Shown here: positions 1-64,000 of the stretch, in pieces
Numbering within the stretch: position 1 is the stretch's first letter
Layout: each line of letters starts with the position of its first letter
Origin: Woeseiaceae bacterium
GTDB taxonomy: Bacteria > Pseudomonadota > Gammaproteobacteria > Steroidobacterales > Woeseiaceae
Reading direction: 5' to 3'
Length of the DNA: 64,000 nt
Assembly (NCBI GenBank): GCA_021773055.1
Contig: JAJFKV010000012.1
Span: 1 to 64,000, forward strand
Notes under the pieces: model-generated
Told to the model about the DNA's origin: nothing
The model's database searches: none
What the model saw: only the letters and a program-made list of their open reading frames with translations
Made by a program: the position numbers and the translations under genes

Positions 1-102
1 CGCGCGATAGATACTTTCCCCTACTGCCCTTTAGACTCGCTCGAAGGTTCAGCCAGATGCTTTAATCCAATTGGCGTTTTCGTGCATCTAACGGGTATGT
101 GA

Positions 103-116
103 TACTGATATCAGTA
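103..116. promoter_or_regulatory. Perfect 14-bp palindrome, candidate operator
   Basis: The sequence TACTGATATCAGTA is fully self-complementary and lies 26 bases before the start codon at 143, downstream of a possible -35 (TTGGCG at 71-76). Its position suits a repressor site, but no regulator for it is visible nearby, so the role is inferred. Confidence 0.3.
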
Positions 117-142
117 CATCCTGACAACCCGGAGACAGGAAA

Positions 143-1078
143 ATGAGCTCAACAATCAATCTTAAGACACTGGCGATTTGCGCGACGCTGACCCTCATAT
201 TGTTCGCGTTTGAAGTCGGGGCCGCTGACGGCTCTTTCGAACGGTCACTGACAGTCGATGAACCGATCTTCCTGGATGTCTCGACGGGCAGTGGCTCCAT
301 TAAGATAACGACAGGTCGGTCCGGACATGTTGAAGTCACCGGGCATATCAAGGTTGGCCGTGGGTTTTTCAAGCGTAGCGGCGATGATATCCAGGAGCTG
401 ATTAATCAGTTTAAAAGTGATCCACCTGTAAACCTGGCAAATGGGCGCCTGGAAATTGGCCACATCAAAAACAGAGCATTTCGACGCAACGTATCGATCA
501 GTTATGAAATTGTTGTTCCTGTCGACACGGAAGTAAAATCGCATACCGGTTCCGGTTCGCAGACGATTTCTGATGTTGCCGGCCCCGTCGATATTGGCGC
601 AGGGTCCGGAAAATTGACGCTTGCCAACATCGGTGGTGCAGTTATTGCAAAAACTGGCAGTGGCAGTATTCGGGCGAATGACATTGCGGGTTCTTTTGAG
701 GCCCACGCCGGTAGCGGTAGCGTACGTCTGACCCAGGTGGCGCCGGGGGACGTTGTCGTTACCACGGGATCTGGAAGCAGCGATTTGCGCGGTGTGGTCG
801 GGGCACTGCGTGTTCGCGCCGGTAGTGGTCGCATCGTTGTTGAAGGCGAACAGAAAGGCACCTGGGATATCGATACAGGATCCGGATCGGTTAATGTCAA
901 GCTACCACAGGGGTCTTCATTCGAACTGGATGCGGAATCAAGCTCTGGTCGCATCGAGATCGATCATCCGGTCACCGTGCAAGGCAGGATTTCAAAAAAG
1001 CATCTTAGAGGAGAAGTCCGGGGTGGCGGCGAACTTCTGAAAATCGAAACCGGCTCCGGCGGAATTCGAATCGAATAA
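143..1078 (+). CDS. Exported DUF4097-like beta-helix protein
   Basis: A 311-residue protein with a Sec signal peptide ending near residue 27 (VGAADG). The rest is built of short repeats carrying GSGS or GSGR turns, such as STGSGSIKI, HTGSGSQTI and KTGSGSIRA, the pattern of DUF4097/GIN-type putative adhesins that fold as parallel beta-helices. The function of the family is not established. The start is supported by a purine-rich ribosome site (GGAGACAGG) just upstream. The gene stands alone, convergent with the following minus-strand operon. The fold assignment is fairly safe; any role in envelope adhesion or stress is inference. Confidence 0.75.
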   Translation: MSSTINLKTLAICATLTLILFAFEVGAADGSFERSLTVDEPIFLDVSTGSGSIKITTGRSGHVEVTGHIKVGRGFFKRSGDDIQELINQFKSDPPVNLANGRLEIGHIKNRAFRRNVSISYEIVVPVDTEVKSHTGSGSQTISDVAGPVDIGAGSGKLTLANIGGAVIAKTGSGSIRANDIAGSFEAHAGSGSVRLTQVAPGDVVVTTGSGSSDLRGVVGALRVRAGSGRIVVEGEQKGTWDIDTGSGSVNVKLPQGSSFELDAESSSGRIEIDHPVTVQGRISKKHLRGEVRGGGELLKIETGSGGIRIE

Positions 1079-1095
1079 CGCGCAGTACGCTCGAC

Positions 1096-1983
1096 TCAGC
1101 CGGATGCGAGAACCGTTTCGAGATACGCCATTGCACTGTTCGAAAGCGGTACCAATGGGGAGCGAACGGTGTTTTGCATGCGACCCTCCTTAGCGAGAGC
1201 GGTCTTCACTGGTACCGGGCTGCTTTCAATGAACATAGCGCTGGCGAGATTGGATACTCGATCGTGAATGTCTAGTGCGTCATCGCTTCGGCCCTCGCGC
1301 CACGCGGTGATCAGTTCAACCATCAGGTCCGGAGCGAGATTCGAGACGACACTGATTACGCCGATTGCGCCAACCGAAAGAAACGGCAGCGTTAGTCCGT
1401 CATCGCCAGACTGGATGAGGAAGTCTTTCCCGCAAGCCTTGCGGAGTTGCGTAACCCGGTCAACCGTGCCGCCTGCCTCTTTCATACCGACGATATTGCT
1501 GTGTTTTTCATGCAGGGCGGCGGCCGTGTCTGCGGCGATTTCGATACCGCAGCGACCGGGTACACTGTAAAGAACGATCGGTAGCGAGGTGCATTCTGCG
1601 ACTTCACCAAAATATGCCAGCAAGCCTTGTTGTGTTGGTTTGTTGTAATACGGCGCGACAACAAGGCATCCGTCGGCACCGAGTTGTTCGGCCTGGCGTG
1701 TCCACGTAACGGCCTTTGTTGTGTCGTTGGCACCAGTGCCGGCCAGTACGAACGCCTTGCCGTTCGCTCGCTCCACCGTGCGCTGGATGACCTGGCTTCT
1801 CTCTTCGTTATTAAGTGTCGGCGCTTCGCCCGTCGTGCCTACCGGGACCAGACCAGCAATATTCGCCGCAAGTTGTGCGTCTATGAGCGCGTCGAAAGCA
1901 GCAAGGTCGAGACTACCGTCTTCTTTAAAGGGTGTAACAAGTGCCGTAAAAACACCGGACAATCGCTCAGCAATATTCTTCAT
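1096..1983 (-). CDS. DapA-family aldolase/lyase (dihydrodipicolinate synthase-like)
   Basis: A 295-residue class I aldolase-type TIM barrel. Visible DapA landmarks are GTTGE at 49-53, Tyr139 and Arg144 in YSVPGR, and the Schiff-base Lys168 in GMKEA. True DapA condenses pyruvate with aspartate semialdehyde; close relatives in hydroxyproline clusters deaminate 1-pyrroline-4-hydroxy-2-carboxylate to alpha-ketoglutarate semialdehyde. It is last in a minus-strand operon with a hydroxyproline-dehydrogenase-like trio and an aldehyde dehydrogenase, which favours the catabolic reading. The retained Arg144 and the neighbouring DapB-like gene leave lysine/diaminopimelate synthesis possible. A gap of about 30 bases separates it from the DapB-like gene. 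Confidence 0.8.
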   Translation of the reverse strand: MKNIAERLSGVFTALVTPFKEDGSLDLAAFDALIDAQLAANIAGLVPVGTTGEAPTLNNEERSQVIQRTVERANGKAFVLAGTGANDTTKAVTWTRQAEQLGADGCLVVAPYYNKPTQQGLLAYFGEVAECTSLPIVLYSVPGRCGIEIAADTAAALHEKHSNIVGMKEAGGTVDRVTQLRKACGKDFLIQSGDDGLTLPFLSVGAIGVISVVSNLAPDLMVELITAWREGRSDDALDIHDRVSNLASAMFIESSPVPVKTALAKEGRMQNTVRSPLVPLSNSAMAYLETVLASG

Positions 1984-2010
1984 AATTTTCTCAATAGTAA
2001 TAACAAGGTT

Positions 2011-2763
2011 TCAGTTGTTGCCGTGTTTCGAGGCGAAAACGTCATTGGGTGTGTAGGAGCCGGCTGAGCGATCACGGACCCAGCGTCCGGCCTGTAAAGC
2101 ACCACGGGCAAAAGATGCCAGACTGTCGACCTCGAAGCCTATTTCGAATTTGGTGCTGCCAAGATCAAGCCGGAACTGGTGCTGCCCGATCACATCGCCT
2201 TCACGAATCACATTTATTGGTATTTCGATGTCATCGGTGCCGCCCGCAATGCGGCGCGCATCGAGGATCTCTCTTCGGATACGCAGCGAGGTCCCGGAGG
2301 GCGTCGCTTTCTTGCGGTCGTGGTAGGTCTCTTCGAGTTCCGGCACATGCTGCGGGTATGCAGCGGAAATATTTCGGCATGCCGCGACGAATGGCTCGAA
2401 GCTCTCCGCGAAATTGGCGCTGATCATGACCGGTAATTGCTGCGAGGCTAGTTGCAGCCGAGCTTCCTGTTGCGTGTTCAATCCGGTCGTCCCGACGACC
2501 AGCGCCTTTGTTCGCAATTCGAGATCATCAAGCCCAGCCATTGTCGCCACTGGAGTTGAAAAATCGATCAGCACGTCGCTGCGTTGACCGGGAAGTTCGC
2601 TTAGCGACTGGTAGCGAAGCTCACTCCCCGCGATGCTTTGCCCGAGGTGCGCGGAGTCATCGGATACGTAGCAAGCAACGAGTTGATCGCGTTCACTTTG
2701 CAACACCTCTTCGATCAGGAATTTTCCGACACGTCCCGAAGCACCTAAAATTGCGATATCCAT
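2011..2763 (-). CDS. Divergent DapB-like reductase
   Basis: A 250-residue protein with an N-terminal Rossmann motif (GASGRVG, 7-13) and the GTTG loop near 91-94 of dihydrodipicolinate reductase. The catalytic block reads EETYHDRKKATPSGT (144-158). Against E. coli DapB the proposed proton donor His159 is Tyr147, while His160, Lys163 and PSGT are kept. The usual SANFS segment is SANFA. The start at 2763 has GGAG seven bases upstream; an earlier in-frame start at 2799 would overlap the aldehyde dehydrogenase. A DapB fold is clear, but normal DapB activity is doubtful. A reductase for a cyclic imine made in this pathway is the inferred alternative. Confidence 0.75.
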   Translation of the reverse strand: MDIAILGASGRVGKFLIEEVLQSERDQLVACYVSDDSAHLGQSIAGSELRYQSLSELPGQRSDVLIDFSTPVATMAGLDDLELRTKALVVGTTGLNTQQEARLQLASQQLPVMISANFAESFEPFVAACRNISAAYPQHVPELEETYHDRKKATPSGTSLRIRREILDARRIAGGTDDIEIPINVIREGDVIGQHQFRLDLGSTKFEIGFEVDSLASFARGALQAGRWVRDRSAGSYTPNDVFASKHGNN

Positions 2764-2791
2764 CCTTTTTACTCCAGGTCGATCAGGGCCG

Positions 2792-4192
2792 CTAGTCAAT
2801 CAATACTCTTGCTTCACTCATTTCGCGGATGGTTATGCGAACACCTTCGCGGCCGATTCCGGAACGTTTGACACCGCCAAACGGGACGTGCTCGGCGCGA
2901 AAGTCAGGGCCTTCATTCACCATCAGTCCGCCGACCTGCAACTCTTTGGCGAGTGTGCGGATCGCCGCATGATTATTTGAATACACGCCAGCCTGTAGTC
3001 CGAACGGCGAATTGTTTACCTCATCAATAACCACGCCGAGCTTGTTGAACGAGCGAATGGAAATCACGGGGCCGAAAGTCTCTTTGGCTATGAGTTCGGC
3101 GCTCAGAGGCACCGCGTCGATCACCGTGGGGGCGACTAAATTATCGTCACGTGTTCCGCCAAAGAGCAGGTGTCCGCCTGCCTCGGTCGCCTGCTTGATA
3201 CGCCTTTCGACTTCAGTGGCAGCCGCGGAGTCGATCACCGGCCCCATCTGAGTCGTGTCATCGCGTGGGTCACCCGTTCGTATACGTTCGACGGCTGGCA
3301 ATAGCTGCTCCAGAAAGTCCTGCTTTATGGATTCGTGCAGGTAGAGTTTCTTGACCGCGGCACAACTTTGCCCGGCGATCTCGAATCGCTGTGCGATCGT
3401 CGTTGCAACTGCTCCCGCAATATCTCCGTCGTCCAGCACAATCAGCGGATCGTTGCCGCCAAGCTCCATCAATGTGCCGACCAGACCGCTGGCTCGCTTC
3501 AGGGCAAGTCCGGCCTCCGGGCCACCGGTAAAGCTCAACAAATCTATGGGCGATTCCGCGAGCGCGATAGCCTGTTCCGCGCCACCTTGCACGACTTGAA
3601 AGAGATGCTCTGGAAAACCTGCTCGAACCGCGAGCTCACAAAGATGCGCTGCCGCAAGTGGCGCTTTCGGTGAAGGTTTGGCAACCACCGCATTGCCCGC
3701 GGCAATCGCCGGTCCGAGCTTGTGGCAAAGCAGATTCAACGGATAGTTGAACGGTGTGATGGCGCCGACGACACCAACAGGCACATAGGTAATGGTCGCC
3801 TGGCGGTCTGCACCGCCCGGTGCGATCGCACAATGCAACACTTCCCCATCCACAAAAGTTGCCGCGTCTCCGGAGAGCAATAGGGTGTTCACGGCACGGC
3901 GTGCTTCATTGCGAGCTTCGTTTATCGTCTTTCCCATTTCGCCGCAGATAAGATTGGCGAGGGTGTCACCTTCATTACGAACTTCATCGGCCAGAGCAAC
4001 GAGCAGAGCACGCCGTTCAGCCGGTGTGCTATGGCGAAAATCCCGGGCCGCGTTAGCAGAGTGTCGTACGGCATCCTTTATCTGGCTGGGCGAGGATGCC
4101 TCCACCTCGCCGACAGCGATGCCGTCGAACGGGTTGCTGACGGTGATCGGTGTGCCTGGCACCGCGTTGGTATTGATTGCTGTCGCTGTCAT
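2792..4192 (-). CDS. NAD(P)-dependent aldehyde dehydrogenase
   Basis: A 466-residue aldehyde dehydrogenase with the oxyanion Asn149 (PFNYP), the general base Glu243 in ELGGND and the nucleophile Cys277 in GQSC. It is close in style to the GapN/lactaldehyde/phosphonoacetaldehyde group. In hydroxyproline catabolism an enzyme of this superfamily oxidises alpha-ketoglutarate semialdehyde to alpha-ketoglutarate, and the neighbouring DapA-like lyase and dehydrogenase subunits fit that step. The substrate is inferred from context only. It lies 8 bases after the FAD subunit gene and before the DapB-like gene in the same transcription unit. Confidence 0.85.
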   Translation of the reverse strand: MTATAINTNAVPGTPITVSNPFDGIAVGEVEASSPSQIKDAVRHSANAARDFRHSTPAERRALLVALADEVRNEGDTLANLICGEMGKTINEARNEARRAVNTLLLSGDAATFVDGEVLHCAIAPGGADRQATITYVPVGVVGAITPFNYPLNLLCHKLGPAIAAGNAVVAKPSPKAPLAAAHLCELAVRAGFPEHLFQVVQGGAEQAIALAESPIDLLSFTGGPEAGLALKRASGLVGTLMELGGNDPLIVLDDGDIAGAVATTIAQRFEIAGQSCAAVKKLYLHESIKQDFLEQLLPAVERIRTGDPRDDTTQMGPVIDSAAATEVERRIKQATEAGGHLLFGGTRDDNLVAPTVIDAVPLSAELIAKETFGPVISIRSFNKLGVVIDEVNNSPFGLQAGVYSNNHAAIRTLAKELQVGGLMVNEGPDFRAEHVPFGGVKRSGIGREGVRITIREMSEARVLID

Positions 4193-4200
4193 TTTGGTCC

Positions 4201-5547
4201 TTAGGTGTCCTGAGATTCGGAATCAGCCGCATTTGTGCTGGAACTGTCGGTCGCAAGGCGAGCGAGAGCGCCGATACTGATGGGGCTGGCGGGCCAACGA
4301 TTTCCGGTCAGCGACTCGGTCGTATGACTTTCCCCGGTTAGTTCCTTGGCCATATCGAGTGTCGACCTGGCGCAAAAACGGCCCTGGCAACGCCCCATTC
4401 CAAATCGGCCGTTGAGTTTGATTTCTTTGGCGCTGGTGCCGGGGCCTAGCAGCAGCTCGCGCAGGTCGCCGACCGTTTTCTGCTCGCAGCGGCAGATGAC
4501 TGTGTCATCGGACATCGAGTGCAATGGCAAATGTGAAACGGGCTTGAATATTGTTTTGAGTCGCGCCTGAGCGAGCGCTTGTCGTCGCAAATGCAAAGGT
4601 ATGACTGGCGGAGCGGCAGACGGCCGCAGAACGGCCAATAAGCGATCTGCCGCATGGCGACCACTGGCCGGTGCGGCTCGGGCACCGAGTGGCTCGCAGC
4701 AATCGCCAGCGTGCAGGACGATGATGCCCTTGCGCAGGTCGATGTTCTCAACGGGCATGCCGGTCCGACTGGACTGCAGGCCATTGTGCAGGGCGACAAT
4801 ATCGACGTCATGGGTATTCGTTCGGATACCTTTTCTGATCGTGACCGAAAGGCCGTCGTCGCGCTCTGAGATACGTTCGATGAACGCGCCTTGAATCCAC
4901 GGCACTCGGAATTTCTTGAGTGTCCGGTAATAAGACAGTGCTTCGCGAACATAGGCGAGTGGCAAGCCGAGGACCTGCAAACGGGGCAGCATGGGTCTGC
5001 CGGATTCCACAATTGCGATTGGTGGGTTGCCCAACTTCGCAAGCTGTGCTGCGACTGCGAGCAGTAACGGACCGTTGCCGGCGATGATGATGTCGCCATC
5101 GGGCGCTGTGCTGCAGGCTTTCATATTGACTTGCAGGCCACCGGCAGTCACGACCTTCGGGAGATGCCAGCCGGGGACAGGGCGTATATTTTCAATCGCG
5201 CCAGTCGCGATGATCACGGCACGCGGCGACAGCTGCATTGCCTCGCGATTGCTGCAGTTCTTCAACACGGCAACACCCGTGCTATCCAGACCGACGAACG
5301 ATGTTGATTTCATTACGCGAATCGATGCGGCATGGGCCTTAAGCTCTGCCTCCATAGCACGCCATGTGCTGAGGTACTCGGTCGAAATAAAGGGTGACGC
5401 GTCGCCAGCCCCTCTGAAGATCGCTCCGCCCAGTGAAGGTGCTGCGTCACAAAGACGCACGGTATAGCCGGCCTCGGCGACACGACAAGCTGCCGCAATT
5501 CCGGCGGGTCCGCCACCGACAATCAATACATCTTTATCAATCGTCAT
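4201..5547 (-). CDS. FAD/NAD(P)-binding dehydrogenase subunit (HcnB/OoxA/hydroxyproline dehydrogenase alpha-like)
   Basis: A 448-residue flavoprotein. It opens with a dinucleotide-binding motif (GGGPAG, 11-16) and has a second Rossmann segment (IIIAGNGPLL) mid-protein. A BFD-type 2Fe-2S domain at about 350-395 has CRCEQ followed by CQGRFC. This is the layout of HcnB, opine oxidase A and the alpha subunit of D-hydroxyproline dehydrogenase. It overlaps the 2Fe-2S subunit gene by 11 bases. With that subunit and the DadA-like subunit it should form a membrane-linked amine/imino-acid dehydrogenase. Substrate is inferred from the catabolic neighbours. Confidence 0.82.
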   Translation of the reverse strand: MTIDKDVLIVGGGPAGIAAACRVAEAGYTVRLCDAAPSLGGAIFRGAGDASPFISTEYLSTWRAMEAELKAHAASIRVMKSTSFVGLDSTGVAVLKNCSNREAMQLSPRAVIIATGAIENIRPVPGWHLPKVVTAGGLQVNMKACSTAPDGDIIIAGNGPLLLAVAAQLAKLGNPPIAIVESGRPMLPRLQVLGLPLAYVREALSYYRTLKKFRVPWIQGAFIERISERDDGLSVTIRKGIRTNTHDVDIVALHNGLQSSRTGMPVENIDLRKGIIVLHAGDCCEPLGARAAPASGRHAADRLLAVLRPSAAPPVIPLHLRRQALAQARLKTIFKPVSHLPLHSMSDDTVICRCEQKTVGDLRELLLGPGTSAKEIKLNGRFGMGRCQGRFCARSTLDMAKELTGESHTTESLTGNRWPASPISIGALARLATDSSSTNAADSESQDT

Positions 5548-5806
5548 CGTTGCTGACCGCCGTGTGCTTGACTGGGTTTACTCGCATGCCGTCATGGGGA
5601 ATCGTTAGGCAGGCCTCGACAATGCCGCGACCATCAACGTCAACCAGGCAACCCTGGCAGGCGCCGATGCCGCAGAAAAGTCCGTAGGTTTGGCCGCATG
5701 CCGAAGTACCACAACCGGCAGACGTTTCCCGGAGTAACGTGTAGGCCAGAGACTCGCCGGCTTGAAACGGAATCTTGCGATCACGCCAGTAGATAAAGCC
5801 GCTCAT
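5537..5806 (-). CDS. Small 2Fe-2S subunit (HcnA-like)
   Basis: An 89-residue ferredoxin-like protein of the Fer2_4 type. Cluster ligands are visible in CGIGACQGC and a later Cys in VEACLT, with further Cys residues in CGTSACG. It transfers electrons between the two flavin subunits in HcnABC, SoxA-type and D-hydroxyproline dehydrogenase complexes. The start at 5806 is chosen because it gives a four-base ATGA overlap with the stop of the upstream DadA-like gene and the usual family length. A longer frame exists upstream but covers coding sequence of that gene. Confidence 0.85.
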   Translation of the reverse strand: MSGFIYWRDRKIPFQAGESLAYTLLRETSAGCGTSACGQTYGLFCGIGACQGCLVDVDGRGIVEACLTIPHDGMRVNPVKHTAVSNDDD

Positions 5807-6972
5807 GTGGCACTCCAGGCGGCACCGAGGCGTGCAGGGCCAAGTGACGTGAAATCTGGAAAGGTGTTGTTGCCATTCATCATGTTGGCGAGTTCGCGGC
5901 CGACCAGGGGCGCGAGGCAAATGCCATCGCCAGCGAACCCAGTGGCGACCCAGAGTCCGTCGCAGCCCGGGACCTGTCCGACGACCGGCAAGCCATCTGC
6001 GGTTCGTGCCCGGATACCGGCAAAGACGCGAATAACGTTCAAGTCATGCAGGGCTGGTAAGTAGTCTACCGCCTGCTTGAGAATATGTTGCACGGCTGCA
6101 AACTCGGTATGCGCGGGATCATCGCTAGGCTCTCGGGTACTGCCGATCAGGAGCTGCCCGGTACTTAGCGGGTCGATAACCAGCGCAGCACCGTCCGGCC
6201 CATCAGCAGTCTGCGATGCCTGATCAATGAGCCCGGATTTGGCGGCCAGGTAAGACGCGAAGAACAGAGCGCCGGGGAAGCTACTGGCGACTTTCGAGCG
6301 CTCTGTGATTATGAGCTGTCCCCTTTCAGCACGGATATCGACTTGTGGTATAAGCCGTGATGACCCGAGCCCGGCGGCGACAACTACATCATCCGCAGCG
6401 AATACACCGTCCGGTGTCCTGACACCGATGCAACGATTACTGCCAGCTGGCATATCAAGAGCCGTTACCTTCGTATTGCGGCGAATAGTTACGTCGCAGT
6501 TCTTCAGGAAATGCTGTACTACGTCGTAGCCCAGAGCATGTCCTTCCTCTCGAATCTCCAATACCAGCGGGATGTTATTTCGCAATTCCGGCAAGATGTT
6601 CCGCAAGGCCGCGCCGTCCAGGGCCCGCAAAGACGCGCCAGCTTGTCGCAAGCTTTCGGCTTGCTCCGTTACGAAGGTGACCTCGGTATCATTCGTCGCT
6701 ACCAGAAACGTGGAACGTTGGTGATACACATCGCTCAGCGGGCCTTCGCTTCCTGACAGTTCCGAATAATAAGCCTTGCTTTGCAAGGCCAGATTCATAA
6801 GGCACCCGGGCGACTTGGTCGCAATTGCGACCGCTCCGTCAGACGATCCCGACGCACCGGCTGCGGGACCCTCGGCATCGATGACCGTCACCTTCATTCC
6901 GAGTACGGACAGATGGTATGCGATCGATGCGCCGATGATGCCCGCGCCGACAATGACTACATGTCGCTTCAT
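5803..6972 (-). CDS. FAD-dependent amino/imino-acid oxidoreductase (DadA/HcnC-like)
   Basis: A 389-residue DAO-family flavoprotein with the N-terminal FAD motif GAGIIGAS (8-15) and a C-terminal GLWVATGFAGDGI segment typical of DadA-like enzymes. It is first in the minus-strand operon and would carry the substrate site of a three-subunit dehydrogenase, equivalent to HcnC or the beta subunit of D-hydroxyproline dehydrogenase. The Met at 6972 begins the canonical VVIVGAG strand; an upstream in-frame start at 7002 would add ten unlikely residues. The 169-base gap to the divergent LysR gene should hold the operon promoter. D-hydroxyproline or a related cyclic or opine amino acid is the inferred substrate. 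Confidence 0.82.
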   Translation of the reverse strand: MKRHVVIVGAGIIGASIAYHLSVLGMKVTVIDAEGPAAGASGSSDGAVAIATKSPGCLMNLALQSKAYYSELSGSEGPLSDVYHQRSTFLVATNDTEVTFVTEQAESLRQAGASLRALDGAALRNILPELRNNIPLVLEIREEGHALGYDVVQHFLKNCDVTIRRNTKVTALDMPAGSNRCIGVRTPDGVFAADDVVVAAGLGSSRLIPQVDIRAERGQLIITERSKVASSFPGALFFASYLAAKSGLIDQASQTADGPDGAALVIDPLSTGQLLIGSTREPSDDPAHTEFAAVQHILKQAVDYLPALHDLNVIRVFAGIRARTADGLPVVGQVPGCDGLWVATGFAGDGICLAPLVGRELANMMNGNNTFPDFTSLGPARLGAAWSAT

Positions 6973-7122
6973 TTCGAACCGTGTACTTATTAGAATTATC
7001 AATACAGCGCGGTCGTCGAAGTCTTGCCTATGCCAGCGCTAAAGGTCATGATTCCACTGGCCATGGATAGAGTCGATACAAAACTACGACAGGGCAATCA
7101 GGATTATTTTGTAGATGATCGT

Positions 7123-7150
7123 GCAGACCGGGGCTTTGTAGCCGGTCTGC
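7123..7150. promoter_or_regulatory. 9-bp inverted repeat, candidate LysR operator
   Basis: GCAGACCGG at 7123-7131 is mirrored by CCGGTCTGC at 7142-7150 with a 10-base spacer. It sits in the divergent gap, 21 bases before the LysR start. This matches where a LysR-type regulator would bind to control itself and the opposite catabolic operon. It lacks a T-run, so a terminator is unlikely; an RNA hairpin near the LysR ribosome site is another possibility. Confidence 0.5.
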
Positions 7151-7171
7151 GAAAAGCATGCTAAAGGCCCC

Positions 7172-8071
7172 ATGATTTCTAATCTCACACTGTTACAGAC
7201 GTTTTATCACCTTGCCCACGAGGGCTCGTACTCGGCTGCTGCACGTAACCTGGGGCTGTCTTATCAGTCGGTCGCGAATCATGTGCGTCGTCTTGAGCAG
7301 ACGATCGGCGACAAGCTCGTGGAATCGGAAAAAGGTGGCAAACAGGTTGCCCTTACACCGCGCGGGCATGCGATGTACAAGCTATTGCATCCCGAGCTGG
7401 ACATCATGTTGAAGCGTCTGGCGCTTCTGATCGACAAGGAGCGACCGGTTCTGCGTGTTGGTCTGCCGCAGGCCGCGTTTTTCTATTTATTCCCGAAAAT
7501 ACTGCGCCGAGTCCAGGAGGAGCACCATGGCATGGAACTACGCGCGCTGGAGCGGGACACGATGTTGCCCGACCTGGTTAAGGACGGCAGTCTGGATGTT
7601 TGTATCAGCGAATCGTTTTTTGGTGATCCAATGGTTCCGCAGCGATTACTGGGTGTTTATCAACTTTGCCTGGTTGTTCCTCGTGTCTGGAAGCTCGAGC
7701 CGTCAGAAGAGAATATTGCCAAGCAGCTCAAGGGTCGGCCGTTCATCACTTACGAGCCCGGACAAACCCTGCGCAATATCGCGATCGATTTTCTGGCTCA
7801 GTCAGGCATCGAGGCCGCTGTCGCCGTATCGACCTCTGGTAGCTCCAGTGTAAAACGCTGCGTGGAGGAGGGCCTCGGATTTGCGATTATACCGAGCTGG
7901 TGTATCGAACCCGATGAGTCCCGAGTGCTGTCGGTGGTGCTCGAAAATATCCCTGAAATCAAAATGTATTTTGGACACGCACAGTTTCTATCGGACAGCA
8001 TCTATGTAAAGAGTCTCTACGATGCGTGCCAGGAATACCTGTCCGCAAAAATGCTCGACATCGCACACTGA
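7172..8071 (+). CDS. LysR-family transcriptional regulator
   Basis: A 299-residue LysR-type protein. The N-terminal winged helix (about 1-60) shows the family pattern of SYSAAARNLGLSYQSVANHV followed by the LTPRG turn, and the remainder is a periplasmic-binding-like effector domain with the LRVGLPQAA strand near residue 90. It is transcribed away from the imino-acid dehydrogenase operon, the usual layout for a LysR activator of its neighbour, and a strong dyad lies just before its start. The effector is presumably the pathway substrate or an intermediate (inference). It may also govern the TonB receptor and symporter downstream. Confidence 0.9.
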   Translation: MISNLTLLQTFYHLAHEGSYSAAARNLGLSYQSVANHVRRLEQTIGDKLVESEKGGKQVALTPRGHAMYKLLHPELDIMLKRLALLIDKERPVLRVGLPQAAFFYLFPKILRRVQEEHHGMELRALERDTMLPDLVKDGSLDVCISESFFGDPMVPQRLLGVYQLCLVVPRVWKLEPSEENIAKQLKGRPFITYEPGQTLRNIAIDFLAQSGIEAAVAVSTSGSSSVKRCVEEGLGFAIIPSWCIEPDESRVLSVVLENIPEIKMYFGHAQFLSDSIYVKSLYDACQEYLSAKMLDIAH

Positions 8072-8305
8072 TTGATTGTCGAGCGGGAACGGGGCTCCGC
8101 CGTGTGTAGAACCACGGCCTATAATTAAATAGCTAGATCGGCACTCATTTTTTGGATTGCCGCCGACGACTTGGCTGACGCATGATATTTCATCAGGGCG
8201 TTTACCCAAGACTCGGTAGTGAATGATACGCCCGAAACCAGATGGTTCTGGCGCACATGCGTAAGGATCGAATGAATCAATCGGTGATTATCGCCGGGGG
8301 GCATC

Positions 8306-10945
8306 ATGACAGTAATAACCAGAACAAAATACCAATCTGCAGTCGTTCGATTTATCGGTGTGTCATTGGCGTTCTTCTCCAGCAACGCGCTGGTGGCAGT
8401 CGCAAATGCACAATCGAGTGCCAGTGAAGACGAAATCATCGAAGAGATCGTGACGACCGGTTCGCGCCGCAAAGCAAGATCTCCGTCAGACACACCGGCA
8501 CCAGTCGATGTTATTACGGCTGATCAGCTCGCCAATCAGGGTAGCAATAACGTCCTGGATACCTTGAGCGCAATTGTTCCTTCATTCACAGCGCATGTGC
8601 AGCCTAACAGTGGCACTGCGACATCGATTCGTCCGGCCAACCTGCGAGGCATGTCTCCTGACGCGACCCTGGTGCTGGTTAACGGCAAGCGGCGACATCG
8701 TGCGGCCGTTGTTGTTACTGCATCATCATCCAACGGCCTGGCACGAGGGTCACAACCGGTCGATATTTCGACAATACCGTCGATCGCACTGAAGCGTGTA
8801 GAGGTATTGCGCGATGGTGCTTCTGCCCAATATGGTGCTGATGCGATCGCGGGTGTGATCAACTTTATTCCACGTGATGACACAGATGGTGGCTCCGTGG
8901 AAATCAAATACGGGCAATATGGCGAAGGTGACGGCGAGTCGGTGCAGGTTGCTGGTACCTATGGCATGCAGCTTGGCAGTGGTGGTCACCTGAACATCAG
9001 TGCGGAAGTCAATGATGTGGACGGAACCAGCCGAACGGTGCAACGTGACGACGCCGCCTCACTGGTCGCGGCGGGCAATACGAACGTCATCGATCCGGTG
9101 CAGATCTGGGGTTCTCCGGAACTCAGCGATGAAATAAAAGTCTTCATCAACCTCGGCGTCGAGACCGGTGCGAACTCCGAATTCTATGCCTTTGGCGGTT
9201 ACTCCGAAAAACGAACAGACGGCACGTTCTTCTATCGCAACCCGAACAATCGTGGCGGCACCTTTCACACCAGCGCAGATTCAGCCGGGCCTAATGCCGG
9301 TTCAAACATTCGTCTGGTTGGTGACCTGACACCCGCAGACGGATTGAATTGTCTGGGTGGTTACGACTTCGTATCTGGCGTCAGAGATGAAGTGGTTATT
9401 GGCAGTGCTGCAGACGATGCCGCACTGGCCGCAGCGGTTACAGATCCGAACTGCTGGACATTTAACGAAATGTTTCCCGGAGGATTCACGCCGTTCTTCG
9501 GTAGTGACTTGAATGATATTTCAGGAAGCGCCGGACTGCGCGGGGAACTCGACAATGGCATGACTTACGATGTCAGCTTCAGTGCAGGGCGAAACGAGAT
9601 CGGTTTTGATCTGGTTGATTCGATCAATGCGAGCCTTGGACCCGCAACGCCATTGTTCTTTAAGGCTGGCTTTTATGTTGAGCTGGAAAACATGTTCAAC
9701 GTCGATGTTTCATACCCTGTAGAAATAGAGGGCTTTGCGTCACCTTTGAACGTGGCTGCCGGTTTCGAGTGGCGTAAAGAGCAGTTTCAAATTGGAGTTG
9801 CCCAGGCCGAGACGTTCGAGGCCGGTATTTTGGGCAACCCGGATCTGTCGCTGGGCGTTAATCAGGGTTTTGAAGCTCGACTGAACGGCTTCGCACCGTT
9901 CCGGCCAGAAATCGCCGGTAAGAACGACCGCCATAACATCGCGGTCTATTTCGACCTTGAAGCGGACGTCACCGACGATCTGATTATTGGTGCAGCGGTC
10001 CGATTCGAGGACTTTAGCGATTTCGGCAATGAAACAACCTTCAAGCTGGCCGGCCTTTATCACGTTTCAGATGCCGTCTCTCTGCGCGCAACCTACGCCA
10101 CTGGATTCCGCGCGCCAACCATCGGACAACAAAACTTCAGCACGATTACGACGACATTTGGACCGGACGGCACGCTTGTATCGTCGGGAACAGTGCCGCC
10201 GACATCGGGTCCGGCGTTGTTACGCGGTGGCGGTCAGCTGCAGCCGGAAACATCGGATAGTTTTACGCTTGGCTTTGCTTACGAGCCTGAAGCCTTTAGC
10301 TTAACGGTCGACTATTTCAGTATTGATATGGAAGACAGGATTACGCAATCCGCCGCGCAATCGCTGTCTGCGGCAGAAGCCGCCCAACTGGAAGCTGAAG
10401 GGTTTTCCGCGGCAGGTCTGACGTCCTTCCGTTTCTTTACCAACGATTTTGAGACTACTACCCAGGGCATCGACGTAGTTGTATCACTACCCCTTGAAAT
10501 CACAAGTGGTGGCGCGTCAACGCTTAATTTCGCCGGTAACTGGACGGATAATGAAGTCACCGCGAATACGTCCGGGCTACTCGGACCGACCGAGGTCCAG
10601 CAGATCGAGGACGGCATACCGAATACGCGTGCGAACGTAACGCTGTCACATGCCGAAGATAACTGGCATGGCTATGCCAGGCTGAATTACTACGGTGATT
10701 ATGAAGAGGCGCATTTGAACAGTTTAGGCAGGCTCATCGACGCTGGGGCCGTCTTTACGATTGATGTCGAGGCCGGGTTTGACGTCAGTGACAATATCGA
10801 GCTGATTATTGGTGCGCAGAACTTGCTGGATGAATTTCCGGAAAGCAATCCGTTCGCCGGTGCGACGGGTGCACGTTATTCAATCACATCGCCAATGGGC
10901 TTCAATGGCGGGTTTTATTATGGGAAAGTCAGGTTCAGTTTTTGA
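8306..10945 (+). CDS. TonB-dependent outer-membrane receptor
   Basis: An 879-residue receptor with a signal peptide ending near ANAQ (about residue 36), a TonB-box-like EEIVTTGSR segment, a plug domain (about 50-170, with LRGMSPDATLVLVNGKRR and QYGADAIAGVINFIPRD) and a C-terminal beta-barrel ending in Phe (VRFSF). A G-rich ribosome site precedes ATG 8306. It lies between the LysR gene and a sodium:solute symporter, so it likely brings the substrate of the neighbouring degradative operon across the outer membrane. The 234-base gap before it should hold its promoter. The ligand is not readable from sequence. Confidence 0.92.
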   Translation: MTVITRTKYQSAVVRFIGVSLAFFSSNALVAVANAQSSASEDEIIEEIVTTGSRRKARSPSDTPAPVDVITADQLANQGSNNVLDTLSAIVPSFTAHVQPNSGTATSIRPANLRGMSPDATLVLVNGKRRHRAAVVVTASSSNGLARGSQPVDISTIPSIALKRVEVLRDGASAQYGADAIAGVINFIPRDDTDGGSVEIKYGQYGEGDGESVQVAGTYGMQLGSGGHLNISAEVNDVDGTSRTVQRDDAASLVAAGNTNVIDPVQIWGSPELSDEIKVFINLGVETGANSEFYAFGGYSEKRTDGTFFYRNPNNRGGTFHTSADSAGPNAGSNIRLVGDLTPADGLNCLGGYDFVSGVRDEVVIGSAADDAALAAAVTDPNCWTFNEMFPGGFTPFFGSDLNDISGSAGLRGELDNGMTYDVSFSAGRNEIGFDLVDSINASLGPATPLFFKAGFYVELENMFNVDVSYPVEIEGFASPLNVAAGFEWRKEQFQIGVAQAETFEAGILGNPDLSLGVNQGFEARLNGFAPFRPEIAGKNDRHNIAVYFDLEADVTDDLIIGAAVRFEDFSDFGNETTFKLAGLYHVSDAVSLRATYATGFRAPTIGQQNFSTITTTFGPDGTLVSSGTVPPTSGPALLRGGGQLQPETSDSFTLGFAYEPEAFSLTVDYFSIDMEDRITQSAAQSLSAAEAAQLEAEGFSAAGLTSFRFFTNDFETTTQGIDVVVSLPLEITSGGASTLNFAGNWTDNEVTANTSGLLGPTEVQQIEDGIPNTRANVTLSHAEDNWHGYARLNYYGDYEEAHLNSLGRLIDAGAVFTIDVEAGFDVSDNIELIIGAQNLLDEFPESNPFAGATGARYSITSPMGFNGGFYYGKVRFSF

Positions 10946-10976
10946 GTTCCCCCCGTACTCAACTGACCTATTGCTT

Positions 10977-10996
10977 AAGGGCGCTTCGGCGCCCTT
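10977..10996 (+). terminator. UUCG-loop hairpin terminator
   Basis: AAGGGCGC pairs perfectly with GCGCCCTT around a TTCG tetraloop, 31 bases after the TonB receptor stop and before the symporter ribosome site. The following bases (AACTTTATAT) are only moderately T-rich, so termination may be partial. Confidence 0.75.
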
Positions 10997-11036
10997 AACT
11001 TTATATGCTTAAATAGCTTCAGGAGGCAGGAGCATT

Positions 11037-12446
11037 ATGCTGGCGACCATAGTTCTCACAGTTACCGTCGTATTTTGCGTCGTGTTCTTTATTGTCTCCT
11101 GGCGCGTCAAGGACTCGGCTGCCAGCAGTTTTGCGATGTATGCCATCGGTGGCGGCGCACTGCCGCTCTACCTGATTCTCTTCAGTGACCTGGCGACGAT
11201 TATGGGCGCCGGTAACTTTATCGGTCATGCCAGTTCCGGCTTCACCAAGGGCATCAGCCACATTCCGTTCATCATCGGCGAGCAGGGCTCGAAAATAGTT
11301 TTCGCATTGGTCTTTGCCGCTTTTGCTGGCCGTTTTACGTATATCACCGTCTCTGATCTGATGTACGACCTCATACACCGCGATAAAGTCACGCAGGCTA
11401 TCACTGGCGTGCTGACTGGTTCTATCATGCTGGCGTGGCTGGGCGGGCAGGCTATGGGTCTCGGTTACATTTTCGAGCAATTTACTGACATCGATCCGGT
11501 CCCGGTCATTATCTTTTTCAACGCCGTGTTCATTCTCTATACCTATCTCGGCGGCGTCCTGTCGGTTGTATGGACTGACTTTATCCAGGGCATAATCGTC
11601 ATTGTTTTCGGCTTCGTGTTTTACTATTTTGCACTAGCGCCGATGCATTGGGATGTTGGCTACCTGGGATCGCAGTTGACCGAGGTCGCGGGCAAGGAAT
11701 TCTGGGACCTCAGTACGGTTCCAACCGGCACGATCATCGTGAATTTTGTAACAGGTTGCTTTGGCGTGCTGGCGGCCCAGGTTTACTGGCAACGGTGCTT
11801 TGCAGCGAAGGATGCGAGAACTGCTCGCATGGCGATGTTGATCAGTGGTGTTCTGGTGATCATCCTGGTCAGTCTTACCGCATTCGTCGGAATGACAGCG
11901 AAGGCACTGAACCCGGGCCTCGACCCGGCGCTCGCGATGCCGTGGCTGATGATGAACTACGTGCCACTGCCAGTCGTTGCTATCGTCTATGCGTTGGTAC
12001 TGGCTGCGGCGATGTCGTCAGCCGATTCTCTTCTAAACGCGAGCGCGATTATCGTCGTTAATGATGTCATTCGCCCGTTCAAGCCGGACACACCGGACAA
12101 CAAGCTTGTTGACTGGACAAAGAAAGCGACAATTATTATCGGTGTATTCGCGTGTGCACTTGCATTGTATGCGGAATCGATCATCGATTTGTTCGCGAGA
12201 GCTTACACAATGGCCGGGGGTGGAGTAGTTCCCGTCCTGATTGTCGGCTTGCTGTGGAAAGCGTCAGGCAAGCCCTTTCAGGCGGGTGAGCAAAACTCGA
12301 GACTTACGCCGTGGGGCGTCCGCGCCGCGGTCGTCTCCGGAGCTGTCATTTCCCTGGCATTTGGAATCTTGTGGGGAATTGTTGTGGCAACGGTTCTCGC
12401 GATCGCCGTGTCTTTGCTGACCAGGACCACCGCAAGACAGCACTAG
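11037..12446 (+). CDS. Sodium:solute symporter (SSS family)
   Basis: A 469-residue polytopic inner-membrane protein with about 13 hydrophobic segments and SSS-family features such as the GAGNFIGHAS segment near residue 60 and a SADSLLNASAIIVVNDV stretch near 325-340, as in PutP-like transporters. A strong AGGAGG ribosome site lies just before ATG 11037. Family members import proline, other amino acids, sugars or carboxylates with sodium. Placed after a TonB receptor and opposite an imino-acid dehydrogenase operon, it most likely imports that operon's substrate; this is inference. It converges with the next minus-strand cytochrome gene. Confidence 0.88.
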   Translation: MLATIVLTVTVVFCVVFFIVSWRVKDSAASSFAMYAIGGGALPLYLILFSDLATIMGAGNFIGHASSGFTKGISHIPFIIGEQGSKIVFALVFAAFAGRFTYITVSDLMYDLIHRDKVTQAITGVLTGSIMLAWLGGQAMGLGYIFEQFTDIDPVPVIIFFNAVFILYTYLGGVLSVVWTDFIQGIIVIVFGFVFYYFALAPMHWDVGYLGSQLTEVAGKEFWDLSTVPTGTIIVNFVTGCFGVLAAQVYWQRCFAAKDARTARMAMLISGVLVIILVSLTAFVGMTAKALNPGLDPALAMPWLMMNYVPLPVVAIVYALVLAAAMSSADSLLNASAIIVVNDVIRPFKPDTPDNKLVDWTKKATIIIGVFACALALYAESIIDLFARAYTMAGGGVVPVLIVGLLWKASGKPFQAGEQNSRLTPWGVRAAVVSGAVISLAFGILWGIVVATVLAIAVSLLTRTTARQH

Positions 12447-12458
12447 CCAGCCAATCAC

Positions 12459-13451
12459 TCAAGTGTCTTCTCTGAAAGCAACACTGATGTAGGCGATGAT
12501 CGCGTCTATTTCGGTGTCGCTGAGAACGTGTCGCCACGCAGGCATGGATGTGTCGATTTTGCCGGACTTGATGATCTCCCGCAGCGCATCGGGCGTCGCC
12601 GTAAGCACAAAGCTGTCTGCTGTGAAATCGCGTGGTTTTGGATTAAGAAAGCTACCGATCCAGTTTTGACCGCTGCCGTCCGGGGCATGGCAAAACGCGC
12701 AGTTTTCCGCATACAGGATAAGCCCCACCGATTCTTCTTCTGTCATGCCCTCCGGTATGACTTGTATCTCGTGGCGTGCGTATGGCGAGGCGGCACTAAT
12801 CGCGTCCAATGGTGGACTTCGATGTGAAAAATGTTTGCGAGGAAACGACACGGCTCGGGTCTCCCAAATGGCTTCGCCGCCATTGGAGTTTGGCTGGTCA
12901 TGGCAGCTGACGCAGGCCGTTGTATACAAGCGCCTACCCACGCGTTGCCCAGGCGAGAGCTCCGACCACGAAGTGTCGAGTGCGATGCTGCCATCGATAA
13001 AAGGATATGCAGCGCGGTATTTTTCGTGATCCGGCCAGCCGTTTTCCGGAGAATGATATTTTTGGTCGGCTGCGGAGTTGCCGAAAAAGGATGCGCGTAT
13101 GTAGCCGCCGACGGCAGAAATTTCGACATCCGTCAGGACCGACGAAAAACCAACCATGGCCGTGCCCGGATGTCCGTCACGAATGGTCTTAAACATACGC
13201 TCGGCGGGTAGCGTCGTCGAAGTCGCCGCGGTGAAATCACGAGGTTTTGGACTTAGGTAGGTACTTGCCAGCGTCTCGGCATTACCTGAATAGCCGTGAC
13301 ACTGGTAACAATAGAAACGATAGACGGACTCACCATCCGTCGGGTTTTCGGCGGCCAAAACGGGCCATGTCCATAACAAAACAGCAACGAGCAATACGCT
13401 GTAAATGCTGCAATGTTGCGGTATAGAAGTCGTTTTCACTGGGCTACTCAA
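12459..13451 (-). CDS. Exported trihaem c-type cytochrome
   Basis: A 330-residue periplasmic cytochrome with a signal peptide ending near PVLAAE (residue 34) and three class-I-like haem modules, each with one CxxCH: CYQCH (48-52), CVSCH (mid-protein) and CAFCH (near 250). The first and third modules share a PRDFT segment and a Met-containing loop before a terminal helix, typical of His/Met mono-haem domains of the cbb3/CytC type. It resembles the dihaem protein at 16804-17589, which also has PRDFT. It is divergent from the Sel1-cytochrome-propeller operon and probably exchanges electrons in the periplasm. Confidence 0.88.
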   Translation of the reverse strand: MSSPVKTTSIPQHCSIYSVLLVAVLLWTWPVLAAENPTDGESVYRFYCYQCHGYSGNAETLASTYLSPKPRDFTAATSTTLPAERMFKTIRDGHPGTAMVGFSSVLTDVEISAVGGYIRASFFGNSAADQKYHSPENGWPDHEKYRAAYPFIDGSIALDTSWSELSPGQRVGRRLYTTACVSCHDQPNSNGGEAIWETRAVSFPRKHFSHRSPPLDAISAASPYARHEIQVIPEGMTEEESVGLILYAENCAFCHAPDGSGQNWIGSFLNPKPRDFTADSFVLTATPDALREIIKSGKIDTSMPAWRHVLSDTEIDAIIAYISVAFREDT

Positions 13452-13608
13452 TTACCCGGTCGTCAAAAGTGTTGTGAATTCTAGACGTTTGAGTCTGTTC
13501 ATTCGAGTTTGTCGTTGCAATCATGGATACTTCGGAAAACCGCGATGGTGGGTACTCTGCGAGATGTACATTATTGCCGCGGCCTGACTGTATGAGGACT
13601 ACTGCCTT

Positions 13609-14226
13609 ATGTACAAACCAAGAACTGATGACATTTTCCGTCTCGGCGCACTGATGAGTTGCGTTATGCTGGTGCTTGCGACGGCAATTGCGGCGGAACC
13701 AGATGATGATCTACAGGCAGGTCTGGACGCCTACATCAGCGGTGACCTGCTCACTGCAATGGTCAGGTTCAGGTCGGCTGCAGAAGCCGGGTCCGCAGAA
13801 GCACAATCGCGACTCGCATGGATTCTGGATCAGTCAGAGGAGAATGAGGCAGCGGTTTCACTGTATCGCCAGTCGGCCGAGCAGGGTCATGCGGCGGGCG
13901 AGAATGGCCTGGCTGAGATGTACGCGAAAGGTGAAGGTGTCGAAAAAGATGCAGAAACCGCGCTGCTGTGGTTTACGAAAGCGGCAGAAAACGGCCATCT
14001 ACCAGCGCTTCGGATATTAATCTCGGCTTACGAGAATGGCGAGCTCGGACTTTCACCAGATGAGGCCCAGACAGGCCGTTGGCTACTGCGTGCGGCTGAA
14101 GTTGGGGATCGAGCGTCGATGATGCGCCTCGCCAATGTCTATCGAACCGGTGGACTGGGGATCGACATTAACGAACAATTGGCCATTCGATGGGAAAAAC
14201 AACTCGCAGAGCCAGAGACCGAATAA
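13609..14226 (+). CDS. Exported Sel1-repeat protein
   Basis: A 205-residue protein with a signal peptide (cleavage near AIAAE, residue 28) followed by Sel1-like helical repeats, for example GLAEMYAKGEGVEKDAETAL and the related ANVYRTGGLGIDINEQLA unit. Such repeats form protein-binding solenoids. Its stop is directly followed by the ATG of a monohaem cytochrome and then two propeller proteins, so it probably scaffolds that group in the periplasm. No catalytic motif is seen. Confidence 0.82.
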   Translation: MYKPRTDDIFRLGALMSCVMLVLATAIAAEPDDDLQAGLDAYISGDLLTAMVRFRSAAEAGSAEAQSRLAWILDQSEENEAAVSLYRQSAEQGHAAGENGLAEMYAKGEGVEKDAETALLWFTKAAENGHLPALRILISAYENGELGLSPDEAQTGRWLLRAAEVGDRASMMRLANVYRTGGLGIDINEQLAIRWEKQLAEPETE

Positions 14227-14526
14227 ATGAAGAATCGGCTAATACTCGTTGTTGCAATGTCGCTCGTCATGGCCGACGCCACGATCGCAGGGGACTATTT
14301 CAACGGCAAAAAAGTATACGCAATGAACTGCGTTTCCTGTCACGGCAGCAACGGACGCTCGATGGACCCGAGTGTGCCGAGTTTCGCCGACGGTGATGCA
14401 TTGTTCCGGCCGGATCAGGATTTGTACGAGCAAGTCCGCAGTGGATCGGGCACCATGCCGGCCTTTCGAGGTGTCCTGAGCGATGCCGAAATTCGGGATG
14501 TAATCACCTACATCCGATCACTTTAG
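14227..14526 (+). CDS. Small monohaem cytochrome c
   Basis: A 99-residue protein with a signal peptide ending near ATIAG and a single class I haem site, CVSCH, near residues 37-41. The C-terminal half has a Met-bearing segment (GTMPAFRGVLSD) that probably gives the sixth haem ligand, followed by the YIRSL helix. It starts at the base after the Sel1 gene's stop and ends 3 bases before the first propeller gene, so all are one transcript. It likely shuttles electrons to or from a partner bound by the neighbouring propeller lipoproteins; partners are inferred. Confidence 0.9.
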   Translation: MKNRLILVVAMSLVMADATIAGDYFNGKKVYAMNCVSCHGSNGRSMDPSVPSFADGDALFRPDQDLYEQVRSGSGTMPAFRGVLSDAEIRDVITYIRSL

Positions 14527-14529
14527 TTC

Positions 14530-15627
14530 ATGAATATGCAGATTCGAATAATCATCGCGGGCGTCATGCTGGTGCTGCTGTCCGCATGCAGCAAGCCAGA
14601 GGACGTCGCGCCACCAGTCGTAGTCGATAGTTTCAATGTTGGCGCTAATTCCTATGTAAGATCGCTCGCAATCGATGCCGCGACGAACAGCTTGTGGGTC
14701 GGCACATCGGGCGGCGCGATGGAGATCGACCTCGATTCGCACCTGATGCTCAATACATTCACACGCAAAGACGGTCTTGCTAATGAATACGTGTTCGGTA
14801 TCGGCGTTGATAGCGACGGCTACAAGTGGTTTGGTACCAACGCCGGCGGAGCGTCGCGATATAAAGATGGCAGCTGGCAGGTATTTTTCCCAATGCACGG
14901 GCTTGCGGATTACTGGATTTATTCATTCGCAGAGCAAGACGAAAAAATTTACTGGATCGGTACCTGGGCGGGGGCGAATCGCGTTGACCTTCGGACGATG
15001 CAGATAACAACGGTCAAAGATGAGCTGATCAATGAATGGGTTTATGGGTTGTCAGTCGATTCAAAAAACCGTGTGTGGTTCGGTACTGAGGGCGGGATTT
15101 CGATGCTCGATGGCGAGTCCTGGACACACTGGACGCATGAAGATGGCCTCGGTGGGCCCAATAAAAAGAACCTGCCCGCCAGTGCAAACACCGGACTTGG
15201 AACACGCGACCGACATGACTTGAGCGTAATGGTCGGTGGTGATGCCAGCTATAACCCGAACTACGTGTTCGCAACGCTTGCAGACCATGACGATACTATT
15301 TGGGCAGGAACATGGGGCGGTGGCGTTAGTGCATTTGATGGCCGCAAATGGCGCAGCTACACAGCCGCTGACGGGCTGGCGGGGAACGTTATCTATGCTA
15401 TTGCCCAAGGCCCCGACCGGGCTTACTGGTTGGGTACCAACAATGGCCTGAGTAGATTCGATGGTGAGACTTTCATCAACTACACAGTGGCTGATGGTCT
15501 GCTGGGCGCCGATGTCTACGCTATCGTCGTAACGAAAGAAAACGAGATATGGGCCGGAACCCGCGGTGGTGTTGTGCGGCTTGCGGGCAACCCGAACACC
15601 AGTGAAACAAGACAAGAAGTGCAATGA
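14530..15627 (+). CDS. Propeller-repeat lipoprotein (two-component-regulator-propeller type)
   Basis: A 365-residue lipoprotein with lipobox LLSAC (Cys20). The rest is a series of beta-propeller blades of the regulator-propeller (Reg_prop) type, each with the pattern LWVGTSGG or IWAGTWGGG followed by a turn and a DGLAGN-like loop. These repeats usually form the sensor part of hybrid two-component systems, but here there is no kinase or DNA-binding domain. It overlaps the next gene, a paralogue, by four bases (ATGA). It may be a structural or binding partner of the cytochromes around it; the function is unknown. Confidence 0.8.
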   Translation: MNMQIRIIIAGVMLVLLSACSKPEDVAPPVVVDSFNVGANSYVRSLAIDAATNSLWVGTSGGAMEIDLDSHLMLNTFTRKDGLANEYVFGIGVDSDGYKWFGTNAGGASRYKDGSWQVFFPMHGLADYWIYSFAEQDEKIYWIGTWAGANRVDLRTMQITTVKDELINEWVYGLSVDSKNRVWFGTEGGISMLDGESWTHWTHEDGLGGPNKKNLPASANTGLGTRDRHDLSVMVGGDASYNPNYVFATLADHDDTIWAGTWGGGVSAFDGRKWRSYTAADGLAGNVIYAIAQGPDRAYWLGTNNGLSRFDGETFINYTVADGLLGADVYAIVVTKENEIWAGTRGGVVRLAGNPNTSETRQEVQ

Positions 15628-16754
15628 TGAAAAAGGTAGTTTTGTTATTGGTGGCTATCACAATCGCGGTCGTGGCCTACCTTTTTGAGACACAACAGGA
15701 CGCACCCGACACTGTCTCCGAAATGCCGGACCCAAATAGCCACTTCACGCACTTTCGTGTTGGACAGCGAAATGTGAAGGCCATCCTGTTGGAAGGTGAT
15801 GTGACATGGGTCGGCACATCGGGTGGAATTATTCGCTACGACACGCAGGCGGACTCCTACACATTATTCGATACCGCTACGGGCTTGTTGGCGAACGGCA
15901 TTTTTCATCTTAGCAAGCTGGACGGAAGACTTGTCGCCGGCACTTATGGCGGCGGATTGTCTATTCTGAATGACGATGGCGAAACCTGGAAAACCTACAA
16001 TATTCCGGACGGCCTCGGCGACGGCTTCATCTATGACGTGCTCAAAATGCAGAACGGAGATGTCTGGATAGCGACCTGGTCGGGCGTCAATCGAATTCGA
16101 GGCGGTAATCTGGATGATCGTTCCAAATGGGATCTTTTCACCGTAGAAAATACCAATGGCGGATTGCCGAACGACTGGGTATACGCTTTGCAGGCAGGCA
16201 GGGATGGCGTCGTCTGGATGGCGACGGAAGGCGGTTTGTCACGCTTTGACGACGGCGAATGGACCAGTTGGAATCATGACAGCGGATTGGGCGCTCCCTA
16301 TGAACTCGTCCGTGAGGAAATCGAGTTCCTGACGGATCCCGCTGAATATTCTGACCATCATGCCCGGCAGAAGGTAGAAATGGGTCTCGAAGACGTCGAT
16401 ATCGCCTACAACCCGAATTACATCGTGGCGTTACTTGAGGATCGTCAAGGCAACGTGTGGGCCGGAACCTGGGGCGGTGGCTTGTCGCATTTTGATGGCA
16501 GGGAATGGATAAATTATACGGTTGCGGATGGCCTTCCGGGAAATCACGTGTTCATGTTGCACGAGGATCCGGACGGTCTTGTCTGGATCGGAACAAGCAA
16601 TGGTCTCGCTCGTTTTGAGAACGGCAACTTCAAACATTACTCGACGGCCGACGGGCTGTTCGCTAACCAGGTCTTCGCAATGGGGACGGCAGCGGATGGC
16701 AGTAAGTGGGTGGGAAGTTACGGCGGCGTTGCGAGGATCGCGAACCTGCCGTAG
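15624..16754 (+). CDS. Second propeller-repeat protein, paralogue of the preceding gene
   Basis: A 376-residue protein with an N-terminal hydrophobic segment (LLLVAITIAVVAYLF, about 5-20) that could be an uncleaved anchor, followed by Reg_prop-type blades with VWVGTSGG, VWMATEGGLSRF and VWAGTWGGGLSHF motifs. It shares the same central insert (a YNPNYIVALLED region) with the previous protein's YNPNYVFATLAD, so the two arose by duplication. No signalling domain is attached. It ends the operon begun at 13609 and converges with the dihaem cytochrome at 16804. Confidence 0.8.
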   Translation: MMKKVVLLLVAITIAVVAYLFETQQDAPDTVSEMPDPNSHFTHFRVGQRNVKAILLEGDVTWVGTSGGIIRYDTQADSYTLFDTATGLLANGIFHLSKLDGRLVAGTYGGGLSILNDDGETWKTYNIPDGLGDGFIYDVLKMQNGDVWIATWSGVNRIRGGNLDDRSKWDLFTVENTNGGLPNDWVYALQAGRDGVVWMATEGGLSRFDDGEWTSWNHDSGLGAPYELVREEIEFLTDPAEYSDHHARQKVEMGLEDVDIAYNPNYIVALLEDRQGNVWAGTWGGGLSHFDGREWINYTVADGLPGNHVFMLHEDPDGLVWIGTSNGLARFENGNFKHYSTADGLFANQVFAMGTAADGSKWVGSYGGVARIANLP

Positions 16755-16803
16755 ACCCGATAGTCGTGGTTGCAGCGCCGGCTATCCCTGCGCCGGACAT
16801 CAT

Positions 16804-17589
16804 TCATTCGTCCTTTGTCGTCCGGATAAATTCCTGGTAGACAAATTCTGCGACGTCCGCAATTTCCTGATCCGACAATACGAACCTCCAGGCAGGCATT
16901 TCCTTGCCGACTACGCCATCGCGGACACCGGCGAACAATCGCGGCCGATTCATGATTTGCCGCGTTGCGGAGTCCAGAAAATTCCGTGGTTTCGGGAAAA
17001 TAAAGTATGCACGTGGGCCATCGCCATCACCCAGCCCGCCATGACATTCGATGCAATTAGTGAAATAGATCGATCGTCCGTTTTCGAATTTTCCCTGCAG
17101 ATCATTCGGAAATGATTGTGCATGGTATTCATCGGGGCGGTGTTCAGTACCGGGGGTAACTGCTGAATGCGACTGCGGCAACGGCGCGTGTCCGGATACG
17201 TGCGGCGCCATGAATCGTGCCCGTACATAATCAACGATTGCTGCGACCTGGGTAGCGTTCAGCTGTGAACCAAATCCGGGCATTGGTGTTCCCGGTCGGC
17301 CATAGGTGACTGACGCAATCATGCGCTCGCGATCGAGTTCTTGTCGCGCAACATCGGTCGTGAAATCGCGGGGTGGTGTTGATAATGACTGCTGTCCCCA
17401 GACAGCACCTTTGCCATCATCACCGTGACAAACGCTGCACGATTCCTGATAAATCTTGATCGTTGCGTCTATTTGTTCGGTCGTTTTCTCATTCGCGATC
17501 GATACGGCTGTGCCCAGCAAGAACGCGAAATTAATCGACATAACCAGTTGTTTACGTATTTGCCGAAATATCTGGCTATCAATGTTCAA
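16804..17589 (-). CDS. Exported dihaem c-type cytochrome
   Basis: A 261-residue protein with two class-I-like haem modules, CSVCH near 53 and CIECH near 160, each followed by a Met loop (GTPMPGFGSQL and KEMPAWRFVLSD). The first module has the PRDFT segment also seen in the trihaem cytochrome at 12459-13451, pointing to a shared origin. A hydrophobic signal-like segment follows a basic start; an internal Met 16 codons in (17541) is an alternative start giving a shorter signal peptide. It is divergent from the NHL lipoprotein at 17706, with 116 bases between them for promoters. Likely a periplasmic electron carrier. Confidence 0.86.
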   Translation of the reverse strand: MNIDSQIFRQIRKQLVMSINFAFLLGTAVSIANEKTTEQIDATIKIYQESCSVCHGDDGKGAVWGQQSLSTPPRDFTTDVARQELDRERMIASVTYGRPGTPMPGFGSQLNATQVAAIVDYVRARFMAPHVSGHAPLPQSHSAVTPGTEHRPDEYHAQSFPNDLQGKFENGRSIYFTNCIECHGGLGDGDGPRAYFIFPKPRNFLDSATRQIMNRPRLFAGVRDGVVGKEMPAWRFVLSDQEIADVAEFVYQEFIRTTKDE

Positions 17590-17705
17590 ACTACTATTAC
17601 GCCCCTTCTGTGTTCGACCGCGCGAGAATTGACGCGCATACTATTGCTTCCCGAGTGCATTGGCCATAGGGAAATACACAGTCGTTTTACCTGGATCTCC
17701 AAGCT

Positions 17706-18797
17706 ATGTTGAAGAAATATCTGATTCCCATCCTGTCTAGCCTCATTTTTGCCGGCTGTGCTCCTGTCGTCGAGAATCGCAATGATCCATCTACAGTTGA
17801 TATCGTTTTTCCACCACCGCCGCAACCCGCCAGGTTCTTTTATGAGCGAACGCTTACGGGCAGCGCCGATGTCGAAGAGGTCGACCGGGAAACCCGTTGG
17901 CGCCGAATTTTGACGGGTGAAACAGGCACGTCATCCGGTCTTTCGAAGCCATTTGATGTCGAAGTTTGCGAAGGACGTGTCTACGTCAGTGACACCGTTA
18001 GCCGGTTGGTCACAGTATTCGATGTTCCACACAGCCAGTATTATCAGATAGGGGCGACGGAGCCCGGTGGGCTGACCAAACCCCTTGGTCTGGCAACCGA
18101 TGCGGACTGCAATCTGTACGTTGCGGACGGAACAGAGCAGCAGATCGTTGTATTCGACCAAGAGGGTACGTTCCTTCGGGAGATCGGGAGCAAGGACATG
18201 TTTGACCGTTTGACACACGTGGAAGTCGACCCCAACGGAGAAAGAGTTTTTGCGGTAGACACCGGCGGTGTCGGGAGTCAGCGGCACCAGATCCGGGTTT
18301 TGAACGGCGAGACGGGCGAACACCTGTACTATATCGCGCGGCGGGGCCAGGAAGCAGGCGAATTGAATCTGCCCCGCGACATCGCCCTGAACGTCGACGG
18401 CAATCTGTACGTTGTCGACGGTGGCAATTTCCGAGTGCAGGTGTTCACGACCTATGGAGAGTACGTGACACAAATAGGTGGTATTGGTGTGAGGACAGGC
18501 CAGTTCTCGCGGCCCAAAGGCATCGATACGGATTCCTCCGGCAATGTCTATGTTAGCGACGCGGCGTTTGGAAATTTTCAGATCTTCGATGCGTCGGGGC
18601 AGCTGCTTTTGTTTGTCGGAGATCGCTCGGAAGCGCCGGCACCCGCAAAATTCATGTTACCGGCCGGACTGGCAATTGATGAAGACGATCGGGTCTATTT
18701 GGTCGACCAGTTCTTTCGAAAAATCGACGTTTTCAGACCGGCGACGCTCAAACCTAGCGAGGGATATTTTGGCAGTCGTATCGGCAATTCACCATAA
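17706..18797 (+). CDS. NHL-repeat beta-propeller lipoprotein
   Basis: A 363-residue lipoprotein (lipobox FAGC, Cys18). After a short linker it has about six NHL-type blades with recurring patterns such as LSKPFDVEV, YVSDTVSRLVTVFD, LYVVDGGNFRVQVF and VYVSDAAFGNFQIF. NHL propellers bind proteins or surfaces and are not themselves redox-active. Two related lipoproteins lie at 25591-27596 in the same cluster. It precedes a tetrahaem cytochrome by 113 bases containing candidate regulatory repeats. Its localisation to the outer or inner membrane cannot be told. Confidence 0.85.
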   Translation: MLKKYLIPILSSLIFAGCAPVVENRNDPSTVDIVFPPPPQPARFFYERTLTGSADVEEVDRETRWRRILTGETGTSSGLSKPFDVEVCEGRVYVSDTVSRLVTVFDVPHSQYYQIGATEPGGLTKPLGLATDADCNLYVADGTEQQIVVFDQEGTFLREIGSKDMFDRLTHVEVDPNGERVFAVDTGGVGSQRHQIRVLNGETGEHLYYIARRGQEAGELNLPRDIALNVDGNLYVVDGGNFRVQVFTTYGEYVTQIGGIGVRTGQFSRPKGIDTDSSGNVYVSDAAFGNFQIFDASGQLLLFVGDRSEAPAPAKFMLPAGLAIDEDDRVYLVDQFFRKIDVFRPATLKPSEGYFGSRIGNSP

Positions 18798-18820
18798 GGT
18801 AAACGCAGTAGTCCTATATG

Positions 18821-18862
18821 GGGGTTTTCCTGTAGGTAATAGGGGTTTTACTGTACGTATTT
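18821..18862 (+). repeat. Tandem 21-bp imperfect direct repeat, candidate activator site
   Basis: GGGGTTTTCCTGTA (18821-18834) recurs as GGGGTTTTACTGTA (18842-18855), 13 of 14 identical, with a period of exactly 21 bases. Similarity continues past the core so that the two 21-base units agree at about 17 positions. Two helical turns of spacing places both copies on one DNA face. The repeat lies in the short gap before the tetrahaem cytochrome gene and looks like a paired binding site; the regulator is unknown. Confidence 0.5.
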
Positions 18863-18872
18863 ACCGCTTTGT

Positions 18873-18885
18873 GTGACTATGTCAC
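18873..18885. promoter_or_regulatory. GTGAC-N3-GTCAC dyad, near-Crp-type site
   Basis: A perfect 5-bp inverted repeat reading TGTGACTATGTCACT in context. It resembles the Crp consensus TGTGA-N6-TCACA but with one base fewer between half sites. Its centre is 32 bases before ATG 18911. A Crp/Fnr-family gene lies at the end of this cluster (35475), so control by that protein is plausible but unproven. Confidence 0.4.
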
Positions 18886-18910
18886 TGGATAGAAGCGTTC
18901 TGGTGACCGT

Positions 18911-19774
18911 ATGATCTTGTCCTCATACAACAATCAACTGGCGCTCAAACTCAAAGGGGCACTCGAAAACGTGATTAAGACAAGAAATTTAGCCGGACTG
19001 ACCGTAGGAACTGCACTTTTTCTGACAAGTATTGGCGCCAATGCGCAGGTTGTCGGAAGTGCCCACGATCTATCCCCGGATACCACCGGCACGGATCAGG
19101 TCTGTGCGTTTTGTCATACACCGCATGGTGCAGCGACAGGTGCAAGCGCCGCTGGCGTTCCTCTGTGGAACAAGACACTACCCAACCCTGCTACCTACAC
19201 GCGGTATTCGACACTCAATACGGCCACGCTCGACGGTGCGGAGACCGAGGTCGGATCCGTCTCGTTGGCCTGCTTGAGTTGCCACGATGGAACTCAGGCG
19301 CGTGATGTCCTGATCAACTCACCCGGCAGTGGCATGACCGGCACCGCACTGGGCGTCGGAGCGATGACGGGTACGCCCGTACCGGTACTAGGTACTGATT
19401 TGACGGATGATCATCCGGTCAGCATTCAGTACGCAGGCGGTGGTTACCTAATTTCTGACCCGGACGGTGTTGGTACGAATGCTGGAGCGCTTGGCGATCC
19501 GGATTTTGCCGCGGCTACGAAAGGACTCGTCAACGCACAACCAAACTGGTGGGTCGATTCTCCGGTCGGTGCGGGAACGCAACGCGAGAAGGTGGATATG
19601 TTGCTGTATGCCCGCAGCGACCCGGCACTTGATGGCGGAGCATTACAACCGTTTGTTGAGTGTGGCAGCTGCCATGACCCGCATAACGCATCAACCGCCG
19701 GTGCTGGATCTGTCGCTTTTTTGAGAATTCAAAATTCGGCAAGCCAGATTTGCACAACCTGTCATACGAAGTAG
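18911..19774 (+). CDS. Exported tetrahaem cytochrome (CHTPHG type)
   Basis: Up to 287 residues with four haem motifs: CAFCH, CLSCH, CGSCH and CTTCH, the last only two residues from the C-terminus. The CAFCHTPHGA and CLSCHDGT blocks, the LGTDLTDDHPVSI segment (with a possible distal His) and CGSCHDPH recur in order in the first third of the undecahaem protein at 27596. GTG 18971, eleven bases after AGGGG, would give a cleaner signal peptide (cleavage near GANAQ) and is an alternative start. Its own promoter-like repeats and a strong downstream terminator suggest it is made separately and in larger amount than the other cytochromes. Confidence 0.88.
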   Translation: MILSSYNNQLALKLKGALENVIKTRNLAGLTVGTALFLTSIGANAQVVGSAHDLSPDTTGTDQVCAFCHTPHGAATGASAAGVPLWNKTLPNPATYTRYSTLNTATLDGAETEVGSVSLACLSCHDGTQARDVLINSPGSGMTGTALGVGAMTGTPVPVLGTDLTDDHPVSIQYAGGGYLISDPDGVGTNAGALGDPDFAAATKGLVNAQPNWWVDSPVGAGTQREKVDMLLYARSDPALDGGALQPFVECGSCHDPHNASTAGAGSVAFLRIQNSASQICTTCHTK

Positions 19775-19827
19775 TACTGGTAGTCCGAATCAGACGAGAC
19801 TGATTTCGAAGTACCGCTTGAATGTGG

Positions 19828-19858
19828 GTCCGGGCGCCAGTGGTTGCCCGGACTTTTT
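19828..19858 (+). terminator. Rho-independent terminator after the tetrahaem gene
   Basis: GTCCGGGC (19828-19835) pairs perfectly with GCCCGGAC (19846-19853) around a 10-base loop, immediately followed by TTTTT. It lies 53 bases after the tetrahaem stop and 33 bases before the parvulin gene, so it separates or attenuates the downstream 16-kb run of genes. Confidence 0.85.
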
Positions 19859-19891
19859 CAATTCTGGGATGCATGATTTTGTGGGGAAGAA

Positions 19892-20881
19892 GTGGTGTTT
19901 TATAGATCAAAACTGCAGAAAATCACACCTGGCATTGCGCTGACATTGCTGCTAGCGAGCGGATCGATATCCGCTGCGGCGTACCTGGTACGTATTGATG
20001 ATATGCAGGTCACGTACGACGAATTTGAGAGCCAGGTCAACTCCATCGCTCGACAAACCTTTTATCACGGCAAGCCGCTAACAGACGACGAATGGCTAAA
20101 TTTTCGGCAGACGGTCGTCGACCAAATCGTAGATCGTAAACTCAAGATACGCGAAGCTCAGCGTCGCGGGATTGCGGCGGATGAGCGCTATGTCGTCAGC
20201 CAACTGCGAAGCTATGAAGATCGCTATACCGGTACGGAACGTTGGGCATCCGAAGGCGAGCAAATGCTCGTGCGATTGCGTGCTCACTTTATCGAAGAGA
20301 GTTTACTGGCCGGCCTCGCCGAAGATGTGCAGGAAATTCCATCGCCGACAGCGGCTGCCGTCGAGGAATATTACGCTGCAAATATCGACAAATTCACGGA
20401 ACCTGCGCGACAGCGAGTATCAGTAATTCTCCTGCGGGTCGAACCATCTGCGGTCAAGGTGACGTGGGAAGGCGCGCGCGACCAGTCTGCCCAACTGGCA
20501 AAACAAATACGCGACGGCAAGAAGTTTGCCGAGTTGGCGCGTTTACATTCTGCGGACGTTTCATCGGACAAAGGCGGCGACATGGGTTATTTGCACGCAG
20601 GTATGCTCAACCCGACAGCGCAGGATACTATAGACGGGCTTGCACTGGGCGAGGTTAGCGTTCCCGTCGATGTTCTGGAGGGTGTTGCTATCTTCATGGT
20701 TACCGAACGAACGCAGGCCGCCATTCGCGAGTTTGAGGACGTTCGGGACAGGGCAGCAGACCTTTTGACCCGGGATGCGGTGGAGCGTGCTGGCGTGGCA
20801 CTCATCGCAAGACTTCGAGGCGGGGCAGATATCGACGTCGATGAGGACTACCTGCGGACACTCCCGACCCAAAACCGTTAG
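19892..20881 (+). CDS. Periplasmic parvulin-type peptidyl-prolyl isomerase
   Basis: A 329-residue SurA/PpiC-like chaperone. A signal peptide (about 1-29, SISAAA) leads into a helical N-terminal domain, then a parvulin domain at about 165-280 with VILLRVEP, FAELARLHSAD and GGDMGYLHAGMLNP, the usual rotamase core. It starts at GTG after GGGGAAG and is separated by 3 bases from the outer-membrane barrel gene, so it probably folds that barrel or the exported cytochromes. Parvulins are reported beside some outer-surface cytochrome operons, but the client here is inferred. Confidence 0.88.
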   Translation: MVFYRSKLQKITPGIALTLLLASGSISAAAYLVRIDDMQVTYDEFESQVNSIARQTFYHGKPLTDDEWLNFRQTVVDQIVDRKLKIREAQRRGIAADERYVVSQLRSYEDRYTGTERWASEGEQMLVRLRAHFIEESLLAGLAEDVQEIPSPTAAAVEEYYAANIDKFTEPARQRVSVILLRVEPSAVKVTWEGARDQSAQLAKQIRDGKKFAELARLHSADVSSDKGGDMGYLHAGMLNPTAQDTIDGLALGEVSVPVDVLEGVAIFMVTERTQAAIREFEDVRDRAADLLTRDAVERAGVALIARLRGGADIDVDEDYLRTLPTQNR

Positions 20882-20884
20882 GAA

Positions 20885-22678
20885 ATGGCCGACCAAAATC
20901 ACATTCGTGATCCAGTCGGCCTGACTTTCGCGATGTTGCTCTTTTTGTGCTTTTCTTCAATCGCCGCAGCTCAAATCGGACCCATCGACACGCAGGGCTA
21001 TTTGGAATATCGCTATCGAAACTTCAATAGCGATAGCGAAACAGCGACAGCGTCACACAATGTTGCTCTGCAAGGCGCGTTTGCAACCTACTTTTGGCGT
21101 CCGTGGATAGCCAATGTTGATGGTACCGTCACATTGCACGAAATCACCAATGACAATCGCAATAACGACGGTGAGAATTCAACTATTACCGGACGTGTGC
21201 GACTGGGTTTGCTGAGCAAGAGCCGCTTTCCATTTTCTGCATTTTATGAATCGCGCGATAATCGTCTGCAAAGCGATACGCTAAGCGTCGATGGCACGTC
21301 GCAGACTTTCGGTTTCCTGCAAAACCTAACTTCGGAAAGAATCGGCCGCTACACGCTGGAGTATCGCAATACTCGCGTCGGCGAGACATTTGAGGATGAC
21401 GGCAGAGTACCGAGAAATTTCGTAAACGGTTCCTGGTACTTGCGGGCGCAAAAAACTCTGGGGAGCAACGAATTGACACTCAACTCCCAGTTGACGGAAA
21501 TTGACAGATCCATACTGGCGCAGAAAACAGACCTGCTCCGCCACACGCTACGGCACCGGTATCGCGGTGGCCCCCGCTTTAGTCTTGAGAACACCGTTTT
21601 CATTAGTGATGAACAACTGGATTTCAGCGATACATCGCAGCAGAGAAAATTTCGGCAGTTATCGACAATTAGCACCTGGCGCCCGGAATCGAATAACAAA
21701 TTGCTTGTCACCGGTCGAGGCCTGCTGCAAGACATCGGGTCTATGTCGGTCAATTCTGAACAACAGACCAAGTCAGCTTCTTTAGCCGTCACCGCTAGCT
21801 ACCGGGTAACGGATCAGTTCCTGCTAACCGGCAGTCTGGGTGGCATGCTAATGGATGCACAAAACGACGAGCTGCAGACGACAGTCTATGAAAGGATGCG
21901 CGCGGGCTATCAGTCGGGCGGAATTCCCTGGCACAGAAATGTTTATCGTTGGGGCGCATTTTTCGGGGTTGGCAACCGAACAGGCGACCAGATGGCCACA
22001 ACGGACAGCCAGGTTCAGGATGCTGATAGCAGTCTCTTTCACAGCCTTTCACGCCCCTTCACCTTAGATGGCGGCGGGCAATTTGAAGTGCGTGTGACAC
22101 AACGCCTTTCAACGAATCACGATTCAATCGGGCGTGAGAGAAATTCGATGCAACACAATTTGGCCGGGACTTATAACAGCCACAGCGAAAACACCAGTCG
22201 ATACATTCGTTTGTCCGCCACAGACCGGCGCAATCACGGTGATGAGCGACAAGAGTTTCAATTGGCGAATCTGCAATTGAGTATTAGCCGGCGTGCTGAT
22301 CGATATCGTTCTTTGAGTGGCAATATCACCGTGCAATACACACGCAGTGGCAGCGGTGATCTAAGTATTGTGACCACCGACAGCGATCGCTTTAGCTACA
22401 GTGCCAATGTGACCTACCGTCACGCGAACCTGTTCGGCAAATCGAATCTGAACCTCACCTCGGAACTTCGCATGCGGAGTCTTGAGTATCAGACCAGGGA
22501 CACACTGGATCCGAACTTTGATGTCAGTGAGGAACGTCTGAGTTCACTGTGGCGCAATCAACTTGACTATCGAATAGGGGCGCTTGTTATCCGGTTTGAT
22601 GGAGATATCCGTGAAGTGGATGGAGATCTAAGCACTTTGGTTTCACTCTACGTAAGACGCCATTTCGGCACAATATAA
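20885..22678 (+). CDS. Outer-membrane beta-barrel protein, putative cytochrome-conduit porin
   Basis: A 597-residue protein with a signal peptide ending near IAAAQ and then amphipathic strands throughout, with alternating polar and hydrophobic residues and repeated aromatic ends (for example YLEYRYRNF, RYTLEYRNTRVGETF, LDYRIGALVIRFDGDI). It lacks a TonB plug and has no CxxCH or CxxC. Its size and its place directly before four trihaem cytochromes resemble porins of porin-cytochrome conduits (MtrB/OmbB/ExtB class), but I cannot show homology to any of them. The stop is followed after 29 bases by the first c7-like gene. Confidence 0.65.
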   Translation: MADQNHIRDPVGLTFAMLLFLCFSSIAAAQIGPIDTQGYLEYRYRNFNSDSETATASHNVALQGAFATYFWRPWIANVDGTVTLHEITNDNRNNDGENSTITGRVRLGLLSKSRFPFSAFYESRDNRLQSDTLSVDGTSQTFGFLQNLTSERIGRYTLEYRNTRVGETFEDDGRVPRNFVNGSWYLRAQKTLGSNELTLNSQLTEIDRSILAQKTDLLRHTLRHRYRGGPRFSLENTVFISDEQLDFSDTSQQRKFRQLSTISTWRPESNNKLLVTGRGLLQDIGSMSVNSEQQTKSASLAVTASYRVTDQFLLTGSLGGMLMDAQNDELQTTVYERMRAGYQSGGIPWHRNVYRWGAFFGVGNRTGDQMATTDSQVQDADSSLFHSLSRPFTLDGGGQFEVRVTQRLSTNHDSIGRERNSMQHNLAGTYNSHSENTSRYIRLSATDRRNHGDERQEFQLANLQLSISRRADRYRSLSGNITVQYTRSGSGDLSIVTTDSDRFSYSANVTYRHANLFGKSNLNLTSELRMRSLEYQTRDTLDPNFDVSEERLSSLWRNQLDYRIGALVIRFDGDIREVDGDLSTLVSLYVRRHFGTI

Positions 22679-22707
22679 ATGACATAACAACTTACGATCA
22701 GGTATTC

Positions 22708-23166
22708 ATGAAACAAGATACGGTGAAAGAAAACACACTTGTAGTCGCGATATTTCTTATCGCGATGATTTCAATACTGCTACTGGCGAGTACGCTGAAT
22801 CCTGCTGAAGCTGAATACGGTGACGTAGTCATCAATGAGTATTCGGACGATGCGGGGATGAACCCGGTTGTATTCCCACACTGGTTTCACCGTATTCGGT
22901 TCCGTTGCAAGGTCTGCCACGGCGATCTGGGCTTTGCATTCAAAGCCGGTGGTAATGATATCAATATGGTGAAAATCATCGACGGACAGTATTGTGGTGC
23001 TTGTCACAATGGTGATGTTGCCTGGTCTATAGAAAATTGTGAATTATGCCATTCGGCCAAACCCGGAACGCCGACGCAAATTCATCACAGTACTGTGCAA
23101 CAACTTGTCAACAGGGCTCGCGAAAAGGCCAATGACGCGTCCGACGACAAGGGGACAAGCAAATGA
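22708..23166 (+). CDS. Trihaem c7-like cytochrome A
   Basis: A 152-residue protein with an N-terminal hydrophobic signal or anchor (about 10-28) and three haem sites, CKVCH, CGACH and CELCH. The FPHWFHRIRFRC block supplies His residues that likely serve as distal ligands, as in c7/c3-type cytochromes (cytochrome c7-like family). The closest relative in the window is the protein at 25211, with nearly the same WFHRIRF and CGACHNG blocks. It overlaps the next gene by four bases. Expected to be a periplasmic low-potential electron carrier. Confidence 0.9.
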   Translation: MKQDTVKENTLVVAIFLIAMISILLLASTLNPAEAEYGDVVINEYSDDAGMNPVVFPHWFHRIRFRCKVCHGDLGFAFKAGGNDINMVKIIDGQYCGACHNGDVAWSIENCELCHSAKPGTPTQIHHSTVQQLVNRAREKANDASDDKGTSK

Positions 23167-23756
23167 GAGCCTTGAAGATCAACGGCGCGACCGTTTTGCT
23201 TGCTTTTCTACTTGTACTAGTCGGTACAACAGCGGTACACCGCGCGTTCGGACAGGATGATCCGAACGCGTTCAACCGTCTGTTGAAACCGCCCAGCGAA
23301 CGCAACGCTCCGCCAGAACTGGACGGTATCCACGATCCCACTATTGACGGCACCTTAATGTTGCAGCCGCCCAGCGAAGCATTTGCAGGGTTACCAAAAT
23401 CGCGGTCCGGAAATTACGTTAACTGGAGCAAGGCGATTGAAAATGAGTTGCTGGCGCCGCGCTACGATATTCATAACCCGGACGCGAATCCGATCGTGTT
23501 GGATCTGAATATTGTGCGTGAAGTGAAGGGCTCGATGCCGGACGTCGTCTACCCGCATAAACAGCATACTCAGTGGCTGGATTGTGCGAATTGCCATCCT
23601 GCGATATTCATTCCGATGAAAGGCGCCAATCAGATCAGCATGGCATCAATTTTGCTCGGCGAAAAATGCGGCGTCTGTCACGGCAAGGTTGCTTTCCCGG
23701 TTTCCGAGTGCCGGCGCTGTCACTCCAAACCGAAAACTGTCGACACGAAGAACTAA
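23163..23756 (+). CDS. Trihaem c7-like cytochrome B
   Basis: A 197-residue protein with a signal peptide (about 1-29, HRAFGQD), a proline-rich 80-residue N-terminal region containing two PPSE motifs, and a C-terminal three-haem domain with CANCH, CGVCH and CRRCH. YPHKQHTQWLDC places two His before the first haem, as in the c7-like family. The paralogue at 24651 has the same two-part layout. It overlaps the preceding gene (ATGA). Probably periplasmic; the long N-terminal part may contact a partner. Confidence 0.9.
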   Translation: MRALKINGATVLLAFLLVLVGTTAVHRAFGQDDPNAFNRLLKPPSERNAPPELDGIHDPTIDGTLMLQPPSEAFAGLPKSRSGNYVNWSKAIENELLAPRYDIHNPDANPIVLDLNIVREVKGSMPDVVYPHKQHTQWLDCANCHPAIFIPMKGANQISMASILLGEKCGVCHGKVAFPVSECRRCHSKPKTVDTKN

Positions 23757-23772
23757 ATAAGGAACCAGTAAA

Positions 23773-24654
23773 ATGCACCTGCAGCTTGTCAAACCAACTT
23801 TCTCCCGGACACAAATTATGAGCGCTCTGGTCTTGCTGTTTGTGTCTGTAGTGGCACCTGCGGCGGACGACCAATCTGAGGATGAATTGGCACAGAGAGT
23901 AGCAATGGTCAGGACGCTTATATTCGAATCGAGTGCCGCTTTGAAGATTACGGCCGGTACCGACGAGCAGGCGCACAAGAAACACGATCAGGCAATCGCG
24001 TTGTTTGAGTCCGGTGCCGGGCCGGGCGATAAGGGGAATAGAGAGGAGAAGTTGAATGCAGCAGTCGCGATGCTGTACGAAGCGGTGGCGGCAGTATCAA
24101 CGAGTGATAACTCTGATGCGAAAGATCGCCGCGATTTCGACAACAGGCAACGCAGTCTTGAGGCGCTGCTTGCGGCACACAAGCGAATAATGGCCGAAAA
24201 AGGCACGGCAGCGAGGCATGCGGCGTTAAGCGACGAAATAGAAGCTGATAATCGTGCGGCAAACCTGTTGCTGGCGGATGGCAAGGTGCACGAAGCGCGT
24301 GTGTTTCTCGATAGAGCCTATGAAAAAACCAAATTGTCAGTCGAGCACTCGCGCGAGGGAGAAACGCTGGTGCGGGAACTCAAGTTCGAGACAGCGGAAG
24401 ACGAGTACCTTTATGAGCTCGATCGCAACGATACGCATCGGATGTTGTTGACTGTCCTGCTGGAGGAAAAAATGAAGAGTGATCGGATCAAAGAGCGGGT
24501 TGTCTCTTTCATTACGGCTGCTGATGAATTTAGAGCAACGGCAGTTCACCACGCAGATGCTAGCCGCTTTGAAGACGCGACCGCGGAACTGGAAAACTCG
24601 ACAAGTGAACTGGTCAAGGCAATACGTAGTGCTGGTGTCTATATACCTGGATGA
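23773..24654 (+). CDS. Exported helical protein of unrecognised family (copy 1)
   Basis: A 293-residue protein with a signal peptide (cleavage near APAAD, about residue 34) followed by almost pure amphipathic helix rich in Ala, Glu and Leu. It contains no Cys motif and no haem site. A conserved patch, ELKFETAEDEYLYELDR, and a C-terminal end, LVKAIRSAGVYIPG, recur in modified form in the product of 32276-33139, so the two are paralogues. It sits in the exact middle of four trihaem cytochrome genes and overlaps the next by four bases. A structural or assembly role for the cytochromes is inference. Confidence 0.75.
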   Translation: MHLQLVKPTFSRTQIMSALVLLFVSVVAPAADDQSEDELAQRVAMVRTLIFESSAALKITAGTDEQAHKKHDQAIALFESGAGPGDKGNREEKLNAAVAMLYEAVAAVSTSDNSDAKDRRDFDNRQRSLEALLAAHKRIMAEKGTAARHAALSDEIEADNRAANLLLADGKVHEARVFLDRAYEKTKLSVEHSREGETLVRELKFETAEDEYLYELDRNDTHRMLLTVLLEEKMKSDRIKERVVSFITAADEFRATAVHHADASRFEDATAELENSTSELVKAIRSAGVYIPG

Positions 24655-25214
24655 TAGTGAGCACCCAACCGACCTATAGATTTCTTTCGACTCTCGGTCT
24701 TTTGATCGCAGCGCCGCTGTTGTTGGCGGAAAACTGGAAGTCGCTGGAGGATGATGAGCTTCACGATCCGTCGAACCCGGCGGTGAATGTACTGCAACAG
24801 CCCGCAGAAGCACTTTCTGTACTGGCGCCCGATGGTGCGGGTAATAAAGTTGATTGGGTGGAAGCTGTTCGGCTGGGACAAATTGCACCACGGAGCAGCC
24901 TCGACAACAGTGTTGTGCCGGAAACCCTGGACACTGATATCGTCATGAGCAATACCTTGTCCGTTGCGCCGGTTTTATTTCCGCACAAAGAACACTCGGA
25001 CTGGATGTCCTGCGCGATGTGTCACGACTCAATCTTTGTGGCACAGACGGATGCCAATGCAATCAATATGAGCAAGATTCTGGAGGGCGAATACTGTGGT
25101 GTATGTCATGGGGCAGTGTCCTTCCCATTAACCGAGTGCGACCGCTGCCACAGTGTCATCAATTACACGCAGATGGCGCCGCCAAGCAGCGGCGTCCCGG
25201 TGGAACAAAGGTGA
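24651..25214 (+). CDS. Trihaem c7-like cytochrome B-prime
   Basis: A 187-residue protein with a signal peptide (cleavage near LLLAE, about residue 25), a 90-residue N-terminal region with QQPAEAL resembling the PPSEAF segment of the 23163 product, and a three-haem C-terminal domain: CAMCH, CGVCH, CDRCH. FPHKEHSDWMSC matches YPHKQHTQWLDC of that paralogue. It overlaps both neighbours by four bases (ATGA and GTGA). Likely the same type of carrier at a different point of the chain. Confidence 0.9.
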   Translation: MIVSTQPTYRFLSTLGLLIAAPLLLAENWKSLEDDELHDPSNPAVNVLQQPAEALSVLAPDGAGNKVDWVEAVRLGQIAPRSSLDNSVVPETLDTDIVMSNTLSVAPVLFPHKEHSDWMSCAMCHDSIFVAQTDANAINMSKILEGEYCGVCHGAVSFPLTECDRCHSVINYTQMAPPSSGVPVEQR

Positions 25215-25594
25215 CTTCAGAATGCCGCTCAATGTGGTTCGGACTACTGGCGTTGCTGGTGCTGCCGGCCGTAGTAGCCTGGGCAGAGTACGCGGATGTC
25301 GTGATCAATGAGCGTGCTGAAGAAGAAGGCATGGCGCCTGTTATATATCCGCACTGGTTTCACCGTATACGCTTCCAGTGCTCGGTTTGCCACGTAGATT
25401 TGGAGTTCAAAACCGCGGCTGGACAGAACGGCATTACGATGGACAAGATCAGCCAGGGAGAGTTCTGCGGCGCATGCCACAACGGAGAAATCGCGTGGTC
25501 TGTTGATAATTGTGATCTCTGCCATAGTGGCAAGGCCGGACTGGAAACCGGCATCAGGGGCGGTCATGAAACGACCGGGCCGGGCGTGTTTTGA
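25211..25594 (+). CDS. Trihaem c7-like cytochrome A-prime
   Basis: A 127-residue protein from GTG 25211, which shares GTGA with the previous stop; an in-frame ATG at 25232 is an alternative. A signal peptide (cleavage near VAWAE) precedes three haem sites: CSVCH, CGACH, CDLCH. YPHWFHRIRFQC and CGACHNGEIAW mirror FPHWFHRIRFRC and CGACHNGDVAW of the 22708 product. A longer upstream frame exists but only covers coding sequence of the previous gene. It is the last of the A-B-helical-B-A set. Confidence 0.88.
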   Translation: MTSECRSMWFGLLALLVLPAVVAWAEYADVVINERAEEEGMAPVIYPHWFHRIRFQCSVCHVDLEFKTAAGQNGITMDKISQGEFCGACHNGEIAWSVDNCDLCHSGKAGLETGIRGGHETTGPGVF

Positions 25595-26544
25595 CGAAAG
25601 TCGCGACAAAGCTGGCGGCGTGCGTGCTCTTATGTGCGTCGTTGTTCGCGTGCACCGGCTCTATTGTGCACCTGAGCTCAGGATTCGAAGGTGCGGATGA
25701 GTTCGAAACCAGCCTTGCGATCAGCAACCGCATAGATGTTGCCGTGCTGGGCGGACTCGATGGTCAAAATCAGTTCGAGCTGTCCGGATCGGTATCGGCA
25801 CTATCTGCAAGCGGCAACATTTTGTATTTTCTGGACCGCGGTACAGGCCAGTTGCTGCACATGAATCTGGTCACGACGGAAACGAAGGTGCTCGCCGTGA
25901 TTCGTGATGGAAATTCGAGTGGAATGATCGCCGCTGCCGATGGATCTGTCTACGTTGCCGATCGAGCCGACCGCAGTATCGTGTCCTGGACGCCATTCGA
26001 CACCGAGCCGCGACGACTGGTGACCAGCAATTTTTTCACGAGTCCCACGGATATTGCTTTGACTGACTATGGTCGGAGCCTGATCGCTATCGATGATCTG
26101 GATACACAAATCCTGATGATGGACGTTTACGGATATGCATTACGACCACTACAACAAGGCGTGATCAGGCCGTCGCACGTCACCTCGATGCGTGCTGTGG
26201 GCGCAACCAATGAAAACATCTTTGTGCTGGATGCAGATGCCAACGAAATTGTTGGTTTCAACTTACAAGGCGATCCGGTTGGCAGTTACGCGACCGACGA
26301 GCTCAGCCACGCAACGGCCCTTGCCGTAGATCTTTGCGGCAGATTTTTTGTAGCGGACGATGGCGATGAAAATATTTATGTAGGCTTTGCCGACATGGTT
26401 ATACCCGGCTTTCGCACCGCCGCTGCGGGGTTGGCGAGCGCGTCCACCAATGATCTTTGGACGGACGGAAGCTACCTGTATGCAGCGACAGAGTCCGACG
26501 GAATATTTGTTTTCGCGATCGATCCGGAGTGTGTTGTCCGATGA
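25591..26544 (+). CDS. NHL/propeller-like lipoprotein
   Basis: A 317-residue lipoprotein from TTG 25591, giving a four-base TTGA overlap with the preceding stop and a good lipobox (LFAC, Cys21). Weak propeller blades follow: LSASGNILYFLDRGTGQLL, IAAADGSVYVADRADRSIV, ALAVDLCGRFFVADDGDE. It lacks any haem motif. Its stop overlaps the start of a second NHL lipoprotein. Like the other propellers in this cluster it may dock cytochromes or the outer-membrane barrel, which is inference. Confidence 0.75.
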   Translation: MTKVATKLAACVLLCASLFACTGSIVHLSSGFEGADEFETSLAISNRIDVAVLGGLDGQNQFELSGSVSALSASGNILYFLDRGTGQLLHMNLVTTETKVLAVIRDGNSSGMIAAADGSVYVADRADRSIVSWTPFDTEPRRLVTSNFFTSPTDIALTDYGRSLIAIDDLDTQILMMDVYGYALRPLQQGVIRPSHVTSMRAVGATNENIFVLDADANEIVGFNLQGDPVGSYATDELSHATALAVDLCGRFFVADDGDENIYVGFADMVIPGFRTAAAGLASASTNDLWTDGSYLYAATESDGIFVFAIDPECVVR

Positions 26545-27596
26545 AGCTCGCAAGCATCACTCTGATTGCGATGTCGCTGGCGGGTTGTGCTGCCGCACCA
26601 CGGGTGATGCAATATTTCCCGGAGTCCGCCACTACATCTACCGATATCGCCTGGCCGGACCCGACCCAGCTGCCTCGACTCGAATACGCGGGACAGTTGG
26701 TTGGAGAGGACAACTTCGTTGTTGAAGATCAGGAGCAAGGTCGTGGTACTCGATTGTTGCGCTGGATAGTCGGCTTGACGGGCGGTAGTAACAATTCCGA
26801 GCAGCTGATTCGACCGCAAAGCGGTACCGTCGATGCAGCGGGCAGAATTCTGGTTACAGACGCGGGTCGACACGCAATCTTTGTTTTCGACGAGGCGCAG
26901 GCCGACTTCGATATCTGGTATGACGCAGCGCCCGGAGTTGAGTTCCTGTCGCCGGTCGGTATAGCGGTGGCGCAGAACGGCAACCTTGTCGTTGCTGATG
27001 CTGAGCTTGGAGAGGTTTTTGTATTGTCGGACGAGGGCGCTCCCATCGGGCGATTCGGACATAGCACGCTGATTCGGCCGACGGGCGTCAGTGTCGACCG
27101 TAGCAACGGCGAGATATATGTCGCCGATACCGTTGCTCATGAGATTAAAGTATTTTCAGCTCAGCTCGAGGCGTTGAGAACCATCGGTATTCCCGGCGGT
27201 GAGCCCGGCCAACTCAATTCGCCGATGCACATCAGCGTCAGAGGGGACCGTTTGTATGTGTCGGATACACTGAATGCACGTGTACAGATCTATTCAACTT
27301 CGGACGGTACGCTGCAGGATGTTGTTGGATCAAGGGGCACCTACGTTGGCAATATGGTTCGACCAAAAGGGGTTACGGTGGACAGCGATGGCAACATTTA
27401 TGTGGTCGAGTCCTACCATGACCATCTGCTGATCTACGATTCAGAAGGACGCTTCTTGCTGCCGATCGGTGGCAATGGCACGAGTATCGGCGAGTTTTTT
27501 CTGCCTGCGGGCGCATGGTCTGATGCTGATGATCGCATCTTCATCGCCGATATGTTCAATGGTCGCGTGGTCATCTTCCAGTTTGTGGGGGGCTGA
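26541..27596 (+). CDS. NHL-repeat lipoprotein
   Basis: A 351-residue lipoprotein starting at ATG 26541 (four-base ATGA overlap), with lipobox LAGC (Cys16). It has clear NHL blades: GTVDAAGRILVTDAGRHAIF, VGIAVAQNGNLVVADAELGE, GVSVDRSNGEIYVADTVAHE and KGVTVDSDGNIYVVESYHDH. It is closely similar in layout to the lipoprotein at 17706, including the final LPAG segment followed by an IFIADMFNGRVVIF strand. Its stop shares a base with the start of the undecahaem cytochrome, so the two are probably produced together and may be partners. Confidence 0.87.
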   Translation: MKLASITLIAMSLAGCAAAPRVMQYFPESATTSTDIAWPDPTQLPRLEYAGQLVGEDNFVVEDQEQGRGTRLLRWIVGLTGGSNNSEQLIRPQSGTVDAAGRILVTDAGRHAIFVFDEAQADFDIWYDAAPGVEFLSPVGIAVAQNGNLVVADAELGEVFVLSDEGAPIGRFGHSTLIRPTGVSVDRSNGEIYVADTVAHEIKVFSAQLEALRTIGIPGGEPGQLNSPMHISVRGDRLYVSDTLNARVQIYSTSDGTLQDVVGSRGTYVGNMVRPKGVTVDSDGNIYVVESYHDHLLIYDSEGRFLLPIGGNGTSIGEFFLPAGAWSDADDRIFIADMFNGRVVIFQFVGG

Positions 27597-29971
27597 TGGT
27601 GAGCAAATTACAAGCCCTTACCACGTCCGTCGCGACTTTGTCGCTGTTGGGAATTGCTCTTATCGCAGTTGCCCAGGGCGTGAGCGACGTTTCCATGAGC
27701 AAGCACAATCTTTCGGTTGCCGGACCGGGACCTGTGGCGGCCGGCAGTGAAACGGAGGTTTGTGTGTTCTGTCATACGCCGCATGGTGCGACCGCTGCCC
27801 CGGATGCGCCGTTATGGAATCGCGAATTCTCAACGCAAACCTATATTCCCTATACATCGTCGTCGCTGGATGCTGAAACCATCGCGGGACAGTTGCAGCA
27901 ACCGGCTGGCAGCTCCAAGCTTTGCCTGTCATGCCACGACGGATCGATGGCCATTGGCACTGTAAACGTCAGTGGCGGGCAACAGAATGTATCGATAGAT
28001 ATGAACGGTGTTGGCCCTGGCGGCGAGATGCCGGCCGGGTCAGGCACACTATCAGGCTTTACCCGAAATCTTGGTGCAGACCTGACGAATGATCACCCGA
28101 TATCGCTCACCTATGACACATCGCTGGTCAATCTGGATGGCGAGCTTCGCGATCCGGCAGTTGCCGCAGAGATCGGTCTTCGATCGCCCGGAGTTCGGCC
28201 GCAGTTTCCGCTGGAGGCGACCGGGCCGGCGAACGAGCAGCAGTTGCAATGCGCCAGTTGCCACGACCCGCATATCGCAGACCTGGTTGCGGGGCAGCCA
28301 CAAAAGTTCCTGCGTGGAAATCGGCTGCAGCAGGCGACCCCAGGCGCATCGTTCGATGGCAGTACAGATATTGTCTGTTTGGGTTGCCACGAAAAAGAGG
28401 GCTGGAGCGCGTCTGCGCATGCCTCGCCGATATCTGCAGACGAGACTTACCTCGCGGCGGATGCGGTGCAGCGCGAATTTCCCGTAAACACTGCTGTCTG
28501 GCAGGCGTCCTGCCTAAACTGTCACGATACGCATACCGTACACGGCTCCCGTCGTCTGTTGCGCGAAGGCACAGACAGTCTGGCGTCGCCAAAGTCCGGC
28601 GGTGACTCCGCTATTGAAGAAACCTGTAATCAATGTCACAGCGCTTTTCCCGTGGTTGGAAACCCGGCGGGCGAGGTAAAAAATATCGAGTCGGATTTCG
28701 AGCTGGCCGTGAGTATGCCAATTACGTCGATCGATCAGCAAACTGGTACCGAAACGCACGATATAGTCGATGCTGATTTTGTCGAAAGCAGGGCGATACT
28801 GGGGCGCGGCAGTTCATTGAATCGACATGCAGAATGCACTGACTGCCATAATCCACACAGAGTCATAAAGAACGCGTTGTTCAATGGCCTGGGCACACCC
28901 GACGAAAGCGCACATGATCACACGACGGGGCACAGCAATTTAGCCTCAGGTGCGCTCACGGGAGCCTGGGGCGTCGAACCGTTTTACGGCAGTAACACAT
29001 TCTTGTCCTTGCCGATTTCCTATGAAATCAAGCGAGGCATGGGTATCAGCACGGCGGTCACGGCGAGCCACGTGACGCGCGAATACCAGGTTTGTCTCAA
29101 GTGCCATTCAGACTATGGTTATGACGATGACGGCATTTATCCGCTCGGCACGAGGCCGAACCTCGGAGACTCTGGCGGTGGTACACCCGCCAGCACGAAT
29201 AACGTCCAGCAATATACGAATCAGGCGATGGAGTTCCAGGCACCTCTGGGCGATCAGGGCGAGCCGGGTGCCAATCATCGTTCGTGGCATCCGGTGATGG
29301 ACGCGACGGGCCGGTCCGCCGGCGTAAGAAATATGAGTTCCTCGACAAGTTTGTTTCTTGCTCCGTGGAACGGAACGTCCATTGGAACGCAGACAATGAT
29401 TTGCTCGGATTGCCACGGCACACAGACCGCTACCGGCACGGTGGTCCCAACAGGCGACAATCCCTGGGGACCGCATGGGTCGAACATCGATTTCTTGCTG
29501 AAGGGCGCATGGTCGGCGTCGACGGGCAACAATAATTCGGGGCTTTGCTTTCGTTGTCACAGCCACACGAACTATGCGACCGAGCAAAATGAGGGCGATC
29601 AAAGCAATTTTGAAAGCGGCTTTGGCGGTCCCAAGGACAGCAATTTGCACGCTTTTCATGCGAAGCGAATAGGCGGAAATCTGCGATGCAGCTGGTGCCA
29701 TGCGGCGGTACCGCACGGCTGGAAGAACAAAGCATTGCTGGTCAATCTGAACGATGTCGGGCCCGAAGCCGGCGTCGCGCCGGGTACCGAAGTGAATATC
29801 ACCAGCGATAACCAGACCTACGACCAGGGTCCGTATTACATGAACGCCAAATTAAAGGTCTTAACCTGGCGTAGTAGTGGCACCTGGCGAGAGCAGGACT
29901 GTGGTTCCGCCAGTGGGCAATTGGGGTCTGGCAAAGACTGGATGGGCGACGTGTGCAGTAACCCGCCATGA
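27596..29971 (+). CDS. Exported undecahaem c-type cytochrome
   Basis: A 791-residue protein with a signal peptide (cleavage near AVAQG, about residue 27) and eleven CxxCH sites in order: CVFCH, CLSCH, CASCH, CLGCH, CLNCH, CNQCH, CTDCH, CLKCH, CSDCH, CFRCH, CSWCH. The first part (CVFCHTPHGA, CLSCHDG, LGADLTNDHPISL, CASCHDPH) matches the whole tetrahaem protein of 18911; the remaining seven haems are an extension with few close parallels that I recognise. No membrane anchor or lipobox is seen. Its size and haem number suit the terminal outer or extracellular member of an electron conduit. It ends in a four-base overlap with the ResB-like gene. Confidence 0.9.
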   Translation: MVSKLQALTTSVATLSLLGIALIAVAQGVSDVSMSKHNLSVAGPGPVAAGSETEVCVFCHTPHGATAAPDAPLWNREFSTQTYIPYTSSSLDAETIAGQLQQPAGSSKLCLSCHDGSMAIGTVNVSGGQQNVSIDMNGVGPGGEMPAGSGTLSGFTRNLGADLTNDHPISLTYDTSLVNLDGELRDPAVAAEIGLRSPGVRPQFPLEATGPANEQQLQCASCHDPHIADLVAGQPQKFLRGNRLQQATPGASFDGSTDIVCLGCHEKEGWSASAHASPISADETYLAADAVQREFPVNTAVWQASCLNCHDTHTVHGSRRLLREGTDSLASPKSGGDSAIEETCNQCHSAFPVVGNPAGEVKNIESDFELAVSMPITSIDQQTGTETHDIVDADFVESRAILGRGSSLNRHAECTDCHNPHRVIKNALFNGLGTPDESAHDHTTGHSNLASGALTGAWGVEPFYGSNTFLSLPISYEIKRGMGISTAVTASHVTREYQVCLKCHSDYGYDDDGIYPLGTRPNLGDSGGGTPASTNNVQQYTNQAMEFQAPLGDQGEPGANHRSWHPVMDATGRSAGVRNMSSSTSLFLAPWNGTSIGTQTMICSDCHGTQTATGTVVPTGDNPWGPHGSNIDFLLKGAWSASTGNNNSGLCFRCHSHTNYATEQNEGDQSNFESGFGGPKDSNLHAFHAKRIGGNLRCSWCHAAVPHGWKNKALLVNLNDVGPEAGVAPGTEVNITSDNQTYDQGPYYMNAKLKVLTWRSSGTWREQDCGSASGQLGSGKDWMGDVCSNPP

Positions 29972-30984
29972 TGATGTTGATAAAAAAACTGGCATCGTTG
30001 CGACTCACGCTGGTGGGTATGGCGGTATTGGGCGTGCTCGCTCTGGCAGGTTCACGAAGCTCGACCATTGATATCGGACTCACGGCGATACCGCTGTGTT
30101 TGCTATCACTCAATCTGCTTGCGGCGATCCTAAGCAACAGGAGTTTTCGTACGCAGAGTGGGTTGCTGATATTCCATGTCGGTCTGCTGTTTGTATTTGC
30201 GCTGATTGGCATATCGGTTCTGACGCGTTTCGATGGTCACGTTGAGGTCGTTCAGGGTGTCGCATTTGACGCAGAGGCAGTGGAAGTGGCCAGGCGAGGC
30301 TGGCTGCATCGCGGCGACTTACAGCGAGTGCAATTCACCCAGGGCGATATACAGGTCGACTATCTGCCGGGTCTGGTCAGGCAGGCAACACGAAGCACGA
30401 TTACGTATCCGATTGACGCGGAGACCATCGGTGCTGCGACGATCGGTGACAAACGCGGTGCTGAATTCAACGGTTATCGGTTTCTTGCCACCTTCAACAA
30501 AGGGTTCGCATTGGTTTTGCGCTGGCAGGACTACGCCGGGAATATTGAATATGGCTCGATACATTTCCCCTCATTCCCGCTAAATGACTGGCAACAGGTG
30601 ACCGAGTGGCGGACCCCAGGCGGGCAAAGTATCGAATTCGAAATCGAGTTCGCCGAGCCAATTGTACAAGCGGAAAGTCACTGGGTATTGCAACGGCCAT
30701 ACGTCCCGTACGTGGTTCATGTCAGTGGCGAAAAACTGTCGCCGACCATCTTGGGAAGCGGTGACGATATAGAGGTGAGCGGTGGGTCAATTCGCATTGA
30801 GGACATGCGTTTATGGATGGCCTATCGCGTGGACTATTACCCTTACTTACCGTGGGTGTTCGTTGCGGCAATATTGGCCATCGCCGGTCTGGCGATGCAA
30901 TTTGGCAGTCGTTACCTGCCTAAACGCAAATCTGCCTCGGCCACGGTAGTGGAGGCCGCGCATGCATCTGTCGCCGGCAACTGA
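29968..30984 (+). CDS. ResB/CcsB-like cytochrome c biogenesis protein
   Basis: A 338-residue membrane protein with hydrophobic segments near 10-28, 32-50 and 58-78, a large periplasmic region, and a last segment near 295-315. This is the layout of ResB/Ccs1, half of the System II haem-delivery and attachment machine. It overlaps the CcsA-like gene by 23 bases. It lies immediately behind the undecahaem gene, so it is probably a dedicated maturation factor. ResB proteins diverge strongly, hence the assignment leans partly on the adjacent CcsA-like gene. Three successive ATG codons begin the frame. Confidence 0.78.
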   Translation: MMMLIKKLASLRLTLVGMAVLGVLALAGSRSSTIDIGLTAIPLCLLSLNLLAAILSNRSFRTQSGLLIFHVGLLFVFALIGISVLTRFDGHVEVVQGVAFDAEAVEVARRGWLHRGDLQRVQFTQGDIQVDYLPGLVRQATRSTITYPIDAETIGAATIGDKRGAEFNGYRFLATFNKGFALVLRWQDYAGNIEYGSIHFPSFPLNDWQQVTEWRTPGGQSIEFEIEFAEPIVQAESHWVLQRPYVPYVVHVSGEKLSPTILGSGDDIEVSGGSIRIEDMRLWMAYRVDYYPYLPWVFVAAILAIAGLAMQFGSRYLPKRKSASATVVEAAHASVAGN

Positions 30985-31786
30985 ACAGCAGTTCGTCTCG
31001 CTTGCGGTTGCGCTGCTCGCGCTGGCGACGGTTGTGCAAATGCCATTGATCACCGGTCGCCGTGCCCCACAATGGCCAACCTTTGCCACGCTCGGCTCGA
31101 CCATTCTGATCCTGGCCGTGGCCATAGCCGGGCGATGGTTGCGAGAATCGCAAGGACCGTTCCTGACGCTCTACGATGTCTTGCTGAGTAATGTCTTTAG
31201 TCTGACGTTGTTATTCACCCTGGTCATCTGGCGCGTGCCGGTGACACGCATTGCGGCGTTACTGGCATGTCCAATCTTATTGTTGTTGGGTCTCTGGTTA
31301 GCCAATGTTTCAGCGATAGCAGTACCTTTGCCTGCGACCTTTGATAATTACTGGCTCTGGCTACATGTTGTGAGCGGCAAGTTTTTCCTTGGCATCTGCA
31401 TGACGAGTGCGTGCGCGGCCGGTGTGCTGCTCTTGTCCTCGTGGCGTAGGGGTGGTGAGCTAGCCCGTGTTTCGGACACGACGAATCTGGAAGAAGCCGT
31501 TTGGGCGCTGTTTTTCCTGGCATTCATATTTCACAGTCTTATGTTGCTCGCCGGATCGGTTTGGGCACACAGCGCATGGGGCCGCTATTGGTCCTGGGAT
31601 CCATTGGAGACCTGGACGCTAATCACCTGGCTGATGATTGGCGGCATCCTGCACGCCCGGACGACCTTCGCCAACATGCCGAAGTGGCTCGCTCAGGCGT
31701 CAATCGTGATCGTATTCGTGATCGCGTTCATGACCTTTTTTGGCGTGCCGTTTATTAGTCAGGCTCCGCACAAGGGGGTCATGTGA
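30962..31786 (+). CDS. CcsA/ResC-like haem-handling protein
   Basis: A 274-residue polytopic membrane protein with about eight hydrophobic segments and the tryptophan-rich WWD motif (WGRYWSWDPLETWTLITWL, near 205-222) that binds haem in CcsA, CcmC and CcmF. Conserved His residues flank it (HVVSGK near 125-130, FHSLML near 187). With the preceding ResB-like protein it forms System II cytochrome c maturation. It overlaps both neighbours. The presence of System II inside a multihaem cluster of a gammaproteobacterium-like genome, where Ccm System I is usual, is notable. Confidence 0.88.
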   Translation: MHLSPATEQQFVSLAVALLALATVVQMPLITGRRAPQWPTFATLGSTILILAVAIAGRWLRESQGPFLTLYDVLLSNVFSLTLLFTLVIWRVPVTRIAALLACPILLLLGLWLANVSAIAVPLPATFDNYWLWLHVVSGKFFLGICMTSACAAGVLLLSSWRRGGELARVSDTTNLEEAVWALFFLAFIFHSLMLLAGSVWAHSAWGRYWSWDPLETWTLITWLMIGGILHARTTFANMPKWLAQASIVIVFVIAFMTFFGVPFISQAPHKGVM

Positions 31787-32286
31787 ACAAGCGGATGGAT
31801 AAGCGACGAGTCGTCATTCCAGTCATGTTATTGGCTACCGTAGTGCTCGGGGCAGTCTTGCAGAAGTTCCCCAGCAACGACTCACGCCCACAGGAACCAA
31901 ATTTTCAACAGCAATTCCAGCATGCTGTCGCTTTGTTGGAACAACGTCAATTCGAATCCGCCGTGCAAGAGTTTGACGGTCTTATGAAACTCGCTCCGGC
32001 GCTACCGGAAGCGCACGTCAATATGGGATACGCGCTGCTTGGCCTCGAAAAATTCAAAGCAGCGCAGGAATATTTTGGCAGTGCCACAACAATACAGCCA
32101 CTGCAAAGCAATGCTTACTACGGTCTGGCCGTTGCCTCGGAAGGGCTCGGCGAGATACGGAAAGCGGTCATGGCAATGCGTACCTTTGTTCACATTGCGG
32201 ATCGAAACAACCCGTATCGTCGCAAAGCGAATGCGGCGATCCGGGAATGGGAGGCCGCACTGTTGGCACAGAAAAATGACGAATAA
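31783..32286 (+). CDS. Membrane-anchored TPR protein
   Basis: A 167-residue protein from GTG 31783 (GTGA overlap). One N-terminal membrane segment (about 9-27) is followed by three TPR-like helix pairs: FESAVQEFDGLMKLAPALPE, AHVNMGYALLGLEKFKAAQE and YYGLAVASEGLGEIRKAVM. It resembles the TPR part of CcmH/NrfG-type proteins, which present apocytochromes for haem attachment, so it may be part of the maturation unit encoded just upstream. That link is inference from position. Confidence 0.78.
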   Translation: MNKRMDKRRVVIPVMLLATVVLGAVLQKFPSNDSRPQEPNFQQQFQHAVALLEQRQFESAVQEFDGLMKLAPALPEAHVNMGYALLGLEKFKAAQEYFGSATTIQPLQSNAYYGLAVASEGLGEIRKAVMAMRTFVHIADRNNPYRRKANAAIREWEAALLAQKNDE

Positions 32287-33139
32287 GTGGGGGCAAGGGC
32301 AAGGGCTCTTAATCATCGTTCTGGCGTTATGCGGAGCGGCTGTTGAAGCGGCAGATTGCGTCGCAGAGGACACCCGAAAGTCTCCACAGATCGCACAGAA
32401 GATTGCCCTGTTAGCCCGCTTGATGGAAGACTCGGAACCACTGCGAAGGGCCGAGCAGAGTGGCGATGCCGATGCTCTGGAGGCGATTGCGAAAGCGCGC
32501 CAGTCATTATCCGATGCCAGGGACGCGTTGGCAGAGGGATGCGTGTCCGATGCCTCAGCGATGTCATCACAAGGACTCAAATTCGCGACTACGGCGTTTC
32601 GGAATTCAGGATCTTCCGGCCGACAAGCACGTGAAAAATACGACGCTGCAATTCAACAGGCGACATCGTTCATGCTGGCGCTTGATTCGCAACCCGCGGA
32701 ATTGCATGGATTGAGCAGTGAAGATCTGGTCGGCATGGAGCGGCAAATGGAACGTGCTGAGTCTCTGGCCTCGGACGGCGCATTTCAGGACGCGTTGCAG
32801 TTGTTGTTACCGGTTAACGATCGGCTGCAACGCCGGTTGCTCGAGATACTCAATAACAAGACCGTCTTTTACGCCAGGAATTTCGCGACCTACGCCGATG
32901 AATATCGTTACCTGGAAGAACAGTACGACGGATATTTGTTGCTTCTTCAGTCCGGTGAGAAGACAGCTTCCTACAGCGCGCGGAATCGAGTGGAGTCGTT
33001 GCTGGCGAAAGCAGCAGCGTTGCGCGCGGCGGCGGACAAGCAGGCTCAGACAGAGGATTGGCAGGGGGCATTAGCCAGCATGCAGGCCGCACTCAAGAAC
33101 TGTGAACAGGCGATACGCGCGACCGGGTATGCCTACTAA
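32276..33139 (+). CDS. Exported helical protein of unrecognised family (copy 2)
   Basis: A 287-residue protein starting at ATG 32276, overlapping the TPR gene by 11 bases. A signal peptide (cleavage near AVEAAD) precedes long amphipathic helices. ARNFATYADEYRYLEEQYDG and a C-terminal EQAIRATGYAY correspond to ELKFETAEDEYLYELDR and KAIRSAGVYIPG of the 23773 product, identifying a duplicated family inside this cluster. It has two Cys (ADCVAED and EGCVSD) that could pair. No domain is recognised. It lies between maturation genes and the membrane b/c-haem protein. Confidence 0.75.
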   Translation: MTNKWGQGQGLLIIVLALCGAAVEAADCVAEDTRKSPQIAQKIALLARLMEDSEPLRRAEQSGDADALEAIAKARQSLSDARDALAEGCVSDASAMSSQGLKFATTAFRNSGSSGRQAREKYDAAIQQATSFMLALDSQPAELHGLSSEDLVGMERQMERAESLASDGAFQDALQLLLPVNDRLQRRLLEILNNKTVFYARNFATYADEYRYLEEQYDGYLLLLQSGEKTASYSARNRVESLLAKAAALRAAADKQAQTEDWQGALASMQAALKNCEQAIRATGYAY

Positions 33140-33167
33140 ACGAGACAAAGATGAGAAGCCAGGAATT

Positions 33168-35426
33168 ATGAATCAGGAAAATCAGGATGTTTTGCACCCG
33201 GACTTCAGGTCGTTATTGACCTGGCTGGTGTCGGGAGTTTTTTGTTATCTGCTGGTTTCCGGTGCGCTGGTCTATTGGCTACCTTTCAGCGTGTACTCAC
33301 AATATTCGGTGATCGTACATTCGTTGACGGGAGTTTTGTCATTGCTGCCTGCCAGTTGGATCGTCTACCTGCATTGGCGACGCCGTGATGGTGCGGTCGC
33401 GGGTCGCGTAGCGGTACTTGCAAAGATCGCGGTTGCTTTGCTCATCATATCTGCCACCAGCGGATTGACCATTGTCCTGCAGTCAATATTCGGGAGTGCG
33501 GTGCAGGATTTCTGGTGGTCAGTGCATCGGTTTTCGGCAGTTGCGTTCGGAAGTGTGCTTTTCATGCACCTGTTGCCGATATTGGCCCGCTACGTAAACA
33601 CTCCTTCAACACCAAGACGGCTCGCACGGAGGTGGTTTTTTGCCGCGGCGATCGCAATTCTCGCGATACCGTTTGCGGCGACGCACTGGCTTTCTGAAGG
33701 TGAAGAAACGGTAACGAAATTTCAGGGATTTACGGATGACTATGACTGGCGCTTCGGTGATGATCGTCCGTTCTGGCCCAGTCGTGCGCAGGTAGCCGAT
33801 AATCCGTGGGGTTTGGAATTGCGCGATAATCTGCAGGATTTATTGAATGACGAGGAGCGCTCGCAATTGCTGGATGCTCTAGCCACCTACAACGAGGGTA
33901 CCGGCGGACCATTAACCCGGCTGAAACTCGCGACAACAGATCTCACACTGGATCCAGATCGCGAACTGACGATGAAGGCTCTCATCGAATCTGCCAGGGA
34001 ATCACTGCGTCAGGGCGGCGCGATCAAGGCCGAGGCCTTGCTGGGATCCGAAACTTGCGGTTCAGGGGGGTGCCACCAGCAAATCTACGACGAGTGGATT
34101 CCAAGCGCCCATGGATTTTCGGCAACGGACGTATTATTTCGTGATGTTCAGGAGGTGCTGGCGGCAAACAGTGGCTCAGCCGACACACGCTCATGCGCCG
34201 GTTGTCACGACCCGGTCGCATTGTTGAGCGGTGCGCGCAGCGGCGGTTCCATTCGCGGTGACGACCTTGTTATGCATGAAGGTAATTCCTGCCTCGTTTG
34301 TCATAGCGTTACAGAGACTGATACTAACGGGAATGGTGGCTATGTCTTGCAGTTACCACAACGATACCTATTTTCTGGCGAGCAAGACTCCGGAGAGTTT
34401 TGGAACAAATTCCTGATTCGGAGTTATCCGCAGCATCACGTAAGCAGTTACAAGCGGCCTTTATACGAGGAGAGTGAATTCTGTGCGGCATGCCATAAAC
34501 AGACGAGTACACCGGGAGCTGATACAGAAATCGGACTGGCGCAGGAACAAAACGAATACGATAGCTGGTTACAGGGCCATTGGTATCATGAGGATGATCC
34601 GGATAAGACTATCGGCTGCCAGGGTTGTCATATGCCGCTGGTCGACAGCAACGACCCCGCAAACGATGGCTCGCATCGCAGCCATCGCACCTTGGGCGGC
34701 AACATGTATATTCCCGTAGCACAGAATCTGCCAGGCGGTGACGAGCAGGCGACCAGGACGGTGCAGTGGTTGCGTGGTGAAATAGAAATACCGGAGATTG
34801 CCGACAGGTGGGCAGAAGGCCCCGTTGTCGCGATGACCATCGTTGCACCAGACGAAATCAGACCCGGCGAACTCATCAACCTCGTACTGGTCTTACACAA
34901 CAACAAGACCGGGCATGATTTTCCGGCGGGACCGCTGGATATCCTGGCAAGCTGGGTGGAAGTGAAAGTTGAAGATAACTTTGGGCGCACGTTGTTGCAT
35001 CTCGGTGATCCGGAGGGTGATAAGCCGACCCTCGATGCGCCAATCGTTTACAAAGCCGATTGGTATGACAAACGCGGGCTCCCGGTTGAGCGGCATAATA
35101 TCTGGGAAGTTGTCGGTGCGAGCTACAAGCGCTCATTACAGAGCAGCGATGCGGATCTTGTCGAAATTCCGTTTCGTTGCCCTGTTATTGCGCGACCAAA
35201 AATGTCGAACTCGGCCAGCGAGCAGGGACCGGGCGAGCGCAAATCGGATATTGTCTTCTCCGTTGATAATCAATCAGTTCGCGAGTTGACTGTAACGGCA
35301 AGGTTGCTCTATCGGAAAGCAGACCCCGAATTTCTCGCGAACATCTATTCGCTGGAATCAAATATCAGTGCCCCCGTTGTTGAACTCAACATGGCAACCC
35401 ACGTTATTAGCATCTCCGAAGATTGA
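33168..35426 (+). CDS. Membrane di-haem b / pentahaem c fusion cytochrome
   Basis: About 752 residues from ATG 33168; in-frame starts at 33129 and 33102 are possible. The N-terminal ~190 residues hold four membrane helices with paired His residues (VHSL/YLHW and SVHR/FMHL) suited to two b haems, as in cytochrome b561-like quinol oxidisers. The periplasmic part carries CGSGGCH (a CX4CH site) and four CxxCH sites: CAGCH, CLVCH, CAACH, CQGCH, with the CHQQIYDEWIPSAH segment of cytochrome c554-like domains. A 220-residue beta-rich C-terminal region follows. It most likely links the quinone pool to the periplasmic cytochromes, by analogy with b/c fusions such as CbcL. Confidence 0.85.
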   Translation: MNQENQDVLHPDFRSLLTWLVSGVFCYLLVSGALVYWLPFSVYSQYSVIVHSLTGVLSLLPASWIVYLHWRRRDGAVAGRVAVLAKIAVALLIISATSGLTIVLQSIFGSAVQDFWWSVHRFSAVAFGSVLFMHLLPILARYVNTPSTPRRLARRWFFAAAIAILAIPFAATHWLSEGEETVTKFQGFTDDYDWRFGDDRPFWPSRAQVADNPWGLELRDNLQDLLNDEERSQLLDALATYNEGTGGPLTRLKLATTDLTLDPDRELTMKALIESARESLRQGGAIKAEALLGSETCGSGGCHQQIYDEWIPSAHGFSATDVLFRDVQEVLAANSGSADTRSCAGCHDPVALLSGARSGGSIRGDDLVMHEGNSCLVCHSVTETDTNGNGGYVLQLPQRYLFSGEQDSGEFWNKFLIRSYPQHHVSSYKRPLYEESEFCAACHKQTSTPGADTEIGLAQEQNEYDSWLQGHWYHEDDPDKTIGCQGCHMPLVDSNDPANDGSHRSHRTLGGNMYIPVAQNLPGGDEQATRTVQWLRGEIEIPEIADRWAEGPVVAMTIVAPDEIRPGELINLVLVLHNNKTGHDFPAGPLDILASWVEVKVEDNFGRTLLHLGDPEGDKPTLDAPIVYKADWYDKRGLPVERHNIWEVVGASYKRSLQSSDADLVEIPFRCPVIARPKMSNSASEQGPGERKSDIVFSVDNQSVRELTVTARLLYRKADPEFLANIYSLESNISAPVVELNMATHVISISED

Positions 35427-35474
35427 TCAACTGCTTCGATTCGGGTGCACGATGAAGTCGAGAGTATCGGGAAA

Positions 35475-36158
35475 ATGGAAATGAACACCGATAGCATGGA
35501 CGTAGTCGCCAAAGTGCAGTCTTTGACGTCGATAGGAGAGATAGCGGAGGATCCTGTGCTATCGCGGTTTCTTAACAGTGGAAATGTGGTCAGCATACCC
35601 GCCGGCAACTTCGTTTTTGAGAAAGACGATACCTGCGATAACTACCTGATCGTTCTCGACGGCGTTGTGCGCGTTCAGTTATCCACTGAAGCCGGGAGAG
35701 AGGCAACGCTTTACCGGGTGCAGCCGGGTGGATCCTGCGCGCTCACAACATCTTGCCTGATCAGCAATGAGCGTTATCCCGCAGAGGCCGTCACTGAGTC
35801 GGCCGTAGTAGCAGTCGTGTTGCCGATTTCCGAGTTCCAGACCGCACTTGACGAATCCCGGCAGTTTCGACGCTTCGTATTTGACGGTTTTGCGGCCCGT
35901 CTGACAGCTATTATTGGGCAAATTCAAAGAATAGCTTTCAGTGCAATTGATGAACGCCTGGCATCCGTACTGCTGGATGGCAGCGATGCTGGTATCTCCT
36001 GCGTTACACATCAGTATCTGGCCGCGGAGCTTGGCACGGCTCGCGAAGTTATCTCAAGGAAATTAAAGCAATTCGAGGCTGAAGGATTAGTCAGGCTGGG
36101 CCGTGGGCGGATCGTTATCGTAGATCGACAAGGTCTGCAATCGCTGGCGTCTACCTAG
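35475..36158 (+). CDS. Crp/Fnr-family transcriptional regulator
   Basis: A 227-residue regulator. The cyclic-nucleotide-binding-like beta-roll (about 30-130) includes NYLIVLDGVVRVQL and a GGSCALTTSCL segment, followed by a long dimer helix and an HTH_Crp domain with TAREVISRKLKQFEAEGLV. It lacks an N-terminal Fnr-type Cys cluster, though Cys residues occur in the sensor domain (DDTC, GGSC, TTSC). GTG 35445 is an alternative start. It directly follows the last cytochrome gene by 48 bases and may control the cluster; a Crp-like dyad lies upstream of the tetrahaem gene. Signal unknown. Confidence 0.87.
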   Translation: MEMNTDSMDVVAKVQSLTSIGEIAEDPVLSRFLNSGNVVSIPAGNFVFEKDDTCDNYLIVLDGVVRVQLSTEAGREATLYRVQPGGSCALTTSCLISNERYPAEAVTESAVVAVVLPISEFQTALDESRQFRRFVFDGFAARLTAIIGQIQRIAFSAIDERLASVLLDGSDAGISCVTHQYLAAELGTAREVISRKLKQFEAEGLVRLGRGRIVIVDRQGLQSLAST

Positions 36159-36297
36159 TTCGTTTGCCTTTTCCCTAAACGAAACTTGCGTCTATACGTT
36201 CATCGGTGGCTTGTAGCGCGCCCTCAGCGTGATGACGTAGATGCATTCGCGTTTTTGATCTCGTATGGTGGTGCATCTATTCATCTGTGAGCGCGCC

Positions 36298-37155
36298 ATG
36301 AAAGGCAAGAATATGCCGTTGGACCAGCGAGAGGTCAACGAGAAGAACATCCACTGGGATCAGGACCTGAGTTATGGCAGCTACCTGTCACTCGACAGTT
36401 TGCTGAGTTGCCAGAACCTCGTCACCGATGCTCATGACGAAATGATGTTCGTGATTATTCACCAGGCGTCGGAGTTATGGATGAAGCTCTGTCTTCACGA
36501 ACTAACCGCTGCCATGCGCCAAGTCGAAAACGGCAATCTTGGCGCGGCGTTTAAGATGTTGTCTCGAGTTTCCCGTATCCAGGGTCAGCTTCGGCAAAGT
36601 TGGGCTGTTTTATCGACGATGACGCCTGCCGATTACCTGGCGTTTCGCGATGATCTTGGTGAGAGCTCCGGCTTTCAGTCCTTCCAATACCGTGCGATCG
36701 AGTACGCACTCGGCAACAAGAATGCTGCGTTGGCGGAAGTACATCGCAAGAATCCGAAGCGCTACGAGCAACTGCAGGCAGTATTGCATGCGCCGAGTTT
36801 TTATGACCTTTGCCTGCGCCATCTCGCAAGCAAAGGGTTCGACCTGCCAAAGGAGTGCCTGGACCGCGACTGGTCGCTGTCCTATGAACCTAATGCTGCG
36901 GTCGAAGCCGCGTGGGCCGAGGTATACGCGGGAGCAGGCGAGCACTGGGATCTTTACGAGCTTGCGGAAAAGCTGGTCGACGTTGAACAGGAGTTTTCGA
37001 TGTGGCGCTTCAGTCATATGAAGACGGTTGAGCGCATTATCGGTTACCGTCAGGGCACCGGTGGAACAAGCGGCGTTGCGTTCCTCGAAAAAGCCCTGAA
37101 ATTGCGGTTCTTTCCTGAACTGTGGACCGTCAGGTCAGAACTCAAAGGCTCGTGA
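36298..37155 (+). CDS. kynA: Tryptophan 2,3-dioxygenase
   Basis: A 285-residue haem dioxygenase that opens the indole ring of tryptophan to N-formylkynurenine. Family hallmarks are YLSLDSLLSCQ, the HQASELWMKL motif, SGFQSFQYRAIEYALGNK and the C-terminal SHMKTVERIIG with the proximal haem His and GTGGTSG loop. ATG 36298 is preferred; ATG 36265 would add 11 atypical residues. Its stop shares a base with the kynureninase start (TGATG), so the two are translationally coupled. It begins a tryptophan-to-2-aminobenzoyl-CoA pathway. Confidence 0.96.
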   Translation: MKGKNMPLDQREVNEKNIHWDQDLSYGSYLSLDSLLSCQNLVTDAHDEMMFVIIHQASELWMKLCLHELTAAMRQVENGNLGAAFKMLSRVSRIQGQLRQSWAVLSTMTPADYLAFRDDLGESSGFQSFQYRAIEYALGNKNAALAEVHRKNPKRYEQLQAVLHAPSFYDLCLRHLASKGFDLPKECLDRDWSLSYEPNAAVEAAWAEVYAGAGEHWDLYELAEKLVDVEQEFSMWRFSHMKTVERIIGYRQGTGGTSGVAFLEKALKLRFFPELWTVRSELKGS

Positions 37156-38396
37156 TGGCTGATGGCGATATTCGACACCTGCAGGCGCTGGACGATGCTG
37201 ATCCGCTTGCGGCGATGCGTGAGCGATTTCTGTTACCGAGCGACATCGTCTACATGAACGGCAACTCGCTGGGTCCGCTGTGCCGCGACACGCAGACAAG
37301 AATAAGCAGAGTCATCGATACCGAATGGGGCCAGGAACTCATCCGCGGCTGGAACACAGCGGGCTGGTACGACATGGCAGTTCGTATAGGTGACAAGATC
37401 GGCAGACTGATTGGTGCGGAGCCTGGTCAGACCGTGGTCTCTGACAGCACGTCAGTGAATCTTTTCAAAGTTGTCGCCGCGGCTGTCGCATTGCGTCCGG
37501 AGCGCAGCAAGATCGTCACCGAAGCGGGCAATTTTCCAACAGACTTGTACGTGCTCGACGGCCTGAGTCGCTACGTGGGGCAGGACTGCAAGGTCGATAT
37601 TTGCCGCCGAAATGATGTTTTCAATGCGATCGACGAGCAGACGGCGGTGGTGGTATTGACGCACGTGCATTACATGAGTGGTGCGATTTTCCCCATGGCT
37701 GAGATCAATCTGCGCGCGCGCGAAGTTGGCGCCCTCGTGGTCTGGGACCTGAGTCATTCGGCCGCTGCGGTGGCTACAGAACTGGATGCGACAGGTGCTG
37801 ATTTTGCCGTGGGTTGCGGCTACAAGCACTTGAACGGGGGTCCGGGTGCACCTGCTTTTACCTACGCGGCTGCCCGGCATCACCCGGACATGCGGCAGCC
37901 ATTGAGTGGCTGGTTCGGGCATGCCAAGCCGTTCGTGTTCAGCGACGAATTTGCGCCTGCGGACGGCATTCGCAGAATGCTGTGCGGGACAACTCCAGTG
38001 CTCGGGGCCAGCGCGCTCGAAGCGAGTGTGGATGTTTTGCTCGAGGTCGATGCTGAAGAAATGTATGCAAAGGCGAAAAAACTGAGTCGGACATTCCAGG
38101 AGTTGATCGAACAGTACTGTGATGGGCTGGGACTGCGGTTATTGTCTCCCCGCGACACACAATGGCGCGGTGCGCACATCTCCTATGCCCATGAACAGGG
38201 CTACGCCGTTATGCAGAACCTGATAGCAAAAGGTGTGATCGGCGATTTTCGAGCGCCGAATGGCATGCGCTTCGGTTTTTCACCGCTTTTCATGCGCTAT
38301 ACGGATCTGCATACAGCCGTGCAGACCATTCGAGAGATCCTCGACTCCAGGTCCTACCTGGATCCTGCGTACCAGCAGAAACATGCGGTGACTTAG
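37155..38396 (+). CDS. kynU: Kynureninase
   Basis: A 413-residue PLP enzyme that cleaves kynurenine to anthranilate and alanine. The start at 37155 overlaps the dioxygenase stop. Visible motifs are VYMNGNSLGPL (32-42), DLSHSAAAV (198-206, with the PLP-ring Asp) and the Schiff-base Lys224 in CGYKHLNGGPG. Length and motifs match KynU. No kynurenine formamidase (KynB) is encoded in the cluster, so that hydrolysis must be supplied elsewhere in the genome. Ten bases separate it from the CoA ligase gene. Confidence 0.96.
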   Translation: MADGDIRHLQALDDADPLAAMRERFLLPSDIVYMNGNSLGPLCRDTQTRISRVIDTEWGQELIRGWNTAGWYDMAVRIGDKIGRLIGAEPGQTVVSDSTSVNLFKVVAAAVALRPERSKIVTEAGNFPTDLYVLDGLSRYVGQDCKVDICRRNDVFNAIDEQTAVVVLTHVHYMSGAIFPMAEINLRAREVGALVVWDLSHSAAAVATELDATGADFAVGCGYKHLNGGPGAPAFTYAAARHHPDMRQPLSGWFGHAKPFVFSDEFAPADGIRRMLCGTTPVLGASALEASVDVLLEVDAEEMYAKAKKLSRTFQELIEQYCDGLGLRLLSPRDTQWRGAHISYAHEQGYAVMQNLIAKGVIGDFRAPNGMRFGFSPLFMRYTDLHTAVQTIREILDSRSYLDPAYQQKHAVT

Positions 38397-38405
38397 GAGT
38401 CGACT

Positions 38406-39980
38406 ATGCATCCTTCAGCTCACGTCGATACCTTCACTCGCGATAATCTTCCACCGGTCGAAGAATGGCCCGAGCTTGTTCATTCGCTGGAGGCACTCGA
38501 GTTTCCAGCGCAGCTCAACTGTGCGGTGCGCTTGCTCGACGAGCATGTACGGGACGGCCGGGGAGAGCGAGTTGCCCTGCGATCGCTGGATGAGAGCTGG
38601 ACCTATGCAGGGCTGCAATCATGGGTCAATCGTCTCGCCAATGTGCTGGTATCGACCTACGGTGTTGAGCCCGGCAACCGTGTGTTGCTGCGCTTCCCGA
38701 ATTCACCATTGTTCGCCGCTTGTTATCTTGCCGTGTTGAAATGTGGCGCCGTTGCGGTACCGACGATGCCGTTGCTGCGTGCAATCGAACTGCGGGGCAT
38801 TGCGGGCAAGGCCGAGGTGTCACACGCGATTAGTGATTCGCGGCTGTTTGACGAGATTGTGGGCATCGAATTCGAACATCTGCTGAGGTCAGATGAACTG
38901 GAAGCTCAGGCAGCGACTGCTGCTGATACGTTCGAGGCAATCCAGACCGCCTCGGATGACGTCGCGTTAATCGCGTTCACGAGTGGCACGACCGGCAAGC
39001 CGAAAGGCTGTATGCATTTCCACAGTGACGTGCTCGCGATGTGCGCTACATTTTCCGAGCAGGTTTTGCAGCCTCGGCCCGATGACGTGTTTATCGGTTC
39101 GCCACCGCTGGCATTTACGTTCGGGCTGGGCGGTCTCTTGGCGTTTCCCCTGTACGCAGGGGCAAGCACGGTTCTTCTTGAAGCAGCGCCACCGGCCGCG
39201 CTGGCTGAGGCGATCGAGTCCACAGGCGCCACTATTTGTTTCACGGCGCCGACGGCTTACAAGGTGTTGCTGGCCGATGATCACCTCGAAAGACTCTCGA
39301 GCCTGCGTATCGCTGTCTCGGCAGGCGAGCATCTGCCCAAGCCGGTGTACGTCGAATGGACCGAGCGAACAGGTATATGCATGATCGACGGTATCGGTGC
39401 CACGGAGATTATCCATATTTTTCTCTCCATGAACGGCAAGGGCGACAAGCCCGGGTCCACAGGCGTACCGGTGCCCGGTTACGAGATTCGCATCTTCGAT
39501 GGCGACATGAACGAAGCGCCCGATGGTGAGGAAGGCTTGCTCGGCTTACGTGGGCCAACAGGGTGCAAGTACCTGTCTGACGAGCGACAGAGTCAGTATG
39601 TGAAGAACGGCTGGAACCTGACCGGCGATGTATTTCGCCGTGATGAAGATGGCTGTTACTGGTATGTGGCTCGCGGCGACGACATGATTATCTCATCGGG
39701 TTACAACATCAGTGGCCCGGAAGTGGAAGAGGCTTTGCTGAGTCACGCCGCGGTCGCAGAATGCGCTGTTGTCGCGACGCCCGACAGCGAACGAGGTCAC
39801 GTTCCAAAAGCATTTATTGTATTGGCCGACGGTGTTGAGGCGTCCTCCGACCTGACGGATGAGTTGCAATTATTCGTCAAGAAACTAATTGCGCCGTATA
39901 AATATCCGCGACAAGTCGAATACGTCGATGACTTGCCGAAAACACAAACGGGCAAGATCAAGCGATTCGCATTGCGCTAG
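38406..39980 (+). CDS. 2-Aminobenzoate-CoA ligase (benzoate-CoA ligase family)
   Basis: A 524-residue adenylate-forming enzyme with the AMP motif AFTSGTTGKPKGCMH, the IDGIGATEIIHIFLS segment used by benzoate-type ligases to shape the aryl pocket, and the C-terminal TGKIKRFALR catalytic Lys. The flanking kynureninase and 2-aminobenzoyl-CoA monooxygenase/reductase identify anthranilate as the probable substrate. It converges with that minus-strand gene, their stops 16 bases apart. Benzoate or salicylate specificity cannot be excluded from the sequence alone. Confidence 0.9.
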   Translation: MHPSAHVDTFTRDNLPPVEEWPELVHSLEALEFPAQLNCAVRLLDEHVRDGRGERVALRSLDESWTYAGLQSWVNRLANVLVSTYGVEPGNRVLLRFPNSPLFAACYLAVLKCGAVAVPTMPLLRAIELRGIAGKAEVSHAISDSRLFDEIVGIEFEHLLRSDELEAQAATAADTFEAIQTASDDVALIAFTSGTTGKPKGCMHFHSDVLAMCATFSEQVLQPRPDDVFIGSPPLAFTFGLGGLLAFPLYAGASTVLLEAAPPAALAEAIESTGATICFTAPTAYKVLLADDHLERLSSLRIAVSAGEHLPKPVYVEWTERTGICMIDGIGATEIIHIFLSMNGKGDKPGSTGVPVPGYEIRIFDGDMNEAPDGEEGLLGLRGPTGCKYLSDERQSQYVKNGWNLTGDVFRRDEDGCYWYVARGDDMIISSGYNISGPEVEEALLSHAAVAECAVVATPDSERGHVPKAFIVLADGVEASSDLTDELQLFVKKLIAPYKYPRQVEYVDDLPKTQTGKIKRFALR

Positions 39981-39996
39981 AGCTGTCGAGAGGACG

Positions 39997-42366
39997 TTAG
40001 TCGTCGCGGAAAATGTAGTGTCGTTTTGGCCGCGCCTTGAGTTGCCATTCAAGCTGTTGTTCGCGGGCTTTGCGTAGCGCGGAGTAAGCCTGCACCTTCC
40101 CGGCCTCGTATTGTTTTTCCCAGTCACCGTACTCAGTGTCGATGTCGTACCAGGCTGCCGCCTGGCGCGTGACATACGGGTTCCACAGGTGTGTGCGGCC
40201 CAAGGCGACGAGATCGGCGCGACGTGTATGCAGGATAGTATTCACCTGGGCTGCATCAGTAACTGCACCAACGGCCATCGTTGCCATCTTCGATACGTTA
40301 CGAATGGCTTCCGCAAAGCCGGCCTGGAACATACGGCCGTAGATTGGCTTCTGGTCGGGCACGGTCTGGCCAGCGGAAACGTCGATCAGGTCGCAGCCTG
40401 CATTACGAAACGCCTCGGCTATTGCATGAGTATCCGCTTCGCTAATGCCACCTTCCTTCCAGTCGCAGGCGGAGATGCGTACCGACATCGGTTTTTGTGC
40501 TGGCCAGGCTGCACGCATCGCTGTAAAGACCTCGAGCGGGAAGCGCATGCGGTTTTTGATCGAGCCGCCGTATTCATCATCGCGACTGTTGGTAAGCGGC
40601 GACAGGAAACTGGCAAGCAGGTAGCCATGTGCGCAGTGCAGTTCCAGCATGTCGAACCCGGCGCGCTCTGCGCGCTCCGTAGCCTGTACGAAATCATCCC
40701 GTACCTTGTCCATGCCGGCTCTATTTATCTCCACTGGGACCTGGCTTTCGCCTTCGAACCACGCGAGCGGCGATGCCGATTGTAGTGGCCAGTTCTGGTC
40801 GTCGTTCACAATCGGATGATCTGCGTTTTCCCAACCGAGCTGTGTCGAGCCTTTGCGGCCGGAATGTCCAAGCTGCATAGCGATTTTTGTATTGGTGTGC
40901 TCGTGCACGAAATCGACAATGCGCTTCCACTGCTGCTCGTGAGCGTCCGTCCACATGCCGGGGCAACCCAGCGTGATGCGTGCTTCAGGTGACGGGCAGG
41001 TCATCTCGACAAACATCAGCGCCATGCCGCCACGTGCGGCACCACAATAGTGCGCAAGGTGCCAGTCGGTCAGGTTGCCGTCTTCGTCGGCCGAATATTG
41101 CGCCATCGGCGACATGACGACACGATTGCGTAACAGCATGTCGCGTAGCTTGTACTTCGTAAACATCGGCGTCGGCCGGCTCTCACGGTAGTCGAAGCCG
41201 GTCTCTTCGAAATAACGCTGATACCACTCCGTGTCAGCTTTTGCGACGAATTCGGGATCGCGCAGCAGCAGGTTGTCGTAGGTAACAGATTTGGCCCGGC
41301 ACATGATGACCATGCCGAATTGATACGGGTCCATGTCGAATGAGCGTTGCATGTGTTCAAACCAGGCCAGCGAGACATCCGCATTGTGTTGCGTGATCTG
41401 CACCGGCACACGGCGTTTCTTGTCATACGCAGTAAACACCTCGTCGACGCCAGCGGATTCGAGGTGTTCGATCGCGGCTTCGTGCAGGCCAATCGCGCAA
41501 TCCATGGCGAGCTTGGTTCCCGAGCCGATCGAAAAATGTGCCGAGGCTTTGGCATCACCGAGGATTGCGATTTTCCCCACGCTCCACTTATTACAGAAGA
41601 TGCGTGGAAACTGGCGCCAGTTGGAGCGATTCAGGATGAGCGGATGTCCGTCGAGTTCATCTTTGAATACTTCCTGCAATAGGGTAGCGGAGCCGGGTTC
41701 GTCGAATTCCTCGAAACCGTGGCCCTGCCAGCACTCGTCCGTCATCTCGAAGATCCACGTCGACATATCCTTTGTGTACTGGTAGGTATGCGCGCAAATG
41801 ATGCCGTGTTCGGTTTCCTTGAAGAAAAACGTGAAGTCCGTAAGCGGGCGTGTCGACCCCATCCAGCAGAAGCGATTGCTCTTCGTGGATGTTGTGACAG
41901 CGAAACCGTCTTCCCCTTTGTTCGCTTCGCGAATGGCAGAGCCGATACCGTCGGAGGCCAGAACGAGGTCAGAGTCCGCAAAGCGTTCTGTAACTTCCGA
42001 TGCTTCGATGCGTTCCTCAAAATTTAGTTCGACGCCCAGTTCGCGGCAACGATCCTGGAGTATCTCGAGCAGGTGCACACGTGATGTACCGCAGAAGCCG
42101 TTACCACGGCACTTCATGTACTCACCTTTGTAGTGGATGTCGATGTCATCCCAGTAGGCAAACTCGGCGCGCATTCGCTCGTAGGTTTCCTGGTCGCGCG
42201 ATTCATACTCATCGAGTGAACTGTCTGAGAACACGACGCCAAAGCCGAACGTGTCATCCGGTCGGTTCTGTTCGAAAACCTCGATGTCCCAATCAGGCCG
42301 GGCCTTCTTGGTCAGAATTGCGAAATACAAGCCACCCGGGCCGCCACCCACTATTGAAATTTTCAT
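39997..42366 (-). CDS. 2-Aminobenzoyl-CoA monooxygenase/reductase-type fusion
   Basis: A 789-residue two-domain flavoprotein. Residues about 1-390 form an FAD aromatic hydroxylase (GGGPGG at 8-13, a central DLVLASDGIGS motif and ILGDAKASAHFS). Residues about 400-780 form an old-yellow-enzyme NADH:flavin oxidoreductase (MSPMAQYSADEDG, QLGHSGRKG, ELHCAHGYLLASFLSP). This is the architecture of 2-aminobenzoyl-CoA monooxygenase/reductase and of salicylyl-CoA 5-hydroxylase relatives; the neighbouring kynureninase and ligase favour the former. It hydroxylates and dearomatises 2-aminobenzoyl-CoA. It is divergent from the MarR gene across a 58-base AT-rich operator region. Confidence 0.92.
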   Translation of the reverse strand: MKISIVGGGPGGLYFAILTKKARPDWDIEVFEQNRPDDTFGFGVVFSDSSLDEYESRDQETYERMRAEFAYWDDIDIHYKGEYMKCRGNGFCGTSRVHLLEILQDRCRELGVELNFEERIEASEVTERFADSDLVLASDGIGSAIREANKGEDGFAVTTSTKSNRFCWMGSTRPLTDFTFFFKETEHGIICAHTYQYTKDMSTWIFEMTDECWQGHGFEEFDEPGSATLLQEVFKDELDGHPLILNRSNWRQFPRIFCNKWSVGKIAILGDAKASAHFSIGSGTKLAMDCAIGLHEAAIEHLESAGVDEVFTAYDKKRRVPVQITQHNADVSLAWFEHMQRSFDMDPYQFGMVIMCRAKSVTYDNLLLRDPEFVAKADTEWYQRYFEETGFDYRESRPTPMFTKYKLRDMLLRNRVVMSPMAQYSADEDGNLTDWHLAHYCGAARGGMALMFVEMTCPSPEARITLGCPGMWTDAHEQQWKRIVDFVHEHTNTKIAMQLGHSGRKGSTQLGWENADHPIVNDDQNWPLQSASPLAWFEGESQVPVEINRAGMDKVRDDFVQATERAERAGFDMLELHCAHGYLLASFLSPLTNSRDDEYGGSIKNRMRFPLEVFTAMRAAWPAQKPMSVRISACDWKEGGISEADTHAIAEAFRNAGCDLIDVSAGQTVPDQKPIYGRMFQAGFAEAIRNVSKMATMAVGAVTDAAQVNTILHTRRADLVALGRTHLWNPYVTRQAAAWYDIDTEYGDWEKQYEAGKVQAYSALRKAREQQLEWQLKARPKRHYIFRDD

Positions 42367-42379
42367 TTTGATATCTTAC

Positions 42380-42418
42380 ATATAAAGTATTTATATATAA
42401 AGTAAATATGCCTATAAT
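42380..42418. promoter_or_regulatory. Divergent AT-rich promoter/operator with 15-bp tandem repeat
   Basis: ATATAAAGTA occurs at 42380-42389 and 42395-42404, a 15-base period, and TTTATATATAAA (42390-42401) is a perfect palindrome between them. A consensus -10, TATAAT, lies at 42413-42418, only six bases before the MarR start codon. The layout suits MarR binding that represses both itself and the opposite monooxygenase gene. Confidence 0.6.
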
Positions 42419-42424
42419 ATCCAC

Positions 42425-42898
42425 ATGTCACCAACACAGTTGATTAGTAATCGTCGTGAGCAACAGTCCGTGCGGCTGTGGCTCGAACTGCTGCGCTGTG
42501 CCAAGACGCAGGAGATGCTTCTCGGCAAGCGTCTGCGCAAGAAATTCGGCCATAGCCTCACGCGTTTCGACGCTTTATCGCAGCTGTACCGGGCTGATCA
42601 GATGACCTTATCCATCACAGCGCTGGCGGAGCGCTTGCTGGCTTCGACCAGCAAGAACATCACGGGACTTATCGATCGCATGGGGGATGACGGCCTGGTG
42701 GAGCGTCGGCCGAATCCCGATGACCGGCGCAGTTTCATCGTCAGCCTTACCCGCAAGGGCAGGACCCTGTTCGAGAAGATGGCGACTGAGCACGGCCACT
42801 GGGTTGGGGAAGGGTTCGCAGGCCTTTCGGCGAAAGAGCTTAGATCGATGCAGTCGTCGATGATTCGCCTGCGCGAGCACCTTGAGCAGGATGATTGA
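42425..42898 (+). CDS. MarR-family transcriptional regulator
   Basis: A 157-residue MarR-type winged-helix protein with the recognition region ALAERLLASTSKNITGLIDR followed by the wing VERRPNPDDRRSFIVSLT. Such regulators of aromatic CoA pathways respond to aryl-CoA intermediates, so a 2-aminobenzoyl-CoA-type effector is plausible. No ribosome site precedes ATG 42425, and a TATAAT box six bases upstream suggests transcription may begin at or near the start codon. Its stop shares one base with the SDR start. Confidence 0.9.
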   Translation: MSPTQLISNRREQQSVRLWLELLRCAKTQEMLLGKRLRKKFGHSLTRFDALSQLYRADQMTLSITALAERLLASTSKNITGLIDRMGDDGLVERRPNPDDRRSFIVSLTRKGRTLFEKMATEHGHWVGEGFAGLSAKELRSMQSSMIRLREHLEQDD

Positions 42899-43662
42899 TG
42901 GAGCATCGCATGCAAGGTTTTGAAAACAAGCACGCAGTTGTAACGGGTGGCGGTAGCGGTATTGGTCTGGCGGTGGCCAGAGCGCTGGCCGGGGCCGGTG
43001 CGCGTGTCACGGTCGCGAGCCGCAACCTCGAGCGTAGCAAAGCGGCTACCCGGGATCTTGACGGCGTCGATGCGCTTTTGCTCGACGTTACCGATCCTGA
43101 CAGCGTAGCGACAGCTTTCGAATCTGCAGGCCCGGTTGATATCCTGGTGAACAACTCAGGTATCGCGCTTTCTGCGTCGTTCGAGAACACGACACTCGAG
43201 CAGATGAACCAGGTTTTGGCTGTGAATTTGACCGGCGTTGCGCTGTGTATGCAGGCGGTGCTGCCGGCGATGCGCGAAAAAGATGCCGGACGCATTATCA
43301 ACATCGCGAGTACGGCAGGCCTCAAGGGTTACGCCTACACATCGATCTACGCCGCTTCGAAGCATGGAGTTATTGGCATGACCCGTTCGCTCGCACTGGA
43401 GCTGGCAACGACCAGTATCACGGTCAACTGCGTATGCCCCGGATTCACCGACACTGAGATCGTTGCAGACGCCATCGCCAACATCACATCGAAAACCGGT
43501 CGCAATGAAGACGAAGCGCTCGCGGAACTCGTCAAACACAATCCGCAAAAGCGCCTGATCAGTCCCGAAGAAGTGGCGGGCACGGTACTTTGGTTGTGCC
43601 AGCACGACAGCAGCTCGATTAATGGACAAGCCATCGCCGTCGCAGGCGGCGAAATAATGTAA
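42898..43662 (+). CDS. SDR-family dehydrogenase (3-hydroxyacyl-CoA dehydrogenase-like)
   Basis: A 254-residue short-chain dehydrogenase with cofactor motif TGGGSGIG (16-23), NNSGI, and the catalytic Ser...YAASK triad in IASTAGLKGYAYTSIYAASK. It begins at ATG 42898, overlapping the MarR stop; the codon just before is TTG in frame and ATG 42910 is a further option. In an aryl-CoA degradation operon it most likely oxidises a 3-hydroxyacyl-CoA or reduces a keto group formed after ring dearomatisation. Confidence 0.85.
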   Translation: MEHRMQGFENKHAVVTGGGSGIGLAVARALAGAGARVTVASRNLERSKAATRDLDGVDALLLDVTDPDSVATAFESAGPVDILVNNSGIALSASFENTTLEQMNQVLAVNLTGVALCMQAVLPAMREKDAGRIINIASTAGLKGYAYTSIYAASKHGVIGMTRSLALELATTSITVNCVCPGFTDTEIVADAIANITSKTGRNEDEALAELVKHNPQKRLISPEEVAGTVLWLCQHDSSSINGQAIAVAGGEIM

Positions 43663-43677
43663 GGAAGGAACAGATCA

Positions 43678-44493
43678 ATGAATCTTAATCCCGAAAGCTA
43701 CTCTCCCGAGCATTTTCTATGGGAATTTGGTGATGGAGTTGCGACGGTTCGTCTGAACCGGCCGGAGCGCAAGAATCCGTTGACGTTTGAATCTTACGCG
43801 GAACTGCGCGATACGTTTCGCCAGCTCGCGTACGAAGATTCTGTCAAGGCCGTGGTGTTTGCGTCCAACGGCGGTAACTTCTGCTCGGGTGGCGACGTGC
43901 ACGATATTATCGGCCCGCTTGTCGCAATGAACATGCGAGACCTGATGAAATTCACACGCATGACGGGTGACCTCGTCAAGGCCATGCGGCATTGTCCACA
44001 GCCGGTCATAAGCGCTGTTGACGGCATTTCAGCCGGGGCCGGGGCGATAATCCCGATGGCATCCGACCTGCGAATCGGAACGCCGGAAGCAAAAACATAT
44101 TTCCTGTTCAATCGTGTTGGCCTGGCCGGTTGCGACATGGGTGCCTGCGCCATTCTGCCGCGCATCATCGGGCAAGGCCGCGCGTCGGAGTTATTGTTTA
44201 CCGGTCGCGGTATGAATGCGGAAGAGGGTCTTTCGTGGGGCTACTACAACAATGTCGTAGCGAGTGATGAGTTGCTCAATACGGCAAACGAGCTTGCACG
44301 AAAAATCGCGGCCGGACCGGCTTTCGCCAATGGCATGACCAAGCACCAGCTTAATGTCGAGTGGGACATGAGTCTTGACACGGCGATCGAGTCTGAGGCG
44401 CAGGCGCAAGCCATCTGTATGCAGTCTGAAGATTTCAAACGTGCTTACGAAGCATTCGTCGATAAGAAAAAACCCGTTTTCGAGGGAGATTGA
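43678..44493 (+). CDS. Enoyl-CoA hydratase/isomerase family protein
   Basis: A 271-residue crotonase-fold enzyme. The oxyanion-hole segments are visible as [16 protein letters not shown] and, later, [18 protein letters not shown]. It could hydrate an unsaturated acyl-CoA or open the alicyclic ring made from 2-aminobenzoyl-CoA. AGGAAGG precedes ATG 43678 at a good distance. It lies between the SDR and acyl-CoA dehydrogenase genes with short gaps, consistent with one beta-oxidation-type transcript. Confidence 0.9.
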
Positions 44494-44496
44494 AGC

Positions 44497-45678
44497 ATGG
44501 CGGATTCGACGTTCCTGGAATGGCCTTTTCTTGAGGCACAGCACCGGCAGCTGGCTGCAGAGCTAGACACCTGGTGTCGTGACGAGCTGGTTCCGATAAT
44601 CGAAGCCCCCGGGTTTCACAACGATATTGACGCGGCTTGCCAACGGATTCTCAACATGCTCGGCAGTGCGGGTTTCGCACGCTATGCCGTGACAGAAGAG
44701 TGGGGCGGTGCGAATGAAAATCTCGATGTACGGTCCTTGTGCATTATCCGCATGACACTGGCCTATTACTCCGGACTCGCCGATTTCGTTTTCGCGATGC
44801 AGGGGCTGGGTTCGGGAACCATTTCCTTGCTGGGCTCCGATGCCACAAAAGCTATGTACCTGCCCGGAGTTGCAGATGGTAGTCGCTGCGCCGCGTTCGC
44901 GCTGACCGAACCGGGGTCCGGATCGGATGTCGCCAGTATCCAGACTACGGCGCGCCTTGATGGCAGCGACTATGTGATCGACGGCAGCAAGACCTTCATC
45001 TCGAATGGCGGCATCGCCCACCAATATGTCGTGTTCGCGAGGACAGGCGAAGCAGAAGGCGCGCGTGGCTTGTCTGCATTTGTCGTGGATGCCGATACGT
45101 CCGGACTTGAGATTAGCGAACGAATCGAAGTCATTGCGCCACATCCGTTGGCGACGCTGTCCTTTGACGGGTGCAGGGTGCCGGCGGAAAATCTGCTGGG
45201 CCAAAGCGGTTCAGGTTTCAAGGCTGCGATGGCAACGCTCGATATCTTTCGGCCGACGGTGGGTGCTGCGGCACTCGGCTTCGCACGGCGCGCACTCGAT
45301 GAAGCGACGGCGCGTTCGCGATCTCGAGTATTGTTCGATGCGCCACTGCACGACTTGCAGCTGGTGCAGGCGATGCTCGGCGAAGGCGCGATGGAAATCG
45401 ATGCGTCAACTTTGCTGGTTCTGCGCGCAGCTTGGGCCAAGGACCGCGGGCAGGAACGCGTTACTCGAGAAGCGGCGATGGCCAAGCTGTACGCGACGGA
45501 GTCCGCACAGAAAGTAATCGACCAGGCGGTGCAGATATTTGGTGGTGATGGTGTCGTGTGTGGCAACAAGGTTGAAGAGCTCTATCGGGAGATAAGAGCG
45601 CTGCGTATCTACGAGGGTGCATCGGAAGTGCAAAAGATCGTTATTGCCAGCGCGCATCTTGCGGCGAGTGCTGAGTAA
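44497..45678 (+). CDS. Acyl-CoA dehydrogenase
   Basis: A 393-residue FAD acyl-CoA dehydrogenase with the substrate/FAD loop [18 protein letters not shown] (near 130-147), [12 protein letters not shown], and the C-terminal [12 protein letters not shown] containing the position of the catalytic Glu. It fits a step that desaturates an alicyclic or ring-opened acyl-CoA formed downstream of the monooxygenase/reductase. GAGGGAG lies 10-15 bases before ATG 44497. The precise substrate is unknown. Confidence 0.92.
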
Positions 45679-45679
45679 G

Positions 45680-46090
45680 GTGTCCAGAGTCTTCGAAACG
45701 CGACGTCTGATTCGCCACGGTCACACAGACCCGGCGGGATTCGCGTTCTATCCGCGTTACTACGAACTCATCGCTGAGACCATCGAAGACTTCTTCGGGC
45801 AAGCGCTCGGCCGCCCGTTTGGCGAGATGCACATAAAGCAACGCATTGGTGTACCGACGGTAAACATCGAAACGTCCTTTCACGCACCGAGCTATTGCGA
45901 CAACGAGCTGCTTTTTTCGCTGAGTGTCGTGAAGCTCGGACGTTCATCAGCGATGCTGCAGATCGTGGCCAGTTGCGACGGCGAGCTGCGCTTGACGACG
46001 CGGCAGACTATTGCGCAGGTGCAGCTCGACGACATGAAGTCTGTGCCGTTCGATGCAGATCTCCGGAGTCAGCTGGGTGAGTACCTGTAA
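45680..46090 (+). CDS. Hotdog-fold acyl-CoA thioesterase (4HBT family)
   Basis: A protein of about 136 residues with the 4-hydroxybenzoyl-CoA thioesterase pattern HGHTDPAGFAFYPRYYELIAE, where the Asp of DPAG is the usual catalytic residue. GTG 45680, one base after the preceding stop, is chosen because family members begin about three residues before the FETRRLIR strand; GTG 45668 is an alternative. It probably releases CoA from pathway intermediates or dead-end aryl-CoAs. Confidence 0.82.
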   Translation: MSRVFETRRLIRHGHTDPAGFAFYPRYYELIAETIEDFFGQALGRPFGEMHIKQRIGVPTVNIETSFHAPSYCDNELLFSLSVVKLGRSSAMLQIVASCDGELRLTTRQTIAQVQLDDMKSVPFDADLRSQLGEYL

Positions 46091-46107
46091 ATGAATGAGG
46101 ACATCGC

Positions 46108-46512
46108 ATGAACGTTTTGCTACCGGAAGGGTGGTCGCGGCCGAAGGGCTATTCAAATGGCATTGTGGTGAATGCGGGGCGCCTCGTGTTCGTCGCCGGC
46201 ATGGTCGGCTGGGATGAAAATTGCGAGTTTCAATCTGACGACCTGGTCGAGCAGTTGCGGGCGGTGCTGGAAAATACCAAAGCCGTTATGGCGGAAGGCG
46301 GCGCCGGACCCGAGCACATGGTGCGCATGACCTGGTACATAACGGACAAGCAGGAGTACCTGGCCAAGCTTAGTGAAATTGGTGCGACCTACCGAGAGAT
46401 AATGGGCAAAAATTTCCCGGCCATGGCTTGTGTCGAAGTTACTTCGCTCATGGAAGACCGGGCCAGAATTGAAATTGAAACGACCTGCATAGTCGAAACC
46501 AAAGACGCGTGA
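46108..46512 (+). CDS. Rid-family protein (RidA-like) without the canonical Arg
   Basis: A 134-residue YjgF/RidA-fold protein with FVAGMVGWDENCEFQ near the start and FPAMACVEVTSLMEDRARIEIE near the end. In RidA imine deaminases the second block reads about ARSCVEVARLP, and its Arg binds the imino acid carboxylate; here that position is Met. GAGG lies before ATG 46108. In this pathway a Rid-like enzyme could hydrolyse the enamine/imine left from the anthranilate amino group, but the missing Arg argues for a CoA-linked substrate or another role. Confidence 0.85.
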   Translation: MNVLLPEGWSRPKGYSNGIVVNAGRLVFVAGMVGWDENCEFQSDDLVEQLRAVLENTKAVMAEGGAGPEHMVRMTWYITDKQEYLAKLSEIGATYREIMGKNFPAMACVEVTSLMEDRARIEIETTCIVETKDA

Positions 46513-46820
46513 AAGAACAAACAGGAAATCACAGCATTTCTGTCGCACCGGGTTGAGTACGACATGGTGCGTCCAATTTGCGCGAATGTAGCCGGTAGGA
46601 TGCACTATTTCATATTGGCCCACTGTCAGGCAGTGATGGAACGTTTCTCGTCGATGTGATTTGCAAGATCAGCTGCGCTTATTCCGAAGATTTTCAATGT
46701 GTGGCGTCAGAGCGCGATACATGTGACGAATCGTACGTGCAGACATGTTTTTGCCTATCTTAGACATTCCGGAGTAACATTTGGATATATACGATGGTCG
46801 GATTCAACTGGAGATAGCTT
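46513..46820 (+). other. 308-base non-coding gap between the anthranilate and sugar loci
   Basis: No convincing gene is seen. The left part has a weak stem (CGCACC 46544-46549 with GGTGCG 46566-46571, 16-base loop), possibly ending the anthranilate operon. The right part holds the promoter element at 46745-46795 for the glycosidase operon. Confidence 0.6.
46745..46795 (+). promoter_or_regulatory. Shared AraC-type promoter element, copy 1
   Basis: This 51-base stretch aligns without gaps to 53264-53314 at about 36 positions. Common parts are ATGTTTTTGCC, AG-CATTC and GATATATA-GAT. It ends 25 bases before the glycosidase start; the second copy ends 29 bases before the TonB receptor start. TATATA (46786-46791) is a likely -10. 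TGCC-N7-GACA at 46752-46766 is the weaker form of a dyad that is perfect in copy 2 and may be the AraC regulator's site. Confidence 0.6.
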
Positions 46821-49082
46821 GTGTCCATGACGGATTCCACAGCCCGCGAAAGCATTGAAACTAATCCCCACGTCATTGACCACAGGTTTGCGCCGGATCG
46901 CAACTGGACGTGCATCGGTCGACCCGACGACGTTCACAAGACGCTGGTCACTGAAGCTGGTGCGTTGCTCTACGATTTCGCTGATTCTGCACCGAGTGAA
47001 GGAGGTTACTGGTTCAATCGTGTGTTCAGCTTTGGGCTGAGAGTATCGGAGGCCCCGGAGTCTGTATCGCAGTCGACGGAATCGGCTCGCGTACCGATCG
47101 TTCGAACGCGATTCGAGTATTCGAGTTTTACGCTTGAGCTGGTGACCTTCGGGCACAGTGGCGCATCGGGCCGTGCCGACGTAGTTTGTTGGACAGTTTC
47201 GTCAAAGGACACCTCCGAGAATATGGACACGGCGGTCTGGGTAGAAGGGCAGATGCTCGGCCGGGTTCTCGCGTTCGAAAAAGGTCTGACAAGCAGCAAC
47301 AAAGTGACCACGGTCAACGCGTTGCACCGGCGCATCCCGACAGACTATGTTTCGCCGGGTGTCACATACGACTCCCCGCCAACTGGCGAGGCAGGAGAGT
47401 TATTGGCTTTCATATCGACGCCGCAGGCGCTCAGTATGGAAGGGGATTCCAACTTTGGACCATCACCGCTCGTCAGAACCGATTTTTTCACTGTACGGCC
47501 CGATCAGAGTGTATCCGGAGCCTTTGTTTTTCCGCTAGATGGCTGCTCGGATGACCCGGATTTCGAGTGGGCGTCGATGGCGCTTCGATCGGAGCGGCAA
47601 TTCTGGTCGGACTACCCGATCGCCAAAATCGACTGGCAGATTCCCGAGACGGAGATCATGAATATGGTCGTTGCGTCGGCCCGAAATATCGTTCAGGCGC
47701 GGGAGGTGAAGGATGGTGTCCAGGAGTTTCAAGTCGGCCCGACCTGCTATCGCGGCCTTTGGGTTGTGGACGGCCATTTCATTCTCGAGGCAGCGCGTTA
47801 TCTCGGCCACGAGAGTGCCGGTAGCCAGGGAATAGCGGCACTTGAGAGGCGGGTAGCAGAGGACGGCTCAATATCTCAGTTAACAGGTCACCTGAAAGAG
47901 ACGGGCATTTCTATTGCCACGCTGATCAGGCAATGCGAGTTGGACGATGATTGGGAACGTCTCGAGTCGCTGTGGGACATCATATGTGATGGCGTTGAGT
48001 TTATTCGCAGCATGCGCAAAGCTTCGAGACAGGCGGGTGAGGGTGCCCCGGAGTATGGCCTGACACCTCCGACGTTCGCTGACGGAGGGCTTGGCGGCAT
48101 ACGTGCGGAATATACGACGGCCCTCTGGACCCTCGTCGGTCTGAAATGGGCGGCAACAGCCGCTGAGAAACTCGGGCGTAAGAAAGATGCCGAGAGTTTT
48201 GCATTAGAATTTGACGACTTGCTGGGGGTTTTCCGGGAAAAAGCGGCACGGGACATGAAGACTCTCGCCGATGGGTCAGAGTACTTGCCAATGGCAATGC
48301 CTGGCGGGGGAGGAGACCATATACATATATCCGAGATGGACGGTGAAGTTTCTCCGTATTATCAAATCAATCCAGGTACTGCGACCTGGGCCCTGGCCCA
48401 CGCGATATACCCAGGCGAAGTGTTTGAGCCAGACGATCCCATTGTTCAAAACCTGTGCAATTATCTCGACAAGGTAGACGATGAGGAGGGTATACCGGCA
48501 AACACCGGTTGGCTGCCGCACAATGCGGTCTGGAACTACTCCGCATCCTTCTACGCTCACGTCTGGCTTTACGTGGGTCGTCCGGACAAGGCGATCGACT
48601 ATCTCTATGCGTTCGCGAATCACTCCAGCGCGACTCGCGTGTGGCGCGAAGAGCAAAGCCTTCGAAGCGCCAGCCACCAGCGGATAGTGGGTGACATGCC
48701 ACACAACTGGGCGTCCGCTGAATTTATCCGACTGACGAGGAACCTTCTGGTCTTCGAACGCGGAGGAAACCTGGACCTGCTGGCCGGCGTGCCCGCCGAG
48801 TGGGTAAAGCCTGGTGAGACGATAAAACTGGAGAGCACACCGACGAGGTATGGTCCTGTCGATTTGACGCTTTCTTTTGGCGAGGATGGTTCGGCCCATC
48901 TCGAGGTCAGCGTGGATACGACCTGGTCACAACAACCCGACAATATCGTTCTACACGTGCCACCCGGGTATTTGTGCACAATGATTGGCGATGCGCCTGT
49001 CGCCAATTGCACAGAGCGCCAGATAGAGCTGCCGTTCGCATCACAACGAATCTTCTTTAAGACTGACCGGGCTACGCCGTGA
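46821..49082 (+). CDS. Six-hairpin-type glycoside hydrolase
   Basis: A 753-residue protein with no signal peptide. An N-terminal beta-sandwich (about 1-280) precedes an (alpha/alpha)6-like domain (about 290-660) with GLWVVDGHFILEAARYLG, GLTPPTFADGGLGG and SFYAHVWLYVG, and a beta C-terminal domain. This is the layout of GH15/63/65/78-like six-hairpin glycosidases; I cannot fix the family. GTG 46821 has GGAG seven bases upstream; ATG 46827 is less well placed. It leads an overlapping operon of sugar-phosphate enzymes, so it probably splits an imported oligosaccharide in the cytoplasm. Confidence 0.75.
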   Translation: MSMTDSTARESIETNPHVIDHRFAPDRNWTCIGRPDDVHKTLVTEAGALLYDFADSAPSEGGYWFNRVFSFGLRVSEAPESVSQSTESARVPIVRTRFEYSSFTLELVTFGHSGASGRADVVCWTVSSKDTSENMDTAVWVEGQMLGRVLAFEKGLTSSNKVTTVNALHRRIPTDYVSPGVTYDSPPTGEAGELLAFISTPQALSMEGDSNFGPSPLVRTDFFTVRPDQSVSGAFVFPLDGCSDDPDFEWASMALRSERQFWSDYPIAKIDWQIPETEIMNMVVASARNIVQAREVKDGVQEFQVGPTCYRGLWVVDGHFILEAARYLGHESAGSQGIAALERRVAEDGSISQLTGHLKETGISIATLIRQCELDDDWERLESLWDIICDGVEFIRSMRKASRQAGEGAPEYGLTPPTFADGGLGGIRAEYTTALWTLVGLKWAATAAEKLGRKKDAESFALEFDDLLGVFREKAARDMKTLADGSEYLPMAMPGGGGDHIHISEMDGEVSPYYQINPGTATWALAHAIYPGEVFEPDDPIVQNLCNYLDKVDDEEGIPANTGWLPHNAVWNYSASFYAHVWLYVGRPDKAIDYLYAFANHSSATRVWREEQSLRSASHQRIVGDMPHNWASAEFIRLTRNLLVFERGGNLDLLAGVPAEWVKPGETIKLESTPTRYGPVDLTLSFGEDGSAHLEVSVDTTWSQQPDNIVLHVPPGYLCTMIGDAPVANCTERQIELPFASQRIFFKTDRATP

Positions 49083-49633
49083 GCTACTCGGGGGAACCGA
49101 TTGAGTTTGCTGCTGCGCGACTCTCGGGTGACATTGTGGAAACGACGGAACGGCGAGTCCGGGATTTGGGCGGAATATTTGAAGACAAGGTAGCATTCCG
49201 ATCAGCGGACCAGGACCACATTGTCTATCGAGTCGATTCGTATGCGCCGGTGGAGCCGGGGACCGAGGGCGGTCTGTTTTTTGGTGTTACGCACCTCATG
49301 CCAGGAGTGATTGGGCGCGAATACTACATGACCAAAGGCCACTTTCACGCAATACGGAATCGTGGTGAATTCTATTGGGGAATTAGCGGATGTGGCGTGC
49401 TTGTGTTGATGGACGAAACTCGGGCAGACAGGATTGAAGAGGTACGGCCGGGCTCTTTGCATTACGTACCGGGCGATACGGCACACCGTCTGGTCAATAC
49501 CGGGGACGCCGTCCTGGATGTCGGCGCATGTTGGCCATCAGACGCTGGTCACGACTACAGCAGCATTGCCGAAGTCGGATTCTCACTACGTGTTCTGAAA
49601 GGCGATGCGGGACCGGAGATCGAAAATCGATGA
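49079..49633 (+). CDS. Cupin-type (archaeal-class) phosphoglucose isomerase
   Basis: A 184-residue cupin with the metal-binding motif TKGHFHAIRNRGEFYWGISG (near 83-102) and a second His in GDTAHRLVN. The family interconverts glucose 6-phosphate and fructose 6-phosphate and is unrelated to the usual Pgi. It starts at GTG, overlapping the glycosidase stop (GTGA), and overlaps the ROK kinase by four bases. It would act on the product of that kinase. Confidence 0.85.
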   Translation: MSYSGEPIEFAAARLSGDIVETTERRVRDLGGIFEDKVAFRSADQDHIVYRVDSYAPVEPGTEGGLFFGVTHLMPGVIGREYYMTKGHFHAIRNRGEFYWGISGCGVLVLMDETRADRIEEVRPGSLHYVPGDTAHRLVNTGDAVLDVGACWPSDAGHDYSSIAEVGFSLRVLKGDAGPEIENR

Positions 49634-50601
49634 GTCGACAGCCGGTTCTGGCGATTGACCTCGGCGGTACCGAGATAAAGATCGGAATCGTCGATGGCGC
49701 GCATATTCTCGCCGAGCGAAAAATACCTGCGTTAGCCGGTCGAGGACTACGTGCTGCCCTCGACCGGGTGGATGAGGCCACGAGGGAATGCCTTGGCGAA
49801 TTATCGATGGACAGCGGTTCGCTTTGCGGTTGCGGGGTCGCATTCGCGGGTCTCGTGGATTGCGGCGAGAACAGGGCCCTGGGCTCTAACGGCAAGTACG
49901 AAGATGCAGCAACGGTCGATATGTCGAGATGGGCGAAAAGCCGCTGGGGACTGGAATTGGTACTCGACAATGACGCGCGTATGGCAACGGTTGGCGAATG
50001 GCAGTTTGGCGCTGGCGCGGGTGTCAGTGATCTTGTTGTTGTCACACTTGGAACCGGCATCGGCACCGGCGTCGTAATCGATGGCAAAGTCCTGGTTGGC
50101 CGTCATTTTCGTGCGGGTAACCTCGGCGGTCACATTCCACTTTCAGTCGATTCAAACGTTATGTGCAGTTGCGGCAACCGGGCTTGCGCGGAATCGCTGG
50201 CATCAACCTGGGCGCTGCGGCGAGACCTGGCTGCCGAATCGATCGAAGGCGACCTCTCCACAGCAGAGCCGTCGGAAATCGGGTTCCAGGAGATATTCGC
50301 CGCGATTGAAAATGGTGATGACGAAGCGGCGGCAATTGCGGTTCGGGTGATCCGCGTCTGGTCCACACTGATTGTCGCCTTGATACACGCCTATGACCCG
50401 GATCTCGTTATTCTTACCGGCAACGTCACAAGATCCGGTGATGCGATTCTGCCAGGCATACGTGACTACGTTAACCAGTATGCCTGGACACCGGGATATG
50501 AGGTTCGTATTGAGCAGGGCGAGTATCCTGCCATCGCAGCATTGCTCGGTGCCGGGTATGTCGTAACGCGGGACTTGAATGACGGTAAGCACGTGCAGTG
50601 A
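49630..50601 (+). CDS. ROK-family sugar kinase
   Basis: A 323-residue ROK kinase with the phosphate loop IDLGGTEIKIG (9-19), LDNDARMATVGEW with the catalytic Asp, LGTGIGTGVVIDG, and a zinc-type CSCGNRACAES motif near 180. It starts at ATG 49630, overlapping the preceding stop (ATGA). Following a glycosidase and beside a phosphoglucose isomerase, glucose is the most likely substrate; mannose or another hexose is possible given the next gene. Confidence 0.88.
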   Translation: MSRQPVLAIDLGGTEIKIGIVDGAHILAERKIPALAGRGLRAALDRVDEATRECLGELSMDSGSLCGCGVAFAGLVDCGENRALGSNGKYEDAATVDMSRWAKSRWGLELVLDNDARMATVGEWQFGAGAGVSDLVVVTLGTGIGTGVVIDGKVLVGRHFRAGNLGGHIPLSVDSNVMCSCGNRACAESLASTWALRRDLAAESIEGDLSTAEPSEIGFQEIFAAIENGDDEAAAIAVRVIRVWSTLIVALIHAYDPDLVILTGNVTRSGDAILPGIRDYVNQYAWTPGYEVRIEQGEYPAIAALLGAGYVVTRDLNDGKHVQ

Positions 50602-52352
50602 ACGATACCAATCGCTACATAGACTTTGAGAGCAAGTTCGACAGAAATCCGGCGATTAGCGTGGCTACATCGGATGAGAACGTAGTTTCCGGTTGGTCGA
50701 ATATCGTTGCACAGATTCTGCAGGCATCAGGGAAAGGTATCATAGCGATCGAGACATACCAGGGTGTCGATGCGGGTCAGATCATCCGCGAGTTCGTCAA
50801 AAACGACGCGACGATCGAGATTATTGATACCCGGTCATTGATGAAATCGCAGGCAGAAATCAAAAAAATGACCTTCGCAGACGTCACGGACGACCGGGTA
50901 TTTGGGCGTATAACGCGGCTCACTCTTAACGATTTCCTTTCGGATACAGGCCTCGAGGACCCGGGGGCGGCGAAAGTTGTGATCGGTCCCGGGGCGACCA
51001 CGGCAGTTCCGGGTGCAGCCGTTGTGGTTTATGCAGATATGCCGCGCTGGGAGATCCAACTACGGCAGCGGGCAGGCCAGGTAGACGGCCTTGGCTTGAA
51101 TAATCGAGAGGAAAGCGCTGCCGCCCTCTACAAGAGAAGCTACTTTGTTGACTGGCGGGTACTTGACCGGCACAAGAAAAAAGTCATGCCGATTGCAGAT
51201 TTCTACCTGGAGTCGGTAAACCCGGATAGGCCGCAGATGATTAGCGGGTCCGAGCTGATGGACGCCTTGGCTCAGGTGGCGGCAAGACCGTTTGAGCTTG
51301 TGCCCTTCTTTGACCCCGGTGTGTGGGGTGGCCACTGGATGGAAGAAGTCTGCAATATCAACTCTGATGCGCCCAACCAGGCATGGTGCTTCAATTGTGT
51401 CCCCGAAGAAAATAGCCTGGCACTTCAGTTTGGCGCGAGCACGATCGAGATTCCGTCCATCAATCTCGTGTTCTTCAGGCCGCGACAGCTTCTGGGCGAC
51501 CCCGTGCGCTCCAGGTTTGGAGACGAATTTCCGATCCGTTTCGACTTCCTCGATACGATGGGAGGAGAGAATCTGAGTTTCCAGGTACATCCCATGACGG
51601 AGTACATGTGGGAGAATTTCGGTGTGCCGTACACGCAGGACGAGAGCTACTATATTCTGGATGCGGAACCAGGCGCTGTCGTGTACCTCGGAGTGAAGGA
51701 TCCTGTCGATCCCGACGAGATGCAAGCCGACCTTGAATCGGCCGAGCGGGCGGAGACATCATTTCCGACAGACAAATACGTCAATACCTGGCCGGCCCGG
51801 AAACACGACCATTTTCTGATTCCCGCCGGAACACCGCATTGTTCTGGCTCGGGTTCGATGGTGCTGGAGATCAGCGCAACTCCGTATATTTTTACGTTCA
51901 AGATGTGGGATTGGGGGCGCGTAGGGTTTGACGGAACGCCGCGACCAATTAACGTGCAACGAGGTATCGAGAACATCCAATGGGAACGCGACACTGAGTG
52001 GACCGGCGCCAATCTCGTCAACAGAATTGAGCCGCTACGCTCGGGAAATGGCTGGCGAGAAGAGCGCACTGGATTGCACGAGCTGGAGTTTATCGAGACG
52101 CGTCGTTACTGGTTTAGTGAGCCCGTTGATTTGGACACCGGTGGGATGGAGACTGGCTCAGTGCACGTGCTCAATCTTGTAGAAGGGCAGGAGATCACGG
52201 TGGAGAGCCCCACCGACGCCTTCGAGTCAATGGTCATCCGCTACGCGGAAACGGTCGTTCTTCCGGCGGCAGTCGGCAGCTACAATATCCGGCCCTCCGG
52301 CGAATCTTCGGCGTCCGAGGTCGCGGTCGTCGTTGCGTGGGTGCGGTTCTGA
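50598..52352 (+). CDS. Class I mannose-6-phosphate-isomerase-like protein with N-terminal nucleoside-kinase-like domain
   Basis: A 584-residue protein. The C-terminal ~370 residues are cupin PMI-like, with LSFQVHPMTEYM, a long loop with DESYYILDAE and FLIPAGTPHCSGSG supplying likely metal ligands. The first ~200 residues look like a uridine-kinase-type P-loop fold (GKGIIAIETYQGVDAG, then DTRSLM and VVYADMPRWEI), but the P-loop lacks GxGKS, so it is probably not an active kinase. GTG 50598 overlaps the preceding stop. It may isomerise a hexose phosphate or other sugar in this locus. Confidence 0.75.
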   Translation: MNDTNRYIDFESKFDRNPAISVATSDENVVSGWSNIVAQILQASGKGIIAIETYQGVDAGQIIREFVKNDATIEIIDTRSLMKSQAEIKKMTFADVTDDRVFGRITRLTLNDFLSDTGLEDPGAAKVVIGPGATTAVPGAAVVVYADMPRWEIQLRQRAGQVDGLGLNNREESAAALYKRSYFVDWRVLDRHKKKVMPIADFYLESVNPDRPQMISGSELMDALAQVAARPFELVPFFDPGVWGGHWMEEVCNINSDAPNQAWCFNCVPEENSLALQFGASTIEIPSINLVFFRPRQLLGDPVRSRFGDEFPIRFDFLDTMGGENLSFQVHPMTEYMWENFGVPYTQDESYYILDAEPGAVVYLGVKDPVDPDEMQADLESAERAETSFPTDKYVNTWPARKHDHFLIPAGTPHCSGSGSMVLEISATPYIFTFKMWDWGRVGFDGTPRPINVQRGIENIQWERDTEWTGANLVNRIEPLRSGNGWREERTGLHELEFIETRRYWFSEPVDLDTGGMETGSVHVLNLVEGQEITVESPTDAFESMVIRYAETVVLPAAVGSYNIRPSGESSASEVAVVVAWVRF

Positions 52353-52356
52353 GATG

Positions 52357-53241
52357 TCACAAAGGGCTGTCCGCACTGAAGCCCATATGAATGAGTTGCT
52401 GCACGACACGCCTGAGGCCAGGAATAGGACTCAGTGGCAAATTGCCACCCGCCCTTATGTGTTTGCGCAAGTCACGCGGGCTTTTTTCATAGGCCTGCTT
52501 GAAACAGCGAGAGAAATGAAACGGGCTCGCGAATCCGCACAGTTCGCTGATGATCTGAATTTTCAGGTTGCTGCGAGCCAAAAGCATCAAGCCGTGGTCA
52601 AGACGCAGGTGACGAAGCAGTTCCTGTGGTGCCACGCCGAATTGTTCGTTACAGACCCTGGCCAGATGCCCGCGAGATACCCCTATTTCCGATGCCCACT
52701 CGGCAACCGTTGGCGGTACTCTTGGGCCGTCTCCCCAGCGCTGCTGCAGATCGCGAAGCGCCCGAAGCAGCACCGGGTGCTGGTTGTCTGTCGCTACGAG
52801 ACCACTTTGGGAGATATGACCGCTCGCAAACCAGCTCAACGCCTGCCGCAAGGCCCGCGATGCAAGATCGCTGCTATTCGCATCGTTCAGGCTTGCGAGC
52901 CAGACTGCGTGTCTGAGTAGTGGGCGCAGCACATCGTTGCTTTGGCAGCTGCGCATAACAGGCAGTGGCTCATCGACTTCTTCCAGGAATTCGAAATGCA
53001 GGTAGCCATGACGGGTCACTCCCACCGGGTCCCAGATGAATCTGTCAACTGACCCGGGCCTGCAAAGCACGACGGTGCCCGCAGGACACTCGCGTATCGC
53101 GTCATCCAACTCCCAGCGGCAATTGCCTCGTTCGATCCAGACGATTTCGAAATCGTGAAGCAGGCGCGGCCCGAGCGATGCCCCGGGTGGGTAGTCGGCA
53201 ATGCCAAAAATTTTTATTCGCAGATCCGGGATTTCACGCAT
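52357..53241 (-). CDS. AraC-family transcriptional regulator
   Basis: A 294-residue regulator with an N-terminal cupin-like sugar-sensing part (FEIVWIERGNCRWELDD) and a C-terminal double HTH, with VAEWASEIGVSRGHLARVCN near 185-205 and the final ISELCGFASPFHFSRCFKQ block near 240-258. It lies between the glycosidase operon and the TonB/ABC operon and is divergent from the latter. The two promoters carry a common element, so it probably activates both in response to the sugar. Confidence 0.92.
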   Translation of the reverse strand: MREIPDLRIKIFGIADYPPGASLGPRLLHDFEIVWIERGNCRWELDDAIRECPAGTVVLCRPGSVDRFIWDPVGVTRHGYLHFEFLEEVDEPLPVMRSCQSNDVLRPLLRHAVWLASLNDANSSDLASRALRQALSWFASGHISQSGLVATDNQHPVLLRALRDLQQRWGDGPRVPPTVAEWASEIGVSRGHLARVCNEQFGVAPQELLRHLRLDHGLMLLARSNLKIQIISELCGFASPFHFSRCFKQAYEKSPRDLRKHIRAGGNLPLSPIPGLRRVVQQLIHMGFSADSPL

Positions 53242-53263
53242 TGCTGGAATGTTACATCAAGTT

Positions 53264-53314
53264 ATGTTTTTGCCCAATTCAGGCATTCAAGTGATTCATA
53301 CAGATATATATGAT
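53264..53314 (+). promoter_or_regulatory. Shared AraC-type promoter element, copy 2
   Basis: The gap-free counterpart of 46745-46795. TGCC-CAATTCA-GGCA (53271-53285) is a perfect 4-bp-arm dyad, and GATATATA with -10-like TATATA at 53305-53310 sits 33 bases before ATG 53344. The dyad overlaps the expected -35 position, as for AraC-type class II activation. The region lies in the divergent gap with the AraC gene and may also serve it. Confidence 0.6.
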
Positions 53315-53343
53315 AATCCAAGGTCAGACGGGGAAGCAACTTC

Positions 53344-56064
53344 ATGCGATTCACATCAATATCAGTACGCAATTCACTTACATCCTTATTCGCGATACTT
53401 GTGGCACCAATAGCATTGCTCCTGAGCAGCAATGCCGCCGCGCAGGGAACGGCAGAAGAAGTCATTGAGGAAATCGTTGTTTCTGCAAAGTTCCAGCGAA
53501 GCCTCGCCAGTGCAATATTGCAAAAACGAGCGGCCGATAATCAGATCGAGGCCATTGGGCTGGAGGATATTGGCGTTCTTCCTGCTGTTTCGATTGCCGA
53601 TGCCATCGCGACACTACCTGGAATCGCTGGCGCGCGAACAGACGATGGTGCTATTGGAGAATTGTCCGTACGTGGCACAACCGATCTGGCGATCGGCCTG
53701 TTGAATGGCCGGGAGCAGGTAACAATATCAACCACACGTAACGTCGAATACGGCCTTTATCCGCCGAACGTAATGACCTCCGTGCAGGTTCACAAGACAC
53801 CAACGGCCACCCTGATCGAAGGCGGCCTGTCCGGTGTGATCGACATGAATACGATCAAACCGATGGACTTCGATGACCGCAACATCACGGTCAATGCCGA
53901 AGTCTCGAATTTCGGCATCTCCGATGACGTGCTTGGTGCCGACGATATCGGGGGGCAGGCCAGCATCATCTATATCGACCAACTGTCGGACAGTTTTGGT
54001 TTTGCGCTGTCCTATGCGCATGCAGAGGAGTCACTGGGAAGAGACGGAGACGTGGCGCCGTTTCCGTGGGGACCGTTTACGGCCGGATTTGGAGCTCCTG
54101 CGGATGTCGACGGTGACGGAATCTTTGGCGAAGAGATCGTTCCGCAGGGCTTTACCTTACTTCAGGAAGGAGGCGACGAGGAGCGGAACAGTTTTTTTGC
54201 GGCATTGCAATGGCAAACGGATAACGTGGATGTCAATTTCGACCTTCTGGCTTCGAGCCGGGACCAAAACCTGGATCAGTACGGCGTCAATTTCATCGGG
54301 CTTACCAGCGCATCCTTTTCTCTGGTCAATCCCGTCGTAAATATCCGCAACGGGCTGGACGAATACGCGGAGGCGACCATCACGGTTCCGGGCACCAATG
54401 CGAGCGGATTCGGCAGCGGTGGTAGCTCATCTTTTAATCAGCTGACTAATGTGGAACAAGACGTCCTGAGCACCGGGCTAAATATCAGCTACAGCAACGA
54501 CGATTGGACCGTCGCGGCCGACCTGAGTCATTCGGAGGCCGAAAGCGACGAACAGATATTCGATGCAACGACGCACCTCGCACCGACCGGTGGATTCGGC
54601 GGCCCGACCTTCACATTGACGTATTCAGCGCTGGGCGAGACACCAACCCTGTCTGTGCAAGAAGACCTCACCGATCCATCACTATGGGTGCCGCGTCAGT
54701 TTGAGGAAGTGCGCTTTGCGAACGAGGATGAATTGGATGCAATTCGGCTGGATCTGGTGCGCGCACTTGGTGATTCCAGCATCACCAGCATCAAGTTTGG
54801 CGTGCGGTACTCGGAGCGCGACAAGGACTTTGCACGGCTGGCAAACCGCTTCAATGCTGCGTTCGTACCTGATGATCCTGCGCTCGTTCTTGATAGGTCC
54901 TTCATTCGCGGTATAGCCACACCAGACAATGGTCCGGACTACATCGCTTGGGACGTAACCGCCTTGCAATCTCGCTTTACCAACATGATTTCCCAGGCAG
55001 ATGCGGCATTGCCGCCACCGAACGCGCAGAATGCGCTGTTGCAGGAGTCGGGATCAGTAGAAGAGGAGAATTTTTCTGCCTATGTTCAAATGGATTTCGA
55101 CGTGCAACTGGGCAGCGTGCCTGTCAGAGGCAACGTGGGTGTTCGATACCTTGATACCGACGTCGTGGCTCCGGGATGGTCGACGCCGGATCAGAGTACG
55201 GTTCCGGCAACCCCTATTGCACCGACCCACAGTTACGACGAGTGGCTACCAAGCCTGAATCTGTCGTTCGAGCCGTCAGAGAATCACGTGTTACGTGCGG
55301 GAATTGGGAGGGTAATGAACCGGGCACCATTGGACGACATGAAGTCCTCGCAGGCAATTTTCATAAGCGGCTTTGGTGCAAACGGCTTCTCGGGCAATCC
55401 GCAGCTCGATCCAACCGTAGCTGATCAGATCTCAGTTTCCTACGAGTGGTACCCGGCGAACGCAACTTCCCTTGTCCTCGCCGGCTATTACAATGACCTC
55501 GATACCTTTATCGGCACGCAGTTCGTCACTGTCCCGATCGTGCCCGCAGGCGGTGGTGCGCCTGTGGACGTTCTGATGCAGGTACCGGGCAATGGTAGCG
55601 GCGGGTATATCCGAGGACTTGAGCTCGCCGTCAATTCAACATTTGGTTTTCTGCATGAGTCACTCGACTCTTTAGGCACAAGTTTTAGCTATGCATTGAC
55701 AGAGTCGAATGTCTTACCTGTTGCAGCAGCCGGGCAAGCTGTGGCGTTGACGGGTTTGTCCGAAGACGTTGCGAACCTGGCGCTCTGGTGGGTCGGTAAT
55801 AATGTCGAAGCGCGTGTCGGCTTCGACTATCGCAGCGAATACATTGAGCCGGGCGTTTTCGGTAATTTCCTGCATGTCGATGACACGCTGTTGGCGAGTT
55901 TCCAGTTGTCGTATGACTTTAGCGAAGATTTTCGCGTGAGCTTGTTCGGCAGAAACATTGGTGATGAGCAGCGACGCAAGTACACTTTCAATGTCCCTGA
56001 GCGCACGGAATTCAATGTGGCGTTCCGGGAAACATACGGATTGAAAGTCTTCTATCAGTTCTGA
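53344..56064 (+). CDS. TonB-dependent receptor, probable carbohydrate transporter
   Basis: A 906-residue receptor with a signal peptide ending near SNAAAQG (residue 35), a TonB-box-like EEVIEEIVVSAK, a plug domain (about 60-180 with IATLPGIAGARTDDGAIGEL and VDVHKTPTATLIEGGLSGV-like segments) and a large barrel ending LKVFYQF. The NA..IVVSAKFQ.SLASA start is typical of oligosaccharide receptors in Gammaproteobacteria and Caulobacter-type genomes. It heads an operon with an ABC sugar importer, so it should bring oligosaccharides across the outer membrane. Confidence 0.9.
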   Translation: MRFTSISVRNSLTSLFAILVAPIALLLSSNAAAQGTAEEVIEEIVVSAKFQRSLASAILQKRAADNQIEAIGLEDIGVLPAVSIADAIATLPGIAGARTDDGAIGELSVRGTTDLAIGLLNGREQVTISTTRNVEYGLYPPNVMTSVQVHKTPTATLIEGGLSGVIDMNTIKPMDFDDRNITVNAEVSNFGISDDVLGADDIGGQASIIYIDQLSDSFGFALSYAHAEESLGRDGDVAPFPWGPFTAGFGAPADVDGDGIFGEEIVPQGFTLLQEGGDEERNSFFAALQWQTDNVDVNFDLLASSRDQNLDQYGVNFIGLTSASFSLVNPVVNIRNGLDEYAEATITVPGTNASGFGSGGSSSFNQLTNVEQDVLSTGLNISYSNDDWTVAADLSHSEAESDEQIFDATTHLAPTGGFGGPTFTLTYSALGETPTLSVQEDLTDPSLWVPRQFEEVRFANEDELDAIRLDLVRALGDSSITSIKFGVRYSERDKDFARLANRFNAAFVPDDPALVLDRSFIRGIATPDNGPDYIAWDVTALQSRFTNMISQADAALPPPNAQNALLQESGSVEEENFSAYVQMDFDVQLGSVPVRGNVGVRYLDTDVVAPGWSTPDQSTVPATPIAPTHSYDEWLPSLNLSFEPSENHVLRAGIGRVMNRAPLDDMKSSQAIFISGFGANGFSGNPQLDPTVADQISVSYEWYPANATSLVLAGYYNDLDTFIGTQFVTVPIVPAGGGAPVDVLMQVPGNGSGGYIRGLELAVNSTFGFLHESLDSLGTSFSYALTESNVLPVAAAGQAVALTGLSEDVANLALWWVGNNVEARVGFDYRSEYIEPGVFGNFLHVDDTLLASFQLSYDFSEDFRVSLFGRNIGDEQRRKYTFNVPERTEFNVAFRETYGLKVFYQF

Positions 56065-56065
56065 C

Positions 56066-57844
56066 ATGTCCAATAAAAATATAAAGTCCTTGGGTAGACC
56101 CTCTTCGCGGAGGGCCTCGCCGATCCTGATCGGTAACCAGTTAGTCAGAATCGTCGCGACAACGATAGTCGCTATTTCTGGTGCGGGCTGCAGCGGCAGC
56201 TCTGGAGGAACGAGCGAGCCGCTGAATATTGTGCCTCCGCCGCCGAGCCCGCCACCGGGCGGATCCGGATCGGCACAATTTGCGGACGTCACCAGCGCGT
56301 CAGGAATCAACTTCACAGTCGGCATCCTGTCCGGAATGGCTAACCCGGAGATACCTTTCATATTGCCGAGCGGTGCTGCCGCCGGTGATTACGACAAGGA
56401 TGGCTATATCGATCTGTTCATCGTACGCGGTGATTCGGGGCCGAACCTGTTGTACCGAAATACCGGCAACCTGTTTTTCGAAGAAGTGGCTTCGAGTGCG
56501 GGTGTCGCGTTCACAAGATCGGTATCGGAGAACTATCGGCATAGTTCGCCGGCATTCGTCGATCTGGATGGCGATGGCGATCTGGATCTGTTTCTTGCGG
56601 GGCTCGATGGTGATCCGACCATGCTTTATACGAATAACGGAGATGGAACATTTGCGGATGTTACCGCCGGATCCGGGCTTGATACGATGCAGGCGGAATT
56701 TAGCATGTCATCGGCGTTTGGTGACTACGACCTGGACGGGGACCTCGACCTGATGCTCGGTCATTGGGGTACGCCACGCGACTACGTTGGCGGGCCTGGC
56801 GATACAGAGCATTTGTGGCGCAACGATTCCGGGGCAAACGGAATTCTTTTTACGAGTGTCAGCGAGGAATGCCGGATAGCACCATCGATCATCACAAATC
56901 CGGACCCGCTTGTGTCACAACGCTCGTTCGATCATACGTTTACGCCGACGTTCGCGCGAATTGACGACGATGTCTACCCGGACATTTTGGTCGTGGGGGA
57001 CTTCAACTTCTCGCAGGTCTTCATCAACAACCAGGACGGCACATTCAGTAACGCAACCGATTTTGACGTCGTAGTTGACGGCAATGGTATGGGCTCCGCG
57101 GTCGGAGACTATGACGGCGACGGCGACCTGGACTGGTTCGTCAGCAGTATCCTCGCGACAGGCGATGCCGGCATGCCGACGCACCTTTCCCGACTCGGCA
57201 ATCGCCTGTACCGCAACGACGATGGTGTCTTTGCAGACGTCACTGACGAGGCGGGAGTAGCTTCTGGAGGCTGGGGCTGGGGTAGCTGTTTTGTCGATTT
57301 CGAGAACGATGGCGACCTGGACATCTATCAGACCAATGGGTGGCAGGGCTTTGAGGAATACGGTGGCTTCCCGTCGGATGCAACGCGGGCGTTCGTCTCT
57401 AACGGTGCCGGAAAATTTGAGGAAAAGGGCGAGGAACTAGGACTTGCCGATACAGAGCAGGGCCGTGGGGCCGTATGCGCCGATTTTGACAACGATGGCG
57501 ACACGGATATCCTGCAATTGCACATGAACGATACTAATGCTGCGACGCTGTGGATGAATACGCGCGACGACAATAACTACCTGAGCGTTGAGCTGCGTGG
57601 CGCCCCGCCCAACACGCAGGCCGTCGGTGCGCGAATCGTCGCCGGAATAGCCGGCAAGGACCACCTGCGAGAGTTGACGCTGGGCAGTAACTTTGCCTCC
57701 CACAATCCGACACGACAGATATTCGGTCTGGGCTCAGTGTCACAGGTTGATACGCTGACGATAGAATGGCCGGATGGTGAGCAGATTATTGTCCAGGCAA
57801 TTGCTGCGAATCAACACCTGATCATCGATCATCCAGATCTGTAG
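56066..57844 (+). CDS. FG-GAP/VCBS and ASPIC/UnbV-domain lipoprotein (CRTAC1-like)
   Basis: A 592-residue protein with a long basic start and a lipobox-like SGAGC (Cys42). It contains many calcium-binding FG-GAP repeats with DxDxDGxxD, such as DYDKDGYIDLFIV, DLDGDGDLDLFLAG and DFDNDGDTDILQL, and ends with an ASPIC/UnbV domain (AVGARIVAG then VDTLTIEWPDGEQ). It begins one base after the TonB receptor stop. Family members are surface-exposed, and here it may capture polysaccharide for the receptor; the role is inferred. Confidence 0.88.
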   Translation: MSNKNIKSLGRPSSRRASPILIGNQLVRIVATTIVAISGAGCSGSSGGTSEPLNIVPPPPSPPPGGSGSAQFADVTSASGINFTVGILSGMANPEIPFILPSGAAAGDYDKDGYIDLFIVRGDSGPNLLYRNTGNLFFEEVASSAGVAFTRSVSENYRHSSPAFVDLDGDGDLDLFLAGLDGDPTMLYTNNGDGTFADVTAGSGLDTMQAEFSMSSAFGDYDLDGDLDLMLGHWGTPRDYVGGPGDTEHLWRNDSGANGILFTSVSEECRIAPSIITNPDPLVSQRSFDHTFTPTFARIDDDVYPDILVVGDFNFSQVFINNQDGTFSNATDFDVVVDGNGMGSAVGDYDGDGDLDWFVSSILATGDAGMPTHLSRLGNRLYRNDDGVFADVTDEAGVASGGWGWGSCFVDFENDGDLDIYQTNGWQGFEEYGGFPSDATRAFVSNGAGKFEEKGEELGLADTEQGRGAVCADFDNDGDTDILQLHMNDTNAATLWMNTRDDNNYLSVELRGAPPNTQAVGARIVAGIAGKDHLRELTLGSNFASHNPTRQIFGLGSVSQVDTLTIEWPDGEQIIVQAIAANQHLIIDHPDL

Positions 57845-57869
57845 TAAACCAATCGAGGGAGCGGGATTT

Positions 57870-59141
57870 GTGATTAGACTTGTGCAGATGTCGCCAGTAG
57901 CTTTGGTTGTTCTCGTCTCGGTGGCAGTGACTTCCTGGATGCCGGACAGCCTCGCCAGCGAGCCGGCCTACAACAAAAAACATATTGAAGTTTGGCACAC
58001 CTTCGTCGTTAATAGTCCGGAAGAGGAGATTCTGGCTCGCGCGATTGAATCCTTCGAGACGGCCAACCCAGATATCGACGTTGAAGCAACGCGAATTCCA
58101 TACCATCAAAATCTGCAGCAGTTCATTAATTCATCACAAGGTGGCGAGGCACCTGACGTGATACGTTTATCCGAAACAGAACTCGCAAAGATCGGGCATA
58201 TCACCGTTGAGGGTTTGCCGGTGCTTGAGGACTTGCGGCCACATCTCACACCGAATCAGCGCAGCCGTTTTGAGTCGCGATCCGTAACGGCGATGCGATA
58301 CGGCGAACCTCTATATGCGATTCCTGCCAGCCAGGGCAGTCTTTCGCTGCTCTACAACAAAGCGCTTTTCGATACTGCGGGCCTTGAGTATCCACGAGAT
58401 GACTGGACGACTGGCGAGCTCCTCCAGGCAGCTAAGGCATTGACCAACGGTGAGGTAATGGGTCTGAGCGTGCCTCTGACATGGTCGTACTGGTTTATTC
58501 CGTTTATGACGGGGTTTGGTGGCTCGCTATTTGATGACCGCGGCGATGCTGTATTTGCATCGCAAGAGACCGCTACCGCCGTGGACTGGTTTCTCGATCT
58601 GGAACGGACGCACCACGTTGTCGCGCCTGGCACCGGGCTGGAGTCGCTGTCGACGCAATTCGCGACAAATACTGCGGCAATGGTGATAGATGGGTCCTGG
58701 AGCGTCAATTATTACCTGGATGCAAATATTGAGCTGGGCCAGGCTGTCATGCCGCTCGTCTCAGAGACCGGCAAGCGGATGGTACCGTTGCTTTCCTATT
58801 TTGGTTGGGCAATATCCAAACAGAGTGACGCCAAGGTCGCGTCGGTCAAGTTGGCACTATGGTTGACTTCTACCGATGTACAGAAAGAATTCGCTATTGA
58901 AACCTACATGCTGCCAACGGATACATCCCTGACGGTGGACACCGACATAACGGCTGACCCGCTTCTCGCCGGTTTTCTTAGACAGACCACGCACGGAACG
59001 ACAGTTCCAACGACTAAAGCGGCAAACCTGGTTTTCGAGCAGCTCGATACGGCACTCGAAATGACTTACACGGGCGTAATGGATGCAGGTGAGGCGCTCG
59101 AGGCAGCCGATGCAACGCTTGAAGAGGTCTTGCGGCAATGA
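57870..59141 (+). CDS. Sugar ABC transporter substrate-binding protein
   Basis: A 423-residue family-1 binding protein of the MalE type with a signal peptide (cleavage near SLASE, about residue 28), the core EVWHTFVVNSPEEEILARAI and the late LSYFGWAISKQSDAK segment. It begins at GTG 57870, 9-14 bases after GAGGGAG, and overlaps the permease gene by four bases. It should capture a malto-oligosaccharide or similar sugar in the periplasm for the following permeases. Confidence 0.92.
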   Translation: MIRLVQMSPVALVVLVSVAVTSWMPDSLASEPAYNKKHIEVWHTFVVNSPEEEILARAIESFETANPDIDVEATRIPYHQNLQQFINSSQGGEAPDVIRLSETELAKIGHITVEGLPVLEDLRPHLTPNQRSRFESRSVTAMRYGEPLYAIPASQGSLSLLYNKALFDTAGLEYPRDDWTTGELLQAAKALTNGEVMGLSVPLTWSYWFIPFMTGFGGSLFDDRGDAVFASQETATAVDWFLDLERTHHVVAPGTGLESLSTQFATNTAAMVIDGSWSVNYYLDANIELGQAVMPLVSETGKRMVPLLSYFGWAISKQSDAKVASVKLALWLTSTDVQKEFAIETYMLPTDTSLTVDTDITADPLLAGFLRQTTHGTTVPTTKAANLVFEQLDTALEMTYTGVMDAGEALEAADATLEEVLRQ

Positions 59142-60634
59142 TGCGCGTGCGGCGCAGCAATGTATTGCTACTGGGCACTCTATGCCTGTTGTCAGTGTTG
59201 CCCTGCGAACGTTGTTTGGCTGCCGACAAAATTGAATTCTCAGTCGATCCAGCGAGTCAGCAATACCGGAGAATTCATGTCAACGTCACGCCTGAGCCGG
59301 GCAGTGCCGCCGGTCGCTATGAAATCTGGTTTTCCGACAAGCCTTTCCAATCTATGGAAATGGCGCGTTTACACTCCGTCGTTCGTGTTGGTGTGGTCTC
59401 CGGACTTGCAAGGGTGCCGCAGGGTCAAGCTTATGATGACTGCTGGAGCGACGGCCAGCCGATTCATCGTGATGCGGCAGGTATACCGGTTATCGACCAC
59501 GCCGCGATGCGCTGGTCGTGCAGTTTGGCAGGGATGACACCGGGGGCGGAACAGTGGATTGCTGTTGTCCCATTTAACGAATCTGGCAATGCGATAATTG
59601 ATACCACGCGCCTCACACCGGTCGTAGCGAGAACGGATACTGGCGACGAGCGGACTGCGCCGCCGGATACGCGGCCAATAGCGTTTGCCTTGAGCTCAAT
59701 AGTATTCCTGACCGTCATGGTACTTTTCTATTTGCGGTGGCGCGACTTGCGGCGAGGCCGAACCAGCTCCAGGCTTGCACACGCGTATATTGCACCTGCT
59801 TTGCTTGCACTGGCGATTCTGAGCTTCTATCCAGTGGGGTACGGGATCTGGCTGGCATTTACGAACGCAGATCAAAGTCATCTTGGCGACGAGTCCTGGA
59901 TCGGGTTGGCCAATTTTTTTGCCGTCTTTGCAAGTACGGGAATGTGGCGAGTGACATTTTTCACCGCCGTTTGGGCCGCGAGCAACGTCCTCGCCCACGT
60001 CATTCTAGGGCTCGGCCTGGCGCTTGCTCTGAACCGCTCGGGTTTCAAGGGCAAGACGGTTTACCGAACGGTACTGCTTTTGCCGTGGGCCATTCCCGCG
60101 TACATCTCGGTGCTCGCCTGGAAGGGCATACTGCAGACTGAAGGGCTGCTCAATGCGGTACTAGGGACACATATCGATTTCCTCGCGGATGTGACTGTGG
60201 CACGAGTCCTGGTCATTCTTGTCAATATCTGGCTCGGTGTGCCGTTCATGATGATGACACTTAGTGGCGCTTTGCAGGCACTTGGTAAGGACATGTTTGA
60301 AGCTGCCGACGTCGATGGAGTGAGTCGTTGGAATCAGTTTGTCTACCTGACCCTGCCAAATCTCAAAAGCACGCTTGCGCCGATCAGCCTGCTCGCATTC
60401 ATTTTTACTTTCAATAATTTCGCCACCATCTACCTGTTGACCCGCGGTGATCCGGTGGTCGGTTTTGGTGAACCCGGTGCCACCGACATCCTGGTGACCT
60501 ACGTATTCAAGATCGCTTTCGAATATGGGCATTACGGCGTTGCAGCGGCATGGTCGGTGATTATTTTCCTGATGTTGGTGGCCTTCTCGTGGATCTACAT
60601 GAAGGCAAGCCGAGCTACGGAGGCGGCCGCATGA
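59138..60634 (+). CDS. Sugar ABC permease, MalF type with extra N-terminal periplasmic domain
   Basis: A 498-residue permease. Unlike ordinary homologues it begins with a signal-like segment (about 10-29) and a ~150-residue extracytoplasmic region with a fibronectin-III-like strand pattern (RRIHVNVTPEPGSAAGRYEI, QWIAVVPFNESGNA). A membrane segment near 185-205 follows, then the MalF-like core of six helices ending with the EAA loop (MFEAADVDGVSRWNQFVYLTLP). It overlaps its neighbours by four bases. The extra domain may dock the binding protein or sugar. Confidence 0.85.
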   Translation: MMRVRRSNVLLLGTLCLLSVLPCERCLAADKIEFSVDPASQQYRRIHVNVTPEPGSAAGRYEIWFSDKPFQSMEMARLHSVVRVGVVSGLARVPQGQAYDDCWSDGQPIHRDAAGIPVIDHAAMRWSCSLAGMTPGAEQWIAVVPFNESGNAIIDTTRLTPVVARTDTGDERTAPPDTRPIAFALSSIVFLTVMVLFYLRWRDLRRGRTSSRLAHAYIAPALLALAILSFYPVGYGIWLAFTNADQSHLGDESWIGLANFFAVFASTGMWRVTFFTAVWAASNVLAHVILGLGLALALNRSGFKGKTVYRTVLLLPWAIPAYISVLAWKGILQTEGLLNAVLGTHIDFLADVTVARVLVILVNIWLGVPFMMMTLSGALQALGKDMFEAADVDGVSRWNQFVYLTLPNLKSTLAPISLLAFIFTFNNFATIYLLTRGDPVVGFGEPGATDILVTYVFKIAFEYGHYGVAAAWSVIIFLMLVAFSWIYMKASRATEAAA

Positions 60635-61878
60635 GCAGACCGAGTATTGCCACTATGTGGTATGTGCCGGCGGAGGTACATGCGATTCGCCTGTGGGTGC
60701 CCGCGGCGGCATTGATGAATCTGTTGATCGCACTGGGTGAAGGGCTGCGTGGTGGTCACCAGGCAATACAGCTGATACTGCTCGGAGTATTGGGGTTGGT
60801 CCTAATCCGGGTTTTGCTGCCTGACGGAACGCAGGCGTGGAAGAGTTTCGCTTCTCGTTTGCTAGCCGGCATTCTCTTGCTGCTCGGCGCGTTTTCGTTA
60901 TATACGAGTCAGTTGTCGATGTACGACTTGTGGTCAAGGTCGTGGCTCATTGTACCGTCTGCCCTTGCGCTGATCTGGCTGTCCAAAAGTGACGTCACGC
61001 TTTGGGCATCTGGCCGAATGGACAACAGTCGAGCCGAAGAAGGGCTCGCGAGAAATAGAAGCAAAGTGCCTCGCCTCGAGACTGTTGGGCTGCACGTCAT
61101 GTTGTTGCACGCGACCGCCGTGGTGATTATTCCCGTAATCTGGATTCTTGACGTTGCTGTATCGCCCGGCAACGTCCTCGGCGGTCCGATCGGTGATGCT
61201 TTCACATTCGAGCATTTTGCGGAAGTGTTGGGCGGGGAGTCGTTCTGGATGTGGACACGCAATTCGTTAATCGTAGCTTGCGGAACGACGCTGGCCGCTC
61301 TCGCACTTGCCATTCCGACAGCCTATGCGTTTAGCCGCTACGACTTCGCAGGCCGCAAGGAGTCGATGTTTCTTTTTATGCTTATTCAGATGTTTCCAGG
61401 AATCATCATTCTGGTGCCTTACTTCATGGTCATGAAGACACTCGGACTTCTCAATACCAGTATCGGCCTGATGATCGTCTATTCAGTGACTGCGTTGCCG
61501 CTCAGTGTCTGGATGCTTAAGGGCTTCTTCGACACAGTTCCAAGAGCCCTGGAGGAAGCGGCCGTACTGGACGGCTGCAATCAGTTCGAAGTGTTCATTC
61601 GAATCATATTGCCGTTATCGCTTCCGGCGGTTGCGCTGACGGCGCTGTTCTCGTTTCTGGCGGCGTGGAACGAGTTTCTTCTCGCCCTCGTATTCAATAC
61701 TTCTAACGAAATGTACACACTGCCAGTGGGCCTGGCCTCGATGATTCCCGCAACGGGTCAGCAGTGGGGAGACTTCGCGGCTGCCAGCATAATTGTCAGT
61801 ATCCCTGTCGTGATCCTGTTCGTCTTATTTCAACGCGCGCTCATCCAGGGTTTGAGCGCTGGAGCGGTCAAGGGGTGA
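60631..61878 (+). CDS. Sugar ABC permease, MalG type with N-terminal extension
   Basis: A 415-residue permease from ATG 60631 (ATGA overlap). The C-terminal ~290 residues are a MalG-like core with the EAA loop EEAAVLDGCNQFEVFIRIILPL near 305-325. The first ~120 residues add about four extra hydrophobic segments before the first core helix, longer than typical MalG (about 300 residues). It pairs with the preceding permease. A upstream in-frame extension is covered by the MalF gene and is rejected. Confidence 0.88.
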   Translation: MSRPSIATMWYVPAEVHAIRLWVPAAALMNLLIALGEGLRGGHQAIQLILLGVLGLVLIRVLLPDGTQAWKSFASRLLAGILLLLGAFSLYTSQLSMYDLWSRSWLIVPSALALIWLSKSDVTLWASGRMDNSRAEEGLARNRSKVPRLETVGLHVMLLHATAVVIIPVIWILDVAVSPGNVLGGPIGDAFTFEHFAEVLGGESFWMWTRNSLIVACGTTLAALALAIPTAYAFSRYDFAGRKESMFLFMLIQMFPGIIILVPYFMVMKTLGLLNTSIGLMIVYSVTALPLSVWMLKGFFDTVPRALEEAAVLDGCNQFEVFIRIILPLSLPAVALTALFSFLAAWNEFLLALVFNTSNEMYTLPVGLASMIPATGQQWGDFAAASIIVSIPVVILFVLFQRALIQGLSAGAVKG

Positions 61879-61882
61879 TGCA

Positions 61883-62947
61883 ATGTCGGATGTAGAGTTC
61901 AAAAATGCGGGCAAGGTGTATGACGATGGTACCGTCGCGCTTGAATCGCTGAACCTGACGATCAATGAGGGAGAATTCCTCGTCTTGCTGGGTCCGTCCG
62001 GATGCGGCAAATCGACAGCCCTGAGATTGCTTGCCGGTCTCGAGGACATTACCAGCGGATCGATAAGTATCGGCGGTTCCATTGTCAACGACCTCCCACC
62101 CGGTGCTCGCGGGCTGGGGATGGTGTTTCAGTCCTATGCGCTGTATCCGCACATGTCGGTCAGGGACAATCTTTCATTCGGTTTGCGAAGGGCGAAAGGC
62201 AGTGCTCGAATCGACAAGACGGAAATTTCAGCAAGAGTCGACGAGGCAGCCGAGATGCTCGACCTCCACCGCGCCTTGGAGAAAAAGCCGAAAGAGTTGT
62301 CCGGTGGACAGCAACAAAGAGTAGCCATAGGGCGCGCGCTGGTTCGAAGGCCCAAAGTCCTGCTTATGGACGAGCCATTGTCGAATCTCGACGCGAAACT
62401 GCGCAATCGAATGCGATTCGAGCTGCGTCGGTTGCACGAAATGCACGGTACAACCACGCTGTACGTGACACACGACCAGGTCGAGGCGATGACGCTGGCG
62501 GACCGTATCGCAATTATTTCGGATGGAAAGCTACAGCAGCACGCGAAGCCCCTCGATGCATACCACCACCCGGCAAACACATTCGTAGCATCTTTCCTGG
62601 GGACGCCGGCGATGAACCTGATCGAAGGCGCCGCTGCGGACGGCAAATTTATAGCGGGTGATCTGGAGTTCGGGCTGCCTGAACATCTTGCTGACCGGCG
62701 TGGGCCGGGTGTCTATGGTGTCAGGCCGGAATACGTGCGAATACTCGACGAAGGTGGCGTGCGCTGCCGCGTTGGGGGCATTGAACGCCTCGGCGGTGAA
62801 TCCATCTGCCACCTGGACGCGGGCGGGCACTGGATCAGGGCGTTGTGGCATCGATCTGGTGGCGATGCCTCGCCAGTTGTAAATGAAGATCATGAACAGC
62901 TGAGTGTCGATCTCGCCGTGCCTGAAGCAGTCCTTTTTGAGAAGTGA
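61883..62947 (+). CDS. Sugar ABC transporter ATPase (MalK/UgpC type)
   Basis: A 354-residue ATPase with Walker A GPSGCGKST (37-45), signature LSGGQQQRVAIGRA, Walker B VLLMDEPLSNLD and the switch His in YVTHDQVEAMTLADRI. The C-terminal ~110 residues form the MalK-type OB-fold regulatory domain (YGVRPEYVRIL). It follows the permeases by 4 bases and precedes the GH13 gene by 2 bases. It energises the MalF/MalG-like importer. Confidence 0.95.
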   Translation: MSDVEFKNAGKVYDDGTVALESLNLTINEGEFLVLLGPSGCGKSTALRLLAGLEDITSGSISIGGSIVNDLPPGARGLGMVFQSYALYPHMSVRDNLSFGLRRAKGSARIDKTEISARVDEAAEMLDLHRALEKKPKELSGGQQQRVAIGRALVRRPKVLLMDEPLSNLDAKLRNRMRFELRRLHEMHGTTTLYVTHDQVEAMTLADRIAIISDGKLQQHAKPLDAYHHPANTFVASFLGTPAMNLIEGAAADGKFIAGDLEFGLPEHLADRRGPGVYGVRPEYVRILDEGGVRCRVGGIERLGGESICHLDAGGHWIRALWHRSGGDASPVVNEDHEQLSVDLAVPEAVLFEK

Positions 62948-62949
62948 AC

Positions 62950-64000
62950 ATGAGTGTGAATAGAGATCATGAGTGGTGGCGTGGTGCTGTCATCTACCAG
63001 ATTTACCCGCGCAGTTTTCTGGATACGAATGGCGACGGAATCGGAGATCTCATCGGCATAGCCGAAGGGCTGGAATATGTGGCGGACCTCGGTGTTGACG
63101 GCATCTGGATCTCGCCTTTTTTCAAGTCGCCCATGGACGACTTTGGCTACGACGTATCCGACTATCTGGATGTCGATCCGATGTTTGGGCACTTGAGTGA
63201 TTTCGATCAAATTGTGACCACGGCCCATGATCTCGGATTAAAGGTCATCATTGACCAGGTCTATTCCCATACATCGAGCCAGCATGCGTGGTTTGAGGAG
63301 AGTCGACAAAGCGGTGACAATCCGAAATCGGATTGGTATGTGTGGGCTGATGCAAAGCTGGATGGCTCTCCCCCCAACAATTGGCAGTCGACGTTCGCCT
63401 GTCCCGCGTGGACCTGGGATGCACGTCGTCAGCAGTATTACATGCACAATTTCTTGCCTAGCCAACCCGATCTGAACCTGCACAATGTGGAGGTGCAAGA
63501 CGCACTTCTCGATGTTGCAAGATTCTGGCTTGAGCGTGGTGTCGACGGCTTCCGCCTGGATGCGATCAATTGCGGTATGCACGATCCTGAACTTCGCGAC
63601 AATCCACCGGCACCGCCTGGCATCCGAAATGAGACCAGGCCTAGCTTCATGCAATTGCCCAAATACAATATGAGTCACGACGCGATGCCCGAGGTTCTTG
63701 AGCGACTTCGCGAGGTGGCTGATGCCTATGGCCCGGTATTCACGGTTGCGGAGGTTGGAACACCTGACCCGTTAGCGACTATGAAGGAATATACGGTCGG
63801 TACAAAAAGGCTCAATACTGCTTACGGCTTTGAGTTTCTCGGCACGCAGGAACTGACACCTGAACGGGTCAAGGAAATCCTTGGCGGCTGGGCCGGTGAG
63901 CCCGACGAGGGATGGCCTTCGTGGGCGTTTTCTAATCACGACGCGCCGCGAGCGGTTAGCCGCTGGGGTACTGATTTCGAACTATCACATCGAGCAAGGT
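62950..64000 (+). CDS. GH13 alpha-glucosidase (partial, runs off the window)
   Basis: The first 350 residues of a GH13 enzyme starting at ATG 62950, open at the window end. Conserved regions are visible: VIIDQVYSHTS (region I), DGFRLDAIN with the nucleophile Asp (region II), FTVAEVG with the acid Glu (region III) and FSNHDAPRA (region IV). The N-terminal WWRGAVIYQIYPRSFLDTNG is typical of oligo-1,6- and alpha-glucosidases. No signal peptide is seen, so it acts in the cytoplasm on sugars imported by the adjacent transporter. It is the last visible gene of the operon. Confidence 0.93.
   Translation, partial: MSVNRDHEWWRGAVIYQIYPRSFLDTNGDGIGDLIGIAEGLEYVADLGVDGIWISPFFKSPMDDFGYDVSDYLDVDPMFGHLSDFDQIVTTAHDLGLKVIIDQVYSHTSSQHAWFEESRQSGDNPKSDWYVWADAKLDGSPPNNWQSTFACPAWTWDARRQQYYMHNFLPSQPDLNLHNVEVQDALLDVARFWLERGVDGFRLDAINCGMHDPELRDNPPAPPGIRNETRPSFMQLPKYNMSHDAMPEVLERLREVADAYGPVFTVAEVGTPDPLATMKEYTVGTKRLNTAYGFEFLGTQELTPERVKEILGGWAGEPDEGWPSWAFSNHDAPRAVSRWGTDFELSHRAR

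Follow-up and report, generated by a model that had tools for sequence, protein, structure and literature searches.

Gene content of the block

The haem-gene block at positions 12459–36158 raises the question of which electron-transfer system it encodes and whether that system already has a name. Throughout, the window is the whole 64-kb stretch of DNA that was analyzed, of which the block takes up 24 kb. By motif count, 37 CxxCH sites and one CX4CH site are spread over ten genes of the block, in agreement with the tally of a preliminary description of this DNA, and no CxxCH is found in the 24 ORFs (11,303 amino acids) of the rest of the window. Family searches matched parvulin, NHL, Reg_prop, Sel1, and TPR proteins as well as the haem-attachment pair previously named as ResB/CcsA, with ResB above its cut-off and CcsB, like the Crp/Fnr match, below the curated one. 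With TIGR04257 ("nanowire_3heme"), all four c7-type trihaem genes score above the cut-off; they account for every match of the genome above that cut-off, and a fifth match, on contig C50, falls below it. NHL and Reg_prop matches bear out the propellers proposed earlier except for the fifth (25591), which by itself matches no Pfam family at E 0.01. The ORF at 25019 most likely starts from GTG 25211, and that at 33102 from ATG 33168. The genes of the block are as follows.

12459–13451 (−), accessory class-I-type trihaem cytochrome c (3 CxxCH; motif and family)
13609–14226 (+), Sel1-repeat protein (family match)
14227–14526 (+), monohaem cytochrome c (1 CxxCH; motif and family search)
14530–15627 (+), Reg_prop β-propeller with lipobox (family and motif)
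15624–16754 (+), Reg_prop β-propeller (family match)
16804–17589 (−), accessory class-I-type dihaem cytochrome c (2 CxxCH; motif and family)
17706–18797 (+), NHL propeller with lipobox (family and motif)
18911–19774 (+), UetA, tetrahaem filament-type cytochrome of the OmcE family (4 CxxCH and 4 further conserved His)
19892–20881 (+), UetB, parvulin prolyl isomerase (family match)
20885–22678 (+), UetC, outer-membrane β-barrel (predicted model, 28 long strands)
22708–23166 (+), UetD, c7-type trihaem protein (3 CxxCH; TIGR04257)
23163–23756 (+), UetE, c7-type trihaem protein (3 CxxCH; TIGR04257)
23773–24654 (+), UetF by position (no Pfam match at E 0.01)
24651–25214 (+), UetG, c7-type trihaem protein (3 CxxCH; TIGR04257)
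25211–25594 (+), additional c7-type trihaem protein (3 CxxCH; TIGR04257)
25591–26544 (+), UetH by position, propeller-like protein
26541–27596 (+), UetI, NHL propeller with lipobox (family and motif)
27596–29971 (+), UetJ, undecahaem cytochrome (11 CxxCH, the first four haem sites forming an OmcE-like module)
29968–30984 (+), ResB-like haem-attachment protein of Ccs system II (family match above cut-off)
30962–31786 (+), CcsB/CcsA-like haem-attachment protein (family match below curated cut-off)
31783–32286 (+), TPR protein (family match)
32276–33139 (+), relative of the UetF-position protein (adjoins 33168 in G060 too)
33168–35426 (+), membrane cytochrome and candidate for this lineage's quinone link (HX13H in a hydrophobic N-terminal part; CX4CH and 4 CxxCH in the C-terminal part)
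35445–36158 (+), Crp/Fnr-type regulator (family match below curated cut-off)

Directly after the block (36265–42366), the window holds tryptophan 2,3-dioxygenase-, kynureninase-, and aminobenzoyl-CoA-type genes, as named from sequence.

Assignment to the undecahaem electron transfer pathway

As described in passages of two papers (PMC10734462; PMC12575090), the undecahaem electron transfer (Uet) pathway consists of a tetrahaem cytochrome (UetA), an isomerase (UetB), a porin (UetC), trihaem cytochromes (UetDEG), NHL proteins (UetHI), and an undecahaem cytochrome (UetJ); the name was given in the cathode-oxidizing Tenderiales (passages of PMC10734462). Because gene content and order in the window match this published description, the genes from 18911 to 29971 are, judged by sequence, uetA–uetJ in order, together with an extra trihaem gene. 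The arrangement is A-B-C-D-E-(F)-G-(extra trihaem)-H-I-J, where F and H are placed by position only. Compared by description, the likeness to the Uet of Ca. Tenderia electrophaga and the Tenderiales covers the content and order of A–J, from the tetrahaem, parvulin, and barrel genes through the trihaem and NHL genes to the undecahaem gene. The available passages also report Uet from Gallionella and Leptothrix, with UetJ and its porin described in the latter (PMC13386937); in Ca. Tenderia electrophaga, a TPR gene is reported to sit amid the trihaem genes (PMC5371394). Relative to the passages describing Uet, the window has as extras a further trihaem gene, the upstream Reg_prop, class-I cytochrome, and NHL genes, and downstream the ResB/CcsB/TPR genes followed by 33168 and the Crp-type regulator.

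We therefore read the whole block as a Uet locus with lineage-specific additions that encodes a conduit across the outer membrane ending in an OmcE-type filament (probability about 0.75). The Uet system itself is known already; what is added here is a new carrier and a testable filament-anchor hypothesis. The preliminary description had recognized no named system in the gene set and had overlooked what by sequence are OmcE-family modules at 18911 and at the start of 27596. A new, unnamed electron-transfer system is very improbable: of the 35 other Uet genomes searched, G060 alone shares with the window a full-length 33168 beside Uet, which would suit it, but in core gene set and gene order the block is Uet. 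For the core, this identity was ruled out by the match of gene order to the named pathway.

Distribution of Uet-type loci

A locus scan with seven tetrahaem query sequences matched at least 581 stretches, at least 521 of them encoding relatives, and the best 80 were analyzed. Loci with trihaem protein D or E at 150 bits, or the barrel at 40 bits, were classed as Uet-type; 35 of the 80 qualified, and these lean toward window-like loci because the 80 were chosen by likeness to the window UetA. Wherever present, genes A, B, C, D, E, G, I, and J lie on one strand and in conserved order in all 35. The parvulin UetB occurs in 34 of the 35 and in 6 of the 45 other loci, and the UetC barrel in 34 of 35 versus 0 of 45, a difference that is partly by construction. 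UetD is present in 33 of 35; trihaem and barrel counts are partly circular, as both define the class. Homologues of 23773 were found in 23/35 Uet-type loci, of the additional trihaem protein in 15/35, and, as far as the flanks reach, of each accessory class-I-type cytochrome in 19/35. UetJ was matched in a frame of at least 779 amino acids in 34 of the 35 genomes, and G091 has a small OmcE-like match only; 30 of 31 UetJ ORFs carry 11 CxxCH, and the remaining one carries 10. The linked electron route of barrel, carriers, chaperone, and haem-attachment genes proposed in the preliminary description is thus supported, and its linkage recurs in relatives (tested genes in order in 35/35 Uet-type loci).

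By title, the matched loci belong to Gammaproteobacteria, Betaproteobacteria, Magnetococcales, Kiloniellaceae, and Nitrospirae, among others. In L055, a contig whose title reads Candidatus Tenderia sp., genes A-B-C-D-E stand in order, with the UetB frame split in two. In a class-wide sample of 368 genomes (own genome left out), OmcE-type matches occur in 52 and UetA-type matches (E 1e-44 or better) in 34; in at least 26 of these 34, a second match in a frame of at least 540 amino acids follows 7.5–11 kb downstream on the same strand. Among 59 relatives, four have an OmcE-type match, and among these four only G017 has a Uet block (L026, L027). Among named relatives, the one closest to the window UetA (66% over 222 columns) comes from a MAG with the title Woeseiaceae. 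Two UetJ-like copies per genome were noted in G088 (C19, 62488–65109 and 67980–70484) and in G070 (C8 and C270). In Aromatoleum toluolicum (L046), ResB directly follows the NHL gene, and UetJ-like genes lie on other contigs.

Lineage-specific extension of the locus

The block 12459–36158 matches a single contig gene for gene, within that contig's reach (G060:C37, covered by L035, L122, and L115); G060 is a MAG titled Woeseiaceae. Downstream of UetJ in G060, the TPR gene, the 32276 homologue, 33168, and the Crp gene have the same arrangement as in the window. Its 33168 homologue (67%) keeps HX13H, CX4CH, and the four CxxCH; the CX4CH reads CGSGGCH in the window and CGAGGCH in the single close homologue examined (L115). 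G060 is the one genome with full-length 33168 among the 35 other Uet genomes searched (G017 left out). In G081, a weaker homologue (32%) and the Uet genes lie on different contigs, and three further Uet genomes gave short, weak matches. Because of this distribution, 33168 looks, by sequence, like a lineage addition. The "own quinone link" proposed earlier therefore keeps its candidate in this lineage but not as a general part of Uet.

Haem attachment is more widely associated with the locus. Of 15 stretches drawn from 15 of the 35 Uet genomes, 13 have ResB or CcsB after UetJ, and in 10 a TPR homologue scoring at least 97 bits lies downstream of UetJ. A Crp-type homologue was found in 4 of the 35 Uet-type loci, and in the one checked (L036) it lies elsewhere. 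A search for an empty insertion site in relatives gave four stretches with one flank gene, in which the other flank gene was not seen.

The UetC barrel and its relatives

UetC has no Pfam family match at E 0.01 and so no membership in the MtrB_PioB family. Structure prediction gave a barrel model with 28 long strands (pLDDT 90.6), and UetC is predicted to be a large outer-membrane barrel. When the model was searched with Foldseek, MtrB (6r2q_B) had the highest TM-score among the matches listed (0.47/0.44) and ranked 14 by E-value; all TM-scores are below 0.5, and by VIA Z MtrB stands level with TonB receptors.

Other OmcE-type loci encode a protein of ∼675 residues with no similarity to UetC by BLAST at E 1e-4. 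Profile comparison gave a weak probability of 13 with two sequences; with 34 UetC sequences, run against four such proteins from three genomes of one genus, the probability was 96 (E 2.2e-9 over 530 columns). By profile, these four proteins of non-Uet OmcE-type loci appear related to UetC.

Several of the loci scanned (L028, L030, L032, L086, and L092) combine an OmcE subunit, an NHL gene, an ORF of 669–724 residues that shows no window match, a second NHL gene, and a 10- or 11-haem OmcE-headed cytochrome; the L032 block ends at a contig end. The same arrangement, with trihaem genes and an NHL gene ahead of the OmcE subunit, occurs in L102 and L107. The own genome also has a second OmcE-type locus (L025, G000:C30:1–18000, at 748–7365 on the minus strand), with genes for a tetrahaem protein, an NHL protein, a barrel-like protein of 675 residues, another NHL protein, and an 11-haem protein with an OmcE-like head. 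No c7-type trihaem protein was matched within the 18 kb of this locus examined.

Relation of UetA and UetJ to OmcE filaments

UetA is, by sequence homology, a member of the family that builds OmcE "nanowires." The window UetA matches OmcE of Geobacter sulfurreducens (PDB code 7tfs) with E 5.8e-21, and the UetA profile matches it with E 2.9e-44; positions 10–225 of the 225 profile positions align with residues 8–232, i.e. homology extends over the whole chain. UetA also aligns over its length with structure 9yuq. The CxxCH sites and further histidines of OmcE align with those of UetA and of the UetJ head, whereas UetA is longer (287 versus 232 residues). The window UetA has exactly eight histidines, four in CxxCH and four more, each kept in 36–37 of 37 Uet homologues. 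Eight is the number needed for four bis-histidine haems, and the conserved histidines are probably the haem ligands. According to the passages of a review, it takes the adjoining subunit to complete an interfacial haem of OmcE.

The same module stands at the head of UetJ in all 31 ORFs examined. Residues 15–226 of the window UetJ match 7tfs (E 9.5e-21), covering three of the four CxxCH of the head; the region also matches 9yuq, and the eight histidines of the module are kept in 30–31 of 31 UetJ ORFs. A quick tree built from 135 rows separates the UetJ head modules for the most part from the small subunits (12 label changes, minimum 3), which suggests that, as far as the sequences tell, head and small subunit stem from an old duplication. 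Structure prediction of UetJ gave no usable model (pLDDT 37.7).

Among 104 small OmcE-like ORFs, 88 pass all five crude motif tests and 16 fail at least one; nine of the 16 are second copies in Uet loci. In 32 larger ORFs, the first distal-His motif was found in 27, the CxxCHDG motif in 27, and the third-His motif in 30. Nine Uet-type loci (L039, L046, L048, L049, L050, L054, L056, L062, and L068) carry a diverged second OmcE-like tetrahaem gene that starts at 7.3–7.9 kb and lacks some conserved His motifs.

Taken further, UetJ might be the outer-membrane base of an OmcE-type nanowire, with its head as a built-in first subunit held by UetC, and filament and conduit joined in a continuous chain of haems; the similar core of non-Uet loci in several phyla, made up of an OmcE-like subunit, NHL propellers, a large barrel-like protein, and an OmcE-headed multihaem protein and including the second copy in the own genome, might then represent a general docking machine of OmcE-type nanowires. 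We regard this as tentative, at slightly less than even odds. If UetA were instead only a soluble or surface tetrahaem carrier that forms no filament, UetJ would be an ordinary outer-surface terminal cytochrome. Homology alone is no proof of polymerization, and what cytochrome filaments do physiologically is under dispute (PMC11077965). Still, all eight OmcE-aligned histidines are kept, the window UetA has no other histidine, and an OmcE-like module heads UetJ in the 31 ORFs, so that a carrier of this kind seems unlikely.

Comparison with other conduits

MtrCAB, MtoAB, and PioAB share with the block the principle of a barrel with multihaem cytochromes, and the UetC fold is comparable to that of MtrB. 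In contrast to these systems, UetC has no Pfam match at E 0.01, and the block contains no decahaem protein. The own genome has a separate MtrCAB-like locus on contig C50 (L168, G000:C50:32001–52000, at 1941–15407), in which three decahaem proteins, MtrC- and MtrA-like by reading, precede an MtrB_PioB barrel; multihaem proteins with 5 and 11 CxxCH lie nearby. PCC3 of neutrophilic Fe(II) oxidizers likewise combines a porin with multihaem cytochromes and is discussed for electron uptake, but the passages available give it very large extracellular and periplasmic cytochromes, with medians of 34 and 21 haem sites, and a 300-residue inner-membrane protein, whereas the largest cytochrome of the block has 11 sites. 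OetABI of syntrophic sulfate reducers, known here by description in such passages only, also has filament-type cytochrome genes near a porin–cytochrome conduit, but its OetB is described as a lipoprotein cytochrome.

Proposed mechanism and direction of electron flow

In the proposed conduit, UetC would form the large barrel in the outer membrane, and UetD, UetE, UetG, and the fourth c7-type trihaem protein, judged by their family, would carry electrons in the periplasm. UetJ would hand electrons through or onto UetC, and its N-terminal tetrahaem module could serve as the first "subunit" from which UetA polymerizes into an extracellular filament. UetB, the propellers, and ResB/CcsB would assist assembly and haem loading of the parts. 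For this lineage, 33168 is the probable point of electron exchange with quinone. The flow would more likely lead inward, from a mineral, an electrode, or a partner cell to the respiratory chain, and may be reversible.

For Uet in general, inward flow is weakly favored; for the own genome, neither direction is preferred. The RuBisCO family (PF00016) was matched in 33 of 34 UetA-positive genomes of the class sample versus 153 of 334 others (own genome left out; Fisher p about 1e-9 over 17 families, uncorrected for kinship). RuBisCO also occurs in 17 of the 18 genomes whose OmcE-type matches are of another kind, so the association is with OmcE-type genes in general and not special to Uet, and matches in the B. 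subtilis control indicate that PF00016 catches RuBisCO-like proteins as well. With these caveats, the association argues against the same conduit working outward, with metal oxides or other extracellular acceptors being respired and 33168 acting as a quinol oxidase. So do the description of Uet from cathode-oxidizing Tenderiales (passages of PMC10734462), the absence of 33168 from the general Uet locus, and the five COX1-family genes (oxidases or NO reductases) that give this genome terminal reductases of its own. The RuBisCO family was matched in 30 of 37 Uet genomes examined. On the other hand, the own genome, 89% complete and with no PF00016 match, is among the seven without, which suits outward flow, as does its MtrCAB-like locus. 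Passages of a review place OmcE in metal-reducing Geobacter, and those of PMC13264449 report undecahaem cytochromes in the Mn reducer Ca. Dechloromonas occultata. We consider outward flow rather doubtful but a serious possibility.

Implications

For Woeseiaceae, passages of a MAG study describe mtrCAB in sediment members (PMC12175321) and contain no mention of nanowires or OmcE. Nor was a link between Uet and OmcE nanowires met in the literature passages available; the original papers on Uet, OmcE, and archaeal nanowires may make it. With the present assignment, Uet is placed in a probably marine Woeseiaceae bacterium and tied to OmcE nanowires. The passage of electrons from extracellular cytochrome filaments into the cell has been called not well understood (passages of PMC10553843). 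If the proposed role of UetJ is true, a filament module fused to the undecahaem protein of the conduit would be a direct, testable answer to how electrons pass from filament to cell.
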